Below, piece after piece: positions 1-64,000 of a DNA stretch of 64,000 nucleotides (positions are counted from its first letter, which is position 1; each line of letters begins with the position of its first letter). The notes under the pieces are model-generated. The model did no database searches. It saw only the letters and a list, made by a program, of their open reading frames with translations, and was not told where the DNA came from. The stretch covers positions 806,001 through 870,000 of the forward strand of contig NZ_BBMK01000001.1 of assembly GCF_000755285.1 (NCBI RefSeq). The letters are read 5' to 3'. The translations under genes and the position numbers were made by a program. Source of the DNA: Nonlabens ulvanivorans. Its GTDB lineage: Bacteria > Bacteroidota > Bacteroidia > Flavobacteriales > Flavobacteriaceae.

Positions 1-1149
1 TGGCGAGTTAATGCGCTGGTTGTTAAACCAATCACTGGCATTGCTTTCAACTGTATGGTAGGTCTTATTTGCTTCAATTGCCTGACTTTCTGTTAGTCCT
101 ATACCAGAGCATTGTGGAATAGTAAAAACGGAACTAGGGATAGCTGGTATCTTTAGTTTTCTGTTTTTACCATTCAGATTATCAGCAACTACCTTAGCTT
201 CTATGCTACTCAATGGTGTAAGAGGTAGACTTCTACTAGAGCTATCGCCACATGCATAGATATGGGATTGCGAGGTGCTTTGTAATTTACTATTCACTAA
301 TATTCCATCGTGATTAGTAACCACATTAGCTTGCTCTAGATTTAGTTCTTCTATAGATGGTACTCGACCTGCTGTATTAAAGACACAATCTGTCGTTATC
401 TGATGGATGCTATTATCTAATGAATAGTGTACTAGGTATCGATCATTTACTTTTTCAATACTAGAAACTTGAGAATTCTTAATGATTTGAATACCCATTT
501 TAATAGATTCTTCTTCAAGTAAATTAGAAGTGAATTCATCAAAAGGACTTAAAATTTGATTTCCCTTATCAATAATTGTCACTTTAGATCCAGCTCTACA
601 AAGTAAATGTCCAAACTCCATACCTATATAGCCACCACCGATAAATACTACTTTTTCAGGAATATCCTTAAGATTAAAAAAATCTCCTGAGGTCATAGCA
701 TACTTCTCACCTGGAATGCCTAAACTTAATGGTTGCATTCCTGTAGCAATAACAAAATGATCGGATTTGATTTCTTGACCATCTAGTGTAATTGTATGAG
801 CATCTTTAAAACTTGCTTTACCGTGATAGCAAATAATGCCTTTTTCTTTCAGGTTTTTTTCTGTGTTTTGGGGAATATTGCTGGTATAGCGTCTCGCATA
901 ATTAAATGCATCTTGCCAGTTTATTTCGATTTCTCCTGTCACACCATCTCCATACATGTTCTTTGATGATTCAAAGGCTTCACTCGAGGCAAGTAGTAAT
1001 TTTTTAGGGTCACAACCACGTTGTGAACATACACCACCGTATTCCCTAATATCTATAATAGCTACCTTTTTACCAGCTGCAGCACATTCTTTAGCTACTA
1101 GTTGACCGGCAGTACCAGTCCCGAATATAAACACGTCAAATTTATCCAT
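1..1149 (-). CDS. FAD-dependent pyridine nucleotide-disulfide oxidoreductase, C-terminus outside window
   Basis: An open frame runs from an ATG at 1149 to the window edge (383 codons, no stop), so the C-terminal part of the dimerisation domain is missing. The N-terminus has the FAD-binding GxGxxG-type fold (FGTGTAGQLVA) and the active-site disulfide motif GGVCSQRGCDPKK with two Cys four residues apart, as in glutathione, lipoamide and mercuric reductases. A second dinucleotide-binding motif (FIGGGYIGMEFG) begins near residue 170, and the second FAD contact is IYACGDSS near residue 315. The family passes electrons from NAD(P)H through FAD and the disulfide to a substrate. The substrate cannot be told from what is visible. 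It is divergent from mfd, with about 100 bases between them. Confidence 0.9.
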   Translation of the reverse strand, partial: MDKFDVFIFGTGTAGQLVAKECAAAGKKVAIIDIREYGGVCSQRGCDPKKLLLASSEAFESSKNMYGDGVTGEIEINWQDAFNYARRYTSNIPQNTEKNLKEKGIICYHGKASFKDAHTITLDGQEIKSDHFVIATGMQPLSLGIPGEKYAMTSGDFFNLKDIPEKVVFIGGGYIGMEFGHLLCRAGSKVTIIDKGNQILSPFDEFTSNLLEEESIKMGIQIIKNSQVSSIEKVNDRYLVHYSLDNSIHQITTDCVFNTAGRVPSIEELNLEQANVVTNHDGILVNSKLQSTSQSHIYACGDSSSRSLPLTPLSSIEAKVVADNLNGKNRKLKIPAIPSSVFTIPQCSGIGLTESQAIEANKTYHTVESNASDWFNNQRINSP

Positions 1150-1245
1150 GCTATAAAGGTATCGTCTATAAAACAGTATCTATATTAAAGTATTCTCAAT
1201 ATTCTTGAGCATGGTAGGTTCTAGGCTTATATTTGTCATTCTATT

Positions 1246-4200
1246 ATGAGTTTTAACAAGATTCTAAAGCAATATGCACAAGCCTCACAAACGCAAAGTT
1301 TGCGAGAAGTTGCGTCTTTATCTAAAGGTTATTCCCATTTAAGCGGCCTACAAGGTAGTGCATTCACCATAGCAGCGAGTTCTATTTTTGATGATGTGGA
1401 AAAGCCTTTTATGGTCATTGCAAATGACAAAGAGCAAGCCGCTTATATTCTCAATGACTTTGAAAAAATGTTGGGAGATGATCGGGTTCTTTTTTATCCA
1501 GGAAGTTATAGACGTCCTTATCAAATAGAAAAGACCGATAATGCTAATGTGCTTTTACGTGCCGAAGTGCTCAACCGTATCAATTCACGTAAAAAGCCTG
1601 CGGTTATTGTAACTTATCCCAACGCATTATTTGAAAAAGTTGTTACTCGTAAAGAGTTAGAAAAGAACACTCTTAAAATCACGGTAGGTGATCAGATTTC
1701 TATTGATTTTGCAAATGAGGTTCTTTTTGAATATGAATTTAAAAGAGTCGATTTTGTTACTGAGCCAGGTGAGTTTTCTGTAAGAGGTGGAATACTGGAT
1801 GTGTTTTCGTTTTCACACGATGAACCTTATCGCATAGAGTTTTTTGGTAACGAGATTGATACCATTCGAGTGTTCGATGTAGAAACACAATTATCCAAAG
1901 AGCAGATAAAAAAATCTCTATTATTCCAAATGTAGAGCATAAGAGACTTGAAGAGAATAGAGAAAGTTTTTTAAAATATTTATCTAATAATACGGTCATT
2001 TTTGCCGAGAATGTAGAGCTGCTCTATAGTAGTTTAGACTCTCTTTTTGCCAAGCAGAACAAGCCTATAGTGAACTTCAAGGTGAGGTTAGACAACTAGT
2101 GCCTGTAGAGATTTTTTGTGACTCTAGCATTATTAAAAAGCAGTTAGTAAATTATAACCTAATAGAGTTAACTACTCAATCTGGTAATATTGCATACCAC
2201 ACAATTCCACAACCAGCTTTCAATAAACAATTTGATTTATTAGTCGAGAATCTTAAGGAAAATGAGGAGAATGGCTATACCTCATACCTTTTTTGCGGTA
2301 CAGCGCAACAGGCAAAAAGATTTAAGGACATCTTTGATGATATGGGAGCGCAAGTGCAGTACGAGACTGTAGTAATGACTCTTTTTAAAGGTTTTATTGA
2401 TCATGATTTAAAAATAGCTTGTTATACAGATCATCAAATATTTGATCGTTATCACAAGTTTAAATTGAAGAATGGATATGCTAAAAAGCAAGCCATAACT
2501 TTAAAAGAACTTAATACTTTAGAAATAGGTGATTATGTCACACATATTGATCATGGAATAGGAAAATTTGGTGGGTTACAGAAAATAGATGTCAATGGTA
2601 CTCAACAAGAAGCTATTAAATTAGTTTATGGCGAGCGTGATATTCTATATGTATCTATTCATTCCTTACACAAGATAACTCGCTATTCTAGCAAAGATGG
2701 AAAAACACCCAAAGTATATAAATTAGGTAGTCCTGCCTGGAAAAAGCTAAAAGCAAAAACAAAAACAAAGGTGAAGCAAATCGCCTTTGATTTAATCCAA
2801 TTATACGCAAAAAGGCGCGCAAGAAAAGGCTTTCAATTTGAGCCTGATGGATACCTTCAAAATGAACTAGAGGCTAGCTTTATTTATGAAGATACACCAG
2901 ATCAAAGTTCAGCTACAGCAGACGTAAAAGCAGACATGGAAAGTGATAGGCCTATGGATCGACTGGTCTGTGGTGATGTTGGTTTTGGAAAAACAGAAGT
3001 AGCTATAAGAGCAGCGTTTAAAGCTGCTGTTAGTGGAAAACAGGTTGCTGTATTAGTGCCTACAACAATTCTCGCATTTCAACATGCAAAAACTTTTAAA
3101 GAGCGATTAGGTGATCTACCAGTGACAGTTGACTACCTCAATAGGTTTAGAACGACTAAAGAGCGTAAAGGCGTGTTAGAAGGACTCGCAAATGGTCAGG
3201 TTGACATCGTGATAGGAACGCATCAATTGGTTAGTAAGTCTATTCAATTTAATGATCTAGGACTGCTTATCATTGATGAGGAACAAAAATTTGGTGTAGG
3301 AGTAAAGGATAAACTCAAAACGCTTAAAGAAAATATAGATACGCTCACACTAACTGCAACACCTATTCCACGTACGTTACAGTTTTCTTTAATGGCTGCT
3401 CGTGACTTAAGTGTTATTAAAACAGCACCACCCAATAGGCATCCTATAGAATCTAGAGTGATTCGTTTTTCAGAAGAAACCATTAGAGATGCTGTTAGTT
3501 ATGAGATATCTCGTGGCGGACAGGTGTTTTTTGTGCATAACCGTATTGAGAATATTAAAGAAGTGGCTGGTATGATACAGCGCTCGGTGCCAGACGCTAG
3601 AGTAGGTATCGGGCATGGTCAGATGGATGGTAAAAAACTTGAAGAATTGATGTTGTCGTTTATGAATGGCGACTTTGATGTTCTTGTTGCGACCACGATT
3701 ATAGAAAGTGGATTGGACGTTCCTAATGCAAATACTATTTTTATAAATAACGCAAACAACTTTGGTCTATCAGACCTGCATCAAATGCGTGGTCGTGTAG
3801 GTCGTAGTAATAAAAAAGCCTTTTGTTATTTCATCACACCACCATATGATATGATGACAGATGATGCTCGCAAACGTATCCAAGCAGTAGAGACTTTCTC
3901 AGAACTAGGTAGTGGTTTCAATATCGCTATGAAGGATCTTGAAATACGTGGCGCCGGAGATATTTTAGGTGGTGAGCAAAGTGGTTTCATGAACGAAATA
4001 GGTTTTGATACTTACCAAAAGATTTTGAATGAAGCTATAGAAGAGCTTAAAGAGAACGAGTTTAAAGACTTATATAGTGAAGAAAAAGTGGAAAAAATTC
4101 ATGTTAGCGATGTCACCATAGACACAGAATTTGAATTACTTTTCCCTGATGACTACATCAATTCTATAACAGAGCGACTTGCACTATATTCAAAACTTAA

Positions 4201-4582
4201 CGAGCTTAATAACGAGGCTGAACTTGAAGTCTTTAAAAAAGAGCTTGAAGATCGTTTTGGTGAACTACCTGATCAGGCAGACGATCTTTTGACCAGTATT
4301 AAATTGAAGTGGATTGCTGCTAGAATGGGACTTGAAAAGGTCATTATGAAGCAGGATAAGTTAATAGGCTATTTTATAGCTGATCAACAAAGTAATTTTT
4401 ATCAAACAGAAACTTTCTCAATAATATTACAGGCTGTACAGCAACAACCTAGAGTCTTGCGCATGAAAGAAAAACAAACTAGAGGTGGACTAAGGTTACT
4501 ACTTACCGTGGATAAAGTAAAAACAGTAGATCGTGCTTATGAAATTTTAAATACTATTTTACCGGTTGTAGAGAAGGTTTAG
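1246..4582 (+). CDS. mfd: Transcription-repair coupling factor Mfd (reading frame broken twice)
   Basis: Mfd removes RNA polymerase stalled at DNA lesions and recruits UvrA. About 1,110 residues are encoded, the usual family length. The first part (1246-1935) carries the UvrB-like domain with [15 protein letters not shown]; the later part (from about 2099) has the RNA polymerase interaction domain ([16 protein letters not shown]), helicase motif [17 protein letters not shown] box, the [10 protein letters not shown] motif and the C-terminal TRCF domain. Two single-base deletions separate them: an A7 tract at 1908-1914 where A8 restores the frame, and a lost G near 2054 (AAGCAG for AAGGCAG). 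Reading through both gives continuous Mfd-like sequence, so sequence error is more likely than a dead gene. uvrC, another excision repair gene, lies at 17.5 kb. Confidence 0.93.
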
Positions 4583-4607
4583 TTTTCTATATCTATATTC
4601 ATTAATA

Positions 4608-4644
4608 AAAAAGCCTTGTTCTTATGTTTAGAACAGGGCTTTTT
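4608..4644. terminator. Bidirectional terminator between mfd and a convergent gene
   Basis: A 15-base inverted repeat (AAAAAGCCTTGTTCT and AGAACAGGGCTTTTT, one G-T pair) encloses a 7-base loop and is flanked by A runs on one side and T runs on the other, so it can act as a Rho-independent terminator for both mfd and the gene at 4691-5122. Confidence 0.85.
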
Positions 4645-4660
4645 AATGATATAAATTTGA

Positions 4661-4676
4661 CGCTTTCGCGAAAGCG
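4661..4676. repeat. Iterated palindrome, perfect copy, intergenic
   Basis: Exact CGCTTTCGCGAAAGCG, flanked by A and T so that the palindrome extends to 18 bases. It lies between the mfd terminator and the end of the next gene. Confidence 0.95.
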
Positions 4677-4690
4677 TAGTTTCAATAATC

Positions 4691-5122
4691 CTACAGCCAC
4701 TGGCTCCATGGTAATCTAGTCAATACCAGAATAAAGGCAAGTGAGTAAAATATAGCTAGTACTTTAAGTTTCCCGTTGCTCACAATTTTCTTTTTATGCT
4801 TTGAGTAGCCCATTGTTAGAAGAGTAATAGCAATGATCATAGTCAAGGGATGCTCAACTAACATAAGGCGCGCCTCAGGATTACCCATCACTTCTTTCAT
4901 TCCACCAGACCAAGCGTCAAACCATGGAGAAGTAAAGTATAATACCAGGCCTATTAATAGTTGAATATGTGTTACTATAAGACCACCTAGTGCTAGACTA
5001 AAGTCTCTGTTACCGAATTCTTTTTTAGTAAAGTATCCTATAAGCGAATTGATAGTGGCTAGTCCCAATACAATAACGACGATATATGCCCAACCTGAGT
5101 GTGCGTGTTTTATAATTTCCAT
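4691..5122 (-). CDS. Four-helix integral membrane protein, function unknown
   Basis: A protein of 143 residues with four predicted membrane helices (around YIVVIVLGLATINSL, LALGGLIVTHIQLLIGLVLY, LTMIIAITLLTMGY and VLAIFYSLAFILVLT) and a conserved-looking His near the N-terminus (HAHSGW). An in-frame upstream TTG at 5143 would add seven residues, but ATG at 5122 gives a natural N-terminus. Short membrane proteins of this type are common in Bacteroidetes and are sometimes annotated as cytochrome b-like; I do not see enough to name a function. It is read in the same direction as the TonB receptor gene but separated from it by a strong terminator. Confidence 0.7.
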   Translation of the reverse strand: MEIIKHAHSGWAYIVVIVLGLATINSLIGYFTKKEFGNRDFSLALGGLIVTHIQLLIGLVLYFTSPWFDAWSGGMKEVMGNPEARLMLVEHPLTMIIAITLLTMGYSKHKKKIVSNGKLKVLAIFYSLAFILVLTRLPWSQWL

Positions 5123-5157
5123 AGTGTTGTAATTTGATTTCAAAAATAACTATAAAC

Positions 5158-5189
5158 AAGAAACCCTACTCAATTGAGTAGGGTTTCTT
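5158..5189 (-). terminator. Terminator after the TonB-dependent receptor gene
   Basis: A perfect 32-base inverted repeat with 16-base arms (AAGAAACCCTACTCAA and its complement) followed by T-rich sequence on the minus strand, just downstream of the receptor stop codon at 5217. Confidence 0.85.
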
Positions 5190-5216
5190 TATAAAATGTA
5201 TGTATTAAGATCGTTC

Positions 5217-8200
5217 TTAGTTAAAGATATATCTTAAACCTACTTGCATTTGCCATCTTGAAGATTGTGTTCCTGCATCGTCGATTTGTTCAAAACCTTC
5301 TGCAAAGTCAGGATTGAATGAGAATTCTGGATCAACACCGTTACTCTCAACTTCAACGATGCTTACGTTACCAAAACTACTGTTTACAAATGATTGCTCA
5401 CCCCAGTTTTTGTTTACTAAGTTTAAGAAGTTAAAGATGTCTAGAGAAACTTGGAAAGTGTGTTTTTTCTCATTGAAGTTTAAACTGAAATCTTGTAAAA
5501 GCTTTAAGTCTACCATGTGATTCCACGGTCCACGGTCACCGTTACGCTCAGCATACTGACCACGACGTCCATCTAAATAGTCATTTCCTTCAATGAAAGC
5601 ATCTAGAGCTGTCCATTGGTCTGCAGCAGATACGCCATTGTTGTCAACTAAATTGATTTCGCTTGCGTTTCTAGGAATATAGAATAAAGCGTTATCACTT
5701 GAGTCATCGTTTAATAAATCTCTACCTTGGTAGATGTAGCTTAAAGCACCACCTTGTTGTCCATTATAGAAAACACCTAGGGTAGTTTTTAAATTATCAT
5801 TCCACTTATACTCATAAGAAGCGTTTGCAGAAATTCTGTGACCTACTGCAAAAGCAGAGTTACCGATTTGTGCAGTGTTCTTACCATTTACAGTTACTAT
5901 GTTTCTCCATTGAGAACTGTTTTGAGAAGAAGTACCTTCAAATATAGACTTACCTTGTCCATAAGAATAAGAAACCTGTCCAGAGAAACCATTATCATAT
6001 GGCTTTGTGATGCTTAACGTTCCGTTATAAGACCAACCTTCATTAGTATTAGTACCTAATATGATTCTTGTGTAAGTGTCATCAATTTCATCACCACGAT
6101 CATAGAAAGGACGTCCGTCTGCATTATTAAGTGATAATGTTGGGTCTTTTAGATTTAAGTTCTGATAGAATACGTTATTGATCGTCTCATTATATAAGAA
6201 ATCTGCACTTACAATAAGTCCCCCCCAAACGTTAGTCTTTTGATCAACGCCAATGTTGTACTTCATTACCTGTGGTAACTTGAAGTCTGGCGAGAAGATG
6301 TCAATCTGTCCACCATTTGCACCACTACCTGGAGCTGGAGCACCGTTTAATGGCTGGTTGAATGGGTCAGCAACAAAGTTCTGACTACCAAAAGCAGCAG
6401 TTCCACCTACAGCAATACCATTGTTGTTATAAGCACCACCAGGCCATACTAAAGGAACTCTAGAAGTAAAGATTCCTAATCCACCACGTACCTGTGTTTT
6501 TCTGTCACCATTTACATCCCAGTTAAAACCTGCACGTGGAGAAACATGAATTTGACTTTTAATTTTCTTACCAACTCTAGCACCTTGAAGATCTTTACCT
6601 TCAGCTTCTAATAAAGCAACAGTTCTATCATTGAAGTCATCGTTTGCCTGACCAGCATCATAGAAAGGAACATCAAAACGTACACCATAAGTAAGTTTAA
6701 AGTTGTCAGTTAATTTCCATTGATCTTGAGCATATAAACCTAGTTGAGAATAGTTAAATGCGGCAGCAGCAGCTTGGATATCATCTCCACTAGTTCCTGC
6801 TGGATCTAATAAAGAGTAAGAGTGAAAGTATGAGTCTGCAGCAACATCGTTAGATGGGTCATTGTCAAAATAAGTATTGAATTCTGCTAATGAGTTGAAC
6901 TGATACTGTCCATAGTTTTGTCTTACAAAAACGTTTCTCATATCATAGTTTTCAAAGTTACCACCGAAAGTCATGTTGTGAGCTCCTTTAGAAACTTCAA
7001 AGTTGTTTGTAATCGTGAAGATTTTTTGCTCAAGAATGTTAGCCGTTGAAAACGCTTCAGAACCAAAAGTAATGTCACCATCACCATCTTCAATGCTTAC
7101 TCTAGGGAAAGGATTTCCGATTGGATCACGGTTGTCATTTACAGATGTATAACTAACGATTAAGTTGTTAGAAAGGTTTTTACCGTTTGTTGTATTCCAT
7201 TCTAAAGTCGAGAAGTGAGTCTCAGATGGGAAAAATACACCAGCATTGGCAAAGTTGATTGCTCTGTTGCTACTTTGACTAGGAGAAATAGACTCACCAT
7301 TTACATAGTTGTGCTTTGCAGTAAGTGTGTTTTTATCATTGATGTTATAGTCTAACTTAATAGTAAACTTCTCACTGTTTAATTCAGTGATAGTGTTTTC
7401 ATAACCACCAGGATTGTATCCAAAAACGTTGATAAGGTTATCTCTTAAAGCGTTTATATCTGCAATACTACTGTCTCCATTATATAATGCAGAGTCAAAA
7501 GGTCTAGGCTCTTCTTCTCTTTGAATTTCAGCATTTACAAAGAAGAAAAGTTTATCCTTAATAATAGGTCCACCTACACGTACACCATAAAGATTTGCAG
7601 AAAAGTCATCTAACTTTTCACGGTTGTCTTCGCTAATTCCAACTGGTGTTTTTCCAGCAAGACTTTCATTACGTAAGTAGAAGTAAGCACTTCCTTCAAC
7701 CTCATTAGTACCAGATCTAGTAATTGCGTTAATAGCACCACCAGTAAAACCTGATTGACGTACATCAAATGGAGCAACATTTACTTGAAAAGATTCGATA
7801 GCATCAATTGAAATTGGATTAACACCAATCTGTCCACCATTAGTTCCTGATCCAGCAAGTCCAAAAACGTCATTGTTTACAGCACCATCAATAAAGATAG
7901 AGTTATAACGGTTGTTTTGACCAGCTATAGAAATAGCGCCACCTTCAGACACAGTAGCTTGTGGAGTTTTTCTTAAGAAATCTCCAATACCACGTGTTAC
8001 AGAAGGCATTGTATTGATCTCACGTTGAGAAATGTTAGTTTCTGTTCCTGTTTTACCAGAATCAAAAATACCATCTCTTACTGCATCAATAACGATAGCG
8101 TCTAGTGCATTAGTAGAGTCTGTAAGAGTTACATCAATCCTTTCAGATTCACCTAATTGTAAATAAATGTCACTTAAAACTATTTCATTCTTACCTACAT

Positions 8201-8456
8201 AAGAAATGGTAATAGTATATGGACCACCAGTACGCATGTTAGATACACGATAGTATCCATCTATATCAGTTGTTGATCCATACTTTGAATTAGTAGGGCC
8301 ATGAACTGCAACTACAGTAGCTCCTAGTAATGGTTCATCCTCTGCCTCGAGGATACGACCGTTAATACTCGAGGTGGTTACCTGAGCAGTTACAGCCATG
8401 GAGCTTAACAAAAGCCCAATTGCTAGTAAAAATTGTAAAGATTTTTTCATTTTCAA
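5217..8456 (-). CDS. Oar-type TonB-dependent outer membrane receptor
   Basis: This 1,079-residue protein starts with a signal peptide ending at TAQ (about residue 25), followed by a CarboxypepD_reg-like beta domain (INGRILEAEDEPLLGATV, about 30-110). The plug domain follows with GGAISIAGQNNRYNSIFIDG and NVAPFDVRQSGFTGGAINAITRSGTNE, the hallmark of Oar-like receptors. The rest is a long beta-barrel ending in the aromatic residue pattern LRYIFN. Such receptors import bulky substrates, or act in surface processes, using TonB-ExbBD energy; the substrate cannot be inferred here. A G7 tract at 6220-6226 places an extra Gly after Trp (VWGGL). The gene stands alone between its own promoter and terminator. 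Confidence 0.93.
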   Translation of the reverse strand: MKMKKSLQFLLAIGLLLSSMAVTAQVTTSSINGRILEAEDEPLLGATVVAVHGPTNSKYGSTTDIDGYYRVSNMRTGGPYTITISYVGKNEIVLSDIYLQLGESERIDVTLTDSTNALDAIVIDAVRDGIFDSGKTGTETNISQREINTMPSVTRGIGDFLRKTPQATVSEGGAISIAGQNNRYNSIFIDGAVNNDVFGLAGSGTNGGQIGVNPISIDAIESFQVNVAPFDVRQSGFTGGAINAITRSGTNEVEGSAYFYLRNESLAGKTPVGISEDNREKLDDFSANLYGVRVGGPIIKDKLFFFVNAEIQREEEPRPFDSALYNGDSSIADINALRDNLINVFGYNPGGYENTITELNSEKFTIKLDYNINDKNTLTAKHNYVNGESISPSQSSNRAINFANAGVFFPSETHFSTLEWNTTNGKNLSNNLIVSYTSVNDNRDPIGNPFPRVSIEDGDGDITFGSEAFSTANILEQKIFTITNNFEVSKGAHNMTFGGNFENYDMRNVFVRQNYGQYQFNSLAEFNTYFDNDPSNDVAADSYFHSYSLLDPAGTSGDDIQAAAAAFNYSQLGLYAQDQWKLTDNFKLTYGVRFDVPFYDAGQANDDFNDRTVALLEAEGKDLQGARVGKKIKSQIHVSPRAGFNWDVNGDRKTQVRGGLGIFTSRVPLVWPGGAYNNNGIAVGGTAAFGSQNFVADPFNQPLNGAPAPGSGANGGQIDIFSPDFKLPQVMKYNIGVDQKTNVWGGLIVSADFLYNETINNVFYQNLNLKDPTLSLNNADGRPFYDRGDEIDDTYTRIILGTNTNEGWSYNGTLSITKPYDNGFSGQVSYSYGQGKSIFEGTSSQNSSQWRNIVTVNGKNTAQIGNSAFAVGHRISANASYEYKWNDNLKTTLGVFYNGQQGGALSYIYQGRDLLNDDSSDNALFYIPRNASEINLVDNNGVSAADQWTALDAFIEGNDYLDGRRGQYAERNGDRGPWNHMVDLKLLQDFSLNFNEKKHTFQVSLDIFNFLNLVNKNWGEQSFVNSSFGNVSIVEVESNGVDPEFSFNPDFAEGFEQIDDAGTQSSRWQMQVGLRYIFN
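6220..6226. repeat. G7 tract (C7 on the plus strand) in the receptor gene
   Basis: Exactly seven G in the coding strand, read TGG GGG GGA as Trp-Gly-Gly. The frame is kept. Confidence 0.9.
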
Positions 8457-8475
8457 TCAGTTATAGTTTGAGCTG

Positions 8476-8503
8476 CAAAAATACTGACGAAAAAAGCCTG
8501 CAA
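8476..8503 (-). promoter_or_regulatory. Bacteroidetes-type promoter of the TonB receptor gene
   Basis: On the minus strand, TTG (8501-8503), 17 bases, then TATTTTTG (8476-8483) match the Bacteroidetes housekeeping promoter TTG-N17/23-TAnnTTTG. The -7 element ends 20 bases upstream of the start codon at 8456. Confidence 0.7.
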
Positions 8504-8565
8504 TATTAAGTTAACATTAAGAATATTAAAAACTTATTAACCGTAACGCTTTGAAAAACAGAAAA

Positions 8566-10207
8566 TTAATTATTTAAGCTGCCAAATCTCTTCAAAATTC
8601 CGGTTGTTGAACTATCGTGGGCGGCATATTCTTTATTTTCTATGTTGTCTAGGACTTTGTCTGCAAGAACTTTTCCTAATTCAACGCCCCCATTGATCGT
8701 AACTATAAATATTCCAGATAACACCTTCCGTAAAAATTTTGTGTTCATACATAGCGACTAACTTACCGATGCTTTGTGGTGTAAGTTCATCAATTAATAT
8801 GGTTGTAGTAGGTTGATCTCCTTCAAATACTTTAAAAGGCAATAGCATTTCAATCTCTTCTTTGCTTTTACCAGATTTTTCTAGATCTTTTTTGGCCTCA
8901 CCTCTTGTTTTACCATTCATTAACGCTTCAGTTTGCGCAATGAAATTTGCCATAAGTTTATTATGGTGATCATGATGGTTGTATTTCGCTTTCGCGAAAG
9001 CGATAAAATGAGCAGGTATTAATTTAGTTCCTTGATGAATTAATTGAAAAAATGCATGCTGCGAGTTGGTCCCAGGTTCTCCCCCCCATATGATGTTACC
9101 TGTGTCATAGGTAACTGAGTTGCCATCGCGGTCAACACATTTACCATTGCTTTCCATAATGGCCTGCTGTAAATAAGCAGGTAATCTATGTAGGTATTGT
9201 GTATATGGGATAATAGCCTCGCTTTGCGCGCGATAAAAGTTATTATACCATATGGTCATTAATGCTAATTGAACAGGAATGTTTTTTTCAAAATCAGTGT
9301 TTTTGAAATGGTTGTCCATGTCATGTGCGCCGTCTAATAATGATTGGAAATTTTTAGTCCCTATTCCTAGAGCTACAGACATACCTACGGTGCTCCACAA
9401 TGAAAATCTACCACCTACCCAATCAAACATCGGGAATATGTTTGCATGATGTATACCAAAGTTGACTGCTTTTTCTACATTGCTGCTTACTGCGATAAAA
9501 TGCTTTGAAACCGCATCTGCTCCTATTTTTTCTGTAAACCAGTTTCTAATGGTTGTTGCGTTAGTCAATGTTTCTTGTGTACCAAAAGACTTTGAAACGA
9601 TAACAAATAGTGTCGTTTCTGGATTTATTTTTTTAAGTACTTCTTCTACATGATCACCTTCAACATTTGAAACAAAATAAAGAGTCATGTCGTTTTTATA
9701 TGCTTGTAAAGCTTCATAAATCATTACGGGTCCTAGATCACTACCGCCTATACCTATATTAACGATAGTATCAAACTTTTTACCACTGGCTGTTAATGTT
9801 TTACTATTCAGTACACCGTCAACATAGTTAAACATCTTTTGTTTACTCTCGATGGCTTCATTTACGTTGCTAGCAACACTGCTGTCTGCATTGGACTGTG
9901 GTGTTCTTAATGCAGTATGTAAAACGGCACGTTTTTCTGTCGCGTTAATAATCGCTCCATTATAGTAAGAATTAATAGCATCTTTTAAACCACACTCTGT
10001 AGCAAGCGCTGTAAGAAGGGTTCTGGTATTTTCTGTAATTAAATTTTTAGAAAAATCGACATAAAAATCCTTGTCTATTAACGTGAGCTTTTCTGCTCTA
10101 GAGGTGTCTTTTTTAAACTCTTCTCTAAGGCTGAAATGGTCAAAACCTTCAAAGTGTTTTTCTAGTTTAAGCCATGCGTTTGTTTCCGTAGGATTTATAT
10201 TTTTCAT
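8566..10207 (-). CDS. pgi: Glucose-6-phosphate isomerase (frame broken near the C-terminus)
   Basis: Pgi interconverts glucose-6-phosphate and fructose-6-phosphate. The frame from 10207 carries the family signatures: IVNIGIGGSDLGPVMI in the N-terminal sugar isomerase fold, FDWVGGRFSLWSTVG, EPGTNSQHAFFQLIHQGTK, and the start of the C-terminal signature (HKIFTEGVIWNIYSYDQWG). A C5 tract at 8687-8691 shifts the frame. With four bases there the protein continues as GVELGKVLADKVL to the stop at 8566, as expected for the family. A second tract (C7 at 9081-9087) adds a Gly, giving WGGEPGTN where the family has WGEPGTN. The iterated palindrome at 8987-9002 is read here as AFAKA. The gene overlaps the upstream M23 peptidase stop codon by a few bases, suggesting co-transcription. 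Confidence 0.93.
8687..8691. repeat. G5 tract (C5 on plus) that breaks pgi
   Basis: TGG followed by extra G. Four G instead of five would restore the conserved C-terminus of Pgi. Confidence 0.85.
8987..9002. repeat. Iterated palindrome, perfect copy, inside pgi
   Basis: Exact CGCTTTCGCGAAAGCG within the pgi coding sequence, read as AFAKA. Confidence 0.95.
9081..9087. repeat. G7 tract (C7 on plus) in pgi
   Basis: Exactly seven G, read as Trp-Gly-Gly within IIWGGEPGTN. The conserved family motif has a single Gly at this place, so three G appear to be extra. Confidence 0.9.
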
Positions 10208-11441
10208 AGTACTTGGTCGTCGTTTTTAAAAGAAAGTAAGTCTATTTCATCCTTAAGTGGTTGAATGAAATTAAGATAGTCTTCCATTTTTTCATTAGGC
10301 AATGGATCTGCGCTAGGTAAGTTTTGCTTGTATGGGTCTACTTGTTTTCCGTTTACCCAGAATCTATAACATACGTGTGGTCCTGTTGCAAGTCCAGTGG
10401 ATCCTACGGTACCTATGACTTGTCCTTGCTTTACTCGTTGACCTACTTTTACACTGCGTTTAGTCATGTGTAAATATTGGGTAGAGTAAGTGCCGTTATG
10501 TTGCACTTTCACATAATTTCCATTACCGCGTGTGTATCCAGATTTGATGACTACACCATTTGCAGTAGAAACGATAGGTGTACCATATGCTGCTGCATAG
10601 TCTGTTCCTTTATGTGCTTTCCATCGTTTTTGAACAGGATGAAATCTACGTTTTGTGAAACGACTCGATATTCTAGAGTAATTTACCGGTGCTTTTAAGA
10701 AAAAGCTGCGTAAGGTTTTACCATTCTCATCATAATAATCACTGATGTTATTTATAGAGTCTGTCTTGAAATCAAAGGCATAAAATGGTGTCTTATCTGT
10801 TTCAAAAACGGCAGCTTCAATACTTTCAATACCTGCATAGATACTGTCATTGATATAACGCTCTGTATATATTATTTTAAAACGATCGCCTTTTTGTAAT
10901 CTAAAAAAATCAATAGACCATCGATAAATATCTGACAATTCATAAATAGCGGCCATACCTAGTCCTTCTTCCTCCATTGCCTCAGACAATGTAGATTGAT
11001 GACGCCAGATGCGGTTTTTCTAACAAATTTTAACGGATGTTTGTCTTTGTAAGCTTTAAGACTATCTGCAAAATTAAGTACTACATAATCCATTTTAGTA
11101 GGTTCATAAATGAACGCTTCTGGAGTGCCAAGACTGTCTTTTCTTTTTAAAATCTTATAAGGTTTACCAACTTGTATACGGCGTACACTATATACAGCGT
11201 CTAGCTCTTCGGCAGCTTTGAAAACGCTTTGACCATCGACTAGGTGTGGATCTATTATGTTACCAAAAGTATCACCACTTTTTACAGTGTCGGTAACTAC
11301 ATCATAATTATTAAGATCAAAACCATATTGCATAATAGGTACTACAACCTCTGCAACTTCTGGCTCTACATAAACCTCTTTTTCTTTACAAGCAGTTAAG
11401 CTTATTCCCAGTACTAGGGCGATGACTAGAAATTTCTTCAT
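10204..11441 (-). CDS. M23 family peptidase lipoprotein with LysM-like region (frame broken)
   Basis: The N-terminal part (from 11441) has a lipoprotein signal peptide (SLTACKEK) and a LysM/OapA-like segment (DTVKSGDTFGNIIDPH). The C-terminal part (to 10204) is an M23 domain with HKGTDYAAAYGTPI (His-x3-Asp zinc motif) and QYLHMTK. M23 enzymes cut peptide cross-links in peptidoglycan. The usual His-x-His motif reads GPHVCYRF, that is, Cys replaces the second His, so full hydrolytic activity is uncertain; M23 proteins with altered motifs can act as amidase activators. One base is missing near 10996: restoring it reads GVINSTLSEAMEEEG continuously. It precedes pgi with an overlap of the stop and start codons and follows kynA after a few bases, so the three probably form one transcript. 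Confidence 0.87.
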
Positions 11442-11444
11442 CTA

Positions 11445-12410
11445 TTATTTTGTGTTTAATGCGTGTTCAACCCATTGTTTTCCCCAGTTATCGATCTCAT
11501 CTTGAGTCCAAAGTTCTGGATAGAAAATAATTTTTTGAAAACTAGGAGGCAAGAATTTCTTCCAGTTCGTTCCACCGGTTGCTTGAATAGGATCGCCTTC
11601 TTTTCTTAAATAGCGATGGGCACTTCCCATGTGCATTAGTTTCCAGTTGATGTTAGCGTTTTGGTCATGTGCGCGCATGGCGTCCATCAGTTCTTTTGTT
11701 TTTTCTTCTTCAGGTAATTGCAGATAACGCTGGTAAATGTTAGAATCTTTTACCTCATGTGCGATACGCAAGAATCTAGGTGTGTAACGTTCTTCAAACT
11801 GTTTTAGTGTAAGTGTTTTTTCTTGGGTATGCATATCGATACCACCTTGCTTCCAGTAACAGTGATTGTAGAGTTCTTCTAGGTTGTCGTTCTCGCTTTC
11901 GCGGAAGCGTTCTCTAACATCTGGATGTACTACATTGATCAAATCACTGCTGTAAAATTCAATCATACGGAACTGTGCACTTTGAAATCCACTAGCTGGC
12001 AATAATGACATGCGGAATTTCAAAAACTGCTCGCGTTCCATTCCTTTAATCATTACCTCAAAAGAGCTAATTAATATGCCGAAATAACGATTGATACGGC
12101 GCAATTTTTCTGCAAAGAAAGAACCTGTTAGGTCTTTACTTTCAATGATTTGTAACTGCTCATGTATGATAAGTTTAAAATAAAGCTCAGTAATCTGATG
12201 GTAACCTATAAAAATCATCTCATCTGGAAAATGAGTAGAAGGCACTTGTAAACTTAGTAATGTGTCTAATCTTATGTAATCCCAATAGGTAATGTATTGG
12301 TCGTATAACAGTCCATCGAGATAGGAGAGCATGTCCTGACCTGAATTCTTAAATTTCTCTTCTAGCAACTGAATGCGTTGCGCGATTTCTGGACTGATTT
12401 CCTGTGACAT
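11445..12410 (-). CDS. kynA: Tryptophan 2,3-dioxygenase family protein
   Basis: This intact 321-residue protein matches heme-dependent tryptophan 2,3-dioxygenase, which opens the indole ring to give N-formylkynurenine, the first step of the kynurenine route. Visible signatures are FIGYHQITELYFKLIIHE (the His region that contacts substrate), LLPASGFQSAQFRMIEF, and the C-terminal GSAHRYLRKEGDPIQATGGTNWKKFLPPS. Length and motifs fit the Bacteroidetes branch. A near-perfect copy of the iterated palindrome at 11894-11909 is read as RFRES. Homogentisate dioxygenase, another ring-opening enzyme, lies 2 kb away on the same strand. No other kynurenine pathway gene is visible. Confidence 0.88.
   Translation of the reverse strand: MSQEISPEIAQRIQLLEEKFKNSGQDMLSYLDGLLYDQYITYWDYIRLDTLLSLQVPSTHFPDEMIFIGYHQITELYFKLIIHEQLQIIESKDLTGSFFAEKLRRINRYFGILISSFEVMIKGMEREQFLKFRMSLLPASGFQSAQFRMIEFYSSDLINVVHPDVRERFRESENDNLEELYNHCYWKQGGIDMHTQEKTLTLKQFEERYTPRFLRIAHEVKDSNIYQRYLQLPEEEKTKELMDAMRAHDQNANINWKLMHMGSAHRYLRKEGDPIQATGGTNWKKFLPPSFQKIIFYPELWTQDEIDNWGKQWVEHALNTK
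11894..11909. repeat. Iterated palindrome, one mismatch, inside kynA
   Basis: CGCTTTCGCGGAAGCG, one base different from the consensus, read as RFRES. Confidence 0.85.
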
Positions 12411-12430
12411 GAAAACATTTTAAGGTTCTA

Positions 12431-12438
12431 CAAATGTA
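12431..12438 (-). promoter_or_regulatory. Possible -7 promoter element of kynA
   Basis: TACATTTG on the minus strand matches TAnnTTTG and lies 20 bases upstream of the kynA start. No clear TTG is seen at the -33 position, so the call is weak. Confidence 0.4.
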
Positions 12439-12507
12439 ATAATACCTGTGAAACCTTAAAACGTATCTATTGATTTAAGAAGGATGTTGTTAACAGTAGC
12501 GATAAAA

Positions 12508-13296
12508 CTACTTAGGCAAGGTTTTAAATTGATATTTTAAACCTTTAAAGGCGTCTAGATCTGCAGTAAGTGATCCGACTGCAAGTTTTGCCTTTATTTT
12601 TAAAGGCATTTTATTTTCATCATCAGATATCCATACAGTTAGACTTTCTTCTTCTTTAAAAACGCGACCTGATTGTACATAAGGTCTAAATTCTAAAGCC
12701 GGAACTTTACCAAATTTAGTTCTAATCGTATCACGACCTAAGAATTTTAATTTAAAGTCAAAGTTTTCTTTATCAAAGAACATAGGTAACTTAAACTCGT
12801 CTCCTTTTTCTAGAGTTTTAATATCTACTATAGTGCGTAAATGATAAAAGGCACTCATCATATCTTGAGTAGATGGTTCTATGTTCATAGATTCTACTTT
12901 ATTATGCTTCTTATCATTAATAATAGCTGTGCCAGTGTCGTGATCAAAATCTATTTGAATGTCTTTAGTGTGTCCACCTTCATCAATATCGCGTATGAAT
13001 CGATAGGGTTTAACGGTAGTGCGATCTATGTAAGTTTCATAGCGATCATCTACTTTAAAGAATAGGTGTAATAAACCTGTAGATTTACCTTTTCCTTTAA
13101 TATGGTAAACTTCTTTTCCTTCTAGTTTAGTTTCACTAACCTGCATTGTCGCATAACTAGCATTAAAAACACCATAGTGTATTCTAAAACGGAACCATTC
13201 ACCTTTTTTAAACGCCATTTCTGGTGGTGCAGTTGTAGGCATAAAGGCTGTTGTAGCTATAAATATTGCGAGTATTGGAATTATAAATTTTTTCAT
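12508..13296 (-). CDS. DUF3108 family exported protein
   Basis: A protein of about 262 residues with a signal peptide (MKKFIIPILAIFIATTAFMP) followed by FKKGEWFRFRIHYGVFNASYATMQV, the typical opening of DUF3108 proteins, a predicted periplasmic beta-rich family of unknown role. Later segments (FRFIRDIDEGGHTKDIQIDFD and SLTVWISDDENKMPLKIKAKLAVGSL) also fit the family. The frame is open further upstream to 13374, but those 26 residues do not look like a natural N-terminus and the ATG at 13296 directly precedes the signal peptide. It lies 90 bases downstream of the gene at 13386-14015 and may be expressed with it. Confidence 0.8.
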   Translation of the reverse strand: MKKFIIPILAIFIATTAFMPTTAPPEMAFKKGEWFRFRIHYGVFNASYATMQVSETKLEGKEVYHIKGKGKSTGLLHLFFKVDDRYETYIDRTTVKPYRFIRDIDEGGHTKDIQIDFDHDTGTAIINDKKHNKVESMNIEPSTQDMMSAFYHLRTIVDIKTLEKGDEFKLPMFFDKENFDFKLKFLGRDTIRTKFGKVPALEFRPYVQSGRVFKEEESLTVWISDDENKMPLKIKAKLAVGSLTADLDAFKGLKYQFKTLPK

Positions 13297-13385
13297 GATG
13301 CTTTGATTTAACAGCATTTTCATGCGTTTCAAAGTATGAAATACAAAACTCGTTCCAAAACTCAATTCTTTCATGGCATCACATT

Positions 13386-14015
13386 TTAATCTTGTGGAAT
13401 CTCTTCAATAATTGCTTCTAATTCTACAGCTTCGTTCATTAGAGAGTCTGTGGTTTCATTTAAACTATCCACTTCTTCTTCGTACTCATACCAGTCGTCC
13501 TCAACCTCAGATTCTTCATATTCATAATCTTCGTTATACCATTCTTCATCTTCATCCATCATGTCGAAGTAGTTGTATTCATCAAATGTGTTGCTGAAAA
13601 GACCTATGAAACCTAAAACGATTAAAATTAAACTTACAATACCTACCACTAGATTAAAAGTCTTTGCGTTACTGACTCTTTTATAACTGCTAGGGTCATA
13701 TTGTTCTGGGTTTTGCTGGTACTTGTTCATGCTAGAATGAGCAAGAGCAAAACCTATAATACTTAATACAAGAGCTAAATATTGACCACCTACACAACAA
13801 CAGATGACAAATAAAACTGTCGCAACAATTGCAAGAACCATAGCACTATTATCTGCTGGTAATTTTGAGCGATAAGGTTGAGAGCTCCAGTTTTGTCCAC
13901 CTTGATTTTGATTCTGTTCATGGCTTCTTGAACTGTCGTATCCAGAGTTAGAATAGTTATTATCTTCCCAGGACCTGTTTTGATTAGAAGAGTTTTGGTT
14001 AGTGTTGTTTTCCAA
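13386..14015 (-). CDS. Membrane protein with Asn/Gln-rich head and acidic tail (DUF4190-like)
   Basis: Three zones are visible in 209 residues: a hydrophilic, Asn/Gln/Ser-rich first 55 residues; two membrane segments (around VLAIVATVLFVICCCVGGQYLALVLSIIGFAL and LVVGIVSLILIVLGFIGLF) of the kind found in DUF4190 proteins; and a strongly acidic tail rich in Glu, Asp and Tyr (residues 145-209). No catalytic motif is seen. The CCC stretch in the first helix is unusual. A role cannot be given; the architecture suggests a small inner-membrane protein with exposed disordered ends. Confidence 0.7.
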   Translation of the reverse strand: MENNTNQNSSNQNRSWEDNNYSNSGYDSSRSHEQNQNQGGQNWSSQPYRSKLPADNSAMVLAIVATVLFVICCCVGGQYLALVLSIIGFALAHSSMNKYQQNPEQYDPSSYKRVSNAKTFNLVVGIVSLILIVLGFIGLFSNTFDEYNYFDMMDEDEEWYNEDYEYEESEVEDDWYEYEEEVDSLNETTDSLMNEAVELEAIIEEIPQD

Positions 14016-14041
14016 TGGTGTAAAGTTTAGTTTTTATAAAA

Positions 14042-15208
14042 TTAGTGGTTATCATCTAGCCAACTTTTATGATAATCTTCATCAGCTATTTCTAGTGCTG
14101 CCTTTGTAACCTTTAAAGGTTTAAAAGTGTCTACCATAACAGCTAGTTCTTCAGTTTTAGTCTTTCCTATGCTGCGCTCTGCAGCTCCAGGATGTGGACC
14201 ATGAGGAATTCCTGCTGGATGCAAACTTATGTGTCCAGCGTCTACATCATTACGGCTCATAAAATCTCCATCTACGTAATAGAGTACCTCATCACTATCG
14301 ATGTTGCTATGATTGTATGGTGCCGGAATACTATCTGGATGATAATCATACAATCTAGGCACAAAACTACATACTACAAATGCGTCTGTTTCAAAAGTTT
14401 GATGCACTGGTGGCGGCTGGTGAATGCGACCTGTGATAGGTTCAAAATCATGTATAGAAAGTGCATATGGAAAATTATAACCGTCATATCCTACGACATC
14501 AAATGGATGTGAAGCATAAACCATGTCAAAAATCTCATCTTGCTTTTTTACCTTCATGTGAAAATCACCGAGCTCGTCGTGAGTTTCTAATGTCTCTGGT
14601 CTTCTTAAATCTCGTTCACAAAACGGTGAATGTTCCAGCAACTGACCGAACCAGTTTCTGTATCGTTTAGGTGTGTAAATAGGTCTCCTAGATTCTGTAA
14701 TAAAAAGTCTATTGTCTTTATCATCAAAACGTAACTGGTATATAATGCCACGCGGGATTAATAGATAATCACCATATTTAAAATCTATATTGCCCAAATG
14801 TGTGCGCAACGTTCCTGATCCTTTGTGAATAAAGATCAACTCGTCTGCATCTGAGTTTTTATAGAAATAATCTGTCATAGATTCTTGTGGTGCTGCCAGT
14901 ATAATGTTGACATCACTGTTAGTAAGAACTATAGTGCGACTCTCTAAATAATCAGCTTTAGGTTTTACTTGAAATCCTCTAAATCGATATGATTTAATAT
15001 GATTTTCTAAAGCAATCTCTGGTTTTACAGAATATTGACCTTTGATTTCTTTAACCATCGTAGGTCTATGTACGTGGTATGAGTTTGTAGACATACCGTC
15101 AAAACCTATGGTTCCAAAAAGTTGCTCAGAATACAATTCACCATTTGGCTTTCTGAAAACAGTGTGTCTTTTAGGCGGTATTTTTCCTAGCTTGTGATAA
15201 AAAGGCAT
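14042..15208 (-). CDS. hmgA: Homogentisate 1,2-dioxygenase
   Basis: This cupin-fold, iron-dependent enzyme opens the ring of homogentisate in tyrosine and phenylalanine breakdown. The 388-residue protein opens with MPFYHKLGKIPPKRHT and contains GDYLLIPRGIIYQLRF in the first cupin, and in the second the metal-binding stretch HQTFETDAFVVCSFVPRLYDYHPDSIPAPYNHSNIDSDEVLYYVDGDF as well as HPAGIPHGPHPG. It is intact. The bacterial enzymes are often longer (about 430 residues); the shorter form is usual in Bacteroidetes. 4-hydroxyphenylpyruvate dioxygenase and other pathway genes are not in the window, though they commonly lie next to it; they may be upstream elsewhere. Confidence 0.88.
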   Translation of the reverse strand: MPFYHKLGKIPPKRHTVFRKPNGELYSEQLFGTIGFDGMSTNSYHVHRPTMVKEIKGQYSVKPEIALENHIKSYRFRGFQVKPKADYLESRTIVLTNSDVNIILAAPQESMTDYFYKNSDADELIFIHKGSGTLRTHLGNIDFKYGDYLLIPRGIIYQLRFDDKDNRLFITESRRPIYTPKRYRNWFGQLLEHSPFCERDLRRPETLETHDELGDFHMKVKKQDEIFDMVYASHPFDVVGYDGYNFPYALSIHDFEPITGRIHQPPPVHQTFETDAFVVCSFVPRLYDYHPDSIPAPYNHSNIDSDEVLYYVDGDFMSRNDVDAGHISLHPAGIPHGPHPGAAERSIGKTKTEELAVMVDTFKPLKVTKAALEIADEDYHKSWLDDNH

Positions 15209-15299
15209 GAGCTTTTATTTTTATGACTAGCAATTTCGGAAATTCCTGAGATGATTCCATGCTTTAAGTCAATTATTTATAAGAGGACTTTTGAGAATA

Positions 15300-15315
15300 C
15301 GCTTTCGCGAAAGCG
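15300..15315. repeat. Iterated palindrome, perfect copy, intergenic
   Basis: Exact CGCTTTCGCGAAAGCG just beyond the stop codon of the patatin gene, between it and hmgA. Confidence 0.95.
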
Positions 15316-15317
15316 CA

Positions 15318-17561
15318 CTAAAACTGAAACCCTAGATTTACATAGAACTCACCTTTACTTTGCTCTGGACTAAAACTATATTTTAATTCTAATGGTCCTA
15401 AGAATGTCTCCAGTCCATACCCAATTGCATACCCTGTAAAACCATCTGTACTGAACCAGTTTGATTTTTCAAAAAGATAATCATCAATCTTTACTGAATT
15501 AGTACTTAAAATGATATGGTTATTTTTAAAGATCTCATAGTCTAGTTCAATAAGTCCACCCATTACTGTATTACCACTCAAGCTTACAAAATCATATCCA
15601 TAAAATGGTAATATGTTATTAATGCGCCTTGCGCCATAACCACCTAAAAAGAAATCAAAAGAACTATTGCCAGGATTACCTATGGGCAACCCGAATAGAA
15701 TATCACCTCGTAGACTCCATTTACCAAAACTTCTTGCATGGCCTACAGAAACTTGAGCCATTGAAAATTCTTGAAAGTTATTATCTACTTTACTTTTATT
15801 ATATAAATAGATGTGTAAATCACCATCTATTTTCCAACCACTAGATGGGAAAAACAAGTTGTCATAGGTGTCATAGAGTACACTTGTGTACACACTACTA
15901 TAATTGCTGTTTTCAAAAATAGTACGCTGATCTGTATTAGTATTAGTCCCCCCCAGTGTTTCTGTAAATAATCTCAGGGATTTATATTCTGCTCCTACAG
16001 TAAGATTGAACCCATTTCCTATTTTAGTTTGTAGAAAAAGCTGCTGTGTCCAATCATTATAGTCTAGATCAATTGAATTAACGTTTACATCAATATCTGC
16101 CACCTGCTCTAAAAAGTTTGCAGAGATTTGTTTCTCATATTGAACAAATTCACTGTGGAAACCTATAGACCAATATTTACCTTTGTCAATATAGTAGTCT
16201 AGGTTATAACGCACGTTATCACCTAGTATAATGTCGGCAGATACTACATCACTATCAAACAAGACATTTTTTCTAGTAAGATTAACCAGTGCCGCACTTC
16301 TCAATAATTCATCATAGTGCACGCCTAGTCTCAGGTAGTTGCGCACGGTGGTTTCAATAACTCCAATTTCAAGAATAGCACCATCTGGTGTATTGATGAT
16401 TTCATAATTAATTTTTGAGAAATTATTAGTGGCTTGTAAATTATTGATTCCGTCTCTAATATCTGTATAAGAAACATTACCAGGTGTTTCTATTTTAAAC
16501 CTACCGTTAATATAAGCTCTAGAGTAATTTTCATTACCATTAATATAAACTTGAGCTAGATAAATGCTGTCAGTCGTTACTGCTGGTAATTTTTCTCTAC
16601 GGTAGCCATCTTCATAAATTAGCTTTTGCAATTGGTCTAGCTTTTTAAAAGCTGCAATTTCACCTTCTTTAATAATGGCCTTACCTTGATCAAAAGATAT
16701 CACTGTGTAGTCTTCAATGTCAGGATCGATGTAGATATCTGTGAAAACCACCTTTTCTTTCATCGCATTAATAGTGCGATAATTATTTATCTGAGTAAGT
16801 ATATCAAAAGCGCCGTTAAGTTGATCTCTATTTTTTAGTCCATCTTGTACATCTACACCTATGATGATATCCATGCCTAGAGACCTTAGTTTTTCTACAG
16901 GATAGTTATCAGTTACACCACCATCGATAAAAAGTCTATTTTCAATTTCTACGGGCGCAAATAGGGAAGGCAAGGCGCCACTTGCATTTACTGCTCGAGG
17001 TAAATAACCATTATTTAATATGATGTCTTCACCAGTTTCAACATCTGTAGCGACACAAAAAAATGGAATAGGTAGTTCACTAAATTCATCTACATCTTTA
17101 ACATGGGAAAGTAACCTTGATAGTAGATTGTATATGTTTTGTCCCTTGCTTAATGAATTAGGAACCTGTACTTTAAAGTCTTTAAAGGGTAAAGTCACAC
17201 CATATCGTTCATTATCCTTACGTTCAAAATATGTTTTTGATTCGCGAGGTATATCGTCAGATATAATATCGTCAAAATCAATAGTCTGAAAAACAGAATC
17301 TAATTGCTTACCTGTATAGCCAGATGCGTATAAGGAACCTACAATAGCTCCCATGCTAGTTCCCGCAATATAATCTATCTTAATACCTAGTGAGTCTATA
17401 ACTTTCAAGGTTCCGATGTGAGCGAGTCCTTTTGCGCCACCACCAGATAATACTAGGCCTATTTTTTGTTTCTCAGGTTTTTGATTTTGTTGCGCATTTA
17501 AAAACGACGCTTGCGCGAAAACGAATACTAAGATAATCCAGATATATTTATTCATTTTCAT
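15318..17561 (-). CDS. Patatin-like phospholipase with outer-membrane beta-barrel (PlpD-like)
   Basis: After a signal peptide (cleaved near LNAQ) comes a patatin hydrolase domain with the oxyanion loop GLVLSGGGAKGLAHIG, the nucleophile elbow AGTSMGAIVG (Gly-x-Ser-x-Gly) and the dyad Asp in FIDGGVTDNYPVE. A POTRA-like link (about 330-410) follows and then a BamA/surface-antigen type barrel ending near FYVNLGFQF. This architecture matches PlpD-type (type Vd-like) autotransporters that expose a lipase at the cell surface. The start lies at one of two ATG codons that overlap the uvrC stop (17561 or 17555). A G7 tract at 15948-15954 is read as Leu-Gly-Gly. Closely coupled to uvrC by overlap, which is odd for a repair gene but frequent in compact flavobacterial genomes. 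Confidence 0.88.
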   Translation of the reverse strand: MKMNKYIWIILVFVFAQASFLNAQQNQKPEKQKIGLVLSGGGAKGLAHIGTLKVIDSLGIKIDYIAGTSMGAIVGSLYASGYTGKQLDSVFQTIDFDDIISDDIPRESKTYFERKDNERYGVTLPFKDFKVQVPNSLSKGQNIYNLLSRLLSHVKDVDEFSELPIPFFCVATDVETGEDIILNNGYLPRAVNASGALPSLFAPVEIENRLFIDGGVTDNYPVEKLRSLGMDIIIGVDVQDGLKNRDQLNGAFDILTQINNYRTINAMKEKVVFTDIYIDPDIEDYTVISFDQGKAIIKEGEIAAFKKLDQLQKLIYEDGYRREKLPAVTTDSIYLAQVYINGNENYSRAYINGRFKIETPGNVSYTDIRDGINNLQATNNFSKINYEIINTPDGAILEIGVIETTVRNYLRLGVHYDELLRSAALVNLTRKNVLFDSDVVSADIILGDNVRYNLDYYIDKGKYWSIGFHSEFVQYEKQISANFLEQVADIDVNVNSIDLDYNDWTQQLFLQTKIGNGFNLTVGAEYKSLRLFTETLGGTNTNTDQRTIFENSNYSSVYTSVLYDTYDNLFFPSSGWKIDGDLHIYLYNKSKVDNNFQEFSMAQVSVGHARSFGKWSLRGDILFGLPIGNPGNSSFDFFLGGYGARRINNILPFYGYDFVSLSGNTVMGGLIELDYEIFKNNHIILSTNSVKIDDYLFEKSNWFSTDGFTGYAIGYGLETFLGPLELKYSFSPEQSKGEFYVNLGFQF
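15948..15954. repeat. G7 tract (C7 on plus) in the patatin gene
   Basis: Exactly seven G, read CTG GGG GGG ACT as Leu-Gly-Gly-Thr. The frame is kept. Confidence 0.9.
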
Positions 17562-19347
17562 TCTTGTAAAAATCGATAATTTTTTGCGCTCTGGAGGCAC
17601 CTATAACATCTTCAAGTTCTTTTTTAGAAGCTGTTTTAATTCTTTTTACAGATCTAAAGTGTCTTAATAGCTCAACGGCAGTTTTTTCACCTATACCTGG
17701 TATAGTATCTAGTTCTGTTTCGATAGCCTGTTTACTGCGCTTATTGCGGTGATGTGTAATCCCAAAACGGTGTGCCTCATTTCTCATTTGTTGAATTACT
17801 TTTAGAGTTTCAGAACGTTTATCTAAGTATAATGGTACTGGATCATTAGGATAAAATAATTCTTCTAGTCTTTTTGCAATTCCTATAATGGTGATTTTCC
17901 CTCTTAAACCTAATCTATCTAGAGCTTTTAAACCACTAGATAATTGTCCTTTACCACCATCAACTACTACAAGTTGAGGTAATGGTTCACCTTCTTCTAA
18001 CAACCTGCGATAACGTCTGTGTACGACCTCTTCCATACTGGCAAAATCATCTGGGCCATCAACAGTTTTGATATTGAAATTACGATAATCTTTCTTACTG
18101 GGTTTTCCATTTTTAAAAACGACACAGGCAGCAACTGGATTAGTCCCTTGGATATTTGAATTATCAAAACATTCTATGTGAACCGGTTCTTCATCAAGTC
18201 TTAAATCTGCTTTCATTTGTGCCATAAGACGCTTTACATGTCTATCTGGATCAACTATTTTAATGGTTTTAAACTGTTCTTGTCTATAGAATTTAGCGTT
18301 GCGCAATGATAAGTCTACAATCTTCTTTTTATCACCTAGCTGTGGAATAGTCACTTTTATTTGATCACCTAGCTTTACCTCAAATGGCACATAGATTTCT
18401 TTGCACTGCGAGTTGAAGCGCTGGCGTAATTCAATGATTGCAATCTCAAGTAGCTCTTGATCTGTTTCTTCGAGCTTCTTTTTAATTTCTAAGGTGTGAG
18501 AACGTACAATCGCACCATGTGACAGTTGTAAATAGTTTACATATGCATGCGTTTCATCAGATATGAGGCTGAAGACATCTACATCGGTGATTTTAGAATT
18601 AACCACAGTAGATTTAGACTGATACTTTTGTAAGATTTCAAGCTTTTCTTTGATACGTTGCGCATCTTCAAACTGCATGCTTGCAGCATACTCCATCATC
18701 TGTGACTCAAAATGTTTTGCAGCATTTTTATAATCACCTTTTACAATATTACGCACGTTGTCGATGTTTGCGGCATATGCCGTTTCACTCATTAAATTGT
18801 CGCAAGGCCCAGCGCAATTACCTATGTGGTACTCTAGACAGACCTTATATTTTCCTGCATTGATTTTATCTGCGCTCAAGTCATATTTACAAGTGCGTAA
18901 TGGATATAATCCTTTTATAAGGTCTAACAATGTCCGTACAGTTTTAACACTTGAAAAAGGACCGTAATATTCACTACCATCTTTAATCATTCTACGCGTT
19001 AAAAACACACGTGGAAAACGTTCTTTTTTAATACATAGCCATGGATAGGTTTTGTCATCTCGCAACATAATGTTGTATCGCGGATTTCTATTTTTGATCA
19101 ACGAGTTTTCCAGCAATAGTGCATCCATCTCTGTTTCAACCACGATATGTTCAATGGTCACAATCTTTTTTACCATCGATTTTATGCGATAGCTGTCGTG
19201 ATTTTTTGTAAAATATGATGATACACGCTTTTTAAGGTTCTTTGCCTTTCCTACATAAAGCAATTTGTGATCTTTATCATAATATTGATAAACACCTGGT
19301 GTAGAAGGTAGTATTCTTATTTGAACCTCGAGCGGTGATAATTCCAT
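17548..19347 (-). CDS. uvrC: Excinuclease ABC subunit C
   Basis: UvrC makes the two incisions around a DNA lesion in nucleotide excision repair. At 599 residues it is full length. The GIY-YIG nuclease (TPGVYQYYDKDHKLLYVGKAKNLKKRV, residues 15-40) cuts on the 3' side; a UvrB-binding UVR motif (about 200-235, FEDAQRIKEKLEIL) follows; the RNase H-like nuclease (IECFDNSNIQGTNPVA; VVVDGGKGQLSSG) cuts on the 5' side; a C-terminal helix-hairpin-helix pair (LDTIPGIGEKTAVELL) binds DNA. A cysteine cluster (about 155-185: CKYD, CLEYHIGNCAGPC) fits the iron-sulfur site of many UvrC proteins. The frame is intact. Confidence 0.96.
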   Translation of the reverse strand: MELSPLEVQIRILPSTPGVYQYYDKDHKLLYVGKAKNLKKRVSSYFTKNHDSYRIKSMVKKIVTIEHIVVETEMDALLLENSLIKNRNPRYNIMLRDDKTYPWLCIKKERFPRVFLTRRMIKDGSEYYGPFSSVKTVRTLLDLIKGLYPLRTCKYDLSADKINAGKYKVCLEYHIGNCAGPCDNLMSETAYAANIDNVRNIVKGDYKNAAKHFESQMMEYAASMQFEDAQRIKEKLEILQKYQSKSTVVNSKITDVDVFSLISDETHAYVNYLQLSHGAIVRSHTLEIKKKLEETDQELLEIAIIELRQRFNSQCKEIYVPFEVKLGDQIKVTIPQLGDKKKIVDLSLRNAKFYRQEQFKTIKIVDPDRHVKRLMAQMKADLRLDEEPVHIECFDNSNIQGTNPVAACVVFKNGKPSKKDYRNFNIKTVDGPDDFASMEEVVHRRYRRLLEEGEPLPQLVVVDGGKGQLSSGLKALDRLGLRGKITIIGIAKRLEELFYPNDPVPLYLDKRSETLKVIQQMRNEAHRFGITHHRNKRSKQAIETELDTIPGIGEKTAVELLRHFRSVKRIKTASKKELEDVIGASRAQKIIDFYKNENE

Positions 19348-19378
19348 AGCGATGTAAAGTTAGGAATTTTCTAGGGCA

Positions 19379-19394
19379 CGCTTCCGCGAAAGCG
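19379..19394. repeat. Iterated palindrome, one mismatch, intergenic
   Basis: CGCTTCCGCGAAAGCG, one base off the consensus, between uvrC and trxA, which are divergent. Confidence 0.85.
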
Positions 19395-19472
19395 TATTAA
19401 AATCAACCTAATTTCTTATCATTTCTATAACGGTACAAAGTTTATAAATGCTTTAATTTTGAAAATAAAAAG

Positions 19473-19767
19473 ATGGCAAGTTTTAAGGAAATCATTTCAA
19501 CAGATACACCAGTTTTAATTGACTTTTTTTGCCACGTGGTGCGGCCCATGCCAGACCATGATGCCAGTATTAGAAAAGTTGAAGGACGATCTAGGTGATG
19601 GAGTTAGAATCTTAAAAATAGACGTAGATAAAAACCAAGCGCTTGCTACTCAAATGAATGTGCGAGGAGTTCCTGCTTTTATGATTTATAAAAATGGTAA
19701 TCTTATCTGGAAAGCTAGTGGTGTACAGCCGTTGCATGTTTTAAAAGAACAAATTGCAAATGCATAA
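19473..19767 (+). CDS. trxA: Thioredoxin (single-base insertion near the start)
   Basis: A 97-residue thioredoxin-fold protein with the redox motif WCGPC, the cis-Pro segment RGVPAFMIYKNG and a C-terminal helix. It reduces protein disulfides in the cytoplasm, no signal peptide being present. The ATG at 19473 (MASFKEIISTDTPVLIDFF) is out of frame with the active site because of a T7 tract at 19524-19530; six T give the expected LIDFFATWCGPC. A TAATTTTG element at 19454-19461 resembles a Bacteroidetes -7 box but has no clear partner. Confidence 0.88.
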
Positions 19768-19847
19768 CCTTTTAAGGTCGTAATTTTTCAGTTAATTGAT
19801 AGACTGATTTAATTTTAAACATCTATACAGTAGATGAATTGAGGCTT

Positions 19848-20228
19848 ATGGACGTAGATAAAGGTTTGAAACATATAAACGTTTTAGGTACGGTATTAGA
19901 ATCTTGTTGTACTGATCCTATGACAGGTTACTGGCGTGATGGACTATGTCGCACTGCTACTGAAGATCAAGGAACACACGTGGTTTGTGCAGTAATGACG
20001 CAAGAGTTTTTAGATTATACAAAATCTAGAGGCAATGATCTTTCAACACCTATAGCTGCTTTTAATTTCCCAGGATTGAAACCTGGTGATCAATGGTGCT
20101 TATGTATTTTAAGATGGCTCGAGGCACATAAAGCTGGTGTTGCTCCATTAGTAAATTTGTATGCAACAGACGTTACAGCATTAAAATTTACTACACTTGA
20201 TGTGCTTAATAAATATACAACTTCTTGA
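19848..20228 (+). CDS. DUF2237 family protein
   Basis: A 126-residue protein with the recognisable DUF2237 pattern: NVLGTVLESCCTDPMTGYWRDGLC, CAVMTQEFLDYTKSRGNDLSTP and FPGLKPGDQWCLCILRWLEA. The family is widespread, small and of unknown function; the spaced Cys residues (CC, C, C, CxC) suggest metal or disulfide chemistry, but this is not established. ATG at 19848 is preferred over an upstream TTG at 19839. It lies 70 bases downstream of trxA on the same strand and could share its transcript. Confidence 0.85.
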   Translation: MDVDKGLKHINVLGTVLESCCTDPMTGYWRDGLCRTATEDQGTHVVCAVMTQEFLDYTKSRGNDLSTPIAAFNFPGLKPGDQWCLCILRWLEAHKAGVAPLVNLYATDVTALKFTTLDVLNKYTTS

Positions 20229-20238
20229 TGGTATCCTA

Positions 20239-20706
20239 TTATTTTTGCCAGCCTTCACCTTTAAGTTGAGTAGCGGCAATGATAACATCCATTCTAGATA
20301 TTTGACCTATTAATTTGCCGTTATCTGTTACAGGAAATCTTCTGTGACCTGTTTTTAAGAAACGGGTAGCTGCTTCAAAGATATCTGCCTCTGCTTCTAT
20401 GGTATCAACTTGTTTAGACATGTAATCACTCACCTTGCGATCTCCTACCGGCATATTGTGATAGCGACTGTCGCCTATAACGTGCATAAGGTCTGTATCA
20501 CTTATAATACCTACTAATTCTTTTTTCTCGTTGACAACAGGTCCGCCTGTAATGCGTTGTTTAAGCAAGGTTTCCATTACAGTAGTAATACCTTGATCAG
20601 GATTAAAAGTGATCAGTTTACGTGTCATAAAATCCTTAACTTGAAAAGCCTGGTTTGAGCTACTAACCTGACTTGTTCTTTTTCCTACAAAACTTTTAAT
20701 ACCCAT
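20239..20706 (-). CDS. CBS domain pair protein
   Basis: 155 residues made almost entirely of two CBS motifs: VKDFMTRKLITFNPDQGITTVMETLLKQRITGGPVVN (about 23-80) and VSDYMSKQVDTIEAEADIFEAATRFLKTGHRRFPVTDNGKLIGQISRMDVI (about 92-148). CBS pairs bind adenine nucleotides and act as energy or ligand sensors. No catalytic domain is attached, so it probably regulates a partner that cannot be identified from the neighbourhood. Convergent with the DUF2237 gene, with ten bases between the stops. Confidence 0.85.
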   Translation of the reverse strand: MGIKSFVGKRTSQVSSSNQAFQVKDFMTRKLITFNPDQGITTVMETLLKQRITGGPVVNEKKELVGIISDTDLMHVIGDSRYHNMPVGDRKVSDYMSKQVDTIEAEADIFEAATRFLKTGHRRFPVTDNGKLIGQISRMDVIIAATQLKGEGWQK

Positions 20707-20861
20707 AATTGATGTTTTTGAACATCAGTAAGATATGAAATTTTTATGGATTTTAATTGGTCTATTTTTTTAACTAAAACAGCCTAAAATTTTAACTAAA
20801 AAAAGAATTACATATTCTGAAACTAGAATACATTTACTTCATAATTTTAAAGTCATATACC

Positions 20862-20960
20862 ATGGCAAATAAACCAGCAAAAGGCCCGAAAAATTTCGGT
20901 AAACCTTCTTCTAAGCCTTCGGCAGCGCCTAAGGCAAAGAAACAAGCTCCTAAGAAGTAA
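20862..20960 (+). CDS. Very small Lys/Pro/Ala-rich basic protein
   Basis: A 32-codon frame, ATG at 20862 to TAA at 20958-20960, starts MANKPAKGPKNFGKPSS and ends KKQAPKK. It has 11 Lys and no acidic residue, resembling the basic tails of histone-like or ribosome-associated proteins. Support for it being real: it fills a gap between divergent genes, is followed 60 bases later by a strong terminator oriented to serve it, and its composition is unlike random translation of this AT-rich DNA. I do not recognise the family. Confidence 0.6.
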   Translation: MANKPAKGPKNFGKPSSKPSAAPKAKKQAPKK

Positions 20961-21019
20961 TTGTTTCTTATAGTGCAATACGATTGCACTTTACAAGTCT
21001 AAAAATTTAATAAGCAAAG

Positions 21020-21048
21020 CCGTTTCCTTAAAGAAGAAACGGTTTTTT
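21020..21048 (+). terminator. Terminator after the small basic protein gene
   Basis: CCGTTTC...GAAACGG stem with a short A-rich loop, followed by a run of T (GGTTTTTT). It sits between the small gene and the convergent phosphatase gene, whose stop is at 21055. Confidence 0.75.
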
Positions 21049-21054
21049 ATTTTA

Positions 21055-22374
21055 TTAATCTTTATTGTATTGCAATTCTTTTTGATCGATAGAGTAATCA
21101 AAAACTTTTGTGCCTTGAGCATCGTATATCGTAAGTTTTAAAGCTCTACTTCCATAAGGTCCTGTCACATCTATAATCCCAAAATTATGCTCATAGAAAG
21201 TAGCTCCTTTTACTTGTAGAGTATTACCTTCTTCTCGAGCTTTATGAGTTCCAGCCGTTAGAGGTGAACAAGTAATGTCTATTAATGGATACGCATCCTC
21301 GCGTTCTAATCTAGATATTTCTGTATGATGTCTGTCTCCACTTATAAATAAAACGCGTTCAATACGCTCTTCATGTAAGCGTTTGATAAGTAGTTCTCGT
21401 TCGCCTGAATAGGTAGCATAATTTTCATAAACGGCTGCATCGCTTATAATCTGTCCACCAGCAACGATTACCTTAAAAGAGGCATTACTAGCTGTTAACG
21501 CGTCAATCAACCAGTCTACTTGTTCTTTGCCAAAATAGTCTTTGTTGCTATCCACACCTTTATTAGGTGCTCGATGATAGCGGTCATCTAAGAAGAAAAA
21601 TTCAACATCATTAAATGGAAAGTGCTGTGTAACACCACCATTGCCAGCTGCGTTAGTATTTAAATTTCCCCAGTAGTCATTAAAGGCTTTTTCGGTAATT
21701 TTTTTATGCACATAACTGCGGTCAGAATCGTTAGGTCCATAATCATGATCGTCCCATGTAGCATAGTGGTGCACGCTACCTAGTAGTGCCTGCAATTCTG
21801 GTAAGGCACGTGTGTTTCTGTGACGGTATCTGATACCTGTCTCTGTTAAAAAATCAGGTGTTCTTAAATATATATTATCTCCAGACCATAACATCAAGTC
21901 AGGATCTTTAGATAAAATACTATTGAAAATTTCATAATGACCACCATATGGCGATGGTCTGTCATCTTTTTGATCGTTGATAAAGGTGCAAGAACCTATC
22001 GCGATTTTAAAATCTGGAGGATCGGTTCTGTATTGCCATAGAGTTTGTGTCTGGAATTCTAACCTATAATCTCTAGGGACATAAACGTTATTAATATAGA
22101 GTTTGTAAGTGTAAGTAGCACCATAAATAACTTCTCGCGGATATAATTTTGCGATAAAATCTCCATCAGCGTGAGTTGATACGGTTTCTGTAAATCGCAT
22201 GTCTTCATCACCAGTAAAGTATCCGATTTTCACTTTTGCAGGTGCTTTAGTTTGTACCCATATAAGAGCTTCTCTAAAATCAGAGTAGCCCACCATAGGT
22301 CCAGACTGTAGTAAGGATTCTTGTGCAATGGAGAAGCTCGATATTAAAAGTAAGAGTAGTAGTATCCTTTTCAT
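21055..22374 (-). CDS. PhoD-like exported metallophosphatase
   Basis: 439 residues with a signal peptide (cleaved near SIAQ), an N-terminal Ig-like domain (VQTKAPAKVKIGYFTGD, about 30-115) and a PhoD-type metallophosphatase domain. Metal-ligand motifs are IAIGSCTF, MLWSGDNIYLR, YATWDDHDYGPND and FISGDRHHTEISRL. PhoD enzymes are periplasmic phosphodiesterases or phosphomonoesterases involved in phosphate scavenging. The signal peptide has no twin-arginine motif, unlike classic PhoD, so Sec export is expected. No Pho-box-like site could be recognised upstream. Confidence 0.88.
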   Translation of the reverse strand: MKRILLLLLLISSFSIAQESLLQSGPMVGYSDFREALIWVQTKAPAKVKIGYFTGDEDMRFTETVSTHADGDFIAKLYPREVIYGATYTYKLYINNVYVPRDYRLEFQTQTLWQYRTDPPDFKIAIGSCTFINDQKDDRPSPYGGHYEIFNSILSKDPDLMLWSGDNIYLRTPDFLTETGIRYRHRNTRALPELQALLGSVHHYATWDDHDYGPNDSDRSYVHKKITEKAFNDYWGNLNTNAAGNGGVTQHFPFNDVEFFFLDDRYHRAPNKGVDSNKDYFGKEQVDWLIDALTASNASFKVIVAGGQIISDAAVYENYATYSGERELLIKRLHEERIERVLFISGDRHHTEISRLEREDAYPLIDITCSPLTAGTHKAREEGNTLQVKGATFYEHNFGIIDVTGPYGSRALKLTIYDAQGTKVFDYSIDQKELQYNKD

Positions 22375-22463
22375 GATGGTTTTTTAATTTTTAAAGGTCC
22401 TAAAAAATTTACATAGTCTGTATAAACCTAAGGTTAATTATGTGCCATATGATATAGATTATA

Positions 22464-22479
22464 CGCTTTCGCGAAAGCG
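22464..22479. repeat. Iterated palindrome, perfect copy, intergenic
   Basis: Exact CGCTTTCGCGAAAGCG with flanking A and T (18-base palindrome), midway between two divergent genes. Confidence 0.95.
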
Positions 22480-22565
22480 TTTTTCAAACGATACAATTAA
22501 CGATTACTTAAAGATATATTCTCATAAATTACATGCATCTTTGCCTACTTAATTGATGATAAATA

Positions 22566-23003
22566 GTGTCTAAAAAGAAACTTATAATAGGTCGTACCGA
22601 TCGTGCAGACTTTCCTAAACTTGAAATCGAGAATCTCGATATTAAAATTGATACAGGTGCTTATACCTCTAGTATTCATTGCACTGATATTGTTGAGGAA
22701 AACGGTATACTGCTCGCTACATTACTAGATGAAGCACATGAGCAATATCACGGTAAACAAATGAGGTTTGAAGAATATGAAATCACTAGCGTGCGCAGTA
22801 GTAACGGTACTTCTGAATTGAGGTATGAAGTTCAGGCTAACATCAGACTCTTTGGTAAGTTATGGAAGATTTCATTGACGCTCAGTAATAGAGAGCAGAT
22901 GAGATATCCCGTGCTTATAGGACGCAAGTTTTTATCTTCTAAATTTATCGTTGATTCTGAATTACAGGATGTTTCTTATCTTCAAGGCCTACATGAAAAT
23001 TAA
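22566..23003 (+). CDS. Retropepsin-like protease (PF05618 family, RimB-like)
   Basis: A 145-residue protein with the aspartic-protease motif IDTGAYTSSIHC near residue 30 and a second half typical of the family (LTLSNREQMRYPVLIGRKFLSSKFIVD). The family is annotated as ATP-dependent zinc protease but has a retropepsin-like fold; in Pseudomonas its member RimB is encoded next to rimK. The start appears to be GTG at 22566 (MSKKKLIIGRTD). It overlaps the RimK-type ligase gene by 11 bases, so the two are co-translated. Inference: it trims or processes the product of the neighbouring ligase. Confidence 0.82.
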   Translation: MSKKKLIIGRTDRADFPKLEIENLDIKIDTGAYTSSIHCTDIVEENGILLATLLDEAHEQYHGKQMRFEEYEITSVRSSNGTSELRYEVQANIRLFGKLWKISLTLSNREQMRYPVLIGRKFLSSKFIVDSELQDVSYLQGLHEN

Positions 23004-23865
23004 TATACTCTCACGCGGTAAAACGCTATATAGCACACAACGAATGGTGGAAGAGGCGGAAGCCGCTGGCCATATAGTCAAAGTCATTGATCCATTAAAG
23101 TGTGATATAAAATTAGAAAGACAGAAACCTAGCGTTTACTATAAAGGTGAAAAGTTAGATAAACCAGATGCTATTATACCACGTATAGGTGCTTCTATAA
23201 CCTTTTATGGTACGGCTATCGTACGACAGTTTGAAGCAATGAATTGTTTCACTACAGTCAGTTCGCAAGCTTTAGTACGTAGTAGAGATAAGTTACAAAG
23301 CTTGCAACGTTTATCAAGTGCTGGTGTAGGTATGCCTAAAACCGTTTTCACAAACTTTGGTAAACATACTGATGCGATTTTAAAAATGGTAGATGGACCA
23401 CCAGTCGTTATTAAGGTACTGGAAGGAACGCAAGGTATAGGAGTGAATCTCGCAGAAGATTTTGATAGTGCACAGACTATTCTTGAGGCTTATAATACAA
23501 TGCAATCTAGAGTCATTGTTCAAGAGTTTATTAAAGAAGCTGGCGGTGCAGATTTGAGAGCATTTGTGGTAGGGAACCGTGTTGTGGGCGCTATGAAGCG
23601 TCAGGCTATGGAAGGCGAGTTCAGATCTAATTTACATCGTGGTGGTACTGCAAAACAGATAAAATTATCTAGAGAAGAAGAATTAACGGCAATCGGTGCT
23701 GCAAAATCTTTGGGACTAGGTGTTTGTGGTGTAGATCTATTGCAAAGTGCTCGTGGTCCTTTGGTGCTAGAGGTGAATTCTTCTCCAGGATTAGAAGGTA
23801 TAGAAGGAGCTACTAATCATAATATTGCTCGTGAGATTATTAAGTTTATAGAGCAAAGTGTATAA
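22993..23865 (+). CDS. rimK: RimK-type ATP-grasp amino acid ligase
   Basis: 290 residues from ATG at 22993 (MKINILSRGKTLYST). ATP-grasp signatures are PPVVIKVLEGTQGIGV, VIVQEFIKEAGGADLRAFVVG, the KRQAMEGEFRSNLHRGG loop and LVLEVNSSPGLEGIE, as in RimK, which adds glutamates to the C-terminus of ribosomal protein S6. Overlaps the upstream protease gene and ends one base into the downstream deacylase gene (ATG at 23865), so all three are translated as a unit. Whether this paralogue targets S6 or another acceptor cannot be told from sequence alone. Confidence 0.88.
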   Translation: MKINILSRGKTLYSTQRMVEEAEAAGHIVKVIDPLKCDIKLERQKPSVYYKGEKLDKPDAIIPRIGASITFYGTAIVRQFEAMNCFTTVSSQALVRSRDKLQSLQRLSSAGVGMPKTVFTNFGKHTDAILKMVDGPPVVIKVLEGTQGIGVNLAEDFDSAQTILEAYNTMQSRVIVQEFIKEAGGADLRAFVVGNRVVGAMKRQAMEGEFRSNLHRGGTAKQIKLSREEELTAIGAAKSLGLGVCGVDLLQSARGPLVLEVNSSPGLEGIEGATNHNIAREIIKFIEQSV

Positions 23866-24845
23866 TGTCTCTAAGAAACATAAATATACTAGACACAGAA
23901 ATTAAGCCTGGACACAGTTACAAGCTTAATTTTAATAAAGCAAAACTTTATACTTCAACGGCGATTGAAGTACCTGTAATAATTAGAAGAGCACGCAAGG
24001 CTGGTCCAGTTGTGTTATTAACTGGTGGTCTTCATGGTGATGAGATTAACGGTATTGAGGTTGTACGTCAAATTATTGCAAAAGGTTACAATAAACCACA
24101 ATCTGGTACTATTATTTGTATGCCAGTTCTTAATATTTTTGGTTTTCTCAACATGAAAAGAGAATTTCCAGATGGTCGTGATTTAAATAGAAGTTTTCCT
24201 GGTTATAAATCTGGTTCTCTTGCAGGTAGATTTGCTCATCAGTTTGTTAATGAGATATTACCTCATGTAGATATCGTTATGGATTTTCATACAGGTGGAG
24301 CACAGCGTTTTAATGCTCCTCAAATGCGAGTAGATTCAAACTATGAAAAATCTCTTGAGTTAGCTCAAATTTTTAGAGCGCCGTTTCTTATTCATAGCGG
24401 TAAACTAAAAGGCACTCTTAGACATACCTGTATGGAATTAGGCAAAGCATATTTATTGTTTGAAGGTGGTAAGTCATTTGAAAGTGATAAATACATTGTT
24501 AAGGTAGGTGTTCAAGGAGCAAAGAGAGTACTACATCATTTAGATATGCTAGATGAAGCTTTTGAATTGCCTCCAGAGTCTCCTCCGAGTATCGTGGTCA
24601 AAAGTACCAAGTGGTTAAGAGCTTCTTATTCAGGACTGTTTCATCCTAAAGTGCCTTATGGTAAATTAGTTGAAAAGGGTGAATACATAGCGACTATCAC
24701 TGATCCTTATGGTTCTTTTAGACATAAAGTAAAGTCTAATCAGACAGGATATATCATTAATGTAAATCAAAGTCCAATGGTTTATCAAGGTGATGCTATC
24801 TTCCATATTACTGCACATCATGGAGAAGCAAGCACTCAGAAATAA
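23865..24845 (+). CDS. Succinylglutamate desuccinylase/aspartoacylase family zinc hydrolase
   Basis: 326 residues of the M14-like AstE/AspA family. The zinc site is visible as GGLHGDEINGIEVVRQI (His-x2-Glu) and VMDFHTGG (His), with the arginine-containing DGRDLNRSFPG loop. The C-terminal third (GLFHPKVPYGKLVEKGEYIATITDPYG) is the beta barrel of the family. Members cleave acyl-amino acids or amide bonds at amino-acid termini. Placement directly after rimK suggests that it acts on the glutamyl product, perhaps as a remover, but this is inference. The next gene starts inside its 3' end. Confidence 0.85.
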   Translation: MSLRNINILDTEIKPGHSYKLNFNKAKLYTSTAIEVPVIIRRARKAGPVVLLTGGLHGDEINGIEVVRQIIAKGYNKPQSGTIICMPVLNIFGFLNMKREFPDGRDLNRSFPGYKSGSLAGRFAHQFVNEILPHVDIVMDFHTGGAQRFNAPQMRVDSNYEKSLELAQIFRAPFLIHSGKLKGTLRHTCMELGKAYLLFEGGKSFESDKYIVKVGVQGAKRVLHHLDMLDEAFELPPESPPSIVVKSTKWLRASYSGLFHPKVPYGKLVEKGEYIATITDPYGSFRHKVKSNQTGYIINVNQSPMVYQGDAIFHITAHHGEASTQK

Positions 24846-25393
24846 GTATAAACAACTGCGATTGGATTTAACTCTTCAAGAGATTGAAGATAATAGTTTA
24901 CAGATTGCAAACAGATTGCTAGAACTAGATATTTGGGATTACAAAATGTATCATCTTTTCTTAAGTATAGAAAAGCATAAAGAAGTCCAGACCGATTTTT
25001 TACTTCATGTTCTTCAAGGAAAAAATAAGAATGTTGTTATTTCAAAAAGTAATTTTACAGATTATAGCATGAGTCATTTCTTGTTGACTGATGATACTCG
25101 TATTGTAATTAATAAATGGGGGAATTCCAGAGCCTGATGGAAATGGAATTATGATTGATGAAAAACAATTAGATGTTGTCTTCTTGCCATTATTGGTCTG
25201 CGATGTTGCAGGGAATAGAGTAGGATATGGAAAAGGTTTTTACGATAGATTTTTAGAAAAATGCCGACCAACGGTATTAAAGGTAGGTTTATCTTTTGTT
25301 AAACCTTTAGATTATCAAATTGAAACAAATCCTAATGATATCCCATTAGATGTGTTGGTCTGTCCTGATAAAATTTATGATTTCAGACAATAA
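24820..25393 (+). CDS. 5-formyltetrahydrofolate cyclo-ligase (frame broken)
   Basis: The ATP-dependent enzyme converts 5-formyl-THF to methenyl-THF. ATG at 24820 (MEKQALRNKYKQLRLDL) lies inside the end of the deacylase gene. The conserved C-terminal site is GYGKGFYDRFLEKC. In between, a G5 tract at 25118-25122 shifts the frame; with G4 the text reads NKWGIPEPDGNG and joins the two parts, giving about 190 residues, the usual size. The break is of the same type as in pgi and in the amidohydrolase at 42-43 kb. Confidence 0.87.
25118..25122. repeat. G5 tract that breaks the cyclo-ligase gene
   Basis: TGG GGG AAT here, where TGG GGA ATT (Trp-Gly-Ile) is expected. One G is extra. Confidence 0.85.
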
Positions 25394-25509
25394 TTTACTA
25401 AAAGGCCATTGATAGTGCAGTAATGAACTAGGTGGTTTGCGACTTTTACCTTATTTTTCGGTTGTTACTAGAAAGGCCGGTTGAATTACTGGTTAGAAAT
25501 AAACGTTTT

Positions 25510-25516
25510 CCCCCCC
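25510..25516. repeat. C7 tract in the leader of the sensor kinase gene
   Basis: Exactly seven C, nine bases upstream of the kinase ATG at 25526, where it would affect the untranslated leader and ribosome access. It is the only tract of this length that lies outside a coding sequence. Confidence 0.85.
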
Positions 25517-25525
25517 TAAAAAACG

Positions 25526-26623
25526 ATGCAGAAAAATAATGAAATAAGTCTTCAAAATGCCTTAGAAGACAAGTCATATTTCTTAAATGAGATCGCTACG
25601 ATGACTCAAACAGGTGGATATGGTTGTAACCTAATTACTGGTGCGATTATTCTCAATTTTGGAAGTAGAGATTTATTAGGGATACCTCATGACTATGAGA
25701 TAAATATCGATAATGTTTCTCGATTTTTCGTTAATAAGAAGGTTTTCAAAAAGCTGATAGGTGATTCTTTAAAAGGAACATCTACGATTCTAGACTTAGA
25801 AATGAATAAGTTTGATGGAGAACATCTTTGGGTGCGATTCAATTGTCATCCATTTATGCAGGATCATACAGTAGTTGGTTTACGAGGAGTGTTTACTAGT
25901 GTTGATCGTTATATAAAAAACACACAAGAAGTAGAGAACGCGGCTTTAGTAATCAAGGCTCAGAATGAACGACTAGTTCATTTTGCTCATATACTATCTC
26001 ATAATTTGAGATCTCACGCCAGTAATTTACAACTCACTTTACAAACCTTTGACGATGTTAAGGAACCGAGTGAAGTTGAAGTGTTTAATAGTTACTTAAA
26101 TGATATATCCTTTAGCCTTAACCAGACATTACATCATCTCAATGAAGTGGTGACTATAAATACTGAATTAAAGATTAAAGAAAACATAGATATAGAGGCT
26201 GTATTTAACAATATATTATCTGAATTTGAGAACGAGATTAAAGCTGTTAACGCAACGGTAACTTATGATTTTGCTGAGTTACTTTCTATTGAATATGTAC
26301 CATCATTTCTAGAAAGTGTTTTTAGAAATTTAATAAGTAATGCCATAAAGTATAGAGATGTAGAACGACCGCTAAAGATTGTAGTGAAGACTAAATCTAA
26401 AAATAAACGCAAGTTGTTAATAATAAGAGATAATGGTATAGGTATCGATTTAAAGCGCCACGCTGGTAAACTATTTCATATGTATCGTACCTTTCACACT
26501 AATGATGATGCCCGTGGTGTAGGCTTGTTTTTAGTAAAAAGCAAGGTTGAGGCTTTAGGTGGTGATATATCTGTTAAAAGTGAATTAGGAAAAGGAAGTA
26601 CTTTTTCAATAAGATTTGAATAA
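25526..26623 (+). CDS. PAS-type sensor histidine kinase
   Basis: A soluble 365-residue kinase without membrane segment. A PAS-like sensor region occupies about residues 25-130 (ending HPFMQDHTVVGLRGVFTSVD). The phospho-acceptor His is H159 in HILSHNLRSH. The ATPase part has the N-box (NLISNAIKYR), the G1 box DNGIGID and a G2 box ARGVGLFLVKSK. All catalytic motifs look sound. The stop codon is immediately followed by the response regulator ATG (26624), so the two are a cognate pair. A C7 tract sits just before its start. Confidence 0.88.
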   Translation: MQKNNEISLQNALEDKSYFLNEIATMTQTGGYGCNLITGAIILNFGSRDLLGIPHDYEINIDNVSRFFVNKKVFKKLIGDSLKGTSTILDLEMNKFDGEHLWVRFNCHPFMQDHTVVGLRGVFTSVDRYIKNTQEVENAALVIKAQNERLVHFAHILSHNLRSHASNLQLTLQTFDDVKEPSEVEVFNSYLNDISFSLNQTLHHLNEVVTINTELKIKENIDIEAVFNNILSEFENEIKAVNATVTYDFAELLSIEYVPSFLESVFRNLISNAIKYRDVERPLKIVVKTKSKNKRKLLIIRDNGIGIDLKRHAGKLFHMYRTFHTNDDARGVGLFLVKSKVEALGGDISVKSELGKGSTFSIRFE

Positions 26624-27034
26624 ATGTCTATAAAAACAATAAATAGAGCCTGTATAATTGATGATGACAAACTGTATGTAAGTCTGATCAAGATGCTCAT
26701 CAATAAAAATGAACTTGCTCAAGAGCTATTAGTATTTGAAAATGGTAAGCAAGCCTTTGAGTATTTTGAAAAAGCTCTTGCTGGTGATAACGTGACAGCC
26801 TTACCAGAAGTAGTTCTCTTAGATCTTAATATGCCCATTATGGATGGATGGGAATTTCTAGAAGCACTCGAGCCCTATGCAAATGAGCTTAAGGAAAGCT
26901 GCCTCAAGCTTAACGTTGTAAGTTCTACAATAAATCCTGAAGAAATGAATAAAGCTCGCAATCACGCTATTGTAAATGATTTCATTACAAAACCTATCTC
27001 AAAAGAGGCAATGATAAGTGCTTTTAGAATTTAA
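26624..27034 (+). CDS. Single-domain response regulator
   Basis: 136 residues consisting of a receiver domain only, with no output domain. The acidic pair is D13-D14 (CIIDDDK), the phosphorylated residue D67 (VLLDLNMPIMDGWEFL) and the conserved Lys K123 (FITKPI). Probably it is phosphorylated by the kinase encoded directly upstream and acts by protein contact. The gene ends with a 4-base overlap with the convergent lspA. Confidence 0.9.
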   Translation: MSIKTINRACIIDDDKLYVSLIKMLINKNELAQELLVFENGKQAFEYFEKALAGDNVTALPEVVLLDLNMPIMDGWEFLEALEPYANELKESCLKLNVVSSTINPEEMNKARNHAIVNDFITKPISKEAMISAFRI

Positions 27035-27648
27035 GATTTTTCTGGAAAAGCTTTTTTACTAAAAAGAATTAATAGAATAACACCTATTGTTATAGCAGAG
27101 TCGGCTACATTAAATATAGCATTAAAGAAAGAAAAAGTCTCGCCACCTATCCATGGTATCCATGCTGGCCATGTCCCATCAAAAAGAGGGAAATAAAGCA
27201 TATCCACTACTTTACCATATCCTAACGGTGCGTATCCGTTTTCTGGAAATAGTGTAGCCACAGCTCCATGATTACTACCAGAAAAAATCACACCATAAAA
27301 GATAGAGTCTATTATATTACCTAAAGCACCAGAGAAAATAAGTGCAATAGAGATAATCAGTATTTTATGGCCGTTGTTTTTAACGCTATTCCATAACCAA
27401 TAACCAATTCCGAAAACAGCAAAAACTCTGAAGATGACCAAAATTAATTTACCGTATTCTCCTGGAATTTCAGCGCCCCCCCAGGCTGCACCAGCATTTT
27501 CATAAAACATCAGTTTGAACTTATTTAGATCATAAATAGGGTTGTTAGAATCTGTAGTAAGTGTATAATTAAGTTTGATATAGATCTTACTGATCTGATC
27601 TATTAATAACACTAATACTATAATAAGAATAGCCTTGGATAACTTCAT
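27031..27648 (-). CDS. lspA: Lipoprotein signal peptidase (signal peptidase II)
   Basis: An inner-membrane aspartic protease that removes signal peptides from lipoproteins after diacylglyceryl transfer. Four membrane helices are visible in 205 residues, along with the family motifs DQISKIYIK, FYENAGAAWG, SGALGNIIDSIFYG (first catalytic Asp) and FNVADSAITIG (second catalytic Asp). A G7 tract at 27476-27482 gives AAWGGAE, one Gly more than I would expect. Many lipoproteins in the window (for example at 46.8 and 47.6 kb) would be its substrates. Confidence 0.93.
   Translation of the reverse strand: MKLSKAILIIVLVLLIDQISKIYIKLNYTLTTDSNNPIYDLNKFKLMFYENAGAAWGGAEIPGEYGKLILVIFRVFAVFGIGYWLWNSVKNNGHKILIISIALIFSGALGNIIDSIFYGVIFSGSNHGAVATLFPENGYAPLGYGKVVDMLYFPLFDGTWPAWIPWIGGETFSFFNAIFNVADSAITIGVILLILFSKKAFPEKS
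27476..27482. repeat. G7 tract (C7 on plus) in lspA
   Basis: Exactly seven G, read TGG GGG GGC as Trp-Gly-Gly. The frame is kept. Confidence 0.9.
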
Positions 27649-27680
27649 CAGTTGCGTTTGGATAAGGGCAAAAATACTAT

Positions 27681-28334
27681 TTAATCCTTAATAGTAATGT
27701 TGCTATTTATGGTTTCTATTTTCTGATTATAATAAATAATAGGTTCATTAACTATTTGAGTTATGACACCATATTTTGAGGACATTTCTATATAAGATGA
27801 CGGGTTAGTAACTACAACCATCGCATTTACTGATACGATGTGAAAATCACCTCTTACATTTTTTAATAAACAGCTGCCAGATTCTAGATTAATGAAAGAA
27901 AATTTAAAGTTACCATTGATGGTTAAATAGCAATTACGTGAGTTAATATCTAGAATTAAATTTTCAGGAACGTAAATCGTTGCTTTTCCATCAATAACCT
28001 TATGTGCACTCAATTTATCTTGTGGAAAAGAGAAGCTGGGATTAAATGGATCGGTAATTTTTAAAGTATCGTTAGATATTTCTGTGTTTAACAAAACAGC
28101 GCTTCTGTATTCGCCACCTTGACTTTCAATTATTTTAACTTGGTCCTCTTTAGTAGCAATTATTTCTAGCTCTATGGTAGATTCTAGAAAGATGTCAATC
28201 GTAGTGATTCCAGAATTAGCATAAATAATATGACTAGAATTACGTTGTGATTGCGCTTTCGCGAAAGCGAATACTAAAACAATACTTAAATAAAAACTCC
28301 TTTTAACTATAGGATATTTATGCAATAGAGCCAT
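27681..28334 (-). CDS. Exported beta-rich protein, DUF4097/DUF2807-like
   Basis: 217 residues with an N-terminal signal peptide whose end is encoded by the iterated palindrome (VFAFAKAQSQ). The rest shows short alternating strands (TIYVPENLILDINSRNCYLTING; FINLESGSCLLKNVRGDFHI) like the repeated beta-helix of DUF4097 and related adhesin-head proteins. No enzyme motif is seen and the function is unknown. It lies between lspA and dksA on the same strand. Confidence 0.65.
   Translation of the reverse strand: MALLHKYPIVKRSFYLSIVLVFAFAKAQSQRNSSHIIYANSGITTIDIFLESTIELEIIATKEDQVKIIESQGGEYRSAVLLNTEISNDTLKITDPFNPSFSFPQDKLSAHKVIDGKATIYVPENLILDINSRNCYLTINGNFKFSFINLESGSCLLKNVRGDFHIVSVNAMVVVTNPSSYIEMSSKYGVITQIVNEPIIYYNQKIETINSNITIKD
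28254..28269. repeat. Iterated palindrome, perfect copy, inside a signal peptide
   Basis: Exact CGCTTTCGCGAAAGCG, read as AFAKA at the end of the signal peptide of the 27681-28334 protein. Confidence 0.95.
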
Positions 28335-28369
28335 AGTTAAAAGGAGTTAATTATAGAATGCAAGGTCTG

Positions 28370-28755
28370 TTAAGACTGCATGTTTTTTGCTTCAATACTC
28401 AATGTTGCGTGAGGTACTAATTCTAAGCGCGCTTTTTAATCTTCTTACCAGTTACACGACAGATTCCATATGTTTTATTCTCTATACGGATCATCGCATT
28501 CTTTAAGTCTCTGATGAATTTTTCTTGCCTAATGGCTAGTTGAGAACTAGTCTCTTTATTCATTACCTGACTACCTTCATCAAAGGCCTTAAATTGTGGT
28601 GCAGTGTCTTCAGTACCATTGCTGGCGTCATTCATATATGCACTTTTGATAAGCTCATGTTGTTTTATGGCTTCATCCATCTTTTCTTGCACTATGATTC
28701 TAAAGTAAGCTAGGTCTGCATCTCCATATCTTTCTTTTTCTGCTGTATTGCTCAT
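28370..28755 (-). CDS. DksA/TraR family zinc-finger protein (frame broken near the C-terminus)
   Basis: About 128 residues. The long helical hairpin (RQEKFIRDLKNAMIRIENKTYGICRVTGK) is typical of DksA-like proteins, which bind the RNA polymerase secondary channel. After KKIKK the frame ends early because one G is missing near 28432 (AAGCGC for AAGGCGC). Restored, it continues ARLELVPHATLSIEAKNMQS, the normal C-terminus. Only one Cys (GIC) of a classical four-Cys zinc site is visible, as in other Cys-poor DksA relatives. It lies three bases downstream of ileS, with lspA close by, a neighbourhood common in Bacteroidetes. Confidence 0.87.
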
Positions 28756-28758
28756 GTT

Positions 28759-31700
28759 CTATATTTTTTTAATCTGTATTGAGGTCACAATGTCGTCAAA
28801 TTCAACAATCGTACCATTATCTACAGTTTGTATTAGTGTTAAATTATCTGCTAGTGTTTCATCCATGATATATTGCTCATTAGACTTAACTGCATCATCA
28901 ATCTCACTTTGCGATTGTATCATAATATTGATACGATCAGTTACCTCGAGTCCTGAGTCTTTTCTTATGTTTTGAATACGATTCACAAGTTCTCGTGAGA
29001 TCCCTTCCTTCTTAAGCTCAGGCGATATCGTTACATCGAGCGCAACGGTTATTCCAGATTGATTTGCTACTAGCCATCCTTCTATGTCCGAAGATGTAAT
29101 CTCCACATCTTCAAGGGTCAAGATAATTGCATTTCCATTTACTTCAACCTCTTTTTGTCCAGTTTTTTCTAACAAAACGATGTCTTCCTGTTGAAAACTT
29201 TTAATTTTCCCGGCGATTTGTCCCATGGCTTTACCGAATCTAGGTCCCAGCGCTTTAAAATTAGGCTTGATTTCTTTTACTAGAATCCCACTGGCATCAT
29301 CTATTAATTCGATCTCTTTTACGTTTACTTCACTCTTTACAAGATCTGCAATTGCTTCTATTTGTGCCCTATCTTTTGCATCTAATACTGGTATCATGAT
29401 ACGTTGCAAAGGTTGACGTACTTTGATACTTTCCTTTTTACGTAACGATAAAGTAAGACTAGAAATTACTTGTGCTTTGTGCATTTTTTCTTCCAGCGCT
29501 GCGTCTATTAAAGACTCATCTGCTTTAGGGAATAATTCAAGATGTACACTTTCGCTAGCGTCACTTTCACAAACTCCAGTTAGGTCGCGATATAATTGAT
29601 CCATATAGAATGGAGCAATAGGCGCGCCTAATTGTGCTACTGTTTTAAGACATGTATATAATGTCTGGTATGCAGCAATTTTATCTTGCTCATAAGTTCC
29701 TTTCCAGAAACGTCTTCTACATAAACGCACGTACCAGTTACTCAAGTTCTCAGTTACAAAAGTCGTGATTGCTCTAGCAGCTTTAGTAGGTTCATAATCT
29801 TCATAGAAAGCCGTAGTGTCTTTTATCAAAGTATTTAACTCAGATAAGACCCAACGGTCTATTTCTGGACGTTCTTCTAATGGAATGTTAGCTTCACTAT
29901 AAGTAAACCCATCCACATTTGCATACAGACTGAAGAAAGAATACGTATTATAAAGTGTGCCGAAAAACTTACGTTGCACTTCTGTGATACCGTCTAAGTC
30001 AAATTTAAGGTTGTCCCATGGATTTGCGTTACTCACCATGTACCATCTAGTAGCATCTGCTCCATATTTACCTAAAGTTTCAAAAGGATCTGCTGCGTTA
30101 CCTAGACGTTTAGACATTTTCTGTCCATTTTTATCTAGTACGAGTCCGTTAGAAACTACATTTTTATAAGCCACGTCATCACTTATCATGGTAGCGATAG
30201 CGTGTAGTGTGTAGAACCATCCACGAGTTTGATCCACACCTTCGGCAATGAAGTCTGCTTTTCTCAGTTGATTTTCTACTTGTTCTTTATTTTCAAAAGG
30301 GTAATGCCATTGAGAATAAGGCATAGAACCAGAGTCGAACCAAACATCAATAAGGTCTGACTCACGCGTTAGTTTCTCTCCGTTTTTACCTACTAGATAA
30401 ATGTCGTCTACCACGTTTTTATGAAGATCTACAAGATTGTAATTCTCTTCACTCATATCGCCAGTTTTAAAACCGGCAAAAGGATTAGATGTCATGAATC
30501 CGGCTGCGATAGATTTCTCTATCTCTGCTGTAAGTTCTTCTATAGAACCTATGATCATTTCTTCAGTTCCAGTTTCATTTCTCCATATAGGTAATGGGAT
30601 TCCCCAGAAACGAGAACGAGATAAATTCCAGTCGTTTGCGTTTGCCAGCCAGTTACCAAATCTTCCTTCTCCGGTAGATTTAGGTTTCCAGTTGATAGAT
30701 TTATTCAATTCATGCATGCGGTCTTTAAATTCCGTCACTTTTATGAACCAACTGTCTAGTGGGTAATATAAAATAGGCTTATCAGTTCTCCAGCAGTGTG
30801 GGTAACTGTGCACATATTTCTCAACTTTAAAAGCACGGTTCTGTTCTTTTAAAGCAATTGCGATATCAACATCTACAGAGCGTTCTGGAGCTTCTCCTTC
30901 TGCAAAATATTCGTTCTTTACATACTTACCACCTACTTCAGGCAACTCATCTCTAAATTTTCCTTGAAGCGTTACAAGTGGTACTGGATTTTGATTTTCA
31001 TCTAGAACCAGCATCGGTGGTATAGGTGGATTTGCCTGTTTAGAAACCAGTGCATCGTCTGCACCAAATGTAGGTGCTGTGTGTACGATTCCTGTACCAT
31101 CCTCAGTAGTTACAAAGTCTCCTGCGATTACTCTGTAAGCATCTTGTGCGTTTTCATACGGTTGTGCATAAGGCAACAACTGCTCGTATCTTAAATTTAC
31201 CAGATCAGTTCCTTTACAAGAACCTAATAACTGATAAGGGATTTTTTTATCTCCTAATTTGTATTCTTGTTTCGCTTTCGCGAAAGCGTCACCTTCTAAA
31301 AGCTCATACTTCTTACCAAACTGGTAGCTCACTAATTTCTCAGCAAGAATCACCTGCATAGGCTCTCCAGTATATTGGTTAAAAGTCTCAGCTAGTACAT
31401 AATCGATTTTAGGACCAACGGTAAGCGCAGTGTTAGATGGCAGTGTCCATGGAGTAGTAGTCCAGGCTAGGAAAAATACATTTCCATTGTTTTCAAATGG
31501 TAATTTTGAGGGATCCTCAACTTTAAACTGTGCAGTAACTGTTGTGTCCGTAACATCTTGATAGGTTCCAGGCTGGTTCAACTCGTGCGAGCTCAATCCA
31601 GTTCCTGCAGCTGGAGAATAAGGCTGGATGGTGTAACCTTTATAAAGTAAATCTTTGGAATAGATTTCTTTTAATAGCCACCATACAGATTCCATATATT

Positions 31701-32166
31701 TAGATTTATAAGTAATATATGGATCTTCCATATCTACCCAATAACCCATGTCATCAGTAAGCTTGCTCCAGATGTCTGTGTATTTTAATACCGCATCTTT
31801 ACAGGCCTGATTATATTCTTCTACAGATATTTTTTTACCGATGTCCTCTTTAGTAATTCCTAGTGCTTTTTCAACACCTAGTTCTACAGGTAGACCATGC
31901 GTGTCCCAACCAGCTTTACGGTTCACTTGATAACCTTGTTGGGTTTTAAAACGACAGAATAAATCCTTAATCGTACGCCCCATAACGTGGTGAATACCAG
32001 GTAATCCGTTTGCAGATGGTGGTCCTTCAAAGAAAATAAAAGGTTCATTTCCTTCACGAGTCGTCATGGACTTGTTGAAAATGTCGTTTTCTTTCCAGAA
32101 GTTTTTGATGCGTTCATCTACTTCAGGAAGGTTCAATCCTTTGTATTCATTGAATTTTTTACTCAT
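28759..32166 (-). CDS. ileS: Isoleucyl-tRNA synthetase
   Basis: A class I aminoacyl-tRNA synthetase of 1,135 residues that charges tRNA-Ile. Signatures: the HIGH-like PPSANGLPGIHHVMGR motif near residue 50, the WDTHGLPVE block, the editing domain TTPWTLPSNTAL, and the KMSKR motif (QKMSKRLGNAADP). The DUF5915-like C-terminal region and total length fit the long eukaryote-like type (IleS2), which is often less sensitive to mupirocin. ATG at 32166 is chosen over a GTG one codon upstream. The iterated palindrome at 31273-31288 is read as AFAKA inside the editing domain region. The frame is intact. Confidence 0.96.
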   Translation of the reverse strand: MSKKFNEYKGLNLPEVDERIKNFWKENDIFNKSMTTREGNEPFIFFEGPPSANGLPGIHHVMGRTIKDLFCRFKTQQGYQVNRKAGWDTHGLPVELGVEKALGITKEDIGKKISVEEYNQACKDAVLKYTDIWSKLTDDMGYWVDMEDPYITYKSKYMESVWWLLKEIYSKDLLYKGYTIQPYSPAAGTGLSSHELNQPGTYQDVTDTTVTAQFKVEDPSKLPFENNGNVFFLAWTTTPWTLPSNTALTVGPKIDYVLAETFNQYTGEPMQVILAEKLVSYQFGKKYELLEGDAFAKAKQEYKLGDKKIPYQLLGSCKGTDLVNLRYEQLLPYAQPYENAQDAYRVIAGDFVTTEDGTGIVHTAPTFGADDALVSKQANPPIPPMLVLDENQNPVPLVTLQGKFRDELPEVGGKYVKNEYFAEGEAPERSVDVDIAIALKEQNRAFKVEKYVHSYPHCWRTDKPILYYPLDSWFIKVTEFKDRMHELNKSINWKPKSTGEGRFGNWLANANDWNLSRSRFWGIPLPIWRNETGTEEMIIGSIEELTAEIEKSIAAGFMTSNPFAGFKTGDMSEENYNLVDLHKNVVDDIYLVGKNGEKLTRESDLIDVWFDSGSMPYSQWHYPFENKEQVENQLRKADFIAEGVDQTRGWFYTLHAIATMISDDVAYKNVVSNGLVLDKNGQKMSKRLGNAADPFETLGKYGADATRWYMVSNANPWDNLKFDLDGITEVQRKFFGTLYNTYSFFSLYANVDGFTYSEANIPLEERPEIDRWVLSELNTLIKDTTAFYEDYEPTKAARAITTFVTENLSNWYVRLCRRRFWKGTYEQDKIAAYQTLYTCLKTVAQLGAPIAPFYMDQLYRDLTGVCESDASESVHLELFPKADESLIDAALEEKMHKAQVISSLTLSLRKKESIKVRQPLQRIMIPVLDAKDRAQIEAIADLVKSEVNVKEIELIDDASGILVKEIKPNFKALGPRFGKAMGQIAGKIKSFQQEDIVLLEKTGQKEVEVNGNAIILTLEDVEITSSDIEGWLVANQSGITVALDVTISPELKKEGISRELVNRIQNIRKDSGLEVTDRINIMIQSQSEIDDAVKSNEQYIMDETLADNLTLIQTVDNGTIVEFDDIVTSIQIKKI
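31273..31288. repeat. Iterated palindrome, perfect copy, inside ileS
   Basis: Exact CGCTTTCGCGAAAGCG, read as AFAKA (GDAFAKAKQEY). Confidence 0.95.
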
Positions 32167-32188
32167 CACACAGGTGTTTTAAGGCTGG

Positions 32189-32217
32189 CAAAAGTACGGA
32201 AATTTGGACACTTATAA
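32189..32217 (-). promoter_or_regulatory. Likely promoter of the ileS-dksA transcript
   Basis: Minus-strand TTA (32215-32217), 18 bases, then TACTTTTG (32189-32196), close to TTG-N17/23-TAnnTTTG; 22 bases upstream of the ileS ATG. Confidence 0.55.
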
Positions 32218-32350
32218 AGCGCTAAATATCTAACTTAAGTCTGCCACATGTAAAGCTTTTAATGTCATTTATTTTCCTAATAGAATCTTACATCAAGAAA
32301 AACTAAATCCTTAAATTTAAAACCTACAATTCACGCAGTAAAAGATATTC

Positions 32351-33589
32351 ATGTCACAAGACGTCATCGAACCCAAGGCAACGCTAGAGCCTTTTCCTTA
32401 TCATAAAATGTTGAGAGATCATTTAAAAAGTCGGAAGAAGACCTGGCAATGGTTTAAAGATGAAAAAATTAAAACGCAACAAATAGAATCTTTTAAAAAA
32501 GAGCTTCTTAAAAACACCTATAGACTCGATACAGACAGTCATCACAATCTCTACCAGATGGCGCAAGATATTTGTGTAGATTTAAATATAGATGCACAGG
32601 TTACTTTGTATCAAGAGAATAATAGCCTACAGTTAAACGCAAGTATATCTGTAATAGAACGAGAAGCGCACATTGTGCTGTCTGGAAATATATTACAATT
32701 GCTCGATGAGAAACAACTCAAAGCATTGCTTGCACACGAGCTATCGCATTACTTGTTTTATAAATTAGAAGGTGGAGAGTACGAGATTACACAGCGTATC
32801 ATTCTTGCCCTAGCAAACGATTCTCGTAGCGAAGATAGCATCGTAGAAACTGCACGTATCTTTCAATTATACCTAGAGCTTTTTTGTGATGCAGGCGCAT
32901 TTAAATCTTGCCGTGAGCACTATACCGTTATTCAGGCTTTAATCAAACTCAATACTGGACTTGCTGAAGTGAACGCACAAAGCTATCTCGATCAAGCAAA
33001 AGAAATCATTAGTCAAGATGATGAAGCCACAAATCAACCAACTCATCCAGAATCTTATATACGTAGTATCGCTCTAGATCTAAAAGCACGCGGCTCACAA
33101 GAATATCACGAGGAACTGCACAAACTCATAGAAGGAAAATGGGATATCAACAGTCTAGATATTTTTGAGCAAGAAAAAACACGAGCGCTTTCAAATGACT
33201 TTATACAGCTTGTCCTTAGACCACAATGGATGAATTCTAGTGCGGTACTCAATCTCGCTCAACAATTTTTTACAGATTTCACAAGAGAAAAAGAAGTGGA
33301 CACCACTAAACTGCTGGAACGTTTAAAACACACCACACCTAGTACAAAAAGCTATTTATCTTATGTCTTATTAGATTTTGCTAGAATAGACAGCACACTA
33401 GAAAAATTGCCTATTGCACACACCTTAGAAATAGCAGAATTGTTAGGTCTAGTAGAAGAATACGAACGAGTGCTGAGAAAAGAACTCAAACTTACCGTTC
33501 GCAGTTTTAAAGATTTAAAGCAAGAGGCGATGAAGGATTTGAGTAACGTTAATGAAAACCAAGATAACAGCATCTACGATAATGAGTGA
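32351..33589 (+). CDS. M48-like metalloprotease, partner of the large helicase
   Basis: 412 residues, no signal peptide or membrane helix, so cytoplasmic. The zinc-protease motif HELSH is at about residues 129-133 (LLAHELSHYLFYKLEG). A downstream ELFCDAGAF segment fits the third zinc ligand of M48 enzymes, and THPESYIRSIAL resembles their conserved His-Pro-x4-Arg element. The C-terminal 150 residues are helical and unassigned. Its stop overlaps the start of the helicase gene by 8 bases (ATGAGTGA), so the two are translationally coupled and likely work together. M48 enzymes are usually membrane-bound; a soluble one tied to a helicase-nuclease is unusual. Confidence 0.75.
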   Translation: MSQDVIEPKATLEPFPYHKMLRDHLKSRKKTWQWFKDEKIKTQQIESFKKELLKNTYRLDTDSHHNLYQMAQDICVDLNIDAQVTLYQENNSLQLNASISVIEREAHIVLSGNILQLLDEKQLKALLAHELSHYLFYKLEGGEYEITQRIILALANDSRSEDSIVETARIFQLYLELFCDAGAFKSCREHYTVIQALIKLNTGLAEVNAQSYLDQAKEIISQDDEATNQPTHPESYIRSIALDLKARGSQEYHEELHKLIEGKWDINSLDIFEQEKTRALSNDFIQLVLRPQWMNSSAVLNLAQQFFTDFTREKEVDTTKLLERLKHTTPSTKSYLSYVLLDFARIDSTLEKLPIAHTLEIAELLGLVEEYERVLRKELKLTVRSFKDLKQEAMKDLSNVNENQDNSIYDNE

Positions 33590-36500
33590 TTATAAAGCAA
33601 GTTTTTTCAGTCTGCTGGATGAGGTGAAAGATCACGGCGGTAGCACCACAGCAGATTTTATTGCACGTGTATTGCCACTTATAGAAAAGGCTCATTTTTT
33701 GAGATCTCGCAATCTGGTGCTTGGGATTTATTCTATTGAAGATATTTACTTTAATGGAAGAATCATCGCTATAGATTCTGAAGGTAAAGAGTTTAGAACA
33801 GGAAAAAATAGGATATTTAAAAAGCCTAAGCAGCGCTATGCCGTTGAGGTAAGTGGTAATTATAGTGAAATAAGTAAGATTGAAGGTGATGATTATGACC
33901 AGCACATCTATGATGATGAGGCGATTCAAGAAAATTTTGAAAAATCTATTACTAAGCCTGTTTACCTTGCACGATATAAAAGTTGGGATTTAGAAACAGG
34001 ACATTATGATCCTATTACTGAGATTTTTACACTGGGTTTTATACTGGCATCAGTTGCATATGGTATAGATTTTAGAGATACTGAAGAGCTCAAGCGTTTT
34101 GTAGAAAACCGCGAGCGATTGTACTTCTATAATAAAGATTTACATCCTACCGTACATCACGTGATTAGGGAAATGACACCTTTGTACAGAGAAGATCGTG
34201 CGCCTAGTCTCGAAGAAATTATTGCAAAACTCAAAAATTACCGCGATTTCAATCCAGAGAACTACGTTGACTTAACAGATACTGAAGGTTTCCGTAATTT
34301 GAATCTGTCTGATCGTGGTAGCTATATTCTAGATAAATTAAAACGCAGGCTTTTTGATATTTCGCGCAGGAATAAGTTGCTTTATTTTAATGATCGTGGT
34401 GGTTTCTTAAACTTGACAGAAGCCTCAGTGCCTATGTTGCTAGACTATAAGAACATCACTGAAAGGGATTTGATTTTTTGGAATGCACATATTCAATCAC
34501 AGTTTATTTCAAAGAAAACGGTCAATCTTAATAGATATCTAGAACTCGATAAAAACAGATTTTTAAGCCCAGCACTTAATAAAATAAGACTCGAGGCGCG
34601 CAAGAGTAAAAACGAATATGGTTTTGACCAGTTGCGTGTAGTTATCGCCTTTTTACACTGGTATAATTTTAAAGAAAGTGAAGACGAGCGCATCAGTTCA
34701 CCGTTATTGTTGTTACCAGTTTCTCTGGTAAAAAAGAAAGGTGTAAAAGATCGTTTTGAATTAAACGTAAATGATTCTGAGGCTGAGATCAATCCAGTAT
34801 TGAGTTATTATCTCAAAGATTTATACGGTATTGAATTACCAGATTTTATAGACTTAGAAGCCAGTTCTATTGAAGAACTCGTACAAAGTATTAAAAATCA
34901 AATATCACTAGGTGGCACAGGAATCGAATTAAAATGGAGAGATCAACCTAAAATCCAGTTGATTCACAAACTGGCAAAACGCAATTTCAAACTTAAAAAG
35001 CGCAAACTTTCTAATCGCAATTCTGGTTTAAGCACACGCAGTTATGACTATTCTTATGACGCTCAAAATGTAAAACCGCTAGGACTCGCCATTTTCAATA
35101 ATCTTATTGCCAAAAAACACAACGAGCTCGAGTACATCATTAATGAGGACATCAATCCGTACAGCGACCTTGCGGTTGCAGAGCGACGTCGCAGTTTTTA
35201 CCATACAGATAATGACGGAGACGTAAATCCGCTGGTGTGGGAAGTGGATACTTGTAATATGACCATAGGTAATTTTAAGTACCGTAAGATGAGTCTGGTA
35301 CGAGATTATTCTGAGATTTTAAAAGCCGATATTAAAGATGACGTCTTTGATGAACTCTTCAGTGAACAACCTAGAAAAATCAATCTCGAAGGCTATAAAA
35401 AAACCAGCCTAGCAGATCTGTATCCTATAATCCAGTCAGATCCTACACAATCTCAGGCTGTTTTAAAAGCACGATCTGGTGAGAATTATATCATTCAAGG
35501 ACCACCAGGAACAGGAAAATCACAAACTATAACTAACCTCATTGCAGACTATGTGGCGCGCGATAAAAAGGTGCTTTTTGTTTGTGAAAAACGTGCCGCT
35601 TTAGATGTTGTGTTTCATCGTTTGAAAAATAAAAAATTAGATGAGTTGTGTTGCTTGATTCACGATTCCCAAACCGATAAAAAAGCCTTTATAATGAACC
35701 TCAAGGATACCTATGAGGCCTTTATGAAGAAGGATATGAATACTTCTACGCTTTCGCGAAGCGTGAAAAAATCATCAATCAAATAGAAACACATTTAGGG
35801 AAGTTGGAGCATTTTCACGATACGATGCGTGATGGAATGCCACCACTTTATGAGCTGTTTCAAGAGTTGATTACCTATTATCAGACCAAAGAAAAGCTCA
35901 GTGATAACGAGCTGATTTATGTGCCGTTTTACAAAGAATGGCAAGAAAATGAGACCTGGATTACAGAAATGATTGCTCAAATAAAATTGAACGATCACGG
36001 AAAGAATATTGCAGATTATGCCTTTAATGGTCTTTCTCCTGTATTACTCGATGCGTCTAATTCTAAAGGAGTAGTTCTAGAAAAAATAGAAGAAACGCTA
36101 AGCCTACTTGACCGCTTGAATGAGCTGCTCGATGAGCAAGAAGTTCCTGTAAAAACACAATCTGTTGCCGCGTGGCGACTGGAATTTAACTTTGCGGCAA
36201 AGGTTTCAAAAATAGTGGCGCAAAATGCTTTAGGAATCTTTGACACCAGTACTATTGCGGCTTCTAACTTAGATAATCTTAATAGAAGAATTGAGAAACA
36301 ACGCAAGTTGCACTTAAGGCTTATAGAAGAAAATGAAAACTGGACCCAAAAATTAAATGCGACCGACGCTAAAATTGCTCAAGAACAATGGCAACGATTA
36401 GACGGTAGTTTCTTTAAGTTTTTGAATCCTAACTGGTATAAAATAAAAGGTCAACTTAAGACGGCTTATAATTTTAGGCTCATAATATTGCGCCTACTAT

Positions 36501-39047
36501 GGAGTCCGTTTTAAAGACCTTGAATGAGGAATATGAAGCGCTAGAATCTTTAAAAGAACAACGAGAAGAAGCGGCGAGCAAATTTGGTCTAGAAGATTTT
36601 GTGCGTGATTATGAATGGATCAAGCAACAACAGCACAATCCAGATGATATCATTAAGAGCTGGATGGAAACAGATCATACTGCTTATGTAAATAGCCTGT
36701 TGAGTTTCAAGACAAATTTTGATCACCTTGATGAGAATTTAAAGCAACTCTTTGCTTATTATGATAATGATTTACTACCTAAGGTAGAAGATAAATTACA
36801 ACGTGGTAGAGCTAGTATTCATACCATTGGGTTGTTTACACCTTATATAAAGCAACTTCATACTACGAGTAAAGAGATGCAAGATAACTTGCGTAGTAAG
36901 CCGTGGCAAACTGATGATATTGCTTTTCATACCGCTTATAAATCTGTAAAAGAGGTGTATGATAAAGAACCAGTATTCTCTCAAACTAGTGAAGATGTTC
37001 TCGCTGGTTCTGTGCGCAGGATAGATGCCTTACTGGATAGTTATTATGAATCTAATGTGGCTTTTATACGTTCTAAGATTAGAGATAAATTTTTGAATAA
37101 GGTGCGCATTACAGAATCTGTCGCAGCACAATTAACAGAAGAAGAGAAAGTCCTCAAAAAGGAATATAATGCTTCAAGAAGAATTCTAGAAAACGAATTT
37201 GGAAAAAGTATGCGTTATAAATCCATACGAGAGCTCGCTACTGGAGAAGCGCAAGAGGTAATGACTACTTTAAAACCCGTGTGGTTAATGAGTCCGCTTA
37301 GTGTAAGTGATTCTATGCCTATTGATACTTCGATTTTTGACGTGGTGATCTATGATGAGGCTTCTCAAATCACCGTAGAAGAAGGCGTTCCGTCATTATT
37401 TAGAACACATCAAACCATTATAGTAGGTGATGAAATGCAAATGCCGCCTACAAACTTCTTTAGTTCAAACACTACAGATCAAGAAGAAGACGAAGAAGAA
37501 ACCGAAGAGAAAACAGGCATTATGCTCGATGCAGATAGTTTGTTGAATCAAGGTGCTAGAAAACTGAGTTCCGTAATGTTAGGATGGCATTATCGCAGCC
37601 GTCGTGAGAGTTTGATCAGTTTTAGTAATGCTGCTTTTTATAAAAGAAATCTACTTACTATTCCAGACAGTCGTATTCCTAATGCTGGTATCGAGCCGCT
37701 GGAACCTATTATCACACCAGATCAGGAAATAGATGCGCAAGATGTGCTCAAGCGCAGCATCAGTTTTCATTATATGGAAAATGCGGTGTATCACAAAAGA
37801 CTCAATAAAGATGAGGCGAGTTACATCGCAAATATGGTGCGCACTTTCTTGATGGAAAACGTAAAGAAAAGTATAGGAATCGTTGCGTTTTCTATGGCAC
37901 AACAAAGCGAGATAGAAGAAGCGCTGGACAGACTAGCGTTGGAGGATTTACATTTTGGCAAGTTGTTAGAAGAAGAATATCAACGTACAGAAGAAGACCA
38001 GTTTGTAGGATTGTTTGTGAAGAATCTTGAGAACGTTCAAGGAGATGAACGTGATATTATCATAATGAGCATTTGCTATGGTTTTAATAATCAAGGCAAG
38101 ATGTTTATGAATTTTGGACCTATTAATAGGCGTGGCGGAGAGAAACGATTGAATGTTATTTTCTCTCGTGCTAAGCAAAATATGATAGTTGTTTCTTCTA
38201 TTCTAGCGGCAAATATTAAGAACGATTATAATGAAGGAGCAAACTACTTTAAACGTTTTCTCGCTTACGCAAAATTTATTAGCGACGGAGAATTAGAAGC
38301 AGCAAATGGTATTCTAGACAGCTTGCATCTCGATGATGACGAAGAAGAAAGAACCAAACGATTGCCAATTATCAACCAGCTTAAAGCAGTTCTTGAAAAA
38401 GATGGTTATATAGTAGATAACGCCATAGGCAATCCCATTTTAAATGTGATCTCGCCATACGTAAAGACGATAGTGAATCTTATGAACTTGCTATTTTAAT
38501 AGATCGTTCCACACATTATGCTACGGACGATATTCTAGAGCAATACAGCCAGAAACCATCAGTTTTGAGAGCTTTTGGGTGGAAACTACAACACGTTTAT
38601 AGTAAAGACTGGTTAGAACAACCAGAACGTGTGCTAGAAAAAATCAAGCAAAAACTAGAAGGAAAAGAAGAAGAACTAGAAGAACTAGGAGAACTTGAAT
38701 CTGAACTCGAACTTAAAGAAAATGAAGTGGATTCTGTAGAAGAAATAAAGCCTAATAATGAAAGCTTAAATACTTCAAAACCTACAGTACACGAAACGGA
38801 ACTTGAACCTGAAAAGGAACAAAAACCTCAAGGTAATCTTACTTTTAAGCGTTATGAATTTGTAGAAGGTTCTAGTAGTAAATACTGGGAAATAGCTATA
38901 GATGGATTTGATATCGTAACCCGATATGGCCGTATAGGAAATCAACCGCAAGAAAATAGAAAGAGTATGGATGATCGGGTGTCTGTTCTTAAAGAAGAAA
39001 TGCGATTGATAGGAGTGAAGACTAGGAAAGGTTATAGACCGGTTTAG
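33582..39047 (+). CDS. Giant DUF4011 SF1 helicase with nuclease and WGR domains (frame broken three times)
   Basis: Restored, about 1,820 residues. The first 230 contain a kinase C-lobe-like segment (DPITEIFTLGFILASVAYG). DUF4011 follows from about 250 (LKRRLFDISRRNKLLYF). The SF1 helicase has Walker A GPPGTGKSQT near 640, the DEASQ box near 1,257, GDEMQMPP and FSRAKQNMIVVSS. Next comes a Vsr/MTES_1575-like nuclease region (CDLAIRKDDSESYELAILIDRS, then SKDWL), and last a WGR domain (YWEIAIDGFDIVTRYGRIGN). Single bases are missing near 35760, 36477 and 38435; the first lies inside a copy of the iterated palindrome. DUF4011-helicase-Vsr proteins are reported as anti-phage systems (Hhe, from established work). 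The N- and C-terminal additions make this one different. Confidence 0.85.
35749..35763. repeat. Iterated palindrome, one base missing, inside the helicase gene
   Basis: CGCTTTCGCGAAGCG lacks one A of the 16-base consensus, and exactly this missing base breaks the helicase frame. With it the text reads TLSRKREKIINQ. Confidence 0.85.
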
Positions 39048-39173
39048 GAATTATTATGGGTAATTTGTAATAGCGGATTTAAGAGGATTCCACCGTTTCC
39101 TGGAAATAAATCTAATTATGTATTCTGTTAGTTTAATAATTAATTGAAGTAAATTCAAATTCTGTTAATAAAA

Positions 39174-39208
39174 ATAGGCTATCAAATATTTAAAGATTGA
39201 TAGCCTAT
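39174..39208 (+). terminator. Hairpin after the helicase gene
   Basis: Perfect 12-base arms (ATAGGCTATCAA and complement) with an 11-base loop, followed by a modest T run (CTGTTTT). It is probably the helicase terminator. Confidence 0.6.
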
Positions 39209-39423
39209 CTGTTTTCAAAGCTTTGAAGATTGTTCCTTTTAAGCTATAGTTGTTAATAATTGCTCTAGTTAATTCTGAATGATATAGAGCTTTTTGTGTT
39301 TTTAAATTATCTTTGTCGTGATGACATTGACAATTAGTTCTTTTTCATCTCTGTTATTATTAAAAGTAATAATAACATAAAGATATTTAGGTTCTCCATT
39401 TATTAATTTATTTGGATTATTAT

Positions 39424-39454
39424 AAAAAGTCAGAGTTCGAGCTCTGGCTTTTTT
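39424..39454. terminator. Second terminator-like hairpin
   Basis: AAAAAGTCAGAG and CTCTGGCTTTTT pair (one G-T) around a TTCGAG loop, with A and T runs on the two sides; it could work in both directions. Confidence 0.7.
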
Positions 39455-39743
39455 CGTTTGACCTTACGTCGTTGTAAATTTAAGCACTTACATTGTATGA
39501 GATTGGAGTTTAACAATTTGCTTTTAGACAAGTTTTCAACATGATTACTAGCGAATTAAACTGTTAAAAAAATAACAATATGCTAATATTAAGCATTGAT
39601 ATACAGAAGATTAGAATTTCGTCTAGCTTTCAACGCAGTTGTAGAAACAAGGTGTTGGGAGTCTTGGTTTTATAACTGACAAGCTACAATATTTAGTCTA
39701 ATTCCTACATAATTATCATATCCACATGAGAAGAAGTTATCCA

Positions 39744-39759
39744 CGCTTTCGCGAAAGCG
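39744..39759. repeat. Iterated palindrome, perfect copy, intergenic
   Basis: Exact CGCTTTCGCGAAAGCG near the end of the helicase-repair gap. Confidence 0.95.
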
Positions 39760-39804
39760 AATTGTTAAAAATCCTATTTTAAAAACGCAGATTGAATACC
39801 ACAA

Positions 39805-42264
39805 CTATTCCCACTTCAACTGCATCCTTTTAATACGATCAGCAAGTTTCTCGCTACTTAACTTTTCGCGCAAGCGGTCTGTGATGATTGGAAAAGAGAA
39901 TGGAGTAGGTTTTTTACAAGCTTTCCATACTATTTCTTGTTTTTGGATACGCTCTAAAGCTTCGCGCAAGCGATATTCTTCAATTGCGTTTTCAAAAGTT
40001 TCTGTATAAGCTTGACGGAACAATAAATTATCGGGTTCATTATCTCGGAACACTTCAAATAGTAGCTGACTGCTATTTTGCAGGTGTTTTGTTTTTACCG
40101 CTTTATTAGGATAACCAGTAAATACTAATCCAGATATCACTGCGATATCTCTAAACTGCCTACGAGCCATTTCTGTTGCATTCATACTGGCCTGTAGGTC
40201 TTGCGATAACATATCTGGTGTAAGCAAATCATTATCCAGGATCTCTTGCATATCAAAAGCTTGATCGCTTAAAATCTCAAAACCATAATCATTAAAAGCC
40301 AGTGAGAACGTGATAGGTTTTAATAAGCTCACTCGATAAGCAATAATTCCTGCCATAGCCTCATGGACAAATCGGCCTTCAAAAGGATAGAAAACAGCGT
40401 GATAACCTTCACGAGTTTTAAAAGTTTCAATTAAGAACTCATTTTTCTGTGGAACGATGCTTTCTAACTGCTGTCGCTTGATAATTTCTTTGAGCGCTTT
40501 TACTTCTGGAGTTCGCTTTTTACCGGTTTGAAAGTTCTCCATTTCATCACGCAGGAGTTCGCCTAGTTGAGCGCTCAACGGCAGGCGGCTACCTTGCCAG
40601 CTAGAAACCGTATTTGTTTTTTTAGTGGTGTTTTTTACGTGAGCAATCATTCCTTTTAAGCGGATAAATTCTAGCGTGCGACCAGCAAAAATAAATACGT
40701 CGCCACGATCCATTTTGCTTATAAAGTATTCTTCTACACTACCTATGTAGCCACCAGATTGATATTTTACCGTTACTGTAGTAGAACCTACTATAGTTCC
40801 CATTTGTAAGCGATGGCGCATTGCGATACGTCTATCATCTATAAAATACCGACCGGTATCATCTATTTTTACCTTTTTATATTCATCATAAGATTGTAGG
40901 GAAGAACTACCGTAGACTATAAAATCCAGACACCATTTCCATTCCTCATCAGTAATTGCAGCAAAGCAAAATGTGTTTTTAACCTCTGGATATATCTCAT
41001 TAGGATAAAAACCACCAGAAACCGCTAGTGTGCACAAATACTGAATCAATACATCATAGCATAAAATATAGGGCAATCGATCTTCTACGGCTTGTGTAGC
41101 GACTGCCTTTTGCAGTGCGCTAGCTTCTATTAATTCCAGTGCATGCGTAGGTAAAAAATGAATCACACTGGTTTCTCCAGGTCTGTGACCAGAACGTCCA
41201 GCGCGCTGTAAAAAACGAGCCACACCTTTAGGTCCGCCTACTTGAATAATCGTTTCTACAGGTGCAAAATCAACACCTAAATCTAGTGATGAGGTGCAAA
41301 CACAAGCCCTTAAGCTTTCGTTTCTAATCGCATTTTCCACCCAAATGCGCGTTTCTTTATTAATCGATCCGTGATGCATCGCCACCTCACCAGCAAACTC
41401 TGGATGTTTAGACATTAACGACTGGAACCAAAGTTCACATTGCGCTCGAGTATTTGTGAAAATCAAGGTAGAACGACTAGAATTAATGATTTTCACTACA
41501 TCTTCAAGTAAATGCAATCCTAGGTGACCACGCCATGGAAATTTATCCATACTCGCCGGAATAATGGATTGCACTTTGATGTCTTTTTTGATGTTGGCTT
41601 TAATTAATACGCTTTCGCGAAAGCGGTTTTCATCAACACCTAGTAACACTTCACGAGCTTGTTCAAGATTACCAATCGTAGCACTAATTCCCCCCCAAAC
41701 TCTGAGGTCTTTACTCAAGCCAAGAAGTCTAGAAATACCGAGTTCCATTTGAACACCACGTTTAGTTCCTAGCAACTCGTGCCACTCATCAATAATGATG
41801 GCTTGACAATCTTTAAAGATTTTGGCGTGATCCTTTGAGCCTAATAATAAATGTAAGCTCTCTGGAGTTGTGATAAGTAAATCCGGCATTGATTTACGTT
41901 GTGCGGCGCGTTCTTTAGTAGTCGTATCACCACTGCGTATCCCAACAGTAAAAGGCAAATCTATACCATCTACAAATCGCTGTGATGCCTGTGCGATTTC
42001 CTGACTTAACGATCTCAATGGAGTAATCCAAATCGCCTTGAGCCCTTTTTTAGGTTTCTTTTTATAGTCGGGATTCTTTTTTATGTAATCTAGAACAACG
42101 GCAACCCAAAGCGCATAGGTTTTTCCACTACCAGTAGGTGCGTTCAATAATCCATGCTTACCAGATAAAAATGCATCCCAAGTCTTTTTTTGAAATGGGA
42201 AAGCACTCCAGCCTTGCTGGTCGAAGTATTCTTGGGCGATGGTATTAAGTTGTTCTCGGTTCAT
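39805..42264 (-). CDS. Ligase-associated Lhr-type DEXH helicase
   Basis: An 819-residue Lhr-core helicase, a 3'-5' DNA translocase. Motifs: NAPTGSGKTYALWV (Walker A, about residue 40), IIIDEWHELLG (DEWH box, DEXH type), GGISATIGN, and motif VI RFLQRAGRSGHRPGE. The winged-helix and Lhr-specific C-terminal regions follow. This version is found together with an ATP-dependent ligase and an MBL-fold exonuclease in many bacteria, both present upstream here, as a DNA damage response module. A G7 tract at 41690-41696 gives VWGGISATIG; I expect one Gly. The palindrome at 41610-41625 is read as RFRES. Confidence 0.92.
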   Translation of the reverse strand: MNREQLNTIAQEYFDQQGWSAFPFQKKTWDAFLSGKHGLLNAPTGSGKTYALWVAVVLDYIKKNPDYKKKPKKGLKAIWITPLRSLSQEIAQASQRFVDGIDLPFTVGIRSGDTTTKERAAQRKSMPDLLITTPESLHLLLGSKDHAKIFKDCQAIIIDEWHELLGTKRGVQMELGISRLLGLSKDLRVWGGISATIGNLEQAREVLLGVDENRFRESVLIKANIKKDIKVQSIIPASMDKFPWRGHLGLHLLEDVVKIINSSRSTLIFTNTRAQCELWFQSLMSKHPEFAGEVAMHHGSINKETRIWVENAIRNESLRACVCTSSLDLGVDFAPVETIIQVGGPKGVARFLQRAGRSGHRPGETSVIHFLPTHALELIEASALQKAVATQAVEDRLPYILCYDVLIQYLCTLAVSGGFYPNEIYPEVKNTFCFAAITDEEWKWCLDFIVYGSSSLQSYDEYKKVKIDDTGRYFIDDRRIAMRHRLQMGTIVGSTTVTVKYQSGGYIGSVEEYFISKMDRGDVFIFAGRTLEFIRLKGMIAHVKNTTKKTNTVSSWQGSRLPLSAQLGELLRDEMENFQTGKKRTPEVKALKEIIKRQQLESIVPQKNEFLIETFKTREGYHAVFYPFEGRFVHEAMAGIIAYRVSLLKPITFSLAFNDYGFEILSDQAFDMQEILDNDLLTPDMLSQDLQASMNATEMARRQFRDIAVISGLVFTGYPNKAVKTKHLQNSSQLLFEVFRDNEPDNLLFRQAYTETFENAIEEYRLREALERIQKQEIVWKACKKPTPFSFPIITDRLREKLSSEKLADRIKRMQLKWE
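41610..41625. repeat. Iterated palindrome, perfect copy, inside the Lhr helicase gene
   Basis: Exact CGCTTTCGCGAAAGCG, read as RFRES (ENRFRESVLIKAN). Confidence 0.95.
41690..41696. repeat. G7 tract (C7 on plus) in the Lhr helicase gene
   Basis: Exactly seven G, read TGG GGG GGA as Trp-Gly-Gly next to the SAT helicase motif. The frame is kept. Confidence 0.9.
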
Positions 42265-42284
42265 AGGATTTAAGCACGGATTAT

Positions 42285-43487
42285 TTAACCATTTGCTTTC
42301 ACAAATTTTAAAGTCTCCTTACTGCCATTTTCTGATTGTAAGATTAAGAAGTACATACCAGATTTTAGCTTTGAGATATCCACTTGATTATTAGAATTTG
42401 AATTTTTCACAACTACTTTTCCCATAGCATCATAAATGACATAGGATTTAATGTGCTCAGTAGATATAAAAGTGATTCTATTACTGCTAGGATTAGGGAA
42501 GATGCTTGTTTTTTTATGGGGGTAGAGTTTCATCATTATTCAAGACTCCACAATATTGATTTGCAAATTGACTGTTATAATTTATACCGTGATAATCTAA
42601 TATGGAAACAGCTAATGAATCAATTAATGTTGCCCGATTTGCGCTGTTAAAACGTATGTTTGAATTCATCTCAATTTGTATAGCGCTAATAGGCTGATAT
42701 TATCACTAGAGCCATGTCTTCTTGTATTGTAGCCGCCAGCAAAATAGGATTCTGTTCCTTGAGGTGCAGGATCTAAGCTACTGGGAACCGCATTATAACC
42801 ACGATTTTCTAGAATATCTCCAAAACTACTGCTGCCTCTAATGAGTTGTGCTTGTGTTAAATTTTGCAGGTTAGAATTTACTAAGGTTCTTATACTAGTG
42901 TCTTGAGTGCCTGTATTTGTGTTAATATAATTATCGGTTTGCTGCAATTCTGTTCTAGTAAGAAGATATCCTAATTCAATGCGCTGTATGGAATGACCGT
43001 GACCATGCATGTCATAAAAAGTACCAGTTCCATAATCCTGAACAACCTGAGCTTTTGCAACGTCTATAAAGTTGTGATAGTTAGTCCAGGTTTGAATTAC
43101 CGTGGGATCACCATCTGCTGCGTCCTGAACATCTCGATTTGCGTCAAATTTTTTACGATGTAATAGATTGATAATTAAATGAGGATAGCAGCCAGTTTCT
43201 GTAAATATGGAATTATAGACGCCATCTGAAACCTCTTGAGTAAAAGAATCTCTGCCTGTAACACATCCGGTACAAGAGCGATCAGGAATGGTCGAAGGCT
43301 CTAAATAACCACCATGTGGTGCTGATATGACTATGGGTAAATTACCTGCTCTGTATTCCACATAACCAGTAGCATCTATATAGGTATTTCCAGGAATAAA
43401 ATTTTGAGCAACCGCAAGAACAGAACTACATAAAAAGATTAATCCTACAGAAAGCTTTGAATAAACGGGAATAAACTTTTGCATCAT
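42285..43487 (-). CDS. Secreted N-formylglutamate amidohydrolase-like protein with type IX sorting domain (frame broken twice)
   Basis: ATG at 43487 starts a signal peptide (cleaved near AVAQ). The body resembles N-formylglutamate amidohydrolase-fold enzymes: VISAPHGGYLEPSTIP, NLLHRKKFDANRD and FYDMHGHGHSIQRIELGYLL hold the likely zinc His residues. The first frame stops at 42666. One missing base near 42696 restores DNIQPISAIQIEMNSN, and a C4-to-C5 change at 42528-42532 (G5 on the plus strand) then restores LPHKKTSIFPNPSSN, leading into a type IX C-terminal sorting domain (YDAMGKVV, ISKLKSGMYFLIL). So it is exported through the type IX system. It lies between the ligase and helicase genes of the repair set with no evident functional link. 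Confidence 0.8.
42528..42532. repeat. G5 tract that breaks the amidohydrolase gene
   Basis: Five G on plus (CCCCC in the coding strand); four would read Leu-Pro-His-Lys and join the sorting domain to the enzyme. Confidence 0.8.
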
Positions 43488-43559
43488 GCTGTAATTTACA
43501 AAAAGAAAACGCAGAAGATATTTTAATAGTGACATCTTTTTAGTGCTGTTTTATTAAGT

Positions 43560-45196
43560 TCATTCCTCTTTTAAAAATGTTCCATCAGTAGGAATGAGTG
43601 CCTTCAAATCATCCAGCGTATTTGCTTCTTCTATAGGTTTATCTGTACGCCATCTTATGATTCTAGGGAAACGTGTCGCAACTCCAGATTTGTGACGTTT
43701 ACTAGGTGCGATTCCTTCAAAAGCAATTTCAAAAACGTGATGTGGCGTTACAGATCTTACAGGACCAAAACGTTGCAACGTGTTTTTTTAATCCAAGCAT
43801 CTACTTTTCTAAACTCTGCATCTGTAAGACCTGAATAGGCTTTTGCAAATGTTACGAGCTCGCCATCTTGCCATAGTCCAAAGGTGTAATCGGTATAAAG
43901 ATTTGCTCTTCTTCCATGACCACGCATGGCGTAAGTGAGTACCGCATCGATGGTAAATGGGTCTACTTTCCATTTCCACCAGTCGCCTTTTTTGCGACCT
44001 ACTAGATATGGACTGTCTTTGCGTTTAAGCATTAATCCCTCAGATCTACGATCTGCACTGCGTTCTCTTTCCTTGGCAACATCTTCCCAATTTGTGAAGC
44101 TCATCGTTTCTGAAATAAGTAGCGGAAACATTGAATCACTTTCAATCAAATTTGCTTTCTCATTACTGTCTAGAACTAATTTATCTAATAAAGCTCTACG
44201 TTCTTGAAAAGGTAATTCTCTAATGTCGTTCCCTTGCCACTCTAGTAAGTCATAAGCAACAATTACTACTGGCACATCTTCAAGTAATTTCTTACCAACA
44301 GTTTTGCGGCCTATTCTAGTTTGTAGGTCGTTAAAGCTGAGTATTTGTCTATCTTTATACGGTAATATCTCACCATCAATGACAGTTCCATCTGGAATAA
44401 CATCTAGAAATTTTTGAAATTCCGGATATTTATCAGTGACTAATTCTTCACCACGTGACCATACGAAGATCTCACCAGATCGTATGATGGTTTGTGAACG
44501 GATTCCATCCCATTTATGCTCTGCACTCCATTGTGTTACATCGCCTAAATCTGACACTTCATTTTCTACTGCATAGGCTAGGTAAAATGGATACGGTTTG
44601 CCACGCATGGCGACTTCGTTATCTTCATAAACTAGTTCTTTAAAAGTAGTGTTTTCTCCGGTCCAGCTTCCCATAAGTTTATGTGCTAGAACGTCTTGAT
44701 CAATATCTGTGGCCTGTGATAACGCACGAGTCATTAATTTTTGAGAAACTCCTATTCTAAAGCCGCCAGTCATTATTTTGTTAAAAACAAATCGCTCATA
44801 ATAATTGAGTTTCAACCAGTTTTCTTGTAGATATGCTTTCTTTTCTGAATCTTCCTTTTTACGCAACTCAATGAGTTCTTGAATAATTTGAGAAAGTGTT
44901 TTTTCTGAGGATTCGTTTGTGGTAGGTAGTATTAAAGCAATAGTTTCTGCCAGATCACCTACAATATGATAGGATTCTTCAAATAACCATAAAGGGATAC
45001 CGCTAATCTCTGTCGCCCATTCTCGCATCAATGTGGTATTCACGGGTCGTTTAGGTCGTCTATGCGAAAGAATGGCTATGGTCCACAATTTATCTTCATC
45101 TGGTGCTGTTTTAAAGTACTCTGTTAGCGCCGCAACTTTAAGTGTGGTTTTATTTGTTCCATCAATGACTCTTATGAGCTCTGCAAACTGTTTCAT
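43560..45196 (-). CDS. ATP-dependent DNA ligase, repair-module type (frame broken near the C-terminus)
   Basis: About 545 residues when restored. The adenylated Lys is K228 in AEHKWDGIRSQ; further nucleotidyltransferase motifs are GTVIDGEILPYK, SEGLMLKRKDSPY and GDWWKWKVDPF, with an N-terminal ligase DNA-binding domain before them and an OB domain after. A T7 tract on plus (43783-43789, A7 in the coding strand) lacks one base; A8 gives DAWIKKNTLQRFGPVRSV and joins the last 70 residues. The start codon overlaps the exonuclease stop by one base (TAATG), so the two are coupled. It is the nick-sealing member of the ligase-associated repair set; the essential replicative NAD ligase is not in this window. 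Confidence 0.9.
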
Positions 45197-46286
45197 TACA
45201 TTTTTTTTGAAGATGAAAAGTTTGTGTTTGAACTAGCTACTATATCTGAACTAGTTTGTAAAGAAAGTTTGTCGTCTTTGTCAGATTCTGACTCGGTTAT
45301 ATTTTCAGTTTCGTATTGTGTGCGTTCACTAATTGCGTTTAGTCCTTTTTCTTCTCTTAAATAACGGGCAAAGATATCTTGATAACCGTGCGTTGTGATT
45401 ACGTTTTCACAACCTGTGGCATCTATACTATCCAATAGTCCATCCCAATCGCAGTGATCAGATAATACAAAACCTTTATCAATTGCGCGTCTGCGTCGAG
45501 CGCCTCTAAAAGCCATCCAGCCGCTAGCACTAGCAGTTACATAAGGAACCATTTTACGCATCCACGGACTGCCATGCGCGCTAGGTGGAGCTACTACTAT
45601 GTTGCCTGCAAGTTCTTCTTTTGTAGTTTCTCTAGTAATTAAGTAAGTAGGTGGAAAATTTATAAGTTGTCTTAAAACTTCAGTCATTTTATAGACAGCT
45701 CCATGACAATAAATTTTCATTTGCGCAGTATCTAGATGTTTAATAAGTCGCTGTGCTTTACCAAGTGAGTATGCAAAAAGTACGGATGTCTTACCATCTG
45801 CGTGATTTTGAGCACACCAGTTGTTTACATCGTCCATTACTTGTGTTTGCAGTTGCCATTTAAAAGCAGGCAGTCCAAAAGTGCATTCTGTTATAAAGGT
45901 GTCGCATTTAACAGGCTGGTATGGAGTTGAGATTCCGTCATCTTCGGTTTTGTAATCTCCTGTAAAAACCCATACTTCATCCTTGTGTTCTACACGTATC
46001 TGGCTAGAACCTGGTATGTGTCCAGCAGGATGAAATGAGAATTTCACGTTATTGATGAGTAAGTTTTCGCCGTGAGCATACTAGACACATTGATATCTCC
46101 TAAACGATGTTTTATAATAGGAACGTTATCGTGTTGAGTGATATAATTTTTATGTCCTGATCTAGAATGATCTGCATGGCCATGAGTAATTAATGCCTTG
46201 TTTACTGGTTGCCATGGATCGAGGTAGACTTTTGCCGCAGCACAGTAAATACCTTTATCAGTAAATTGTAGTAGAGGTCTGCCCAT
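45196..46286 (-). CDS. Ligase-associated MBL-fold DNA exonuclease (frame broken)
   Basis: A metallo-beta-lactamase fold nuclease of the SNM1/CPSF type, about 360 residues. The metal motif HGHADHSRSG is near residue 35; FHPAGHIPGSSQIRVE, VFTGDYKTEDDG, SDHCDWDGLL and TTHGYQDIFARYL are further family elements. A G is missing near 46076: with it, SSMAHGENLLINNVKFSFHPAGH reads through. It is the first gene of the repair cluster and overlaps the ligase gene by one base. The C-terminal 35 residues (rich in Ser, Asp and Lys) look unstructured. Confidence 0.88.
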
Positions 46287-46340
46287 TGCTTAAAGTTAAG
46301 CACTGGTATTGAAATATTATATAGGATTAAGACAATTTTA

Positions 46341-46859
46341 TTATAGGTTGATTGTGTCATTTTCTTCAAGCTCTAATTCCATTTCCTCTAGATTTTTTAA
46401 AAGATTTTCTTTGGACTTTTGTTGGGCATAGACTTCCATCATTTGAATTTTAAATTCATCTAATCCTATTATCAGCTGGTCATAACGTTTTTGTTGTTCT
46501 GTGCTGCTATAAGCATTATGTGTAAGTAGTGCGTGGTATGATTTAATTCTAGTCTCCAGCACTTTTAATCGAGATTTAACGGGTTGACTAGAAATGTCTT
46601 CTGGTATACTGACGGTCATGTCATTTATAGCAGTGGTAAGACGTTTTGCAGCTGCCGTGGTGTGATCAAAGTTTTCTAACTCTGTGATAAAGGTTTGATA
46701 AGCTTCCCAACCAGTTGATAGTTGCAGGGCTTCTCCTTTCAAGACCATGCGAGAGGTTGCTGGGTTGAAAGTTGTCTCTTTATTTTGCTTTACTTCAGGA
46801 GCAGTTTCAGCTATTTCTCCACAAGAAATAAACAGTAATAATATCAGTAGGTAACGCAT
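46341..46859 (-). CDS. Lipoprotein of unknown function
   Basis: 172 residues from ATG at 46859 with a lipoprotein signal peptide (LLILLLFISCGE). The mature part is predominantly helical, ending in an acidic coiled-coil-like tail (LKNLEEMELELEEND). The frame is open upstream to 46928, but the added sequence would put another hydrophobic stretch before the signal peptide and is unlikely to be used. It is downstream of a similar helical lipoprotein gene but separated from it by a terminator. No family was recognised. Confidence 0.7.
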   Translation of the reverse strand: MRYLLILLLFISCGEIAETAPEVKQNKETTFNPATSRMVLKGEALQLSTGWEAYQTFITELENFDHTTAAAKRLTTAINDMTVSIPEDISSQPVKSRLKVLETRIKSYHALLTHNAYSSTEQQKRYDQLIIGLDEFKIQMMEVYAQQKSKENLLKNLEEMELELEENDTINL

Positions 46860-46903
46860 AATTTTAAAACGTATAATTACAAAGATGATTATATTGTGGA
46901 CAT

Positions 46904-46939
46904 AAAAAAAGTATCCTGATAGAATCAAGATACTTTTTT
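46904..46939 (-). terminator. Terminator after the 46963-47640 lipoprotein gene
   Basis: An inverted repeat (AAAAAAGTATCCTGA and TCAAGATACTTTTTT, one mismatch) with a short loop and a T run on the minus strand. Confidence 0.8.
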
Positions 46940-46962
46940 AATTTAAATAAAAGAGGTGTTGA

Positions 46963-47640
46963 TTATTTATCCTTCATCTCTTCATTATACTCTTCAGTAG
47001 CATCTAGATACTTTTCTGTAGTACTTTGTTTTCTATTACTATTGATTTCTTCCATATATTCTTCCATGGCGTCCTCTTTATTGTCTACATATTTTTTACG
47101 AGCTTGAATAATTTCTTTCTCTAAATCGTCAAAGGCTTCCTGGATTTCTTCCATGTTTTCTTTGTTGTTTTTTGTAGAAGCTTTTTCGCCCATGCGCTCT
47201 TTCTCAAACTCAGCAATTTCTTTTTCTACATCCTCAATAGCGTCTTGTACATCATCGATGCGCAAGTATGCAGGAATGGTAGATTTAAACGTATTGAAGC
47301 TAGTTCTTAAACTTTCTGATCTACTATTGATGTTGTCTTCTGTAGTCATCGATAGTTCTGTGATGTTGGTTCTTAATACATTATAAGAATCGTATCCTTT
47401 AATAGCGACAATTTTATCGTCTTTAACTTCTACATTACTTTCAAAGTCGTTTGCTAATTCTGAAACATTTTCTTTAGTATAAGTCATCGTTTGTTGAGCT
47501 GCTTCTTCAACGTCATCGGCAGTGTCCTCTACTTGCTCAGTAGTGTCCTCTACCATTTCTTCAAGTTCTTTATTTTCCTTGTCTTTACAAGCTATCAACG
47601 ATGCGGTCGCAAAAACTGCGATAATTAGTGTCTTTTTCAT
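46963..47640 (-). CDS. Acidic helical lipoprotein of unknown function
   Basis: 225 residues with a lipoprotein signal (TASLIACKDK). The mature chain is highly charged and helical, with long Glu/Lys-rich segments (VQDAIEDVEKEIAEFEKERMG; MEEIQEAFDDLEKEI) expected to form coiled coils. No catalytic motif is present. A CAAATGTA element on plus at 47663-47670 (TACATTTG on the minus strand, 22 bases upstream) may be its -7 box. Its position next to another helical lipoprotein suggests duplication or a shared envelope role, which is only inference. Confidence 0.7.
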   Translation of the reverse strand: MKKTLIIAVFATASLIACKDKENKELEEMVEDTTEQVEDTADDVEEAAQQTMTYTKENVSELANDFESNVEVKDDKIVAIKGYDSYNVLRTNITELSMTTEDNINSRSESLRTSFNTFKSTIPAYLRIDDVQDAIEDVEKEIAEFEKERMGEKASTKNNKENMEEIQEAFDDLEKEIIQARKKYVDNKEDAMEEYMEEINSNRKQSTTEKYLDATEEYNEEMKDK

Positions 47641-47764
47641 AGTATGGTTTTTAATATTGATACAAATGTAAGTTCAATTAATTAGTATAAAAACTATTAA
47701 TAACTAAATAATAGTTAATAATAATTGAGAATTCTTAATTATGTTAACTATTTTATTTGTTGTC

Positions 47765-47780
47765 AGCTTTCGCGAAAGCG
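47765..47780. repeat. Iterated palindrome, one mismatch at the edge, intergenic
   Basis: AGCTTTCGCGAAAGCG; the inner 14 bases are a perfect palindrome. It lies between divergent genes. Confidence 0.88.
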
Positions 47781-47865
47781 AGATGTGAAAATGTTAATTA
47801 TTACAAGTAAATTTTAAGATTTTGAGAATAGAGAGTTGGTATCTTTACCATTCTTAAAATAAATT

Positions 47866-48804
47866 ATGGCGACTAAAATACTGATTATAGGTGCTTGCGG
47901 GCAGATAGGAACAGAGCTTACGATTCGATTACGTGAAATTTATGGTAATGATAATGTAGTTGCCGGTGATATAAGAGAAGGAAGTAAAGAGTTAATGGAT
48001 TCTGGTCCTTTTGAAATAGTTGACGCCATGAATAGGACTGCTATTGAGGACATATGTTTGCATTATGAGATAAATGAAGTGTATTTGATGGCTGCGATGT
48101 TGAGCGCTACTGCAGAGAAATATCCTAAAAAAGCATGGAACCTGAATATGGATTCCCTTTTTCATGTTCTTAATATTGCCAAGGAAGGTAAGATTGATAA
48201 AATTTTCTGGCCTTCTAGTATTGCCGTTTTTGGACCTACGACGCCTAAAGAGAATACACAACAGCAAACCGTTATGGAGCCTAGTACAGTATATGGAATT
48301 TCAAAACAAACGGGTGAGCGCTGGTGTGAATATTATTTTAATAAATATGGTGTTGATGTGCGTTCAATAAGATATCCAGGATTAATCTCTTGGAAAACAC
48401 TGCCTGGCGGTGGGACAACAGATTATGCTGTTGAGATATTTCATGAAGCCCTTAAGAATAACCACTATGATTGTTTCTTAAAAGAAGATACTAGCTTACC
48501 TATGATGTTTATGGAAGATGCTATTAAGGCAACCGTGTCCATTATGCAAACGAATCCAGAAAATATAAAGCAACGTAGTTCTTATAATCTTGCAGGGATG
48601 TCCTTTACTCCTGCTGAAATTGCTGCCGAAATAACTAAACACCTACCAGACTTTACAGTGACTTATCAACCAGATTTTAGACAGGCTATTGCAGACAGCT
48701 GGCCAGGATCGATTGATGATAGCGTCGCTCGCAAGGACTGGTCATGGAGCCATGATTATGACCTAGAGAAAATGGTTAAAGAAATGCTAGATAACCTTCA
48801 ATAA
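47866..48804 (+). CDS. L-threonine 3-dehydrogenase, SDR type
   Basis: 312 residues of the extended short-chain dehydrogenase fold: NAD-binding GACGQIGTEL near residue 9, the catalytic YGISK (Tyr and Lys) near 143, and WPSSIAVFGPTTP containing the catalytic Ser/Thr region. The stretches KKAWNLNMDSLFHVLNIAKEG and RYPGLISWKTLPGGGTTDYAVEIFHEAL match the SDR-type threonine dehydrogenase, which oxidises L-threonine to 2-amino-3-ketobutyrate. This differs from the zinc-dependent Tdh of E. coli. The partner ligase (Kbl) is not in the window. Confidence 0.88.
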   Translation: MATKILIIGACGQIGTELTIRLREIYGNDNVVAGDIREGSKELMDSGPFEIVDAMNRTAIEDICLHYEINEVYLMAAMLSATAEKYPKKAWNLNMDSLFHVLNIAKEGKIDKIFWPSSIAVFGPTTPKENTQQQTVMEPSTVYGISKQTGERWCEYYFNKYGVDVRSIRYPGLISWKTLPGGGTTDYAVEIFHEALKNNHYDCFLKEDTSLPMMFMEDAIKATVSIMQTNPENIKQRSSYNLAGMSFTPAEIAAEITKHLPDFTVTYQPDFRQAIADSWPGSIDDSVARKDWSWSHDYDLEKMVKEMLDNLQ

Positions 48805-48830
48805 GTCCTTTATACACTTACTGTGTTTAT

Positions 48831-48838
48831 TATATTTG
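48831..48838 (+). promoter_or_regulatory. Possible -7 promoter element of the TerB-like gene
   Basis: TATATTTG matches TAnnTTTG and lies 19 bases before the ATG at 48858; no good -33 element was found. Confidence 0.4.
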
Positions 48839-48857
48839 CGGTATTAAATTAATAGAT

Positions 48858-49289
48858 ATGTCATTCTCAAGTTTATTTGAATCTGGTGAAAGTGCCAGAA
48901 ATAAAAGTCATTTTGCTACAATAGTAAGTATTGCGCAATCGCATGAAAATGTGAGCGCTCAGGAAACTGTGGTTTTAGAGCGTTTAAAGTCTAAACTGGA
49001 TATATCTGATTCAGATTATGTAGCTATACTTAAAAACCCATCTGCATATCCAGTAACGCCTCCAACAGATAGTGAGGAGCGCATCCAGTGGTTGCACGAT
49101 TTATTTAAAATAGTTTTTGCTGATCATGCAATGGATGAAAACGAGCATAAGTTATTGAGAAGATATGCTACTGCTATCGGTTATAACGATGAAGATGCTA
49201 AATACCTAGTAGATAGATCAGTAGAGATTTTCTCTGGTCATTTAAATCTAGATGATTATAGATACTTATTAAATAAGGATCGTAAGTAA
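48858..49289 (+). CDS. TerB-like helical protein
   Basis: 143 residues, all helical, with the pattern of TerB-family (DjlA N-terminal-like) domains: an acidic middle (IVFADHAMDENEHKLLRRYATAIGYNDEDAKYLVDRSVEIF) that in relatives can bind metal. TerB proteins are linked to tellurite resistance and stress complexes, but isolated members like this one have no firm role. It ends eight bases before the convergent kinase gene. Confidence 0.72.
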   Translation: MSFSSLFESGESARNKSHFATIVSIAQSHENVSAQETVVLERLKSKLDISDSDYVAILKNPSAYPVTPPTDSEERIQWLHDLFKIVFADHAMDENEHKLLRRYATAIGYNDEDAKYLVDRSVEIFSGHLNLDDYRYLLNKDRK

Positions 49290-49296
49290 TATTTCT

Positions 49297-50826
49297 TTAC
49301 TTAAACTTTTTAAGATTAAGCCTTTTATAGATGGTGTTTAATAACTCATCATCTGTATAAGGCTTTTTTACTACGTCTTTAAATCCAGCTTTACGGTATT
49401 CTACTAAATCTGTAGCTGATGTTTTTGTAGTTACAGCAATGATCGGTATTTTCTTATTGTGATCATTTGCAAACTCTTTTATCAGACTAATGAGTTCTAG
49501 AGCATCTACTTGTGATATAGATGATGACATCAATATAAGGTCATAATCATCTTTATCAACAGCTTCTAGTAAATCCTTAGGATCTGTGAAAACACGGTTA
49601 TCAAAGTTTCCTGTGCCTACCAATATCTTTAAAGCTGTCATTTGTGTGACGCTATTATCTTCGGCAATTATAGTTCTTACTTTATCTGTAAGGTGTATTT
49701 TACTGTTTTTAGCTGTTTCTTCAGTTTCTTCTACAATTTCTTTATCGTGAATAGGGAATACTAATTTGAGGTTTGCAACTTGTAAAGTGCCACCTGTTTC
49801 TAGTGGTTTTATAAGAATCTCACCATCCATCAATTGTGCTAACTCTCTTGCGATTGAGAAACTTAGACCAGTAGTTTTTTCAATGTCACCATTATCAAGA
49901 TTGGTATATGTCTCGATGTCTTGATCACCTAAAGAATCTGGTACTATACCACTGTTATTTATGACCTCGATTCTTAAACTAACTTTATTTGCTCTTCTTT
50001 GATTTTCTTTAATATTGATTTCAATGCTATCTCCTTTGTTATGCCTTAAAGCGTTGTCTAAGAAATTAGTAATGATTTGTTCAAAACGTCTCCTGTCACC
50101 AATAATAGTCATAGGGACAGTTTCATCTATTTTCAATTTGATGCTAAGGTCCTTTGTAGTAGAGGTTGTAGAGTAATTTAAATGAACATTTTTAAGAAGT
50201 TTTCTTAAGGAAAAAGGTTCGCTCTCTAGAGATAAAGAGCTGTTTTTCAATATTGATAAATCTATTATATCATTTAAAATATCTCTTAACTTATCACTCT
50301 GATCCTTAATTGCTTCAACCAGCATCTCTTGATCTAAGTTAAGCTCTGTCTTGAGTAACATTGATGAAAATGAGCTTACTAATGTTAGCGGATTGCGCAA
50401 TTCATGGGAAAAGTTACCAATGAACCTATTTTTGAATTCTTCTTGTTCTTTTAAAATTTGATTTTTAAGCTCAAGTGTTTCTTGAAAAATAATTGACTCA
50501 TTGCGTTTCTGTGCAATTAGTTGTACTCTATTATAAAAATCTGTTCCTTCTCTAAAAATGATAACAGCGGTGTCATCATCATTTTTTATAAAATCGATAT
50601 CAAAAATGCGATCATTTAAGTGAACACACTCTAGTTTTATATGATCACTTTTTTCTAAGAAATAGGTGTCTATTCCTTCAAAAAATGGATGATAATTCTT
50701 TATCGATGAGTTTTCTTTGAGTTCAAAAAGTTGCTGATCGGTTGTGAGGATAGTACCTTGTTTGTCAATAGAGATAAACTGTAAGTCTTTTGTACTATAA
50801 TCACGTTGTAATTCATGCATCGCCAT
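49297..50826 (-). CDS. Hybrid histidine kinase with degenerate ATP lid and receiver
   Basis: 509 residues, soluble. A PAS-like region covers about 10-100, the phospho-acceptor is H141 in NFSHELRNPLT, and the N-box is ITNFLDNALRHN. The G1 box, normally Asp-x-Gly-x-Gly, reads VINNSGIVPDS (290-296), and the G2 box reads TTGLSFSIAREL, so ATP binding may be weakened. The C-terminal receiver (about 383-507) keeps the acidic pair E389-D390, Thr466 and Lys488, but the phosphorylated Asp is replaced by Ser434 (LILMSSSISQVDA). The gene starts on the GTPase stop codon (TAATGG). Such a protein may read GTPase state instead of relaying phosphate. Confidence 0.87.
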   Translation of the reverse strand: MAMHELQRDYSTKDLQFISIDKQGTILTTDQQLFELKENSSIKNYHPFFEGIDTYFLEKSDHIKLECVHLNDRIFDIDFIKNDDDTAVIIFREGTDFYNRVQLIAQKRNESIIFQETLELKNQILKEQEEFKNRFIGNFSHELRNPLTLVSSFSSMLLKTELNLDQEMLVEAIKDQSDKLRDILNDIIDLSILKNSSLSLESEPFSLRKLLKNVHLNYSTTSTTKDLSIKLKIDETVPMTIIGDRRRFEQIITNFLDNALRHNKGDSIEINIKENQRRANKVSLRIEVINNSGIVPDSLGDQDIETYTNLDNGDIEKTTGLSFSIARELAQLMDGEILIKPLETGGTLQVANLKLVFPIHDKEIVEETEETAKNSKIHLTDKVRTIIAEDNSVTQMTALKILVGTGNFDNRVFTDPKDLLEAVDKDDYDLILMSSSISQVDALELISLIKEFANDHNKKIPIIAVTTKTSATDLVEYRKAGFKDVVKKPYTDDELLNTIYKRLNLKKFK

Positions 50827-51305
50827 TAGGATAAAAGTTTAGCAATTTTTTCAAATAAACGTTGAACGTTGTTACCTTCTTTAGCACTAACTAGCATGTC
50901 TAGAAATTCAAGCTCTTCCTTTTTTTCAGATATACTTCCCTTAGGCAAAAGATCAGATTTATTACCTATGCTTATGATAGGAACTTTATTGAAATTATCC
51001 TTAAGATATTGAGTTTGGGATTCAATATTTTGATATGTTACAGGTCGTGTCACATCGCACACAAATATGAATCCATGTGTTCCTAGTAAATACGCTTTTC
51101 TAATTTCTTCAATGTCATCGGTACCTTCTGTATCCCATAGAATTAAGTTAACTTCTTTATCATTAACATGTACTGTTTTCTTAAGAATATGAACGCCTAT
51201 AGTTACCTTATAGTCTGCAGAGAATACATCTTCTACAAAACGCCTTATAAGGGAAGTTTTCCCAACTCCAAAATGTCCTACGATGACGATTTTTTTTGAT
51301 ATCAT
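50826..51305 (-). CDS. Ras/Rab-like small GTPase
   Basis: 159 residues from ATG at 51305, one base after the stop of the upstream gene. All G motifs are visible: P-loop GHFGVGKTS, switch region Thr in YKVTIGVHILKK, WDTEGTDD, GNKSDL and VSAKEG. In the WDTAGQE-like motif the catalytic Gln position reads Thr (DTEGTDD), suggesting low intrinsic hydrolysis and dependence on a partner. No lipid-attachment Cys is present at the C-terminus, so it is cytosolic. Bacterial Ras-like GTPases such as MglA work with roadblock-type regulators; the gene before it encodes a candidate regulator. Confidence 0.88.
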   Translation of the reverse strand: MISKKIVIVGHFGVGKTSLIRRFVEDVFSADYKVTIGVHILKKTVHVNDKEVNLILWDTEGTDDIEEIRKAYLLGTHGFIFVCDVTRPVTYQNIESQTQYLKDNFNKVPIISIGNKSDLLPKGSISEKKEELEFLDMLVSAKEGNNVQRLFEKIAKLLS

Positions 51306-51306
51306 A

Positions 51307-52134
51307 TTATTGGTTACTGAATTTAAGGGCACTATACCTGGTTAATAGTAATTCTTCTAGTGCTTCTCTTGAATCTAATAGATTCTTTTTATTGATTTCT
51401 TGTGAGACTTCTAGATTGAAATTTTCAAGTTCATTTTCTAGAGTCTCTGTAAATGTACCACTTACGGCTGTTGCAATATAATACTTATGAAAATTATGTA
51501 GATGTATTTCATATAAATCGTACTCGATAGACTGTAAATCATGATTAGACTGCTTGAAAGCATCTTCTACAAAGCCCTTAATCGCTGTCAACATGCCGCT
51601 TATCATGTCTTCATCAACAGTTTCCTTTAAATGAAAACTTCCTATTAGTATACCAGAGCCTTTCTCGATAATAAACACTTGCTCTACTTTAGCATTTCCT
51701 AAATCGCTAATTATGATTTCGTTTTCACTTACTCCTGTAAAAATTGATTTCATTTTGCGTTTAATGCCTTGCATTGAAAATGTGTCTTTGGCCGTTTTAT
51801 TCACTTGCTCAGAAAGTACTTTTATCTCTTGCGAGATGTACTTTTTTATCATCTTACCTAAAATAGGATAGAGCGCCTCAACAACTTCATCTTTTGAATT
51901 TTCAATTTGAATTTTCAATGATTCTGTGATCGCAGGACCTAAGTTTTGAGGGATGTTTTTTGTGAATTCATCTAATTGTTCTTTTATAATCGGAGATACT
52001 TTTTCAGACAGCCTATGGCGTTCTCTTAAAATTTCTTCTAGAACATTGATTTTGTGAGTAATACTTTCTGCGTATTCTCTATCATCTGTGAGTAAGATGG
52101 TCTTCAATAACGCCAGCTTTTCATCTTCTGTCAT
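51307..52134 (-). CDS. Coiled-coil protein with longin/roadblock-like C-terminal domain
   Basis: 275 residues. The first 130 are helical and coiled-coil-like (IKEQLDEFTKNIPQNLGPAITESLKIQIENSKDEVVEALYPI). From about 140, the pattern VEQVFIIEKGSGILIGSFHLKE, then DEDMISGMLTAIKGFVEDAF, then YDLYEIHLHNFHKYYIATAVSG is like the longin/roadblock-type domains that regulate small GTPases. This is fold-level resemblance by eye, not a family match. Lies between the coiled-coil gene (15 bases) and the GTPase gene (1 base), so stoichiometric co-expression is expected. Confidence 0.7.
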   Translation of the reverse strand: MTEDEKLALLKTILLTDDREYAESITHKINVLEEILRERHRLSEKVSPIIKEQLDEFTKNIPQNLGPAITESLKIQIENSKDEVVEALYPILGKMIKKYISQEIKVLSEQVNKTAKDTFSMQGIKRKMKSIFTGVSENEIIISDLGNAKVEQVFIIEKGSGILIGSFHLKETVDEDMISGMLTAIKGFVEDAFKQSNHDLQSIEYDLYEIHLHNFHKYYIATAVSGTFTETLENELENFNLEVSQEINKKNLLDSREALEELLLTRYSALKFSNQ

Positions 52135-52149
52135 GGCGGTATTATGTTA

Positions 52150-52509
52150 TTAAGCTTTGATTTTTGTACCTAACTCTATAAGAGCTTCACCTAGCATATC
52201 TCTACTAGTCTTCTCATCTTCTATCGTGTCTAATCTATCTTCTAACTTATTCTCTAAATCAGTAATACGAATATTTAAATCAGTAGAAAGACTGTCAATA
52301 CTTTTGCTTAGCTCATCACGTGTGTCGTCTATAAAGCTTTGTAATTCTTGCTTTTTCTTTAGCAAGTCAGCTTTTAGTTCATCAAACTCCGTGTTGTACT
52401 GTTGGATGTTTTCTCCAAAAATGAGGTTTTTTATAGCCTCTATTTTTGAGTTGCTATCTACACCTTCAGTTGCAGCATTTTGGGTTTTAGATATTTTACT
52501 CATTTTCAT
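52150..52509 (-). CDS. Short coiled-coil protein, first gene of the GTPase operon
   Basis: 119 residues with long heptad-rich helices (FDELKADLLKKKQELQSFIDDTRDELSKSIDSLSTDLNIRITDLENKLEDRLDTIEDE). It has no signal peptide, membrane helix or catalytic motif. Its place as the first gene of the longin-GTPase-kinase operon suggests a scaffold or localisation factor. A second in-frame ATG two codons later (52503) is an equally possible start. Confidence 0.7.
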   Translation of the reverse strand: MKMSKISKTQNAATEGVDSNSKIEAIKNLIFGENIQQYNTEFDELKADLLKKKQELQSFIDDTRDELSKSIDSLSTDLNIRITDLENKLEDRLDTIEDEKTSRDMLGEALIELGTKIKA

Positions 52510-52543
52510 TTCTCATTTGAGAAGTAAAAATACTAGAAAAATA

Positions 52544-53553
52544 TTACTTATCGTGCTTTTGAATGAATTCCTCTAGTTTGGCAACCATGTTTTTACTTCC
52601 ACAGAAGAAAGGTACTCTTTGGTGAAGCTCTGTCGGTTTTAAATCATGATACGTGTATGACCATCACTGGCTGTACCACCAGCTTGTTCGGCAATAAAAG
52701 CCATTGGGTTGCATTCATATAAAAGACGCAATTTACCATTTGGCGATTTAGCACTTTGTGGATACATGTAAATCCCGCCTTTTATCATATTTCTATGAAT
52801 ATCAGATACTAAACTGCCTATATAACGACTAGTGTAAGGTCTGTCATCTTCATCTTGTTGACAGTATTTAATATAATCCTTGACACCTTGTGGAAAATGA
52901 TTATAATTACCTTCGTTAACGCTATAAATATTTCCGTCTTCAGAAAATTTCATGTTAGGATGTGATAGATAATAAGTCCCTAATGCTGGATTTAATGTAA
53001 ATCCATTCACACCATGGCCAGTTGTGTAAACTAGCATTGTAGAGGTACCGTAAACAATATATCCCGCAGCGACTTGTAAATTACCAGGCTGTAAAAAATC
53101 TTCTAACTGTACTGGAGTACCGACTGGTGTTACACGTCTATATATAGAGAAAATAGTCCCAACAGATACGTTAACATCTATATTTGAACTACCGTCTAAA
53201 GGGTCCATTAAAACTACATACTTGTTACTATGATTCTCTTTATGACCTTCGATAGTAATAAAGTCATCATTTTCTTCACTAGCTATACCGCATACGATCT
53301 CGCGATTAGTAAGTGTTCTTATAAATGTGTCATTTGCAAGGACATCTAATTTTTGTTGATCTTCACCTTGAGTATTAATCTCACCAGCGCTACCGGTAAT
53401 ATCTACAAGTCCAGCTTTGTTAACCTCATGATTAACCATTTTTGCAGCTAGTCTTATAGAGTTGATGAGTCTAGAGAGTTCGCCACTAGAATATTGAAAT
53501 TCAGATTGATTTTCAATTATAAATTCTCCTAAAGTTTGATTTTTACGTGCCAT
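52544..53553 (-). CDS. fbp: Fructose-1,6-bisphosphatase class I (frame broken near the C-terminus)
   Basis: Fbp hydrolyses fructose-1,6-bisphosphate, the committed step of gluconeogenesis. Metal-binding and substrate motifs are [38 protein letters not shown] and [37 protein letters not shown] is missing near 52645 (ATGAT for ATGGAT): restored, the C-terminus reads [23 protein letters not shown] and ends at 52544, about 336 residues. pgi at 8.6 kb is the other sugar-phosphate enzyme in the window. Confidence 0.93.
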
Positions 53554-53670
53554 GTCGGTTTGAGGTGTGTTGCAAATATCCTAAAATATTCTCCATACAT
53601 ATAACGATGTAGTAAGATAGTTTTAAGAATTTGTACATAACTCTATATATATTTACCCAACTTTAAGAAT

Positions 53671-54156
53671 ATGATACAGATAAAAGAAGCTAGTATAAAT
53701 GATTATCCTAGAGTGTTAGAGCTTATTCAAGAGTTAGCTACTTTTGAAAAAGAGCCAGATGCGGTAGAGATAACCGTTAACGATTTAATAAAAAATGGTA
53801 GTGGTAATCATCCGCTTTTTAAATGTTTTGTAGGTTTTTATAATGATAAGATTGAAGGAATTGCACTTTGCTATCCGAGATTTTCAACTTGGAAAGGAAA
53901 GACAATTCACCTTGAAGACCTTATTGTTACACAAAGCTTAAGAGGAAAAGGTCTTGGAAAAGCATTGTATAATCAGGTGATGAAATATGCATTTGATGAA
54001 AAAGTACGTCGGGTAGAATGGGTCGTGCTGGATTGGAATGAAGGAGCAATAGAGTTTTATAAAAATACGGGAGCAACAATTTTAGAGGATTGGCATCTCG
54101 CACAAATGGACGAGGAATCGCTCCGTAATTATGTTTTAAGAAATGAAGATATTTAA
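53671..54156 (+). CDS. GNAT family N-acetyltransferase
   Basis: 161 residues with the GNAT fold: acetyl-CoA-binding motif LEDLIVTQSLRGKGLGKALYNQVM (Arg/Gln-x2-Gly-x-Gly/Ala type) and the following VRRVEWVVLDWNEGAIEFYKNTGA. It resembles diamine/polyamine acetyltransferases, with ATFEKEPDAVEIT near the N-terminus as in spermidine/spermine acetyltransferase-like proteins, but the substrate is uncertain. The stop overlaps the aspartokinase start by 14 bases, so the two are co-expressed. Confidence 0.87.
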   Translation: MIQIKEASINDYPRVLELIQELATFEKEPDAVEITVNDLIKNGSGNHPLFKCFVGFYNDKIEGIALCYPRFSTWKGKTIHLEDLIVTQSLRGKGLGKALYNQVMKYAFDEKVRRVEWVVLDWNEGAIEFYKNTGATILEDWHLAQMDEESLRNYVLRNEDI

Positions 54157-55422
54157 GTTTGGTGGTGCGTCAGTAAAGGACGCCGCTGGTGTGCGCAACG
54201 TCGTACAAGTAGTTCAAACTATGGGCTATGATGGCTTAGGGGTAGTAGTTTCTGCAATGGGCAAAACAACTAATGCATTAGAGGATATTGTTAAATGCTA
54301 TCAGAATAATAATCAAGCATACCTGACTCTTATTGATGAGTTATTTGCTAAACATCTAGAAATTGTATCTGATCTAGAAACTAATGGTGCTAGTGAGGAT
54401 GTTTTGATACGCTTTCGCGAAAGCGAACTTAAAAAAGATCTTAAGGCAACTATAGAATCCTTAAAAGGTACCATGTTGCGCAACCAAAGTAAAAATCACG
54501 CTTTTATCTATGATCAAGTAGTGAGTCATGGAGAATTACTTTCTACTCAAATTGTAGCAACCTATTTTAAGGCTCATAAAATTCTAGTAGAATGGATGGA
54601 TGCACGTCAATTGATAAAGACTGATCAAAAGTATAGAGATGCAGCTGTGAACTGGAAAGAGACAGAGAACTTGATTAAAAATAACTGTGCTGGGAAACTA
54701 TTTTTAACACAAGGTTTTATAGGGTCTGACGATAATGGTTTGACTACAACATTAGGTAGAGAAGGAAGTGATTATACTGCGGCTATTCTACCTATGCTCT
54801 AGACGCTAGCCATGTAACCATTTGGAAAGATGTGCCTGGAGTATTAAATGGTGATCCTCGTGTGTTTGATAACACGGTACTTTTAGAACAAATATCATAT
54901 CGCGAGGCTATAGAATTAGCTTTTTATGGAGCTAGTGTTATACATCCTAAAACCTTACAGCCGCTTCAAGGTAAGCAAATTGAGTTGAGAGTAAATTCTT
55001 TTCTAGATCCACAGTCGCAAGGTACCGTTATTAAAGAAGGTGATGCAGTAAAGCCTATGACGCCATGTTATATCGTACGCAAGAACCTTGTCTTTTTAGA
55101 GATTTCTGCACGTGATTTTAGTTTTATTGGAGAGCATAATATCAGTGATATCTTTCATCAGTTAAGTGAGAGTAAAATGCAAGTAGGATTATTACAAAAC
55201 TCAGCTATTAGCTTAACCATTTGTGTAGAGGATAAATATGATAAACTATCTGAATTGTTAGATGACCTAGAAGCTCGTTACATTGTAAACGCAGTAAGTG
55301 ATGTGTCACTTTATACTATAAGACACCATAGTGATAATGCAATTGAATCTATAGAAAATGGAAAAGAGGTGCTTTTAAGACAGCGCACTCAAGAAACTTT
55401 GCAGCTAGTCGTAAAAGGATAG
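54143..55422 (+). CDS. Aspartate kinase (frame broken)
   Basis: It phosphorylates aspartate, the entry to lysine, threonine, methionine and diaminopimelate synthesis. The kinase part starts MKIFKFGGASVKDA and continues with VVVSAMGKTTNAL and TTLGREGSDYTAAI. A missing G near 54790 (CTACC for CTAGCC) stops the frame; with it, the text reads AAILAYALDASHVTIWKDVPGVLNGDPRVF into the second part, which ends in a two-ACT regulatory region (VFLEISARDFSFIGEHNI...). About 426 residues, monofunctional, without a fused homoserine dehydrogenase. The palindrome at 54410-54425 is read as RFRES. Confidence 0.92.
54410..54425. repeat. Iterated palindrome, perfect copy, inside the aspartate kinase gene
   Basis: Exact CGCTTTCGCGAAAGCG, read as RFRES (LIRFRESELKKD). 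Confidence 0.95.
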
Positions 55423-55424
55423 AG

Positions 55425-55453
55425 TTGAGCAGTTATCAATTATGCTATATTTG
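55425..55453 (+). promoter_or_regulatory. Likely promoter of the OlsF-like acyltransferase gene
   Basis: TTG (55425-55427), 18 bases, TATATTTG (55446-55453), matching TTG-N17/23-TAnnTTTG; 24 bases upstream of the ATG at 55478. Confidence 0.65.
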
Positions 55454-55477
55454 TAGTTCTACTATCTAAATTAAAGA

Positions 55478-57295
55478 ATGGGTCTGGTAACAGCAAAAGA
55501 GGTCGCAAAAGCGATTCATATAGATAAATATGGTTTTCTGGGTACTTTTGGTGGCTGGGCACTTATGAAGTTGTTGCGTATATCCACGCTCAACAAACTT
55601 TATAACAGGCATAAGCATTTAAAAGATGTAAAGTTTCTTACAGCTCTACTTGAAGATTTACAAATAGAGTTTGAAATACCAGAGGAAGATTTAAGACGTA
55701 TTCCTAAAACTGGTGCCTTCATAACCATATCAAATCATCCACTAGGAGGAATTGATGGCATACTATTAATGAGGTTGTTGCTTGATAAAAGGCCTGACTA
55801 TAAGATTATAGCAAATTTCTTATTACATCGTATAGAGCCTTTAAAGCCCTTTATAATGCCAGTTAATCCATTTGAGGATCGTAAAGATGTAAAGTCATCA
55901 ACTGCTGGTTTTATGCAGGCGATTAGACATCTTAGAAATGATATGCCTTTAGGGATTTTTCCAGCTGGCGAAGTCTCTACTTATAAAGATGGAAAACTAG
56001 TTGTCGATAAGCATGGGAAGAGGCAGCAATGAAATTAATACAGCGTGCTGAAGTGCCTGTGATACCAATATATTTTCATGCAAAGAATAGCCGATTGTTT
56101 TATAGGTTAGCAAAAATATCAGACACTTTTAGAACGGCAAAGCTACCTTCAGAAACCTTAACCCAAAAACGACGTATCATTAAGGTCCGTATAGGTAATG
56201 CTATTTCTGTAAAGGATCAAAAAGAGCATGAGAGTCTGACTGGTTTTACTGAGTTTTTAAGGCGTAAAACATATATGCTTTCTAAAGCATATGATAAAGA
56301 GTCTACAAAGCTTAAGGATATACCTAAAACTATAAAACTTCCTAAAAGTCCTAAAAAGATTGTAAAGCAGGTAGATCCGGCAAAAATGATCAAAGAAGTT
56401 GACCAATTAAGAAGAGATGATAAACGTCTTTTACAATCTAAAAACTATGAGGTCTTTCTCGCAAAAAGCGATAAAATGCCACATGTAATGACAGAAATAG
56501 GTCGACTGCGTGAAATTACGTTTAGGAAGATAGGTGAAGGGACAAATAAAGCAATTGATTTAGATCATTACGATAATTATTACCATCAAATGTTCTTATG
56601 GGATAGTGAGGCACAGGCAGTAGCAGGTGCATATCGCATGGGAATGGGAAGTGAAATTTATGAGGCTCATGGGATAGAAGGATTTTATCTCAACGAATTA
56701 TTCAAATTTGAACCAGAGCTATATAAAATGATGAATCAGTCCATAGAAATGGGACGGGCATTTATCATACCAGAGTATCAACTTAAACCTATGCCTTTAT
56801 TTCTTTTATGGAAAGGTATCGTTCATTGTACCTTACGTTTCCCAGAGCATAAATATCTTATAGGTGGAGTAAGTATTAGTAATAAATTTCAAATTTCTCA
56901 AAATCGTTAATGATTGAGTTTATGAAAAGCAATTACTATGATCCATATATCGCTCAATATATTACACCTAAACAGGAGTTTAAAGTCAAACTGGAAGACG
57001 CTGATAAGGATTTTATTTTTGACGAATCTGAGGCTGATTTAAATAAGTTTGATAGACTTATCGATGAATTAGAACCTAACGAATTGCGTTTACCAGTTCT
57101 GATCAAAAAATATGTCAAACAAAACGCAAAAGTAATAGCGTTTAACGTTGATCCATTATTCAATAATGCCATTGATGGTCTCATGTATATACGTATCGCA
57201 GACTACCAGAAAGTACCGTGAAACCGGTTATGGAAGAGTTTCAGGCAGAGATGGAAGCCCGATACTTTAGAGATAATGAGGATAGCGAGGAATAA
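55478..57295 (+). CDS. OlsF-like bifunctional acyltransferase (frame broken twice)
   Basis: Restored, about 606 residues. The N-terminal half is a PlsC-type O-acyltransferase with NHPLGGIDG (His-x4-Asp) and GIFPAGEVST; the C-terminal half is a GNAT-like N-acyltransferase related to OlsB (ITFRKIGEGTNKAIDLDHYDNYYHQMFLWD; VAGAYRMGMG; EMGRAFI). The fused layout matches OlsF, described in Serratia and found in flavobacteria, which makes ornithine lipids by itself. Here glycine or ornithine may be the amino acid. Breaks: a G is missing near 56011 (AAGCATG for AAGGCATG, restoring DKAWEEAAMKLIQRAEVPV) and a T near 57204 (restoring IADLPESTVKPVMEEF). Confidence 0.85.
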
Positions 57296-57297
57296 AT

Positions 57298-58353
57298 ATG
57301 AGAGTATTCTACCTTGTTTTACCAATATTTCTTTTTCACCTAATAGGTAACGCTCAAGAAATTAAAGGTAGAGTCATCGATTCCTTAACTCAGGAGGCTA
57401 TAAGTGGTGCATCAGTCTATATCGATGGAACATCACGAGGCGTAATTACAAACTTAGATGGTTACTTTACATTTAACTATCCTGAAAATGTAAAATCAGC
57501 CTTAGTTGTAAGAATGTTAGGTTATAAAACCATACGTTTTAATAATCCTCTAGAAGCAGATTTGTCTTCTATATTATTAGTGCAAAAAGCAGATGAGCTA
57601 GACGCAGTAATAATCAATCCAGATCCGTGGTCACGTGAAAAGAAGGAAGGATATTTTAAAAAGTACTTTTTAGGCACCTCAACTATCGCTGCTGACTGTA
57701 AGATACTTAATTTAGATGACGTGAAGATGCGTTTTAATCCAGTAACAGGTTTAATGGCAGCTCGCTGTAATAAGCCCATTATGGTTAGAAATAAGCATCT
57801 AGGCTATTTAATTAGTTATGACTTAATTGATTTTGAATTGCAGTTTGAAAAAAAGGTGTTAAAAGCTGGGCCAGGTATTGTATTACCTAATAATGCGCTA
57901 ACCTTGGAGAGTTTTCATTTAAAAGAAGCTTATTATTTAGGGTCATCTTTTTTTCAAGAGCTCAGTGATAAACCATCACGGATTAGAAAGTATTTAAAGA
58001 GGAGAAATGATTTGTATAAAGTTAGTGAATTAAGGTTTTTTAGATCTCTAGCAGCTGATGAATTACAGGATAAAGGATATGTGCTGTATTATGATAAATT
58101 TGCTGTACCTATCAAAAATCACATTCGGGTAAAACAATTTGAAACTTACTCAGTAGTTGGATTTAGGCATGATAAATACCCAATTATAGATTCTAAAAAT
58201 AACAGAACAGATATATATTTAACCGGTGAACAAATTGTAGTTGATCAGCACGGAAATAACCTGTCAGGTAAAGCTATAAAATTCAATGGTTTTATGGCAG
58301 AATTGCGAGTAGGAGGCATGTTACCTCTGGATTTTATACCGCAAGAAAATTAA
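57298..58353 (+). CDS. CarboxypepD_reg-like domain exported protein
   Basis: 351 residues with a signal peptide (cleaved near GNAQ) and a CarboxypepD_reg-like domain (EIKGRVIDSLTQEAISGASVYIDGTSRGVITNLDGYFTFNYPEN, about 21-100). The remaining 250 residues have a DUF5686-like or unassigned beta-rich character, without recognised motifs. It starts three bases after the acyltransferase stop and is therefore probably co-transcribed. Such proteins are common in the flavobacterial envelope, with unknown roles. Confidence 0.78.
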   Translation: MRVFYLVLPIFLFHLIGNAQEIKGRVIDSLTQEAISGASVYIDGTSRGVITNLDGYFTFNYPENVKSALVVRMLGYKTIRFNNPLEADLSSILLVQKADELDAVIINPDPWSREKKEGYFKKYFLGTSTIAADCKILNLDDVKMRFNPVTGLMAARCNKPIMVRNKHLGYLISYDLIDFELQFEKKVLKAGPGIVLPNNALTLESFHLKEAYYLGSSFFQELSDKPSRIRKYLKRRNDLYKVSELRFFRSLAADELQDKGYVLYYDKFAVPIKNHIRVKQFETYSVVGFRHDKYPIIDSKNNRTDIYLTGEQIVVDQHGNNLSGKAIKFNGFMAELRVGGMLPLDFIPQEN

Positions 58354-58383
58354 TCTTGTTTCTTTTTTTTCTTAAGTTTTTTC

Positions 58384-58827
58384 TTAACTTTTTTTAATGG
58401 CTTTAGTTTTTTCAATCTTTTTTAATTCAGATTCTATAAACTCTTCACAGTAAGCTTGAATTTTCTTTCTCGCTTTTGCGAATGCACCTTCATCACCATT
58501 ATTAAGATCTTCAATATTTGAAATAGGGAATTCTATAATACTAGCTTTATCAGAAATCGAGTCCGGTATGTGACTAGCTATATCTTCTCCTATAGTGATG
58601 ATATAGTCAAATGATATTTTTTTATAGTCGTTGATATGATTAGAAGAATAATCAGATATGTCTATGCCAACTACATCCATACTGTCTATAACTGTAGTAT
58701 GTATCTCTTCTGGCTCTAAACCAGCACTATAAATTTGAGCACGTTCATTGGTAAAATAATCCATAAACCCATGTGCCATTTGACCAGCCGTGGCGTTAGA
58801 TATAGAAAGAACTAGTATATGAAGCAT
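58384..58827 (-). CDS. Low-molecular-weight phosphatase-fold protein lacking the catalytic Cys and Arg
   Basis: 147 residues with the start of a low-molecular-weight tyrosine phosphatase/arsenate reductase (HILVLSISNATAGQMAHGFMDYF...IYSAGLEP). In active members the loop is Cys-x5-Arg; here Ser8 and Ala14 take the places of Cys and Arg. The C-terminal general-acid Asp-Pro is also not seen (IIEFPISNIEDL). The fold looks retained (FDYIITIGEDIASHIPD), so it may be a binding-only pseudophosphatase. The codons at the loop are clear and no indel would restore the motif. Poly-A tracts at the 3' end leave the last residues uncertain. Confidence 0.75.
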   Translation of the reverse strand: MLHILVLSISNATAGQMAHGFMDYFTNERAQIYSAGLEPEEIHTTVIDSMDVVGIDISDYSSNHINDYKKISFDYIITIGEDIASHIPDSISDKASIIEFPISNIEDLNNGDEGAFAKARKKIQAYCEEFIESELKKIEKTKAIKKS

Positions 58828-58959
58828 TGAGGATTCACTAGATTAGTAATAAGTACTAGGTTAATGTTAAGTCAAAGTTAAGACGACTATTTATGTTACA
58901 CAATAAATACTTTAAACCTTAACATTAAAGTTGTTAAGACGTTGTTTGTTAGTTAGTTG

Positions 58960-59334
58960 TTAAAACCATGGTTTTTTATTAGCCTGATAGGTTTGATAGA
59001 ATTCTTCTTCAGATTTTGTAAGATATATAACACCTTCAATGATACCTATTATACCAGCACCACCACAAGTTAAGATTCCAGCTATAAGAAGTATGATGCC
59101 TTCTTTATTATAACCTAGAACAAATTTATGTATTCCTAAATAACCGAAGAATATGCCTAATACTCCAGCAAGTATTCTTTTATTGTTAGTGTCTTTAGTA
59201 AAATTATCATATTCTCTCTTGAAATCATCTGCAGCATTTGAAGCAGCTTCTTTTGCCTCTTCAAAACTCTCTTTGGCAGCCTCTTTTGCACTGTTAAAAC
59301 TATCTTTTGTACTATCGTATCCATGATCGCTCAT
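58960..59334 (-). CDS. TM2 domain membrane protein
   Basis: 124 residues. The first 50 are helical and Ala/Glu/Lys-rich (FNSAKEAAKESFEEAKEAASNAADDFKREYDNF), like apolipoprotein or late-embryogenesis repeats. A TM2 domain follows: NNKRILAGVLGIFFGYLGIHKFVLGYNKEGIILLIAGILTCGGAGIIGIIEGVIYL, two helices joined by a short loop. TM2 proteins are of unknown function in bacteria. Confidence 0.82.
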   Translation of the reverse strand: MSDHGYDSTKDSFNSAKEAAKESFEEAKEAASNAADDFKREYDNFTKDTNNKRILAGVLGIFFGYLGIHKFVLGYNKEGIILLIAGILTCGGAGIIGIIEGVIYLTKSEEEFYQTYQANKKPWF

Positions 59335-59362
59335 ACTTTTTTAATTTAAAGGTATTAATGTT

Positions 59363-59752
59363 CTATTTTTCAAATAACTCTTCATTAGCAGGTTCCCAAA
59401 GTTCAACTTTACGACCATCTATATCTATAATCCAACCAAATTTTCCGTAATCAAACTCTTCTATTGCTCCAGCGATTTGAACACCTGATTTTTTTAATTG
59501 TTCCATTAGGCTAACTAGATCATCAACACGATAATTAATCATAAATTCTTGATCACCTGGATTAAAGTATGTGCTGTCTTTCTTAAAAGGACTCCATTGT
59601 TGAGAGGCTTTTTCTTTAGTAGGGCCAGTCCAGAAGGTACAGCCATAATCATCTACTGGTAAGCCTAGGTGTTCTTGATACCATGCTTTAGTGGCAGCAA
59701 CATCTGCACATTTGAAAAAAACGCCTCCTATACCTGTTACTTTTGCTTTCAT
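59363..59752 (-). CDS. Glyoxalase/VOC superfamily protein
   Basis: 129 residues with the beta-alpha-beta-beta-beta VOC fold: GIGGVFFKCADVAATKAWYQEHLGLPVDDYG and, near the end, WIIDIDGRKVELWEPANEE with the typical metal-ligand Glu. The exact reaction is unknown; VOC proteins include dioxygenases, glyoxalase I and resistance proteins. It starts two bases after the upstream dehydrogenase stop, so they form an operon. Confidence 0.83.
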   Translation of the reverse strand: MKAKVTGIGGVFFKCADVAATKAWYQEHLGLPVDDYGCTFWTGPTKEKASQQWSPFKKDSTYFNPGDQEFMINYRVDDLVSLMEQLKKSGVQIAGAIEEFDYGKFGWIIDIDGRKVELWEPANEELFEK

Positions 59753-59754
59753 AA

Positions 59755-60687
59755 TTAGTGGTTCTTAATGATTTTACTTGCGATAACATGTGCAAGTTTA
59801 TATTTGGACTCGACGGTCCAGCCAGCGACGTGTGGACTCAATAAAACATTATCCATCTTTAACAGCTTTTTAAAAGGTAAAGGCATCTCACTATCAAATA
59901 AGGATGTAAAAGAACTTTTTTCATATTCTAAAACATCTAATCCAGCACCTTTTATTTTACCCAATTCAAGTGCATTAACTAGGTCTGCTATAATAACGGA
60001 TTTACCTCTAGCTGTATTGATAAGGTAAAATGGTTTTTTAAATCCAGCTATAAACTCTTTATTAACCATTCCGGTCGTTAAGTCTGTTTGAGGTGTATGC
60101 AAACTCAATACGTCTGCCTGAGATTGTAATTCTTTTAAAGGTACTTGCGTGGCGTTCTCATCTTCTATTCCTTTTATAAGATCATAAAAAATGACTTTAC
60201 AATCAAAACCAGATAGCTTTCTAGCAAATGATTTTCCCATATTACCATAACCTATCAATCCAACAGTTTTCCCTTCTAGTTCTATACCGCGATTCTCTTC
60301 TCTTAACCATTTACCATTACGCACTTGTTGATCTGCTCTATTCATATGATTGAATAGGGATAATAACATGCCTAATGCATGTTCACCTACCGCATTGCGA
60401 TTACCTTCAGGAGCATTGTAGCATGCGATATTAAGCTCTCGGGCGACATCTAGATCTATGTTTTCTAATCCAGCACCTACACGACCAAGAAATTTTAATT
60501 TTATAGCAGCTTTTAAAAAGTCCTTGTCAATAGGGAATCTACTGCGCACAATAAGACCATCATAATCACTTATAACTTTTAAGATATTTTCTTTTGAAGA
60601 TGTGTAATCGTGGTGATTAGTATAACCAGCATCTTCTAGCATGGTGGCAAGAATATCATGATTAGAGTCTAGGTGCAGTACTTTCAT
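59755..60687 (-). CDS. D-isomer-specific 2-hydroxyacid dehydrogenase
   Basis: 310 residues, two Rossmann domains. NAD-binding motif GLIGYGNMGKSFA near residue 145, catalytic Arg in NTARGKSVI, Glu in the following GLDVLEYE and His in SPHVAGWT, as in the D-lactate/phosphoglycerate dehydrogenase family. It has no ACT domain, so it is more likely a short 3-phosphoglycerate or general 2-hydroxyacid dehydrogenase. Co-transcribed with the VOC gene. Confidence 0.87.
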   Translation of the reverse strand: MKVLHLDSNHDILATMLEDAGYTNHHDYTSSKENILKVISDYDGLIVRSRFPIDKDFLKAAIKLKFLGRVGAGLENIDLDVARELNIACYNAPEGNRNAVGEHALGMLLSLFNHMNRADQQVRNGKWLREENRGIELEGKTVGLIGYGNMGKSFARKLSGFDCKVIFYDLIKGIEDENATQVPLKELQSQADVLSLHTPQTDLTTGMVNKEFIAGFKKPFYLINTARGKSVIIADLVNALELGKIKGAGLDVLEYEKSSFTSLFDSEMPLPFKKLLKMDNVLLSPHVAGWTVESKYKLAHVIASKIIKNH

Positions 60688-60705
60688 CGTTTAAAAATAA
60701 ATTTA

Positions 60706-61182
60706 TTAATAATCTATCATATTCAATTCTTGTTCAAAATCGTATTGTAAATCCTCATGCAAGGTACTTATGCGCACTTTGATGAGAACAATCTGTCGTG
60801 TACAAATGTCTCTCAATACTTTACTTTGTGAGTAATAGGGTTGAAAGTCTTGAAGTAATTTACAAAAATGGATGAGTACAGCCACTTCTGTCTCTTTATT
60901 ACCAGAGTACCTTATAAACTTTTTTGCATCTTTTAAAACCTTACGTATTCCTTTTTTTGCATAGTAAATATTACGTGTATTAACAGATAGGAATTGTTCA
61001 TCTAGATTTGCCTTTACACTATCTACATAATCATCTTCATGATGCGCTTCAAAGAGTAAATAAGTGAGTAGTTCTTTATTCTCTTTTTTGAAACGTGATA
61101 AGCGCAGGACGATTTCCATGAGCTCTTTTTCGTCCTTGTATTTAAGTTCGTCTTTGAGTTCTTTAACGCTGGCCGTTTTCAT
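60706..61182 (-). CDS. Helical protein of unknown function
   Basis: 158 residues, predicted all-alpha, charged, without signal peptide or membrane segment (KELKDELKYKDEKELMEIVLRLSRFKKENKELLTYLLFEAHH...). I do not recognise a family. It lies between the dehydrogenase gene and a palindrome copy, 40 bases from mgtE, all on the same strand. Confidence 0.68.
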   Translation of the reverse strand: MKTASVKELKDELKYKDEKELMEIVLRLSRFKKENKELLTYLLFEAHHEDDYVDSVKANLDEQFLSVNTRNIYYAKKGIRKVLKDAKKFIRYSGNKETEVAVLIHFCKLLQDFQPYYSQSKVLRDICTRQIVLIKVRISTLHEDLQYDFEQELNMIDY

Positions 61183-61203
61183 GTAGTTGTTTGATGTTAT
61201 ATA

Positions 61204-61219
61204 CGCTTTCGCGAAAGCG
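61204..61219. repeat. Iterated palindrome, perfect copy, intergenic
   Basis: Exact CGCTTTCGCGAAAGCG with flanking A and T, just beyond the mgtE stop codon. Confidence 0.95.
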
Positions 61220-61224
61220 TAATT

Positions 61225-62574
61225 CTAAATACCTATGATAGCCTTTGCAATCAAAAAGTATATCAATATACCAAATATATCATTACTAGTTGTAATAAAT
61301 GGGCCAGTTGCAAGTGCTGGATCAATACCTCTTTTATGTAATGCTAGAGGAACAAAAGTACCAACTAAACCTGCCACGATTATCACTGCAAATAGAGAGG
61401 TTGATATTGCTAGTGAGGTTAAGAATTCACGCTCAGCAAAATAAGTATAAGCAAATAATAAAATCGCTAGAATAACACCATTGAGCATGGCTAGTAATAT
61501 TTCTTTTAATAATCGATTTCCTATACTACCTTTTAAGTCATCATTTGCAATACCTTGAACGATTATCGCGCTGGACTGTACACCTACATTGCCGGCCATA
61601 GCGGCTATAAGAGGTGTGAATAAGAATAGTACGGCATATTCTTTAATCAGGTGCTCAAAGCCACCCATAATAGCTGCAGCACCTATTCCACCTACTAGTC
61701 CTAGAACTAACCATGGTAATCGCGCTTTGGTCAAATCCCAGATGCTATCATTTGCCTCAACGTCCTGCGAAATACCACTGGCGAGTTGATAATCCTTTTC
61801 AGCTTCTTCTGTTATAAAATCTACTATATCATCTATGGTCACACGACCTACTAATCGGTCTAATTCATCTACAACAGGTATTGCTTCTAGGTCATACTTA
61901 CGCATGATACGAGATACTTCTTCTCCAGATGTTTTAACGGTAACATAATCTACCTTGGGCTTACACACATCTTTTATAGGTGTGCTTTCGGGACTGGTTA
62001 GTAGATCTTTAAGTGATAGTCGTCCTTTTAATTTATCATTATTATCCACTACATAGATAGAGTGTACACGTGTTACATTCTCAGCTTGTGCGCGCATCTC
62101 GCTTACACAACCTGTAACGGTCCAGTTCTCGTTTACCTTAACGAGTTCTTTTGCCATTAATCCACCAGCACTGTTTTCCTCATAGCGCAAGAGATCTACG
62201 ATATCTTCTGCATGTTGTTCGTCTATCAGTTCAGAGATGACCTCTTTTGCAATATTGTCAGGAAGCTCATTAAGGATATCTGCCGCATCATCAGTGTCCA
62301 TTTCCTCAAGCTCATCTGCGATTTCTTTAGGAGAAAGAGCGTTAAGAATTCGATCTCGCTGGTCCTCATCTAGCTCCATAAGAGCTTCACTGGTTTTCTC
62401 AGAGTCGAGTAACTTGACGATATAAACGGCTTGCTCAAGATTGAGCTCGTCTATAATCTCTGCAATATCAGCAAAGTGTAATTCTTCAAGAATGTGTTCT
62501 AGTTGAGCGCTATTATCGCTTTCAATAAGCGTGCGTATTTCTTCTAGAAAATCTTTGGTGATATTGAACTGCAT
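61225..62574 (-). CDS. mgtE: MgtE family magnesium transporter
   Basis: 449 residues from ATG at 62574 (MQFNITKDFLEEI). The N-terminal MgtE domain is acidic and superhelical (LNALSPKEIADELEEMDTDDAADILNEL), followed by two CBS domains (IYVVDNNDKLKGRLSLKDLL; KYDLEAIPVVDELDRLVGRVTIDDIVD) and five membrane helices (from about 315), with the pore segment FTPLIAAMAGNVGVQSSAIIVQGI. Cytosolic magnesium binding between the domains closes the channel in characterised MgtE. An in-frame extension to 62667 is not needed. rsmA lies 180 bases upstream, a common pairing in flavobacteria. Confidence 0.93.
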   Translation of the reverse strand: MQFNITKDFLEEIRTLIESDNSAQLEHILEELHFADIAEIIDELNLEQAVYIVKLLDSEKTSEALMELDEDQRDRILNALSPKEIADELEEMDTDDAADILNELPDNIAKEVISELIDEQHAEDIVDLLRYEENSAGGLMAKELVKVNENWTVTGCVSEMRAQAENVTRVHSIYVVDNNDKLKGRLSLKDLLTSPESTPIKDVCKPKVDYVTVKTSGEEVSRIMRKYDLEAIPVVDELDRLVGRVTIDDIVDFITEEAEKDYQLASGISQDVEANDSIWDLTKARLPWLVLGLVGGIGAAAIMGGFEHLIKEYAVLFLFTPLIAAMAGNVGVQSSAIIVQGIANDDLKGSIGNRLLKEILLAMLNGVILAILLFAYTYFAEREFLTSLAISTSLFAVIIVAGLVGTFVPLALHKRGIDPALATGPFITTSNDIFGILIYFLIAKAIIGI

Positions 62575-62751
62575 GATGTATGAACTTGCTGCAAATATAA
62601 AGGTTATAGGTTTTGAAAGCGAACTTGAAGTAGATCTGACACTGAACATTGTTTCTAACAAATTCAACTTCTATAGTTCTATCTTTATTAGCCGGTTTAT
62701 GTTTCCATAAACAGATTAATGATGTCTTAGATATAAACTCAATTAGAAATC

Positions 62752-63594
62752 TTACAACTTCTCAATTTGTGTAGCTAACTCAACAAAGGCATCTACACTT
62801 ATTTGTTCTGGACGTAAGTTAAAGATTTCTTTTTCTCTCATCTCATCAGGTAAGTTCATTGTTTTTAATGAGTTTCTCAATGTTTTACGACGTTGCTGGA
62901 ATGCAAGTTTTACGACTTGCCTTAAAATAGAGTAGGAGCATGTGAGATTGTCATAATTATCTCTACGTTTTAAGAATAAAACACCGCTGTCTACTCTTGG
63001 TGGTGGATCAAATACTTCTGGTCCTACTGTAAAAGAATACTCTGCTTCATAATAAGCTTGTGCTAGAACAGATAATATTCCATAGGTTTTTGAGCCATGA
63101 GGTGCACAAATGCGCTGGGCAACTTCTTTTTGAAACATACCACCAAATTCAGGGATTTGTTCTCTGTTTTCTATGGTTTTAAATACAATCTGCGTACTGA
63201 TATTATATGGGAAATTTCCAATTATCGCAAAAGACTGATTTCCATAAATTTCTTTCAAATCTTTCTTTAAGAAATCTGCTTCTATAACTTGAAATGTTTG
63301 ATCATTGACAATCTTTACATGTTCAAGAGGGAAGCTGTGCTTAAGATAAATCACCGATTCACTATCTAACTCTAGTGCCGTTACCTTCATGTTTTTGCGT
63401 ATCACATGTTTAGTAAGCACACCAGTTCCAGGACCTATTTCTAGAATTTGGTCATAACCTTCATAGCTTAACACCTCGGCAATGCGTAGGGCTACATCTT
63501 CATCTTTAAGAAAGTGTTGTCCTAGATGTTTTTTTGCGGTAACGCCTTTATCGCTTCCTTTATGAGATGATTTATGTTTGTTGTATTTGGCCAA
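62752..63594 (-). CDS. rsmA: 16S rRNA dimethyladenosine transferase RsmA (KsgA)
   Basis: 280 residues. The SAM-binding motif [15 protein letters not shown] (about 50-65), catalytic [10 protein letters not shown] (IV motif N-x-P-Y) and the C-terminal helical domain fit RsmA, which dimethylates two adjacent adenosines near the 3' end of 16S rRNA, a late step of 30S assembly. The Lys/His-rich first 20 residues ([15 protein letters not shown]) are a basic extension common in Bacteroidetes homologues. The frame is intact. Confidence 0.94.
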
Positions 63595-63634
63595 TTGCTA
63601 GTGTTTATTTTCAGTATTAGATGTAAAATTAAAC

Positions 63635-63967
63635 CTAATTTAAATTAGTGTGCACGGTATATTCATCGAGTACATCTAATTCTGTACGGAATGAAAGGAC
63701 ATTATTGCCCCCCCATTTATCTAATCCTGTTTTACGTAATGTTTCTGCATGGTTTGCATAGTAGGTTTCTAAAGTTTCTCTACTTATAGCTTTATACTGT
63801 ATAGAAAAAGTGCTAGATCCATCTTGCTCTTCTACAAGGACGCGTGTTAATTTTGCATCTTTGAAAAGACCAGTCCCTAATACATGCGCAATATGTTCAC
63901 GTATCCATTCTAACCATTCCTCTTCTAAATGACTTGCCATATTGCAAGTCACATTATATATAACCAT
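63635..63967 (-). CDS. DUF4286 family protein
   Basis: 110 residues from ATG at 63967 (MVIYNVTCNMASHLEEEWLEWIREHI). The pattern fits DUF4286, a small ferredoxin-like fold family of unknown function found next to rsmA in Bacteroidetes. A G7 tract at 63708-63714 gives KWGGNNVLSF, where I expect a single Gly. The frame is open to the window end at 64000, but the upstream part is probably leader sequence. Confidence 0.78.
   Translation of the reverse strand: MVIYNVTCNMASHLEEEWLEWIREHIAHVLGTGLFKDAKLTRVLVEEQDGSSTFSIQYKAISRETLETYYANHAETLRKTGLDKWGGNNVLSFRTELDVLDEYTVHTNLN
63708..63714. repeat. G7 tract (C7 on plus) in the DUF4286 gene
   Basis: Exactly seven G, read TGG GGG GGC as Trp-Gly-Gly. The frame is kept. 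Confidence 0.9.
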
Positions 63968-64000
63968 AATTAAATTTTTAAAAAGCACTGAGGTTTTCAT

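What the first reader, a model, noticed from the sequence alone, without database searches (positions are those of the whole stretch)
4661..61219. A 16-base palindrome iterated about every 4.5 kb (HIP-like family)
CGCTTTCGCGAAAGCG occurs exactly at 4661, 8987, 15300, 22464, 28254, 31273, 39744, 41610, 54410 and 61204, and nearly exactly at 11894, 19379, 35749 and 47765. A given 16-mer is expected once in about 4.3 billion bases of random sequence, so ten copies in 64 kb need an explanation. It resembles the HIP1 palindrome of cyanobacteria in density and in being scattered inside and between genes, but differs in sequence. Possible roles: methyltransferase recognition, nucleoid or segregation factor binding, DNA uptake signal, or repair marker. 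I know of no described function for it.
Basis: partly seen in the sequence, partly recalled or inferred. Interest (0 to 1): 0.85.

Follow-up and report, generated by a model that had tools for sequence, protein, structure and literature searches.

The report
Evenly spaced palindrome in marine flavobacteria
Marine bacteria of the genus Nonlabens carry hundreds of copies of one exact 16-letter DNA palindrome, laid out about every 4.5 thousand letters and kept almost unchanged between species (two related genera have it too), which suggests a marker that the cell reads on its own DNA, though what reads it is not yet known.

Summary
The window is from a Nonlabens genome (3.09 Mb) with 372 exact copies of CGCTTTCGCGAAAGCG; the reversed control has 0. 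All 22 other sampled genomes of the genus have 180-737. Of 397 family genomes, only this genus, Dokdonia and one unnamed genus have hundreds.

New facts. (1) Sites avoid each other: mean gap 4537 bp, CV 0.44, smallest 1098 bp in 864 kb (random CV 0.99); shown for Nonlabens only. (2) Sites keep their places: third codon positions in the core are 95% identical, against 68% at 30-200 bp. (3) The unit is the full 14-16 bp plus T-rich tracts 6-12 bp outside. (4) Sites are scarce in accessory DNA and absent from two Nonlabens phages, but present on other phage contigs.

Best explanation (0.4, inferred): a self-DNA marker read by a symmetric protein, most likely a DNA uptake sequence for natural transformation. 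Main rival: sites of a chromosome-organising protein. Methylation, Chi, REP and ParB readings fit less well. No description was found in the open-access library searched.

The parts
4661..4676 (.). exact palindrome copy, intergenic by the ORF list (convergent ORFs)
8987..9002 (.). exact copy inside phosphoglucose isomerase gene (reads A-F-A-K-A)
11894..11909 (.). one-mismatch copy inside a tryptophan-dioxygenase-like gene
15300..15315 (.). exact copy, intergenic, just past a stop codon
17508..17523 (.). two-mismatch copy inside a patatin-like gene
19379..19394 (.). one-mismatch copy upstream of uvrC; exact in relatives G002 and G011
22464..22479 (.). exact copy, intergenic (divergent ORFs)
28254..28269 (.). 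exact copy inside ORF 27681-28334
31273..31288 (.). exact copy inside ileS; exact in 4 of 6 relatives compared, one mismatch in the other 2
35749..35763 (.). 15-bp copy, one base short of the consensus, inside the first piece of a ProA-like anti-phage gene
39744..39759 (.). exact copy, intergenic by the ORF list
41610..41625 (.). exact copy inside a ligase-associated DEXH helicase gene
47765..47780 (.). one-mismatch copy, intergenic (divergent ORFs); exact in G011
54410..54425 (.). exact copy inside ORF 54143-54802
58471..58486 (.). decayed three-mismatch copy; the same place is an exact copy in G002
61204..61219 (.). exact copy, intergenic, just past a stop codon

Best explanation
The palindrome is the recognition core of an extended element of roughly 40 bp with dyad symmetry (16-bp core plus a T-rich tract 6-12 bp out on each side), read as double-stranded DNA by a symmetric protein. 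It works as a self-DNA marker whose effect reaches a few kilobases, so one copy per stretch is enough and extra copies bring nothing; that would space the copies. I think the most likely process is natural transformation: DNA fragments that carry a copy are taken up and recombined preferentially, so copies spread and are restored, as for the uptake sequences of Neisseria and Haemophilus. Shown: genome-wide over-representation, regular spacing (Nonlabens), conservation of the DNA sequence itself and of its places, depletion in accessory DNA and in two phages, near-restriction to one clade, presence of candidate uptake genes. Inferred: the reading protein, its symmetry, and the uptake function.
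For: Spacing: CV 0.44, smallest gap 1098 bp for 191 sites; in 2000 random placements the lowest CV was 0.80 and the largest minimum gap 169; variance/mean of counts 0.15 per 48 kb. Conservation: third codon positions identical 0.946 in the core (n=294) against 0.682 at more than 30 and up to 200 bp (n=5287); 91 of 93 alignable G002 sites have at most 2 mismatches in the window's genome (4 of 97 were not alignable). Extended symmetric flanks in genes and between genes, without mirrored complementarity. Intergenic excess 79 of 191 against 25.4 expected, no gene-orientation bias (with a gene caller of my own). Accessory DNA: 3 sites in 49 kb, about 10.8 expected. Two Nonlabens phages: 0 sites with up to 3 mismatches in 70.7 kb, one with 4. 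The genome encodes ComEC (C25:1020624) and an adjacent DUF5689 / CarboxypepD_reg-Plug pair of the same domain types as the pair essential for Riemerella transformation (PMC8459023: abstract, passages, section 20). R. columbina prefers its own DNA (PMC7965970 section 16). Neisseria DUS spacing matches conversion-fragment size and DUS are themselves highly conserved (PMC2397512: abstract and passages).
Against: Known uptake sequences are not palindromic (recalled) and are shorter (9- and 10-bp cores, PMC7811141 passage). I found no report on transformation of these genera and did not test it. The uptake genes are in 33 of 33 genomes tested, with or without the motif, so they do not explain who has it. 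Faster-evolving flanks, as reported for Neisseria, are seen over 41 exact sites in six relatives (about 0.755 within 10 bp against about 0.855 beyond 40 bp) and weakly between genes (0.80-0.81), but not inside genes in the G000-G002 comparison (0.867 and 0.898). Tailed-phage contigs carry copies too, which phages would not need for uptake unless they live as prophages. No comparable evenly spaced motif was found in 9 motif-negative genomes (40-60 kb each), though in two of them (G145, G245) clustered repeats filled the top of the list shown. Even spacing was not established for Dokdonia or G234: 6 gaps each, 1 of 6 and 0 of 6 under 1 kb; the exact 12-mer has CV 0.66 in Dokdonia pacifica loci chosen by the motif and 0.72 in G234.
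Confidence: 0.4

Rival explanations
1. The copies are binding sites of a chromosome-organising or segregation protein (a nucleoid factor of ParB/Noc, SlmA or MatP style, but genome-wide), dividing the chromosome into units of about 4.5 kb.
For: Dyad-symmetric 16-bp core with symmetric flanks; very even counts along the chromosome, 9-13 per 48 kb over 864 kb; strong conservation of place.
Against: No part of the chromosome was found empty: each of 20 stretches of 20 kb spread round the complete relative G009 holds 1-6 sites, unlike Noc, SlmA or MatP sites (recalled); ori and ter were not located beyond GC skew. No extra ParB paralogue: 1 ParB in each of 7 motif genomes. Copies on phage contigs and scarcity in accessory DNA are not direct predictions.
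Confidence: 0.25
2. A protective self/non-self mark: a palindromic Chi-like or anti-nuclease site that stops a DNA-degrading or defence machine within a few kilobases of an end.
For: Mean spacing resembles that of Chi (about 4.6 kb, recalled; 5.9 kb in the 200 kb measured); depleted in two phages and in accessory DNA; some phage contigs carry several copies.
Against: E. coli Chi (GCTGGTGG, recalled) in 200 kb of MG1655 is spaced at random: n=34, CV 0.96, smallest gap 51. Known Chi sites are 5-8 nt, read on single-stranded DNA and directional (recalled); a 16-bp palindrome with symmetric flanks is unlike them.
Confidence: 0.12
3. A HIP-like sequence made and maintained through DNA methylation and repair.
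For: Palindromic, iterated, in and between genes; one-mismatch variants concentrate at the two outermost positions (my hand count from the list: 28 of 58), as PMC4390886 reports for HIP1 (abstract).
Against: The unit is long for a type II methyltransferase (general knowledge); flanks up to 12 bp out take part; density lower than HIPs; regular spacing not expected. The methyltransferases of these genomes were not surveyed.
Confidence: 0.1
4. A REP-like or other mobile palindrome that spreads by insertion.
For: Many near-identical copies.
Against: 112 of 191 copies lie inside genes; the two G002 sites that are decayed in G000 remain there as 3- and 4-substitution remnants in aligned DNA, not as empty sites; no larger strongly conserved unit flanks the core. 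Against this: in four sites of more distant relatives (3 in G006, 1 in G003) the window's genome shows 7-9 differences, some with gaps, so their origin is not resolved.
Confidence: 0.03

Closest known systems
DNA uptake sequences of Neisseriaceae and uptake signal sequences of Pasteurellaceae
   Same: Hundreds of copies or more, relatively even distribution, permissive places, strong conservation, AT-rich flanking tracts (USS), scarcity in newly acquired DNA (PMC2397512 and PMC7811141: abstracts and passages)
   Different: Palindromic, 16 bp, lower density (about one per 4.5 kb against about one per 1 kb for USS), different phylum; uptake not shown
HIP1 of cyanobacteria (GCGATCGC) and alternate HIPs
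   Same: GC-rich palindrome iterated through the genome, in and between genes
   Different: Twice as long, rarer, regularly spaced here (spacing of HIP1 itself was not measured); no methyltransferase link tested
Noc, SlmA, MatP and ParB binding sites
   Same: Palindromes of similar length read by dimers (recalled)
   Different: Tens of copies and uneven along the chromosome there (recalled); here hundreds, even, with no extra ParB paralogue
E. coli Chi
   Same: Similar density (4.6 kb recalled; 5.9 kb in 200 kb)
   Different: Asymmetric 8-mer, randomly spaced

Membership tests
DNA uptake sequence (DUS/USS) | preferential uptake of DNA that carries the motif | not testable with these tools
   needs a transformation or uptake assay
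DNA uptake sequence (DUS/USS) | hundreds or more copies, far above expectation | tested here: met
   372 against 0 for the reversed control; 180-737 in 22 of 22 other genomes of the genus
DNA uptake sequence (DUS/USS) | relatively even spacing | tested here: met
   G000 CV 0.44 against 0.99 random; G002 CV 0.46 over 460 kb; six relatives 0.29-0.48 over 60 kb each. All Nonlabens; too few gaps in Dokdonia and G234
DNA uptake sequence (DUS/USS) | faster-evolving sequence next to the motif (reported for Neisseria) | tested here: inconclusive
   seen, not inside genes
DNA uptake sequence (DUS/USS) | transformation machinery in the genome | tested here: met
   ComEC and DUF5689 pair present, but ComEC and DUF5689 are in 33 of 33 genomes, so not specific; DprA, ComF and the HHH protein were not searched
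DNA uptake sequence (DUS/USS) | short asymmetric word (typical of known cases, recalled) | tested here: not met
   16-bp perfect palindrome
HIP | GC-rich octamer-scale palindrome at 1000-2000 per Mb | tested here: not met
   16 bp, about 120 exact copies per Mb
HIP | methyltransferase that recognises the core | not tested
   no survey of methyltransferases or methylation data
Noc/SlmA/MatP-type site | large chromosome regions without sites, relative to ori and ter (recalled) | tested here: not met
   9-13 sites per 48 kb across 864 kb; 1-6 in each of 20 stretches round G009; ori and ter not located beyond GC skew
Chi | directional short word (recalled) | tested here: not met
   palindrome; spacing unlike E. 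coli Chi
REP | mainly intergenic, spreads by insertion (recalled) | tested here: not met
   112 of 191 inside genes; substitution remnants in the two decayed sites; RAYT transposases not searched

The most novel reading that the evidence does not exclude
A molecular ruler of the bacterial chromosome: an unknown symmetric protein marks DNA at near-regular intervals of about 4.5 kb through a 16-bp palindrome with flanking tracts, fixed at nearly the same places between Nonlabens species (and with the same motif in Dokdonia and a third genus), and sets the size of folding, replication or repair units.
Probability: 0.25. Interest if true: 0.93.

Novelty: new variant of a known kind. Interest (0 to 1): 0.76.

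Why it matters
If it is an uptake sequence, it would to my knowledge be the first found in the Bacteroidota, where transformation uses an unusual machinery (PMC8459023) and preference for own DNA has been reported without an established motif (PMC7965970 section 16). If it is an architectural site, it would be an unusually regular genome-wide marker in bacteria. Either way there are hundreds of nearly identical, well-placed sites that can be used as bait, so the reading protein should be findable, and the old question of what iterated palindromes do becomes directly testable in culturable marine bacteria.

Tried and rejected
Restriction to the window: rejected. Codon or composition effect: rejected (Markov-5 expectation 0.05 against 117; third positions conserved; 79 of 191 intergenic). 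Short methyltransferase site as the unit: weak. Asymmetric longer element: an orientation-finding fit gave no strongly one-sided flank. Hairpin extended into the flanks: no mirrored complementarity. Terminator or promoter role: no bias by orientation of neighbouring genes. Extra ParB reader: none in the 7 motif genomes. Dialects in other genera: none of the same kind in 9 motif-negative genomes at 40-60 kb each (in G145 and G245 clustered repeats filled the list shown); an unrelated 8-mer, TTCCGAAG, appeared instead and is not evenly spaced in the listed places. Uptake genes as the discriminating factor: universal in 33 genomes. A search for one- or two-edit copies with indels by regular expression returned only the exact copies and was replaced by listing single-base indels: 7 extra copies in 864 kb. 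A HIP1 spacing control was not obtained.

Full report
WHAT IS THERE. Two further weak copies lie at 17508 and 58471. The window is part of a 3.09-Mb draft genome (25 contigs, completeness 86.94) with 372 exact copies and none of the reversed control.

WHO HAS IT. Of 59 genomes (own plus 58 relatives), all 23 of the genus have 180-737 copies; 1 of 13 from other genera of the family has 4; 0 of 23 from other families. The 14-mer GCTTTCGCGAAAGC in 397 genomes of the family: 80 have at least one; the four of this genus have 487-664, G234 has 408, G250 (Dokdonia) 857, and the other 74 have 1-19; the reversed control occurs in one genome. An IleRS tree of 30 genomes puts Nonlabens, Dokdonia and G234 in one clade (support 89/96, below the tool's star) that also holds G188, whose genome has only 9 copies of the 14-mer; the tree needs two changes, so one gain and one loss is the simplest reading, not a proven one.

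WHAT THE UNIT IS. In 864 contiguous kb the numbers with 0, 1, 2, 3, 4 and 5 mismatches are 117, 58, 16, 7, 29 and 80: a sharp peak, then the chance background; 7 more copies have a single-base indel. TTTCGCGAAA occurs 154 times and never outside the motif; TTCGCGAA 162 times, 8 outside. Flanks deviate symmetrically: T at -2 (0.69), T at -9 (0.65), C-poor to about -17, T-rich 6-12 bp out (0.50 against 0.32 background). This holds inside and between genes, and the two sides vary independently (mirrored complementarity z between -2.5 and 2.1 without a trend), so it is not a longer hairpin. Two symmetric contact regions about a helical turn from the core are the simplest reading (inference).

SPACING. 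For copies with up to two mismatches the mean gap is 4537 bp, CV 0.44 and the smallest 1098 bp (n=191). In 2000 random placements the mean CV was 0.99, the lowest 0.80 and the largest minimum gap 169. Counts per 48 kb are 9-13, variance/mean 0.15. Neighbouring gaps are not correlated (-0.05), so this is mutual avoidance, not a lattice. Five of the six largest gaps hold a weaker match: three with 3 mismatches and two with 4, the latter possibly chance. G002 gives CV 0.46 and minimum 1214 over 460 kb; six relatives give 0.29-0.48 over 60 kb each. The avoidance is not absolute: in 20 stretches of G009, 3 of 59 gaps are under 1 kb, the smallest 388, where about 18% would be expected at random. All these are Nonlabens; for Dokdonia and G234 I had too few gaps to judge. 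E. coli Chi, at a similar density, is random (n=34, CV 0.96).

WHERE THE COPIES SIT. With a simple gene caller of my own, 79 of 191 copies are intergenic against 25.4 expected; 112 are in genes, 63 of them in the phase that reads A-F-A-K-A. Orientation of neighbouring genes does not matter. Accessory DNA (not alignable by blastn between G000 and G002) holds 3 sites in 49 kb where about 10.8 are expected.

CONSERVATION. Between G000 and G002 (86% identity), third codon positions inside the core are 94.6% identical, against 68.2% more than 30 bp away and 77% at 2-30 bp. Of 97 G002 sites, 4 were not alignable in one test; of the other 93, 91 have at most two mismatches in G000 and two are decayed by 3 and 4 substitutions. 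A differently built test gave 90 shared, 6 G002-only and 1 unaligned. In the window, the four sites alignable to G003 (73% identity where aligned, 35% of the window) have 0 or 1 mismatch there. Flanks within 10 bp are less conserved than the surroundings over 41 sites in six relatives and between genes, but not inside genes.

MOBILE DNA. Two Nonlabens phages, P12024S and P12024L, have no copy within 3 mismatches in 70.7 kb. In contrast, a scan of viral contigs gave 41 stretches. Some, such as L345, L340 and L335, are tailed-phage pieces with portal, head, terminase or tail genes and carry three copies each (up to 2 mismatches), 1.8-5.1 kb apart; four stretches with more than 60% GC look like chance hits. 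Their life cycle was not resolved.

HOW IT MOST LIKELY WORKS. The pattern asks for a function that acts over a few kilobases, needs one copy per stretch and sees double-stranded DNA through a symmetric protein. Uptake sequences have most of these traits: spacing that matches conversion fragments, location in permissive regions and strong conservation (PMC2397512, abstract and passages), relatively even distribution explained by biased uptake (PMC7811141, abstract and passages). Members of the wider group are transformable with a distinctive machinery (PMC8459023, abstract, passages and section 20), R. columbina prefers its own DNA, and no uptake motif has been established there: its authors list only A-rich words of 7-10 bp, untested (PMC7965970 section 16). 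The window's genome has ComEC and the DUF5689 plus CarboxypepD_reg/Plug gene pair. A chromosome-organising protein explains symmetry and regularity equally well, and I keep it as a close rival.

WHAT IS KNOWN. The 12-mer CTTTCGCGAAAG is in no paper of the open-access library; no paper there has Nonlabens, Dokdonia and palindrom* together; none joins DNA uptake sequence, Bacteroidetes and overrepresented; 14 papers name highly iterated palindromes, and by title none of them is on flavobacteria; two join uptake sequence, Flavobacteri*, transformation and motif: the R. columbina paper and one on Thermus. TTTCGCGAAA is in ten papers, seen as a listing only; one is on words absent from genomes, the other titles are unrelated. 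Papers outside this library were not searched.

Noticed in passing
Of 239 family genomes, 18 by my count have at least 30 copies of a longer form and more than twice the control; the motif-bearing genomes in that set do not. Some copies lie in pairs within about 100 bp. It could be another uptake-like word.
   Followed up: partly
G131:C1:2561727, G122:C1:2829431, G259:C1:1156266, G145:C1:436588: In four genera with only 4-6 copies of the palindrome core, two copies lie exactly 933 bp apart, in three of the four near further copies: perhaps DNA moved from the motif-bearing clade.
   Followed up: no
G033:C18:76088, G145:C1:2364602, G245:C1:1862932, G259:C1:1204417: Long ParB-like proteins (about 600 aa) lie about 6-33 kb from palindrome clusters, suggesting integrated mobile elements that carry the palindrome.
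   Followed up: no
window 33552-38499: A ProA-like anti-phage gene is split over three ORFs in three reading frames (or the draft sequence has errors); the shortened palindrome copy at 35749 lies near the end of the first piece.
   Followed up: no
L345 (9058) and L340 (10858), viral contigs: Two divergent phages carry a palindrome copy about 100 bp from the 3-prime end of a small ORF that lies between the major head and portal genes.
   Followed up: partly
G188 genome (unnamed): Sits inside the motif-bearing clade in the IleRS tree but has only 9 copies, and no replacement word was found in 60 kb: a likely loss and a useful contrast for finding the reading protein.
   Followed up: partly
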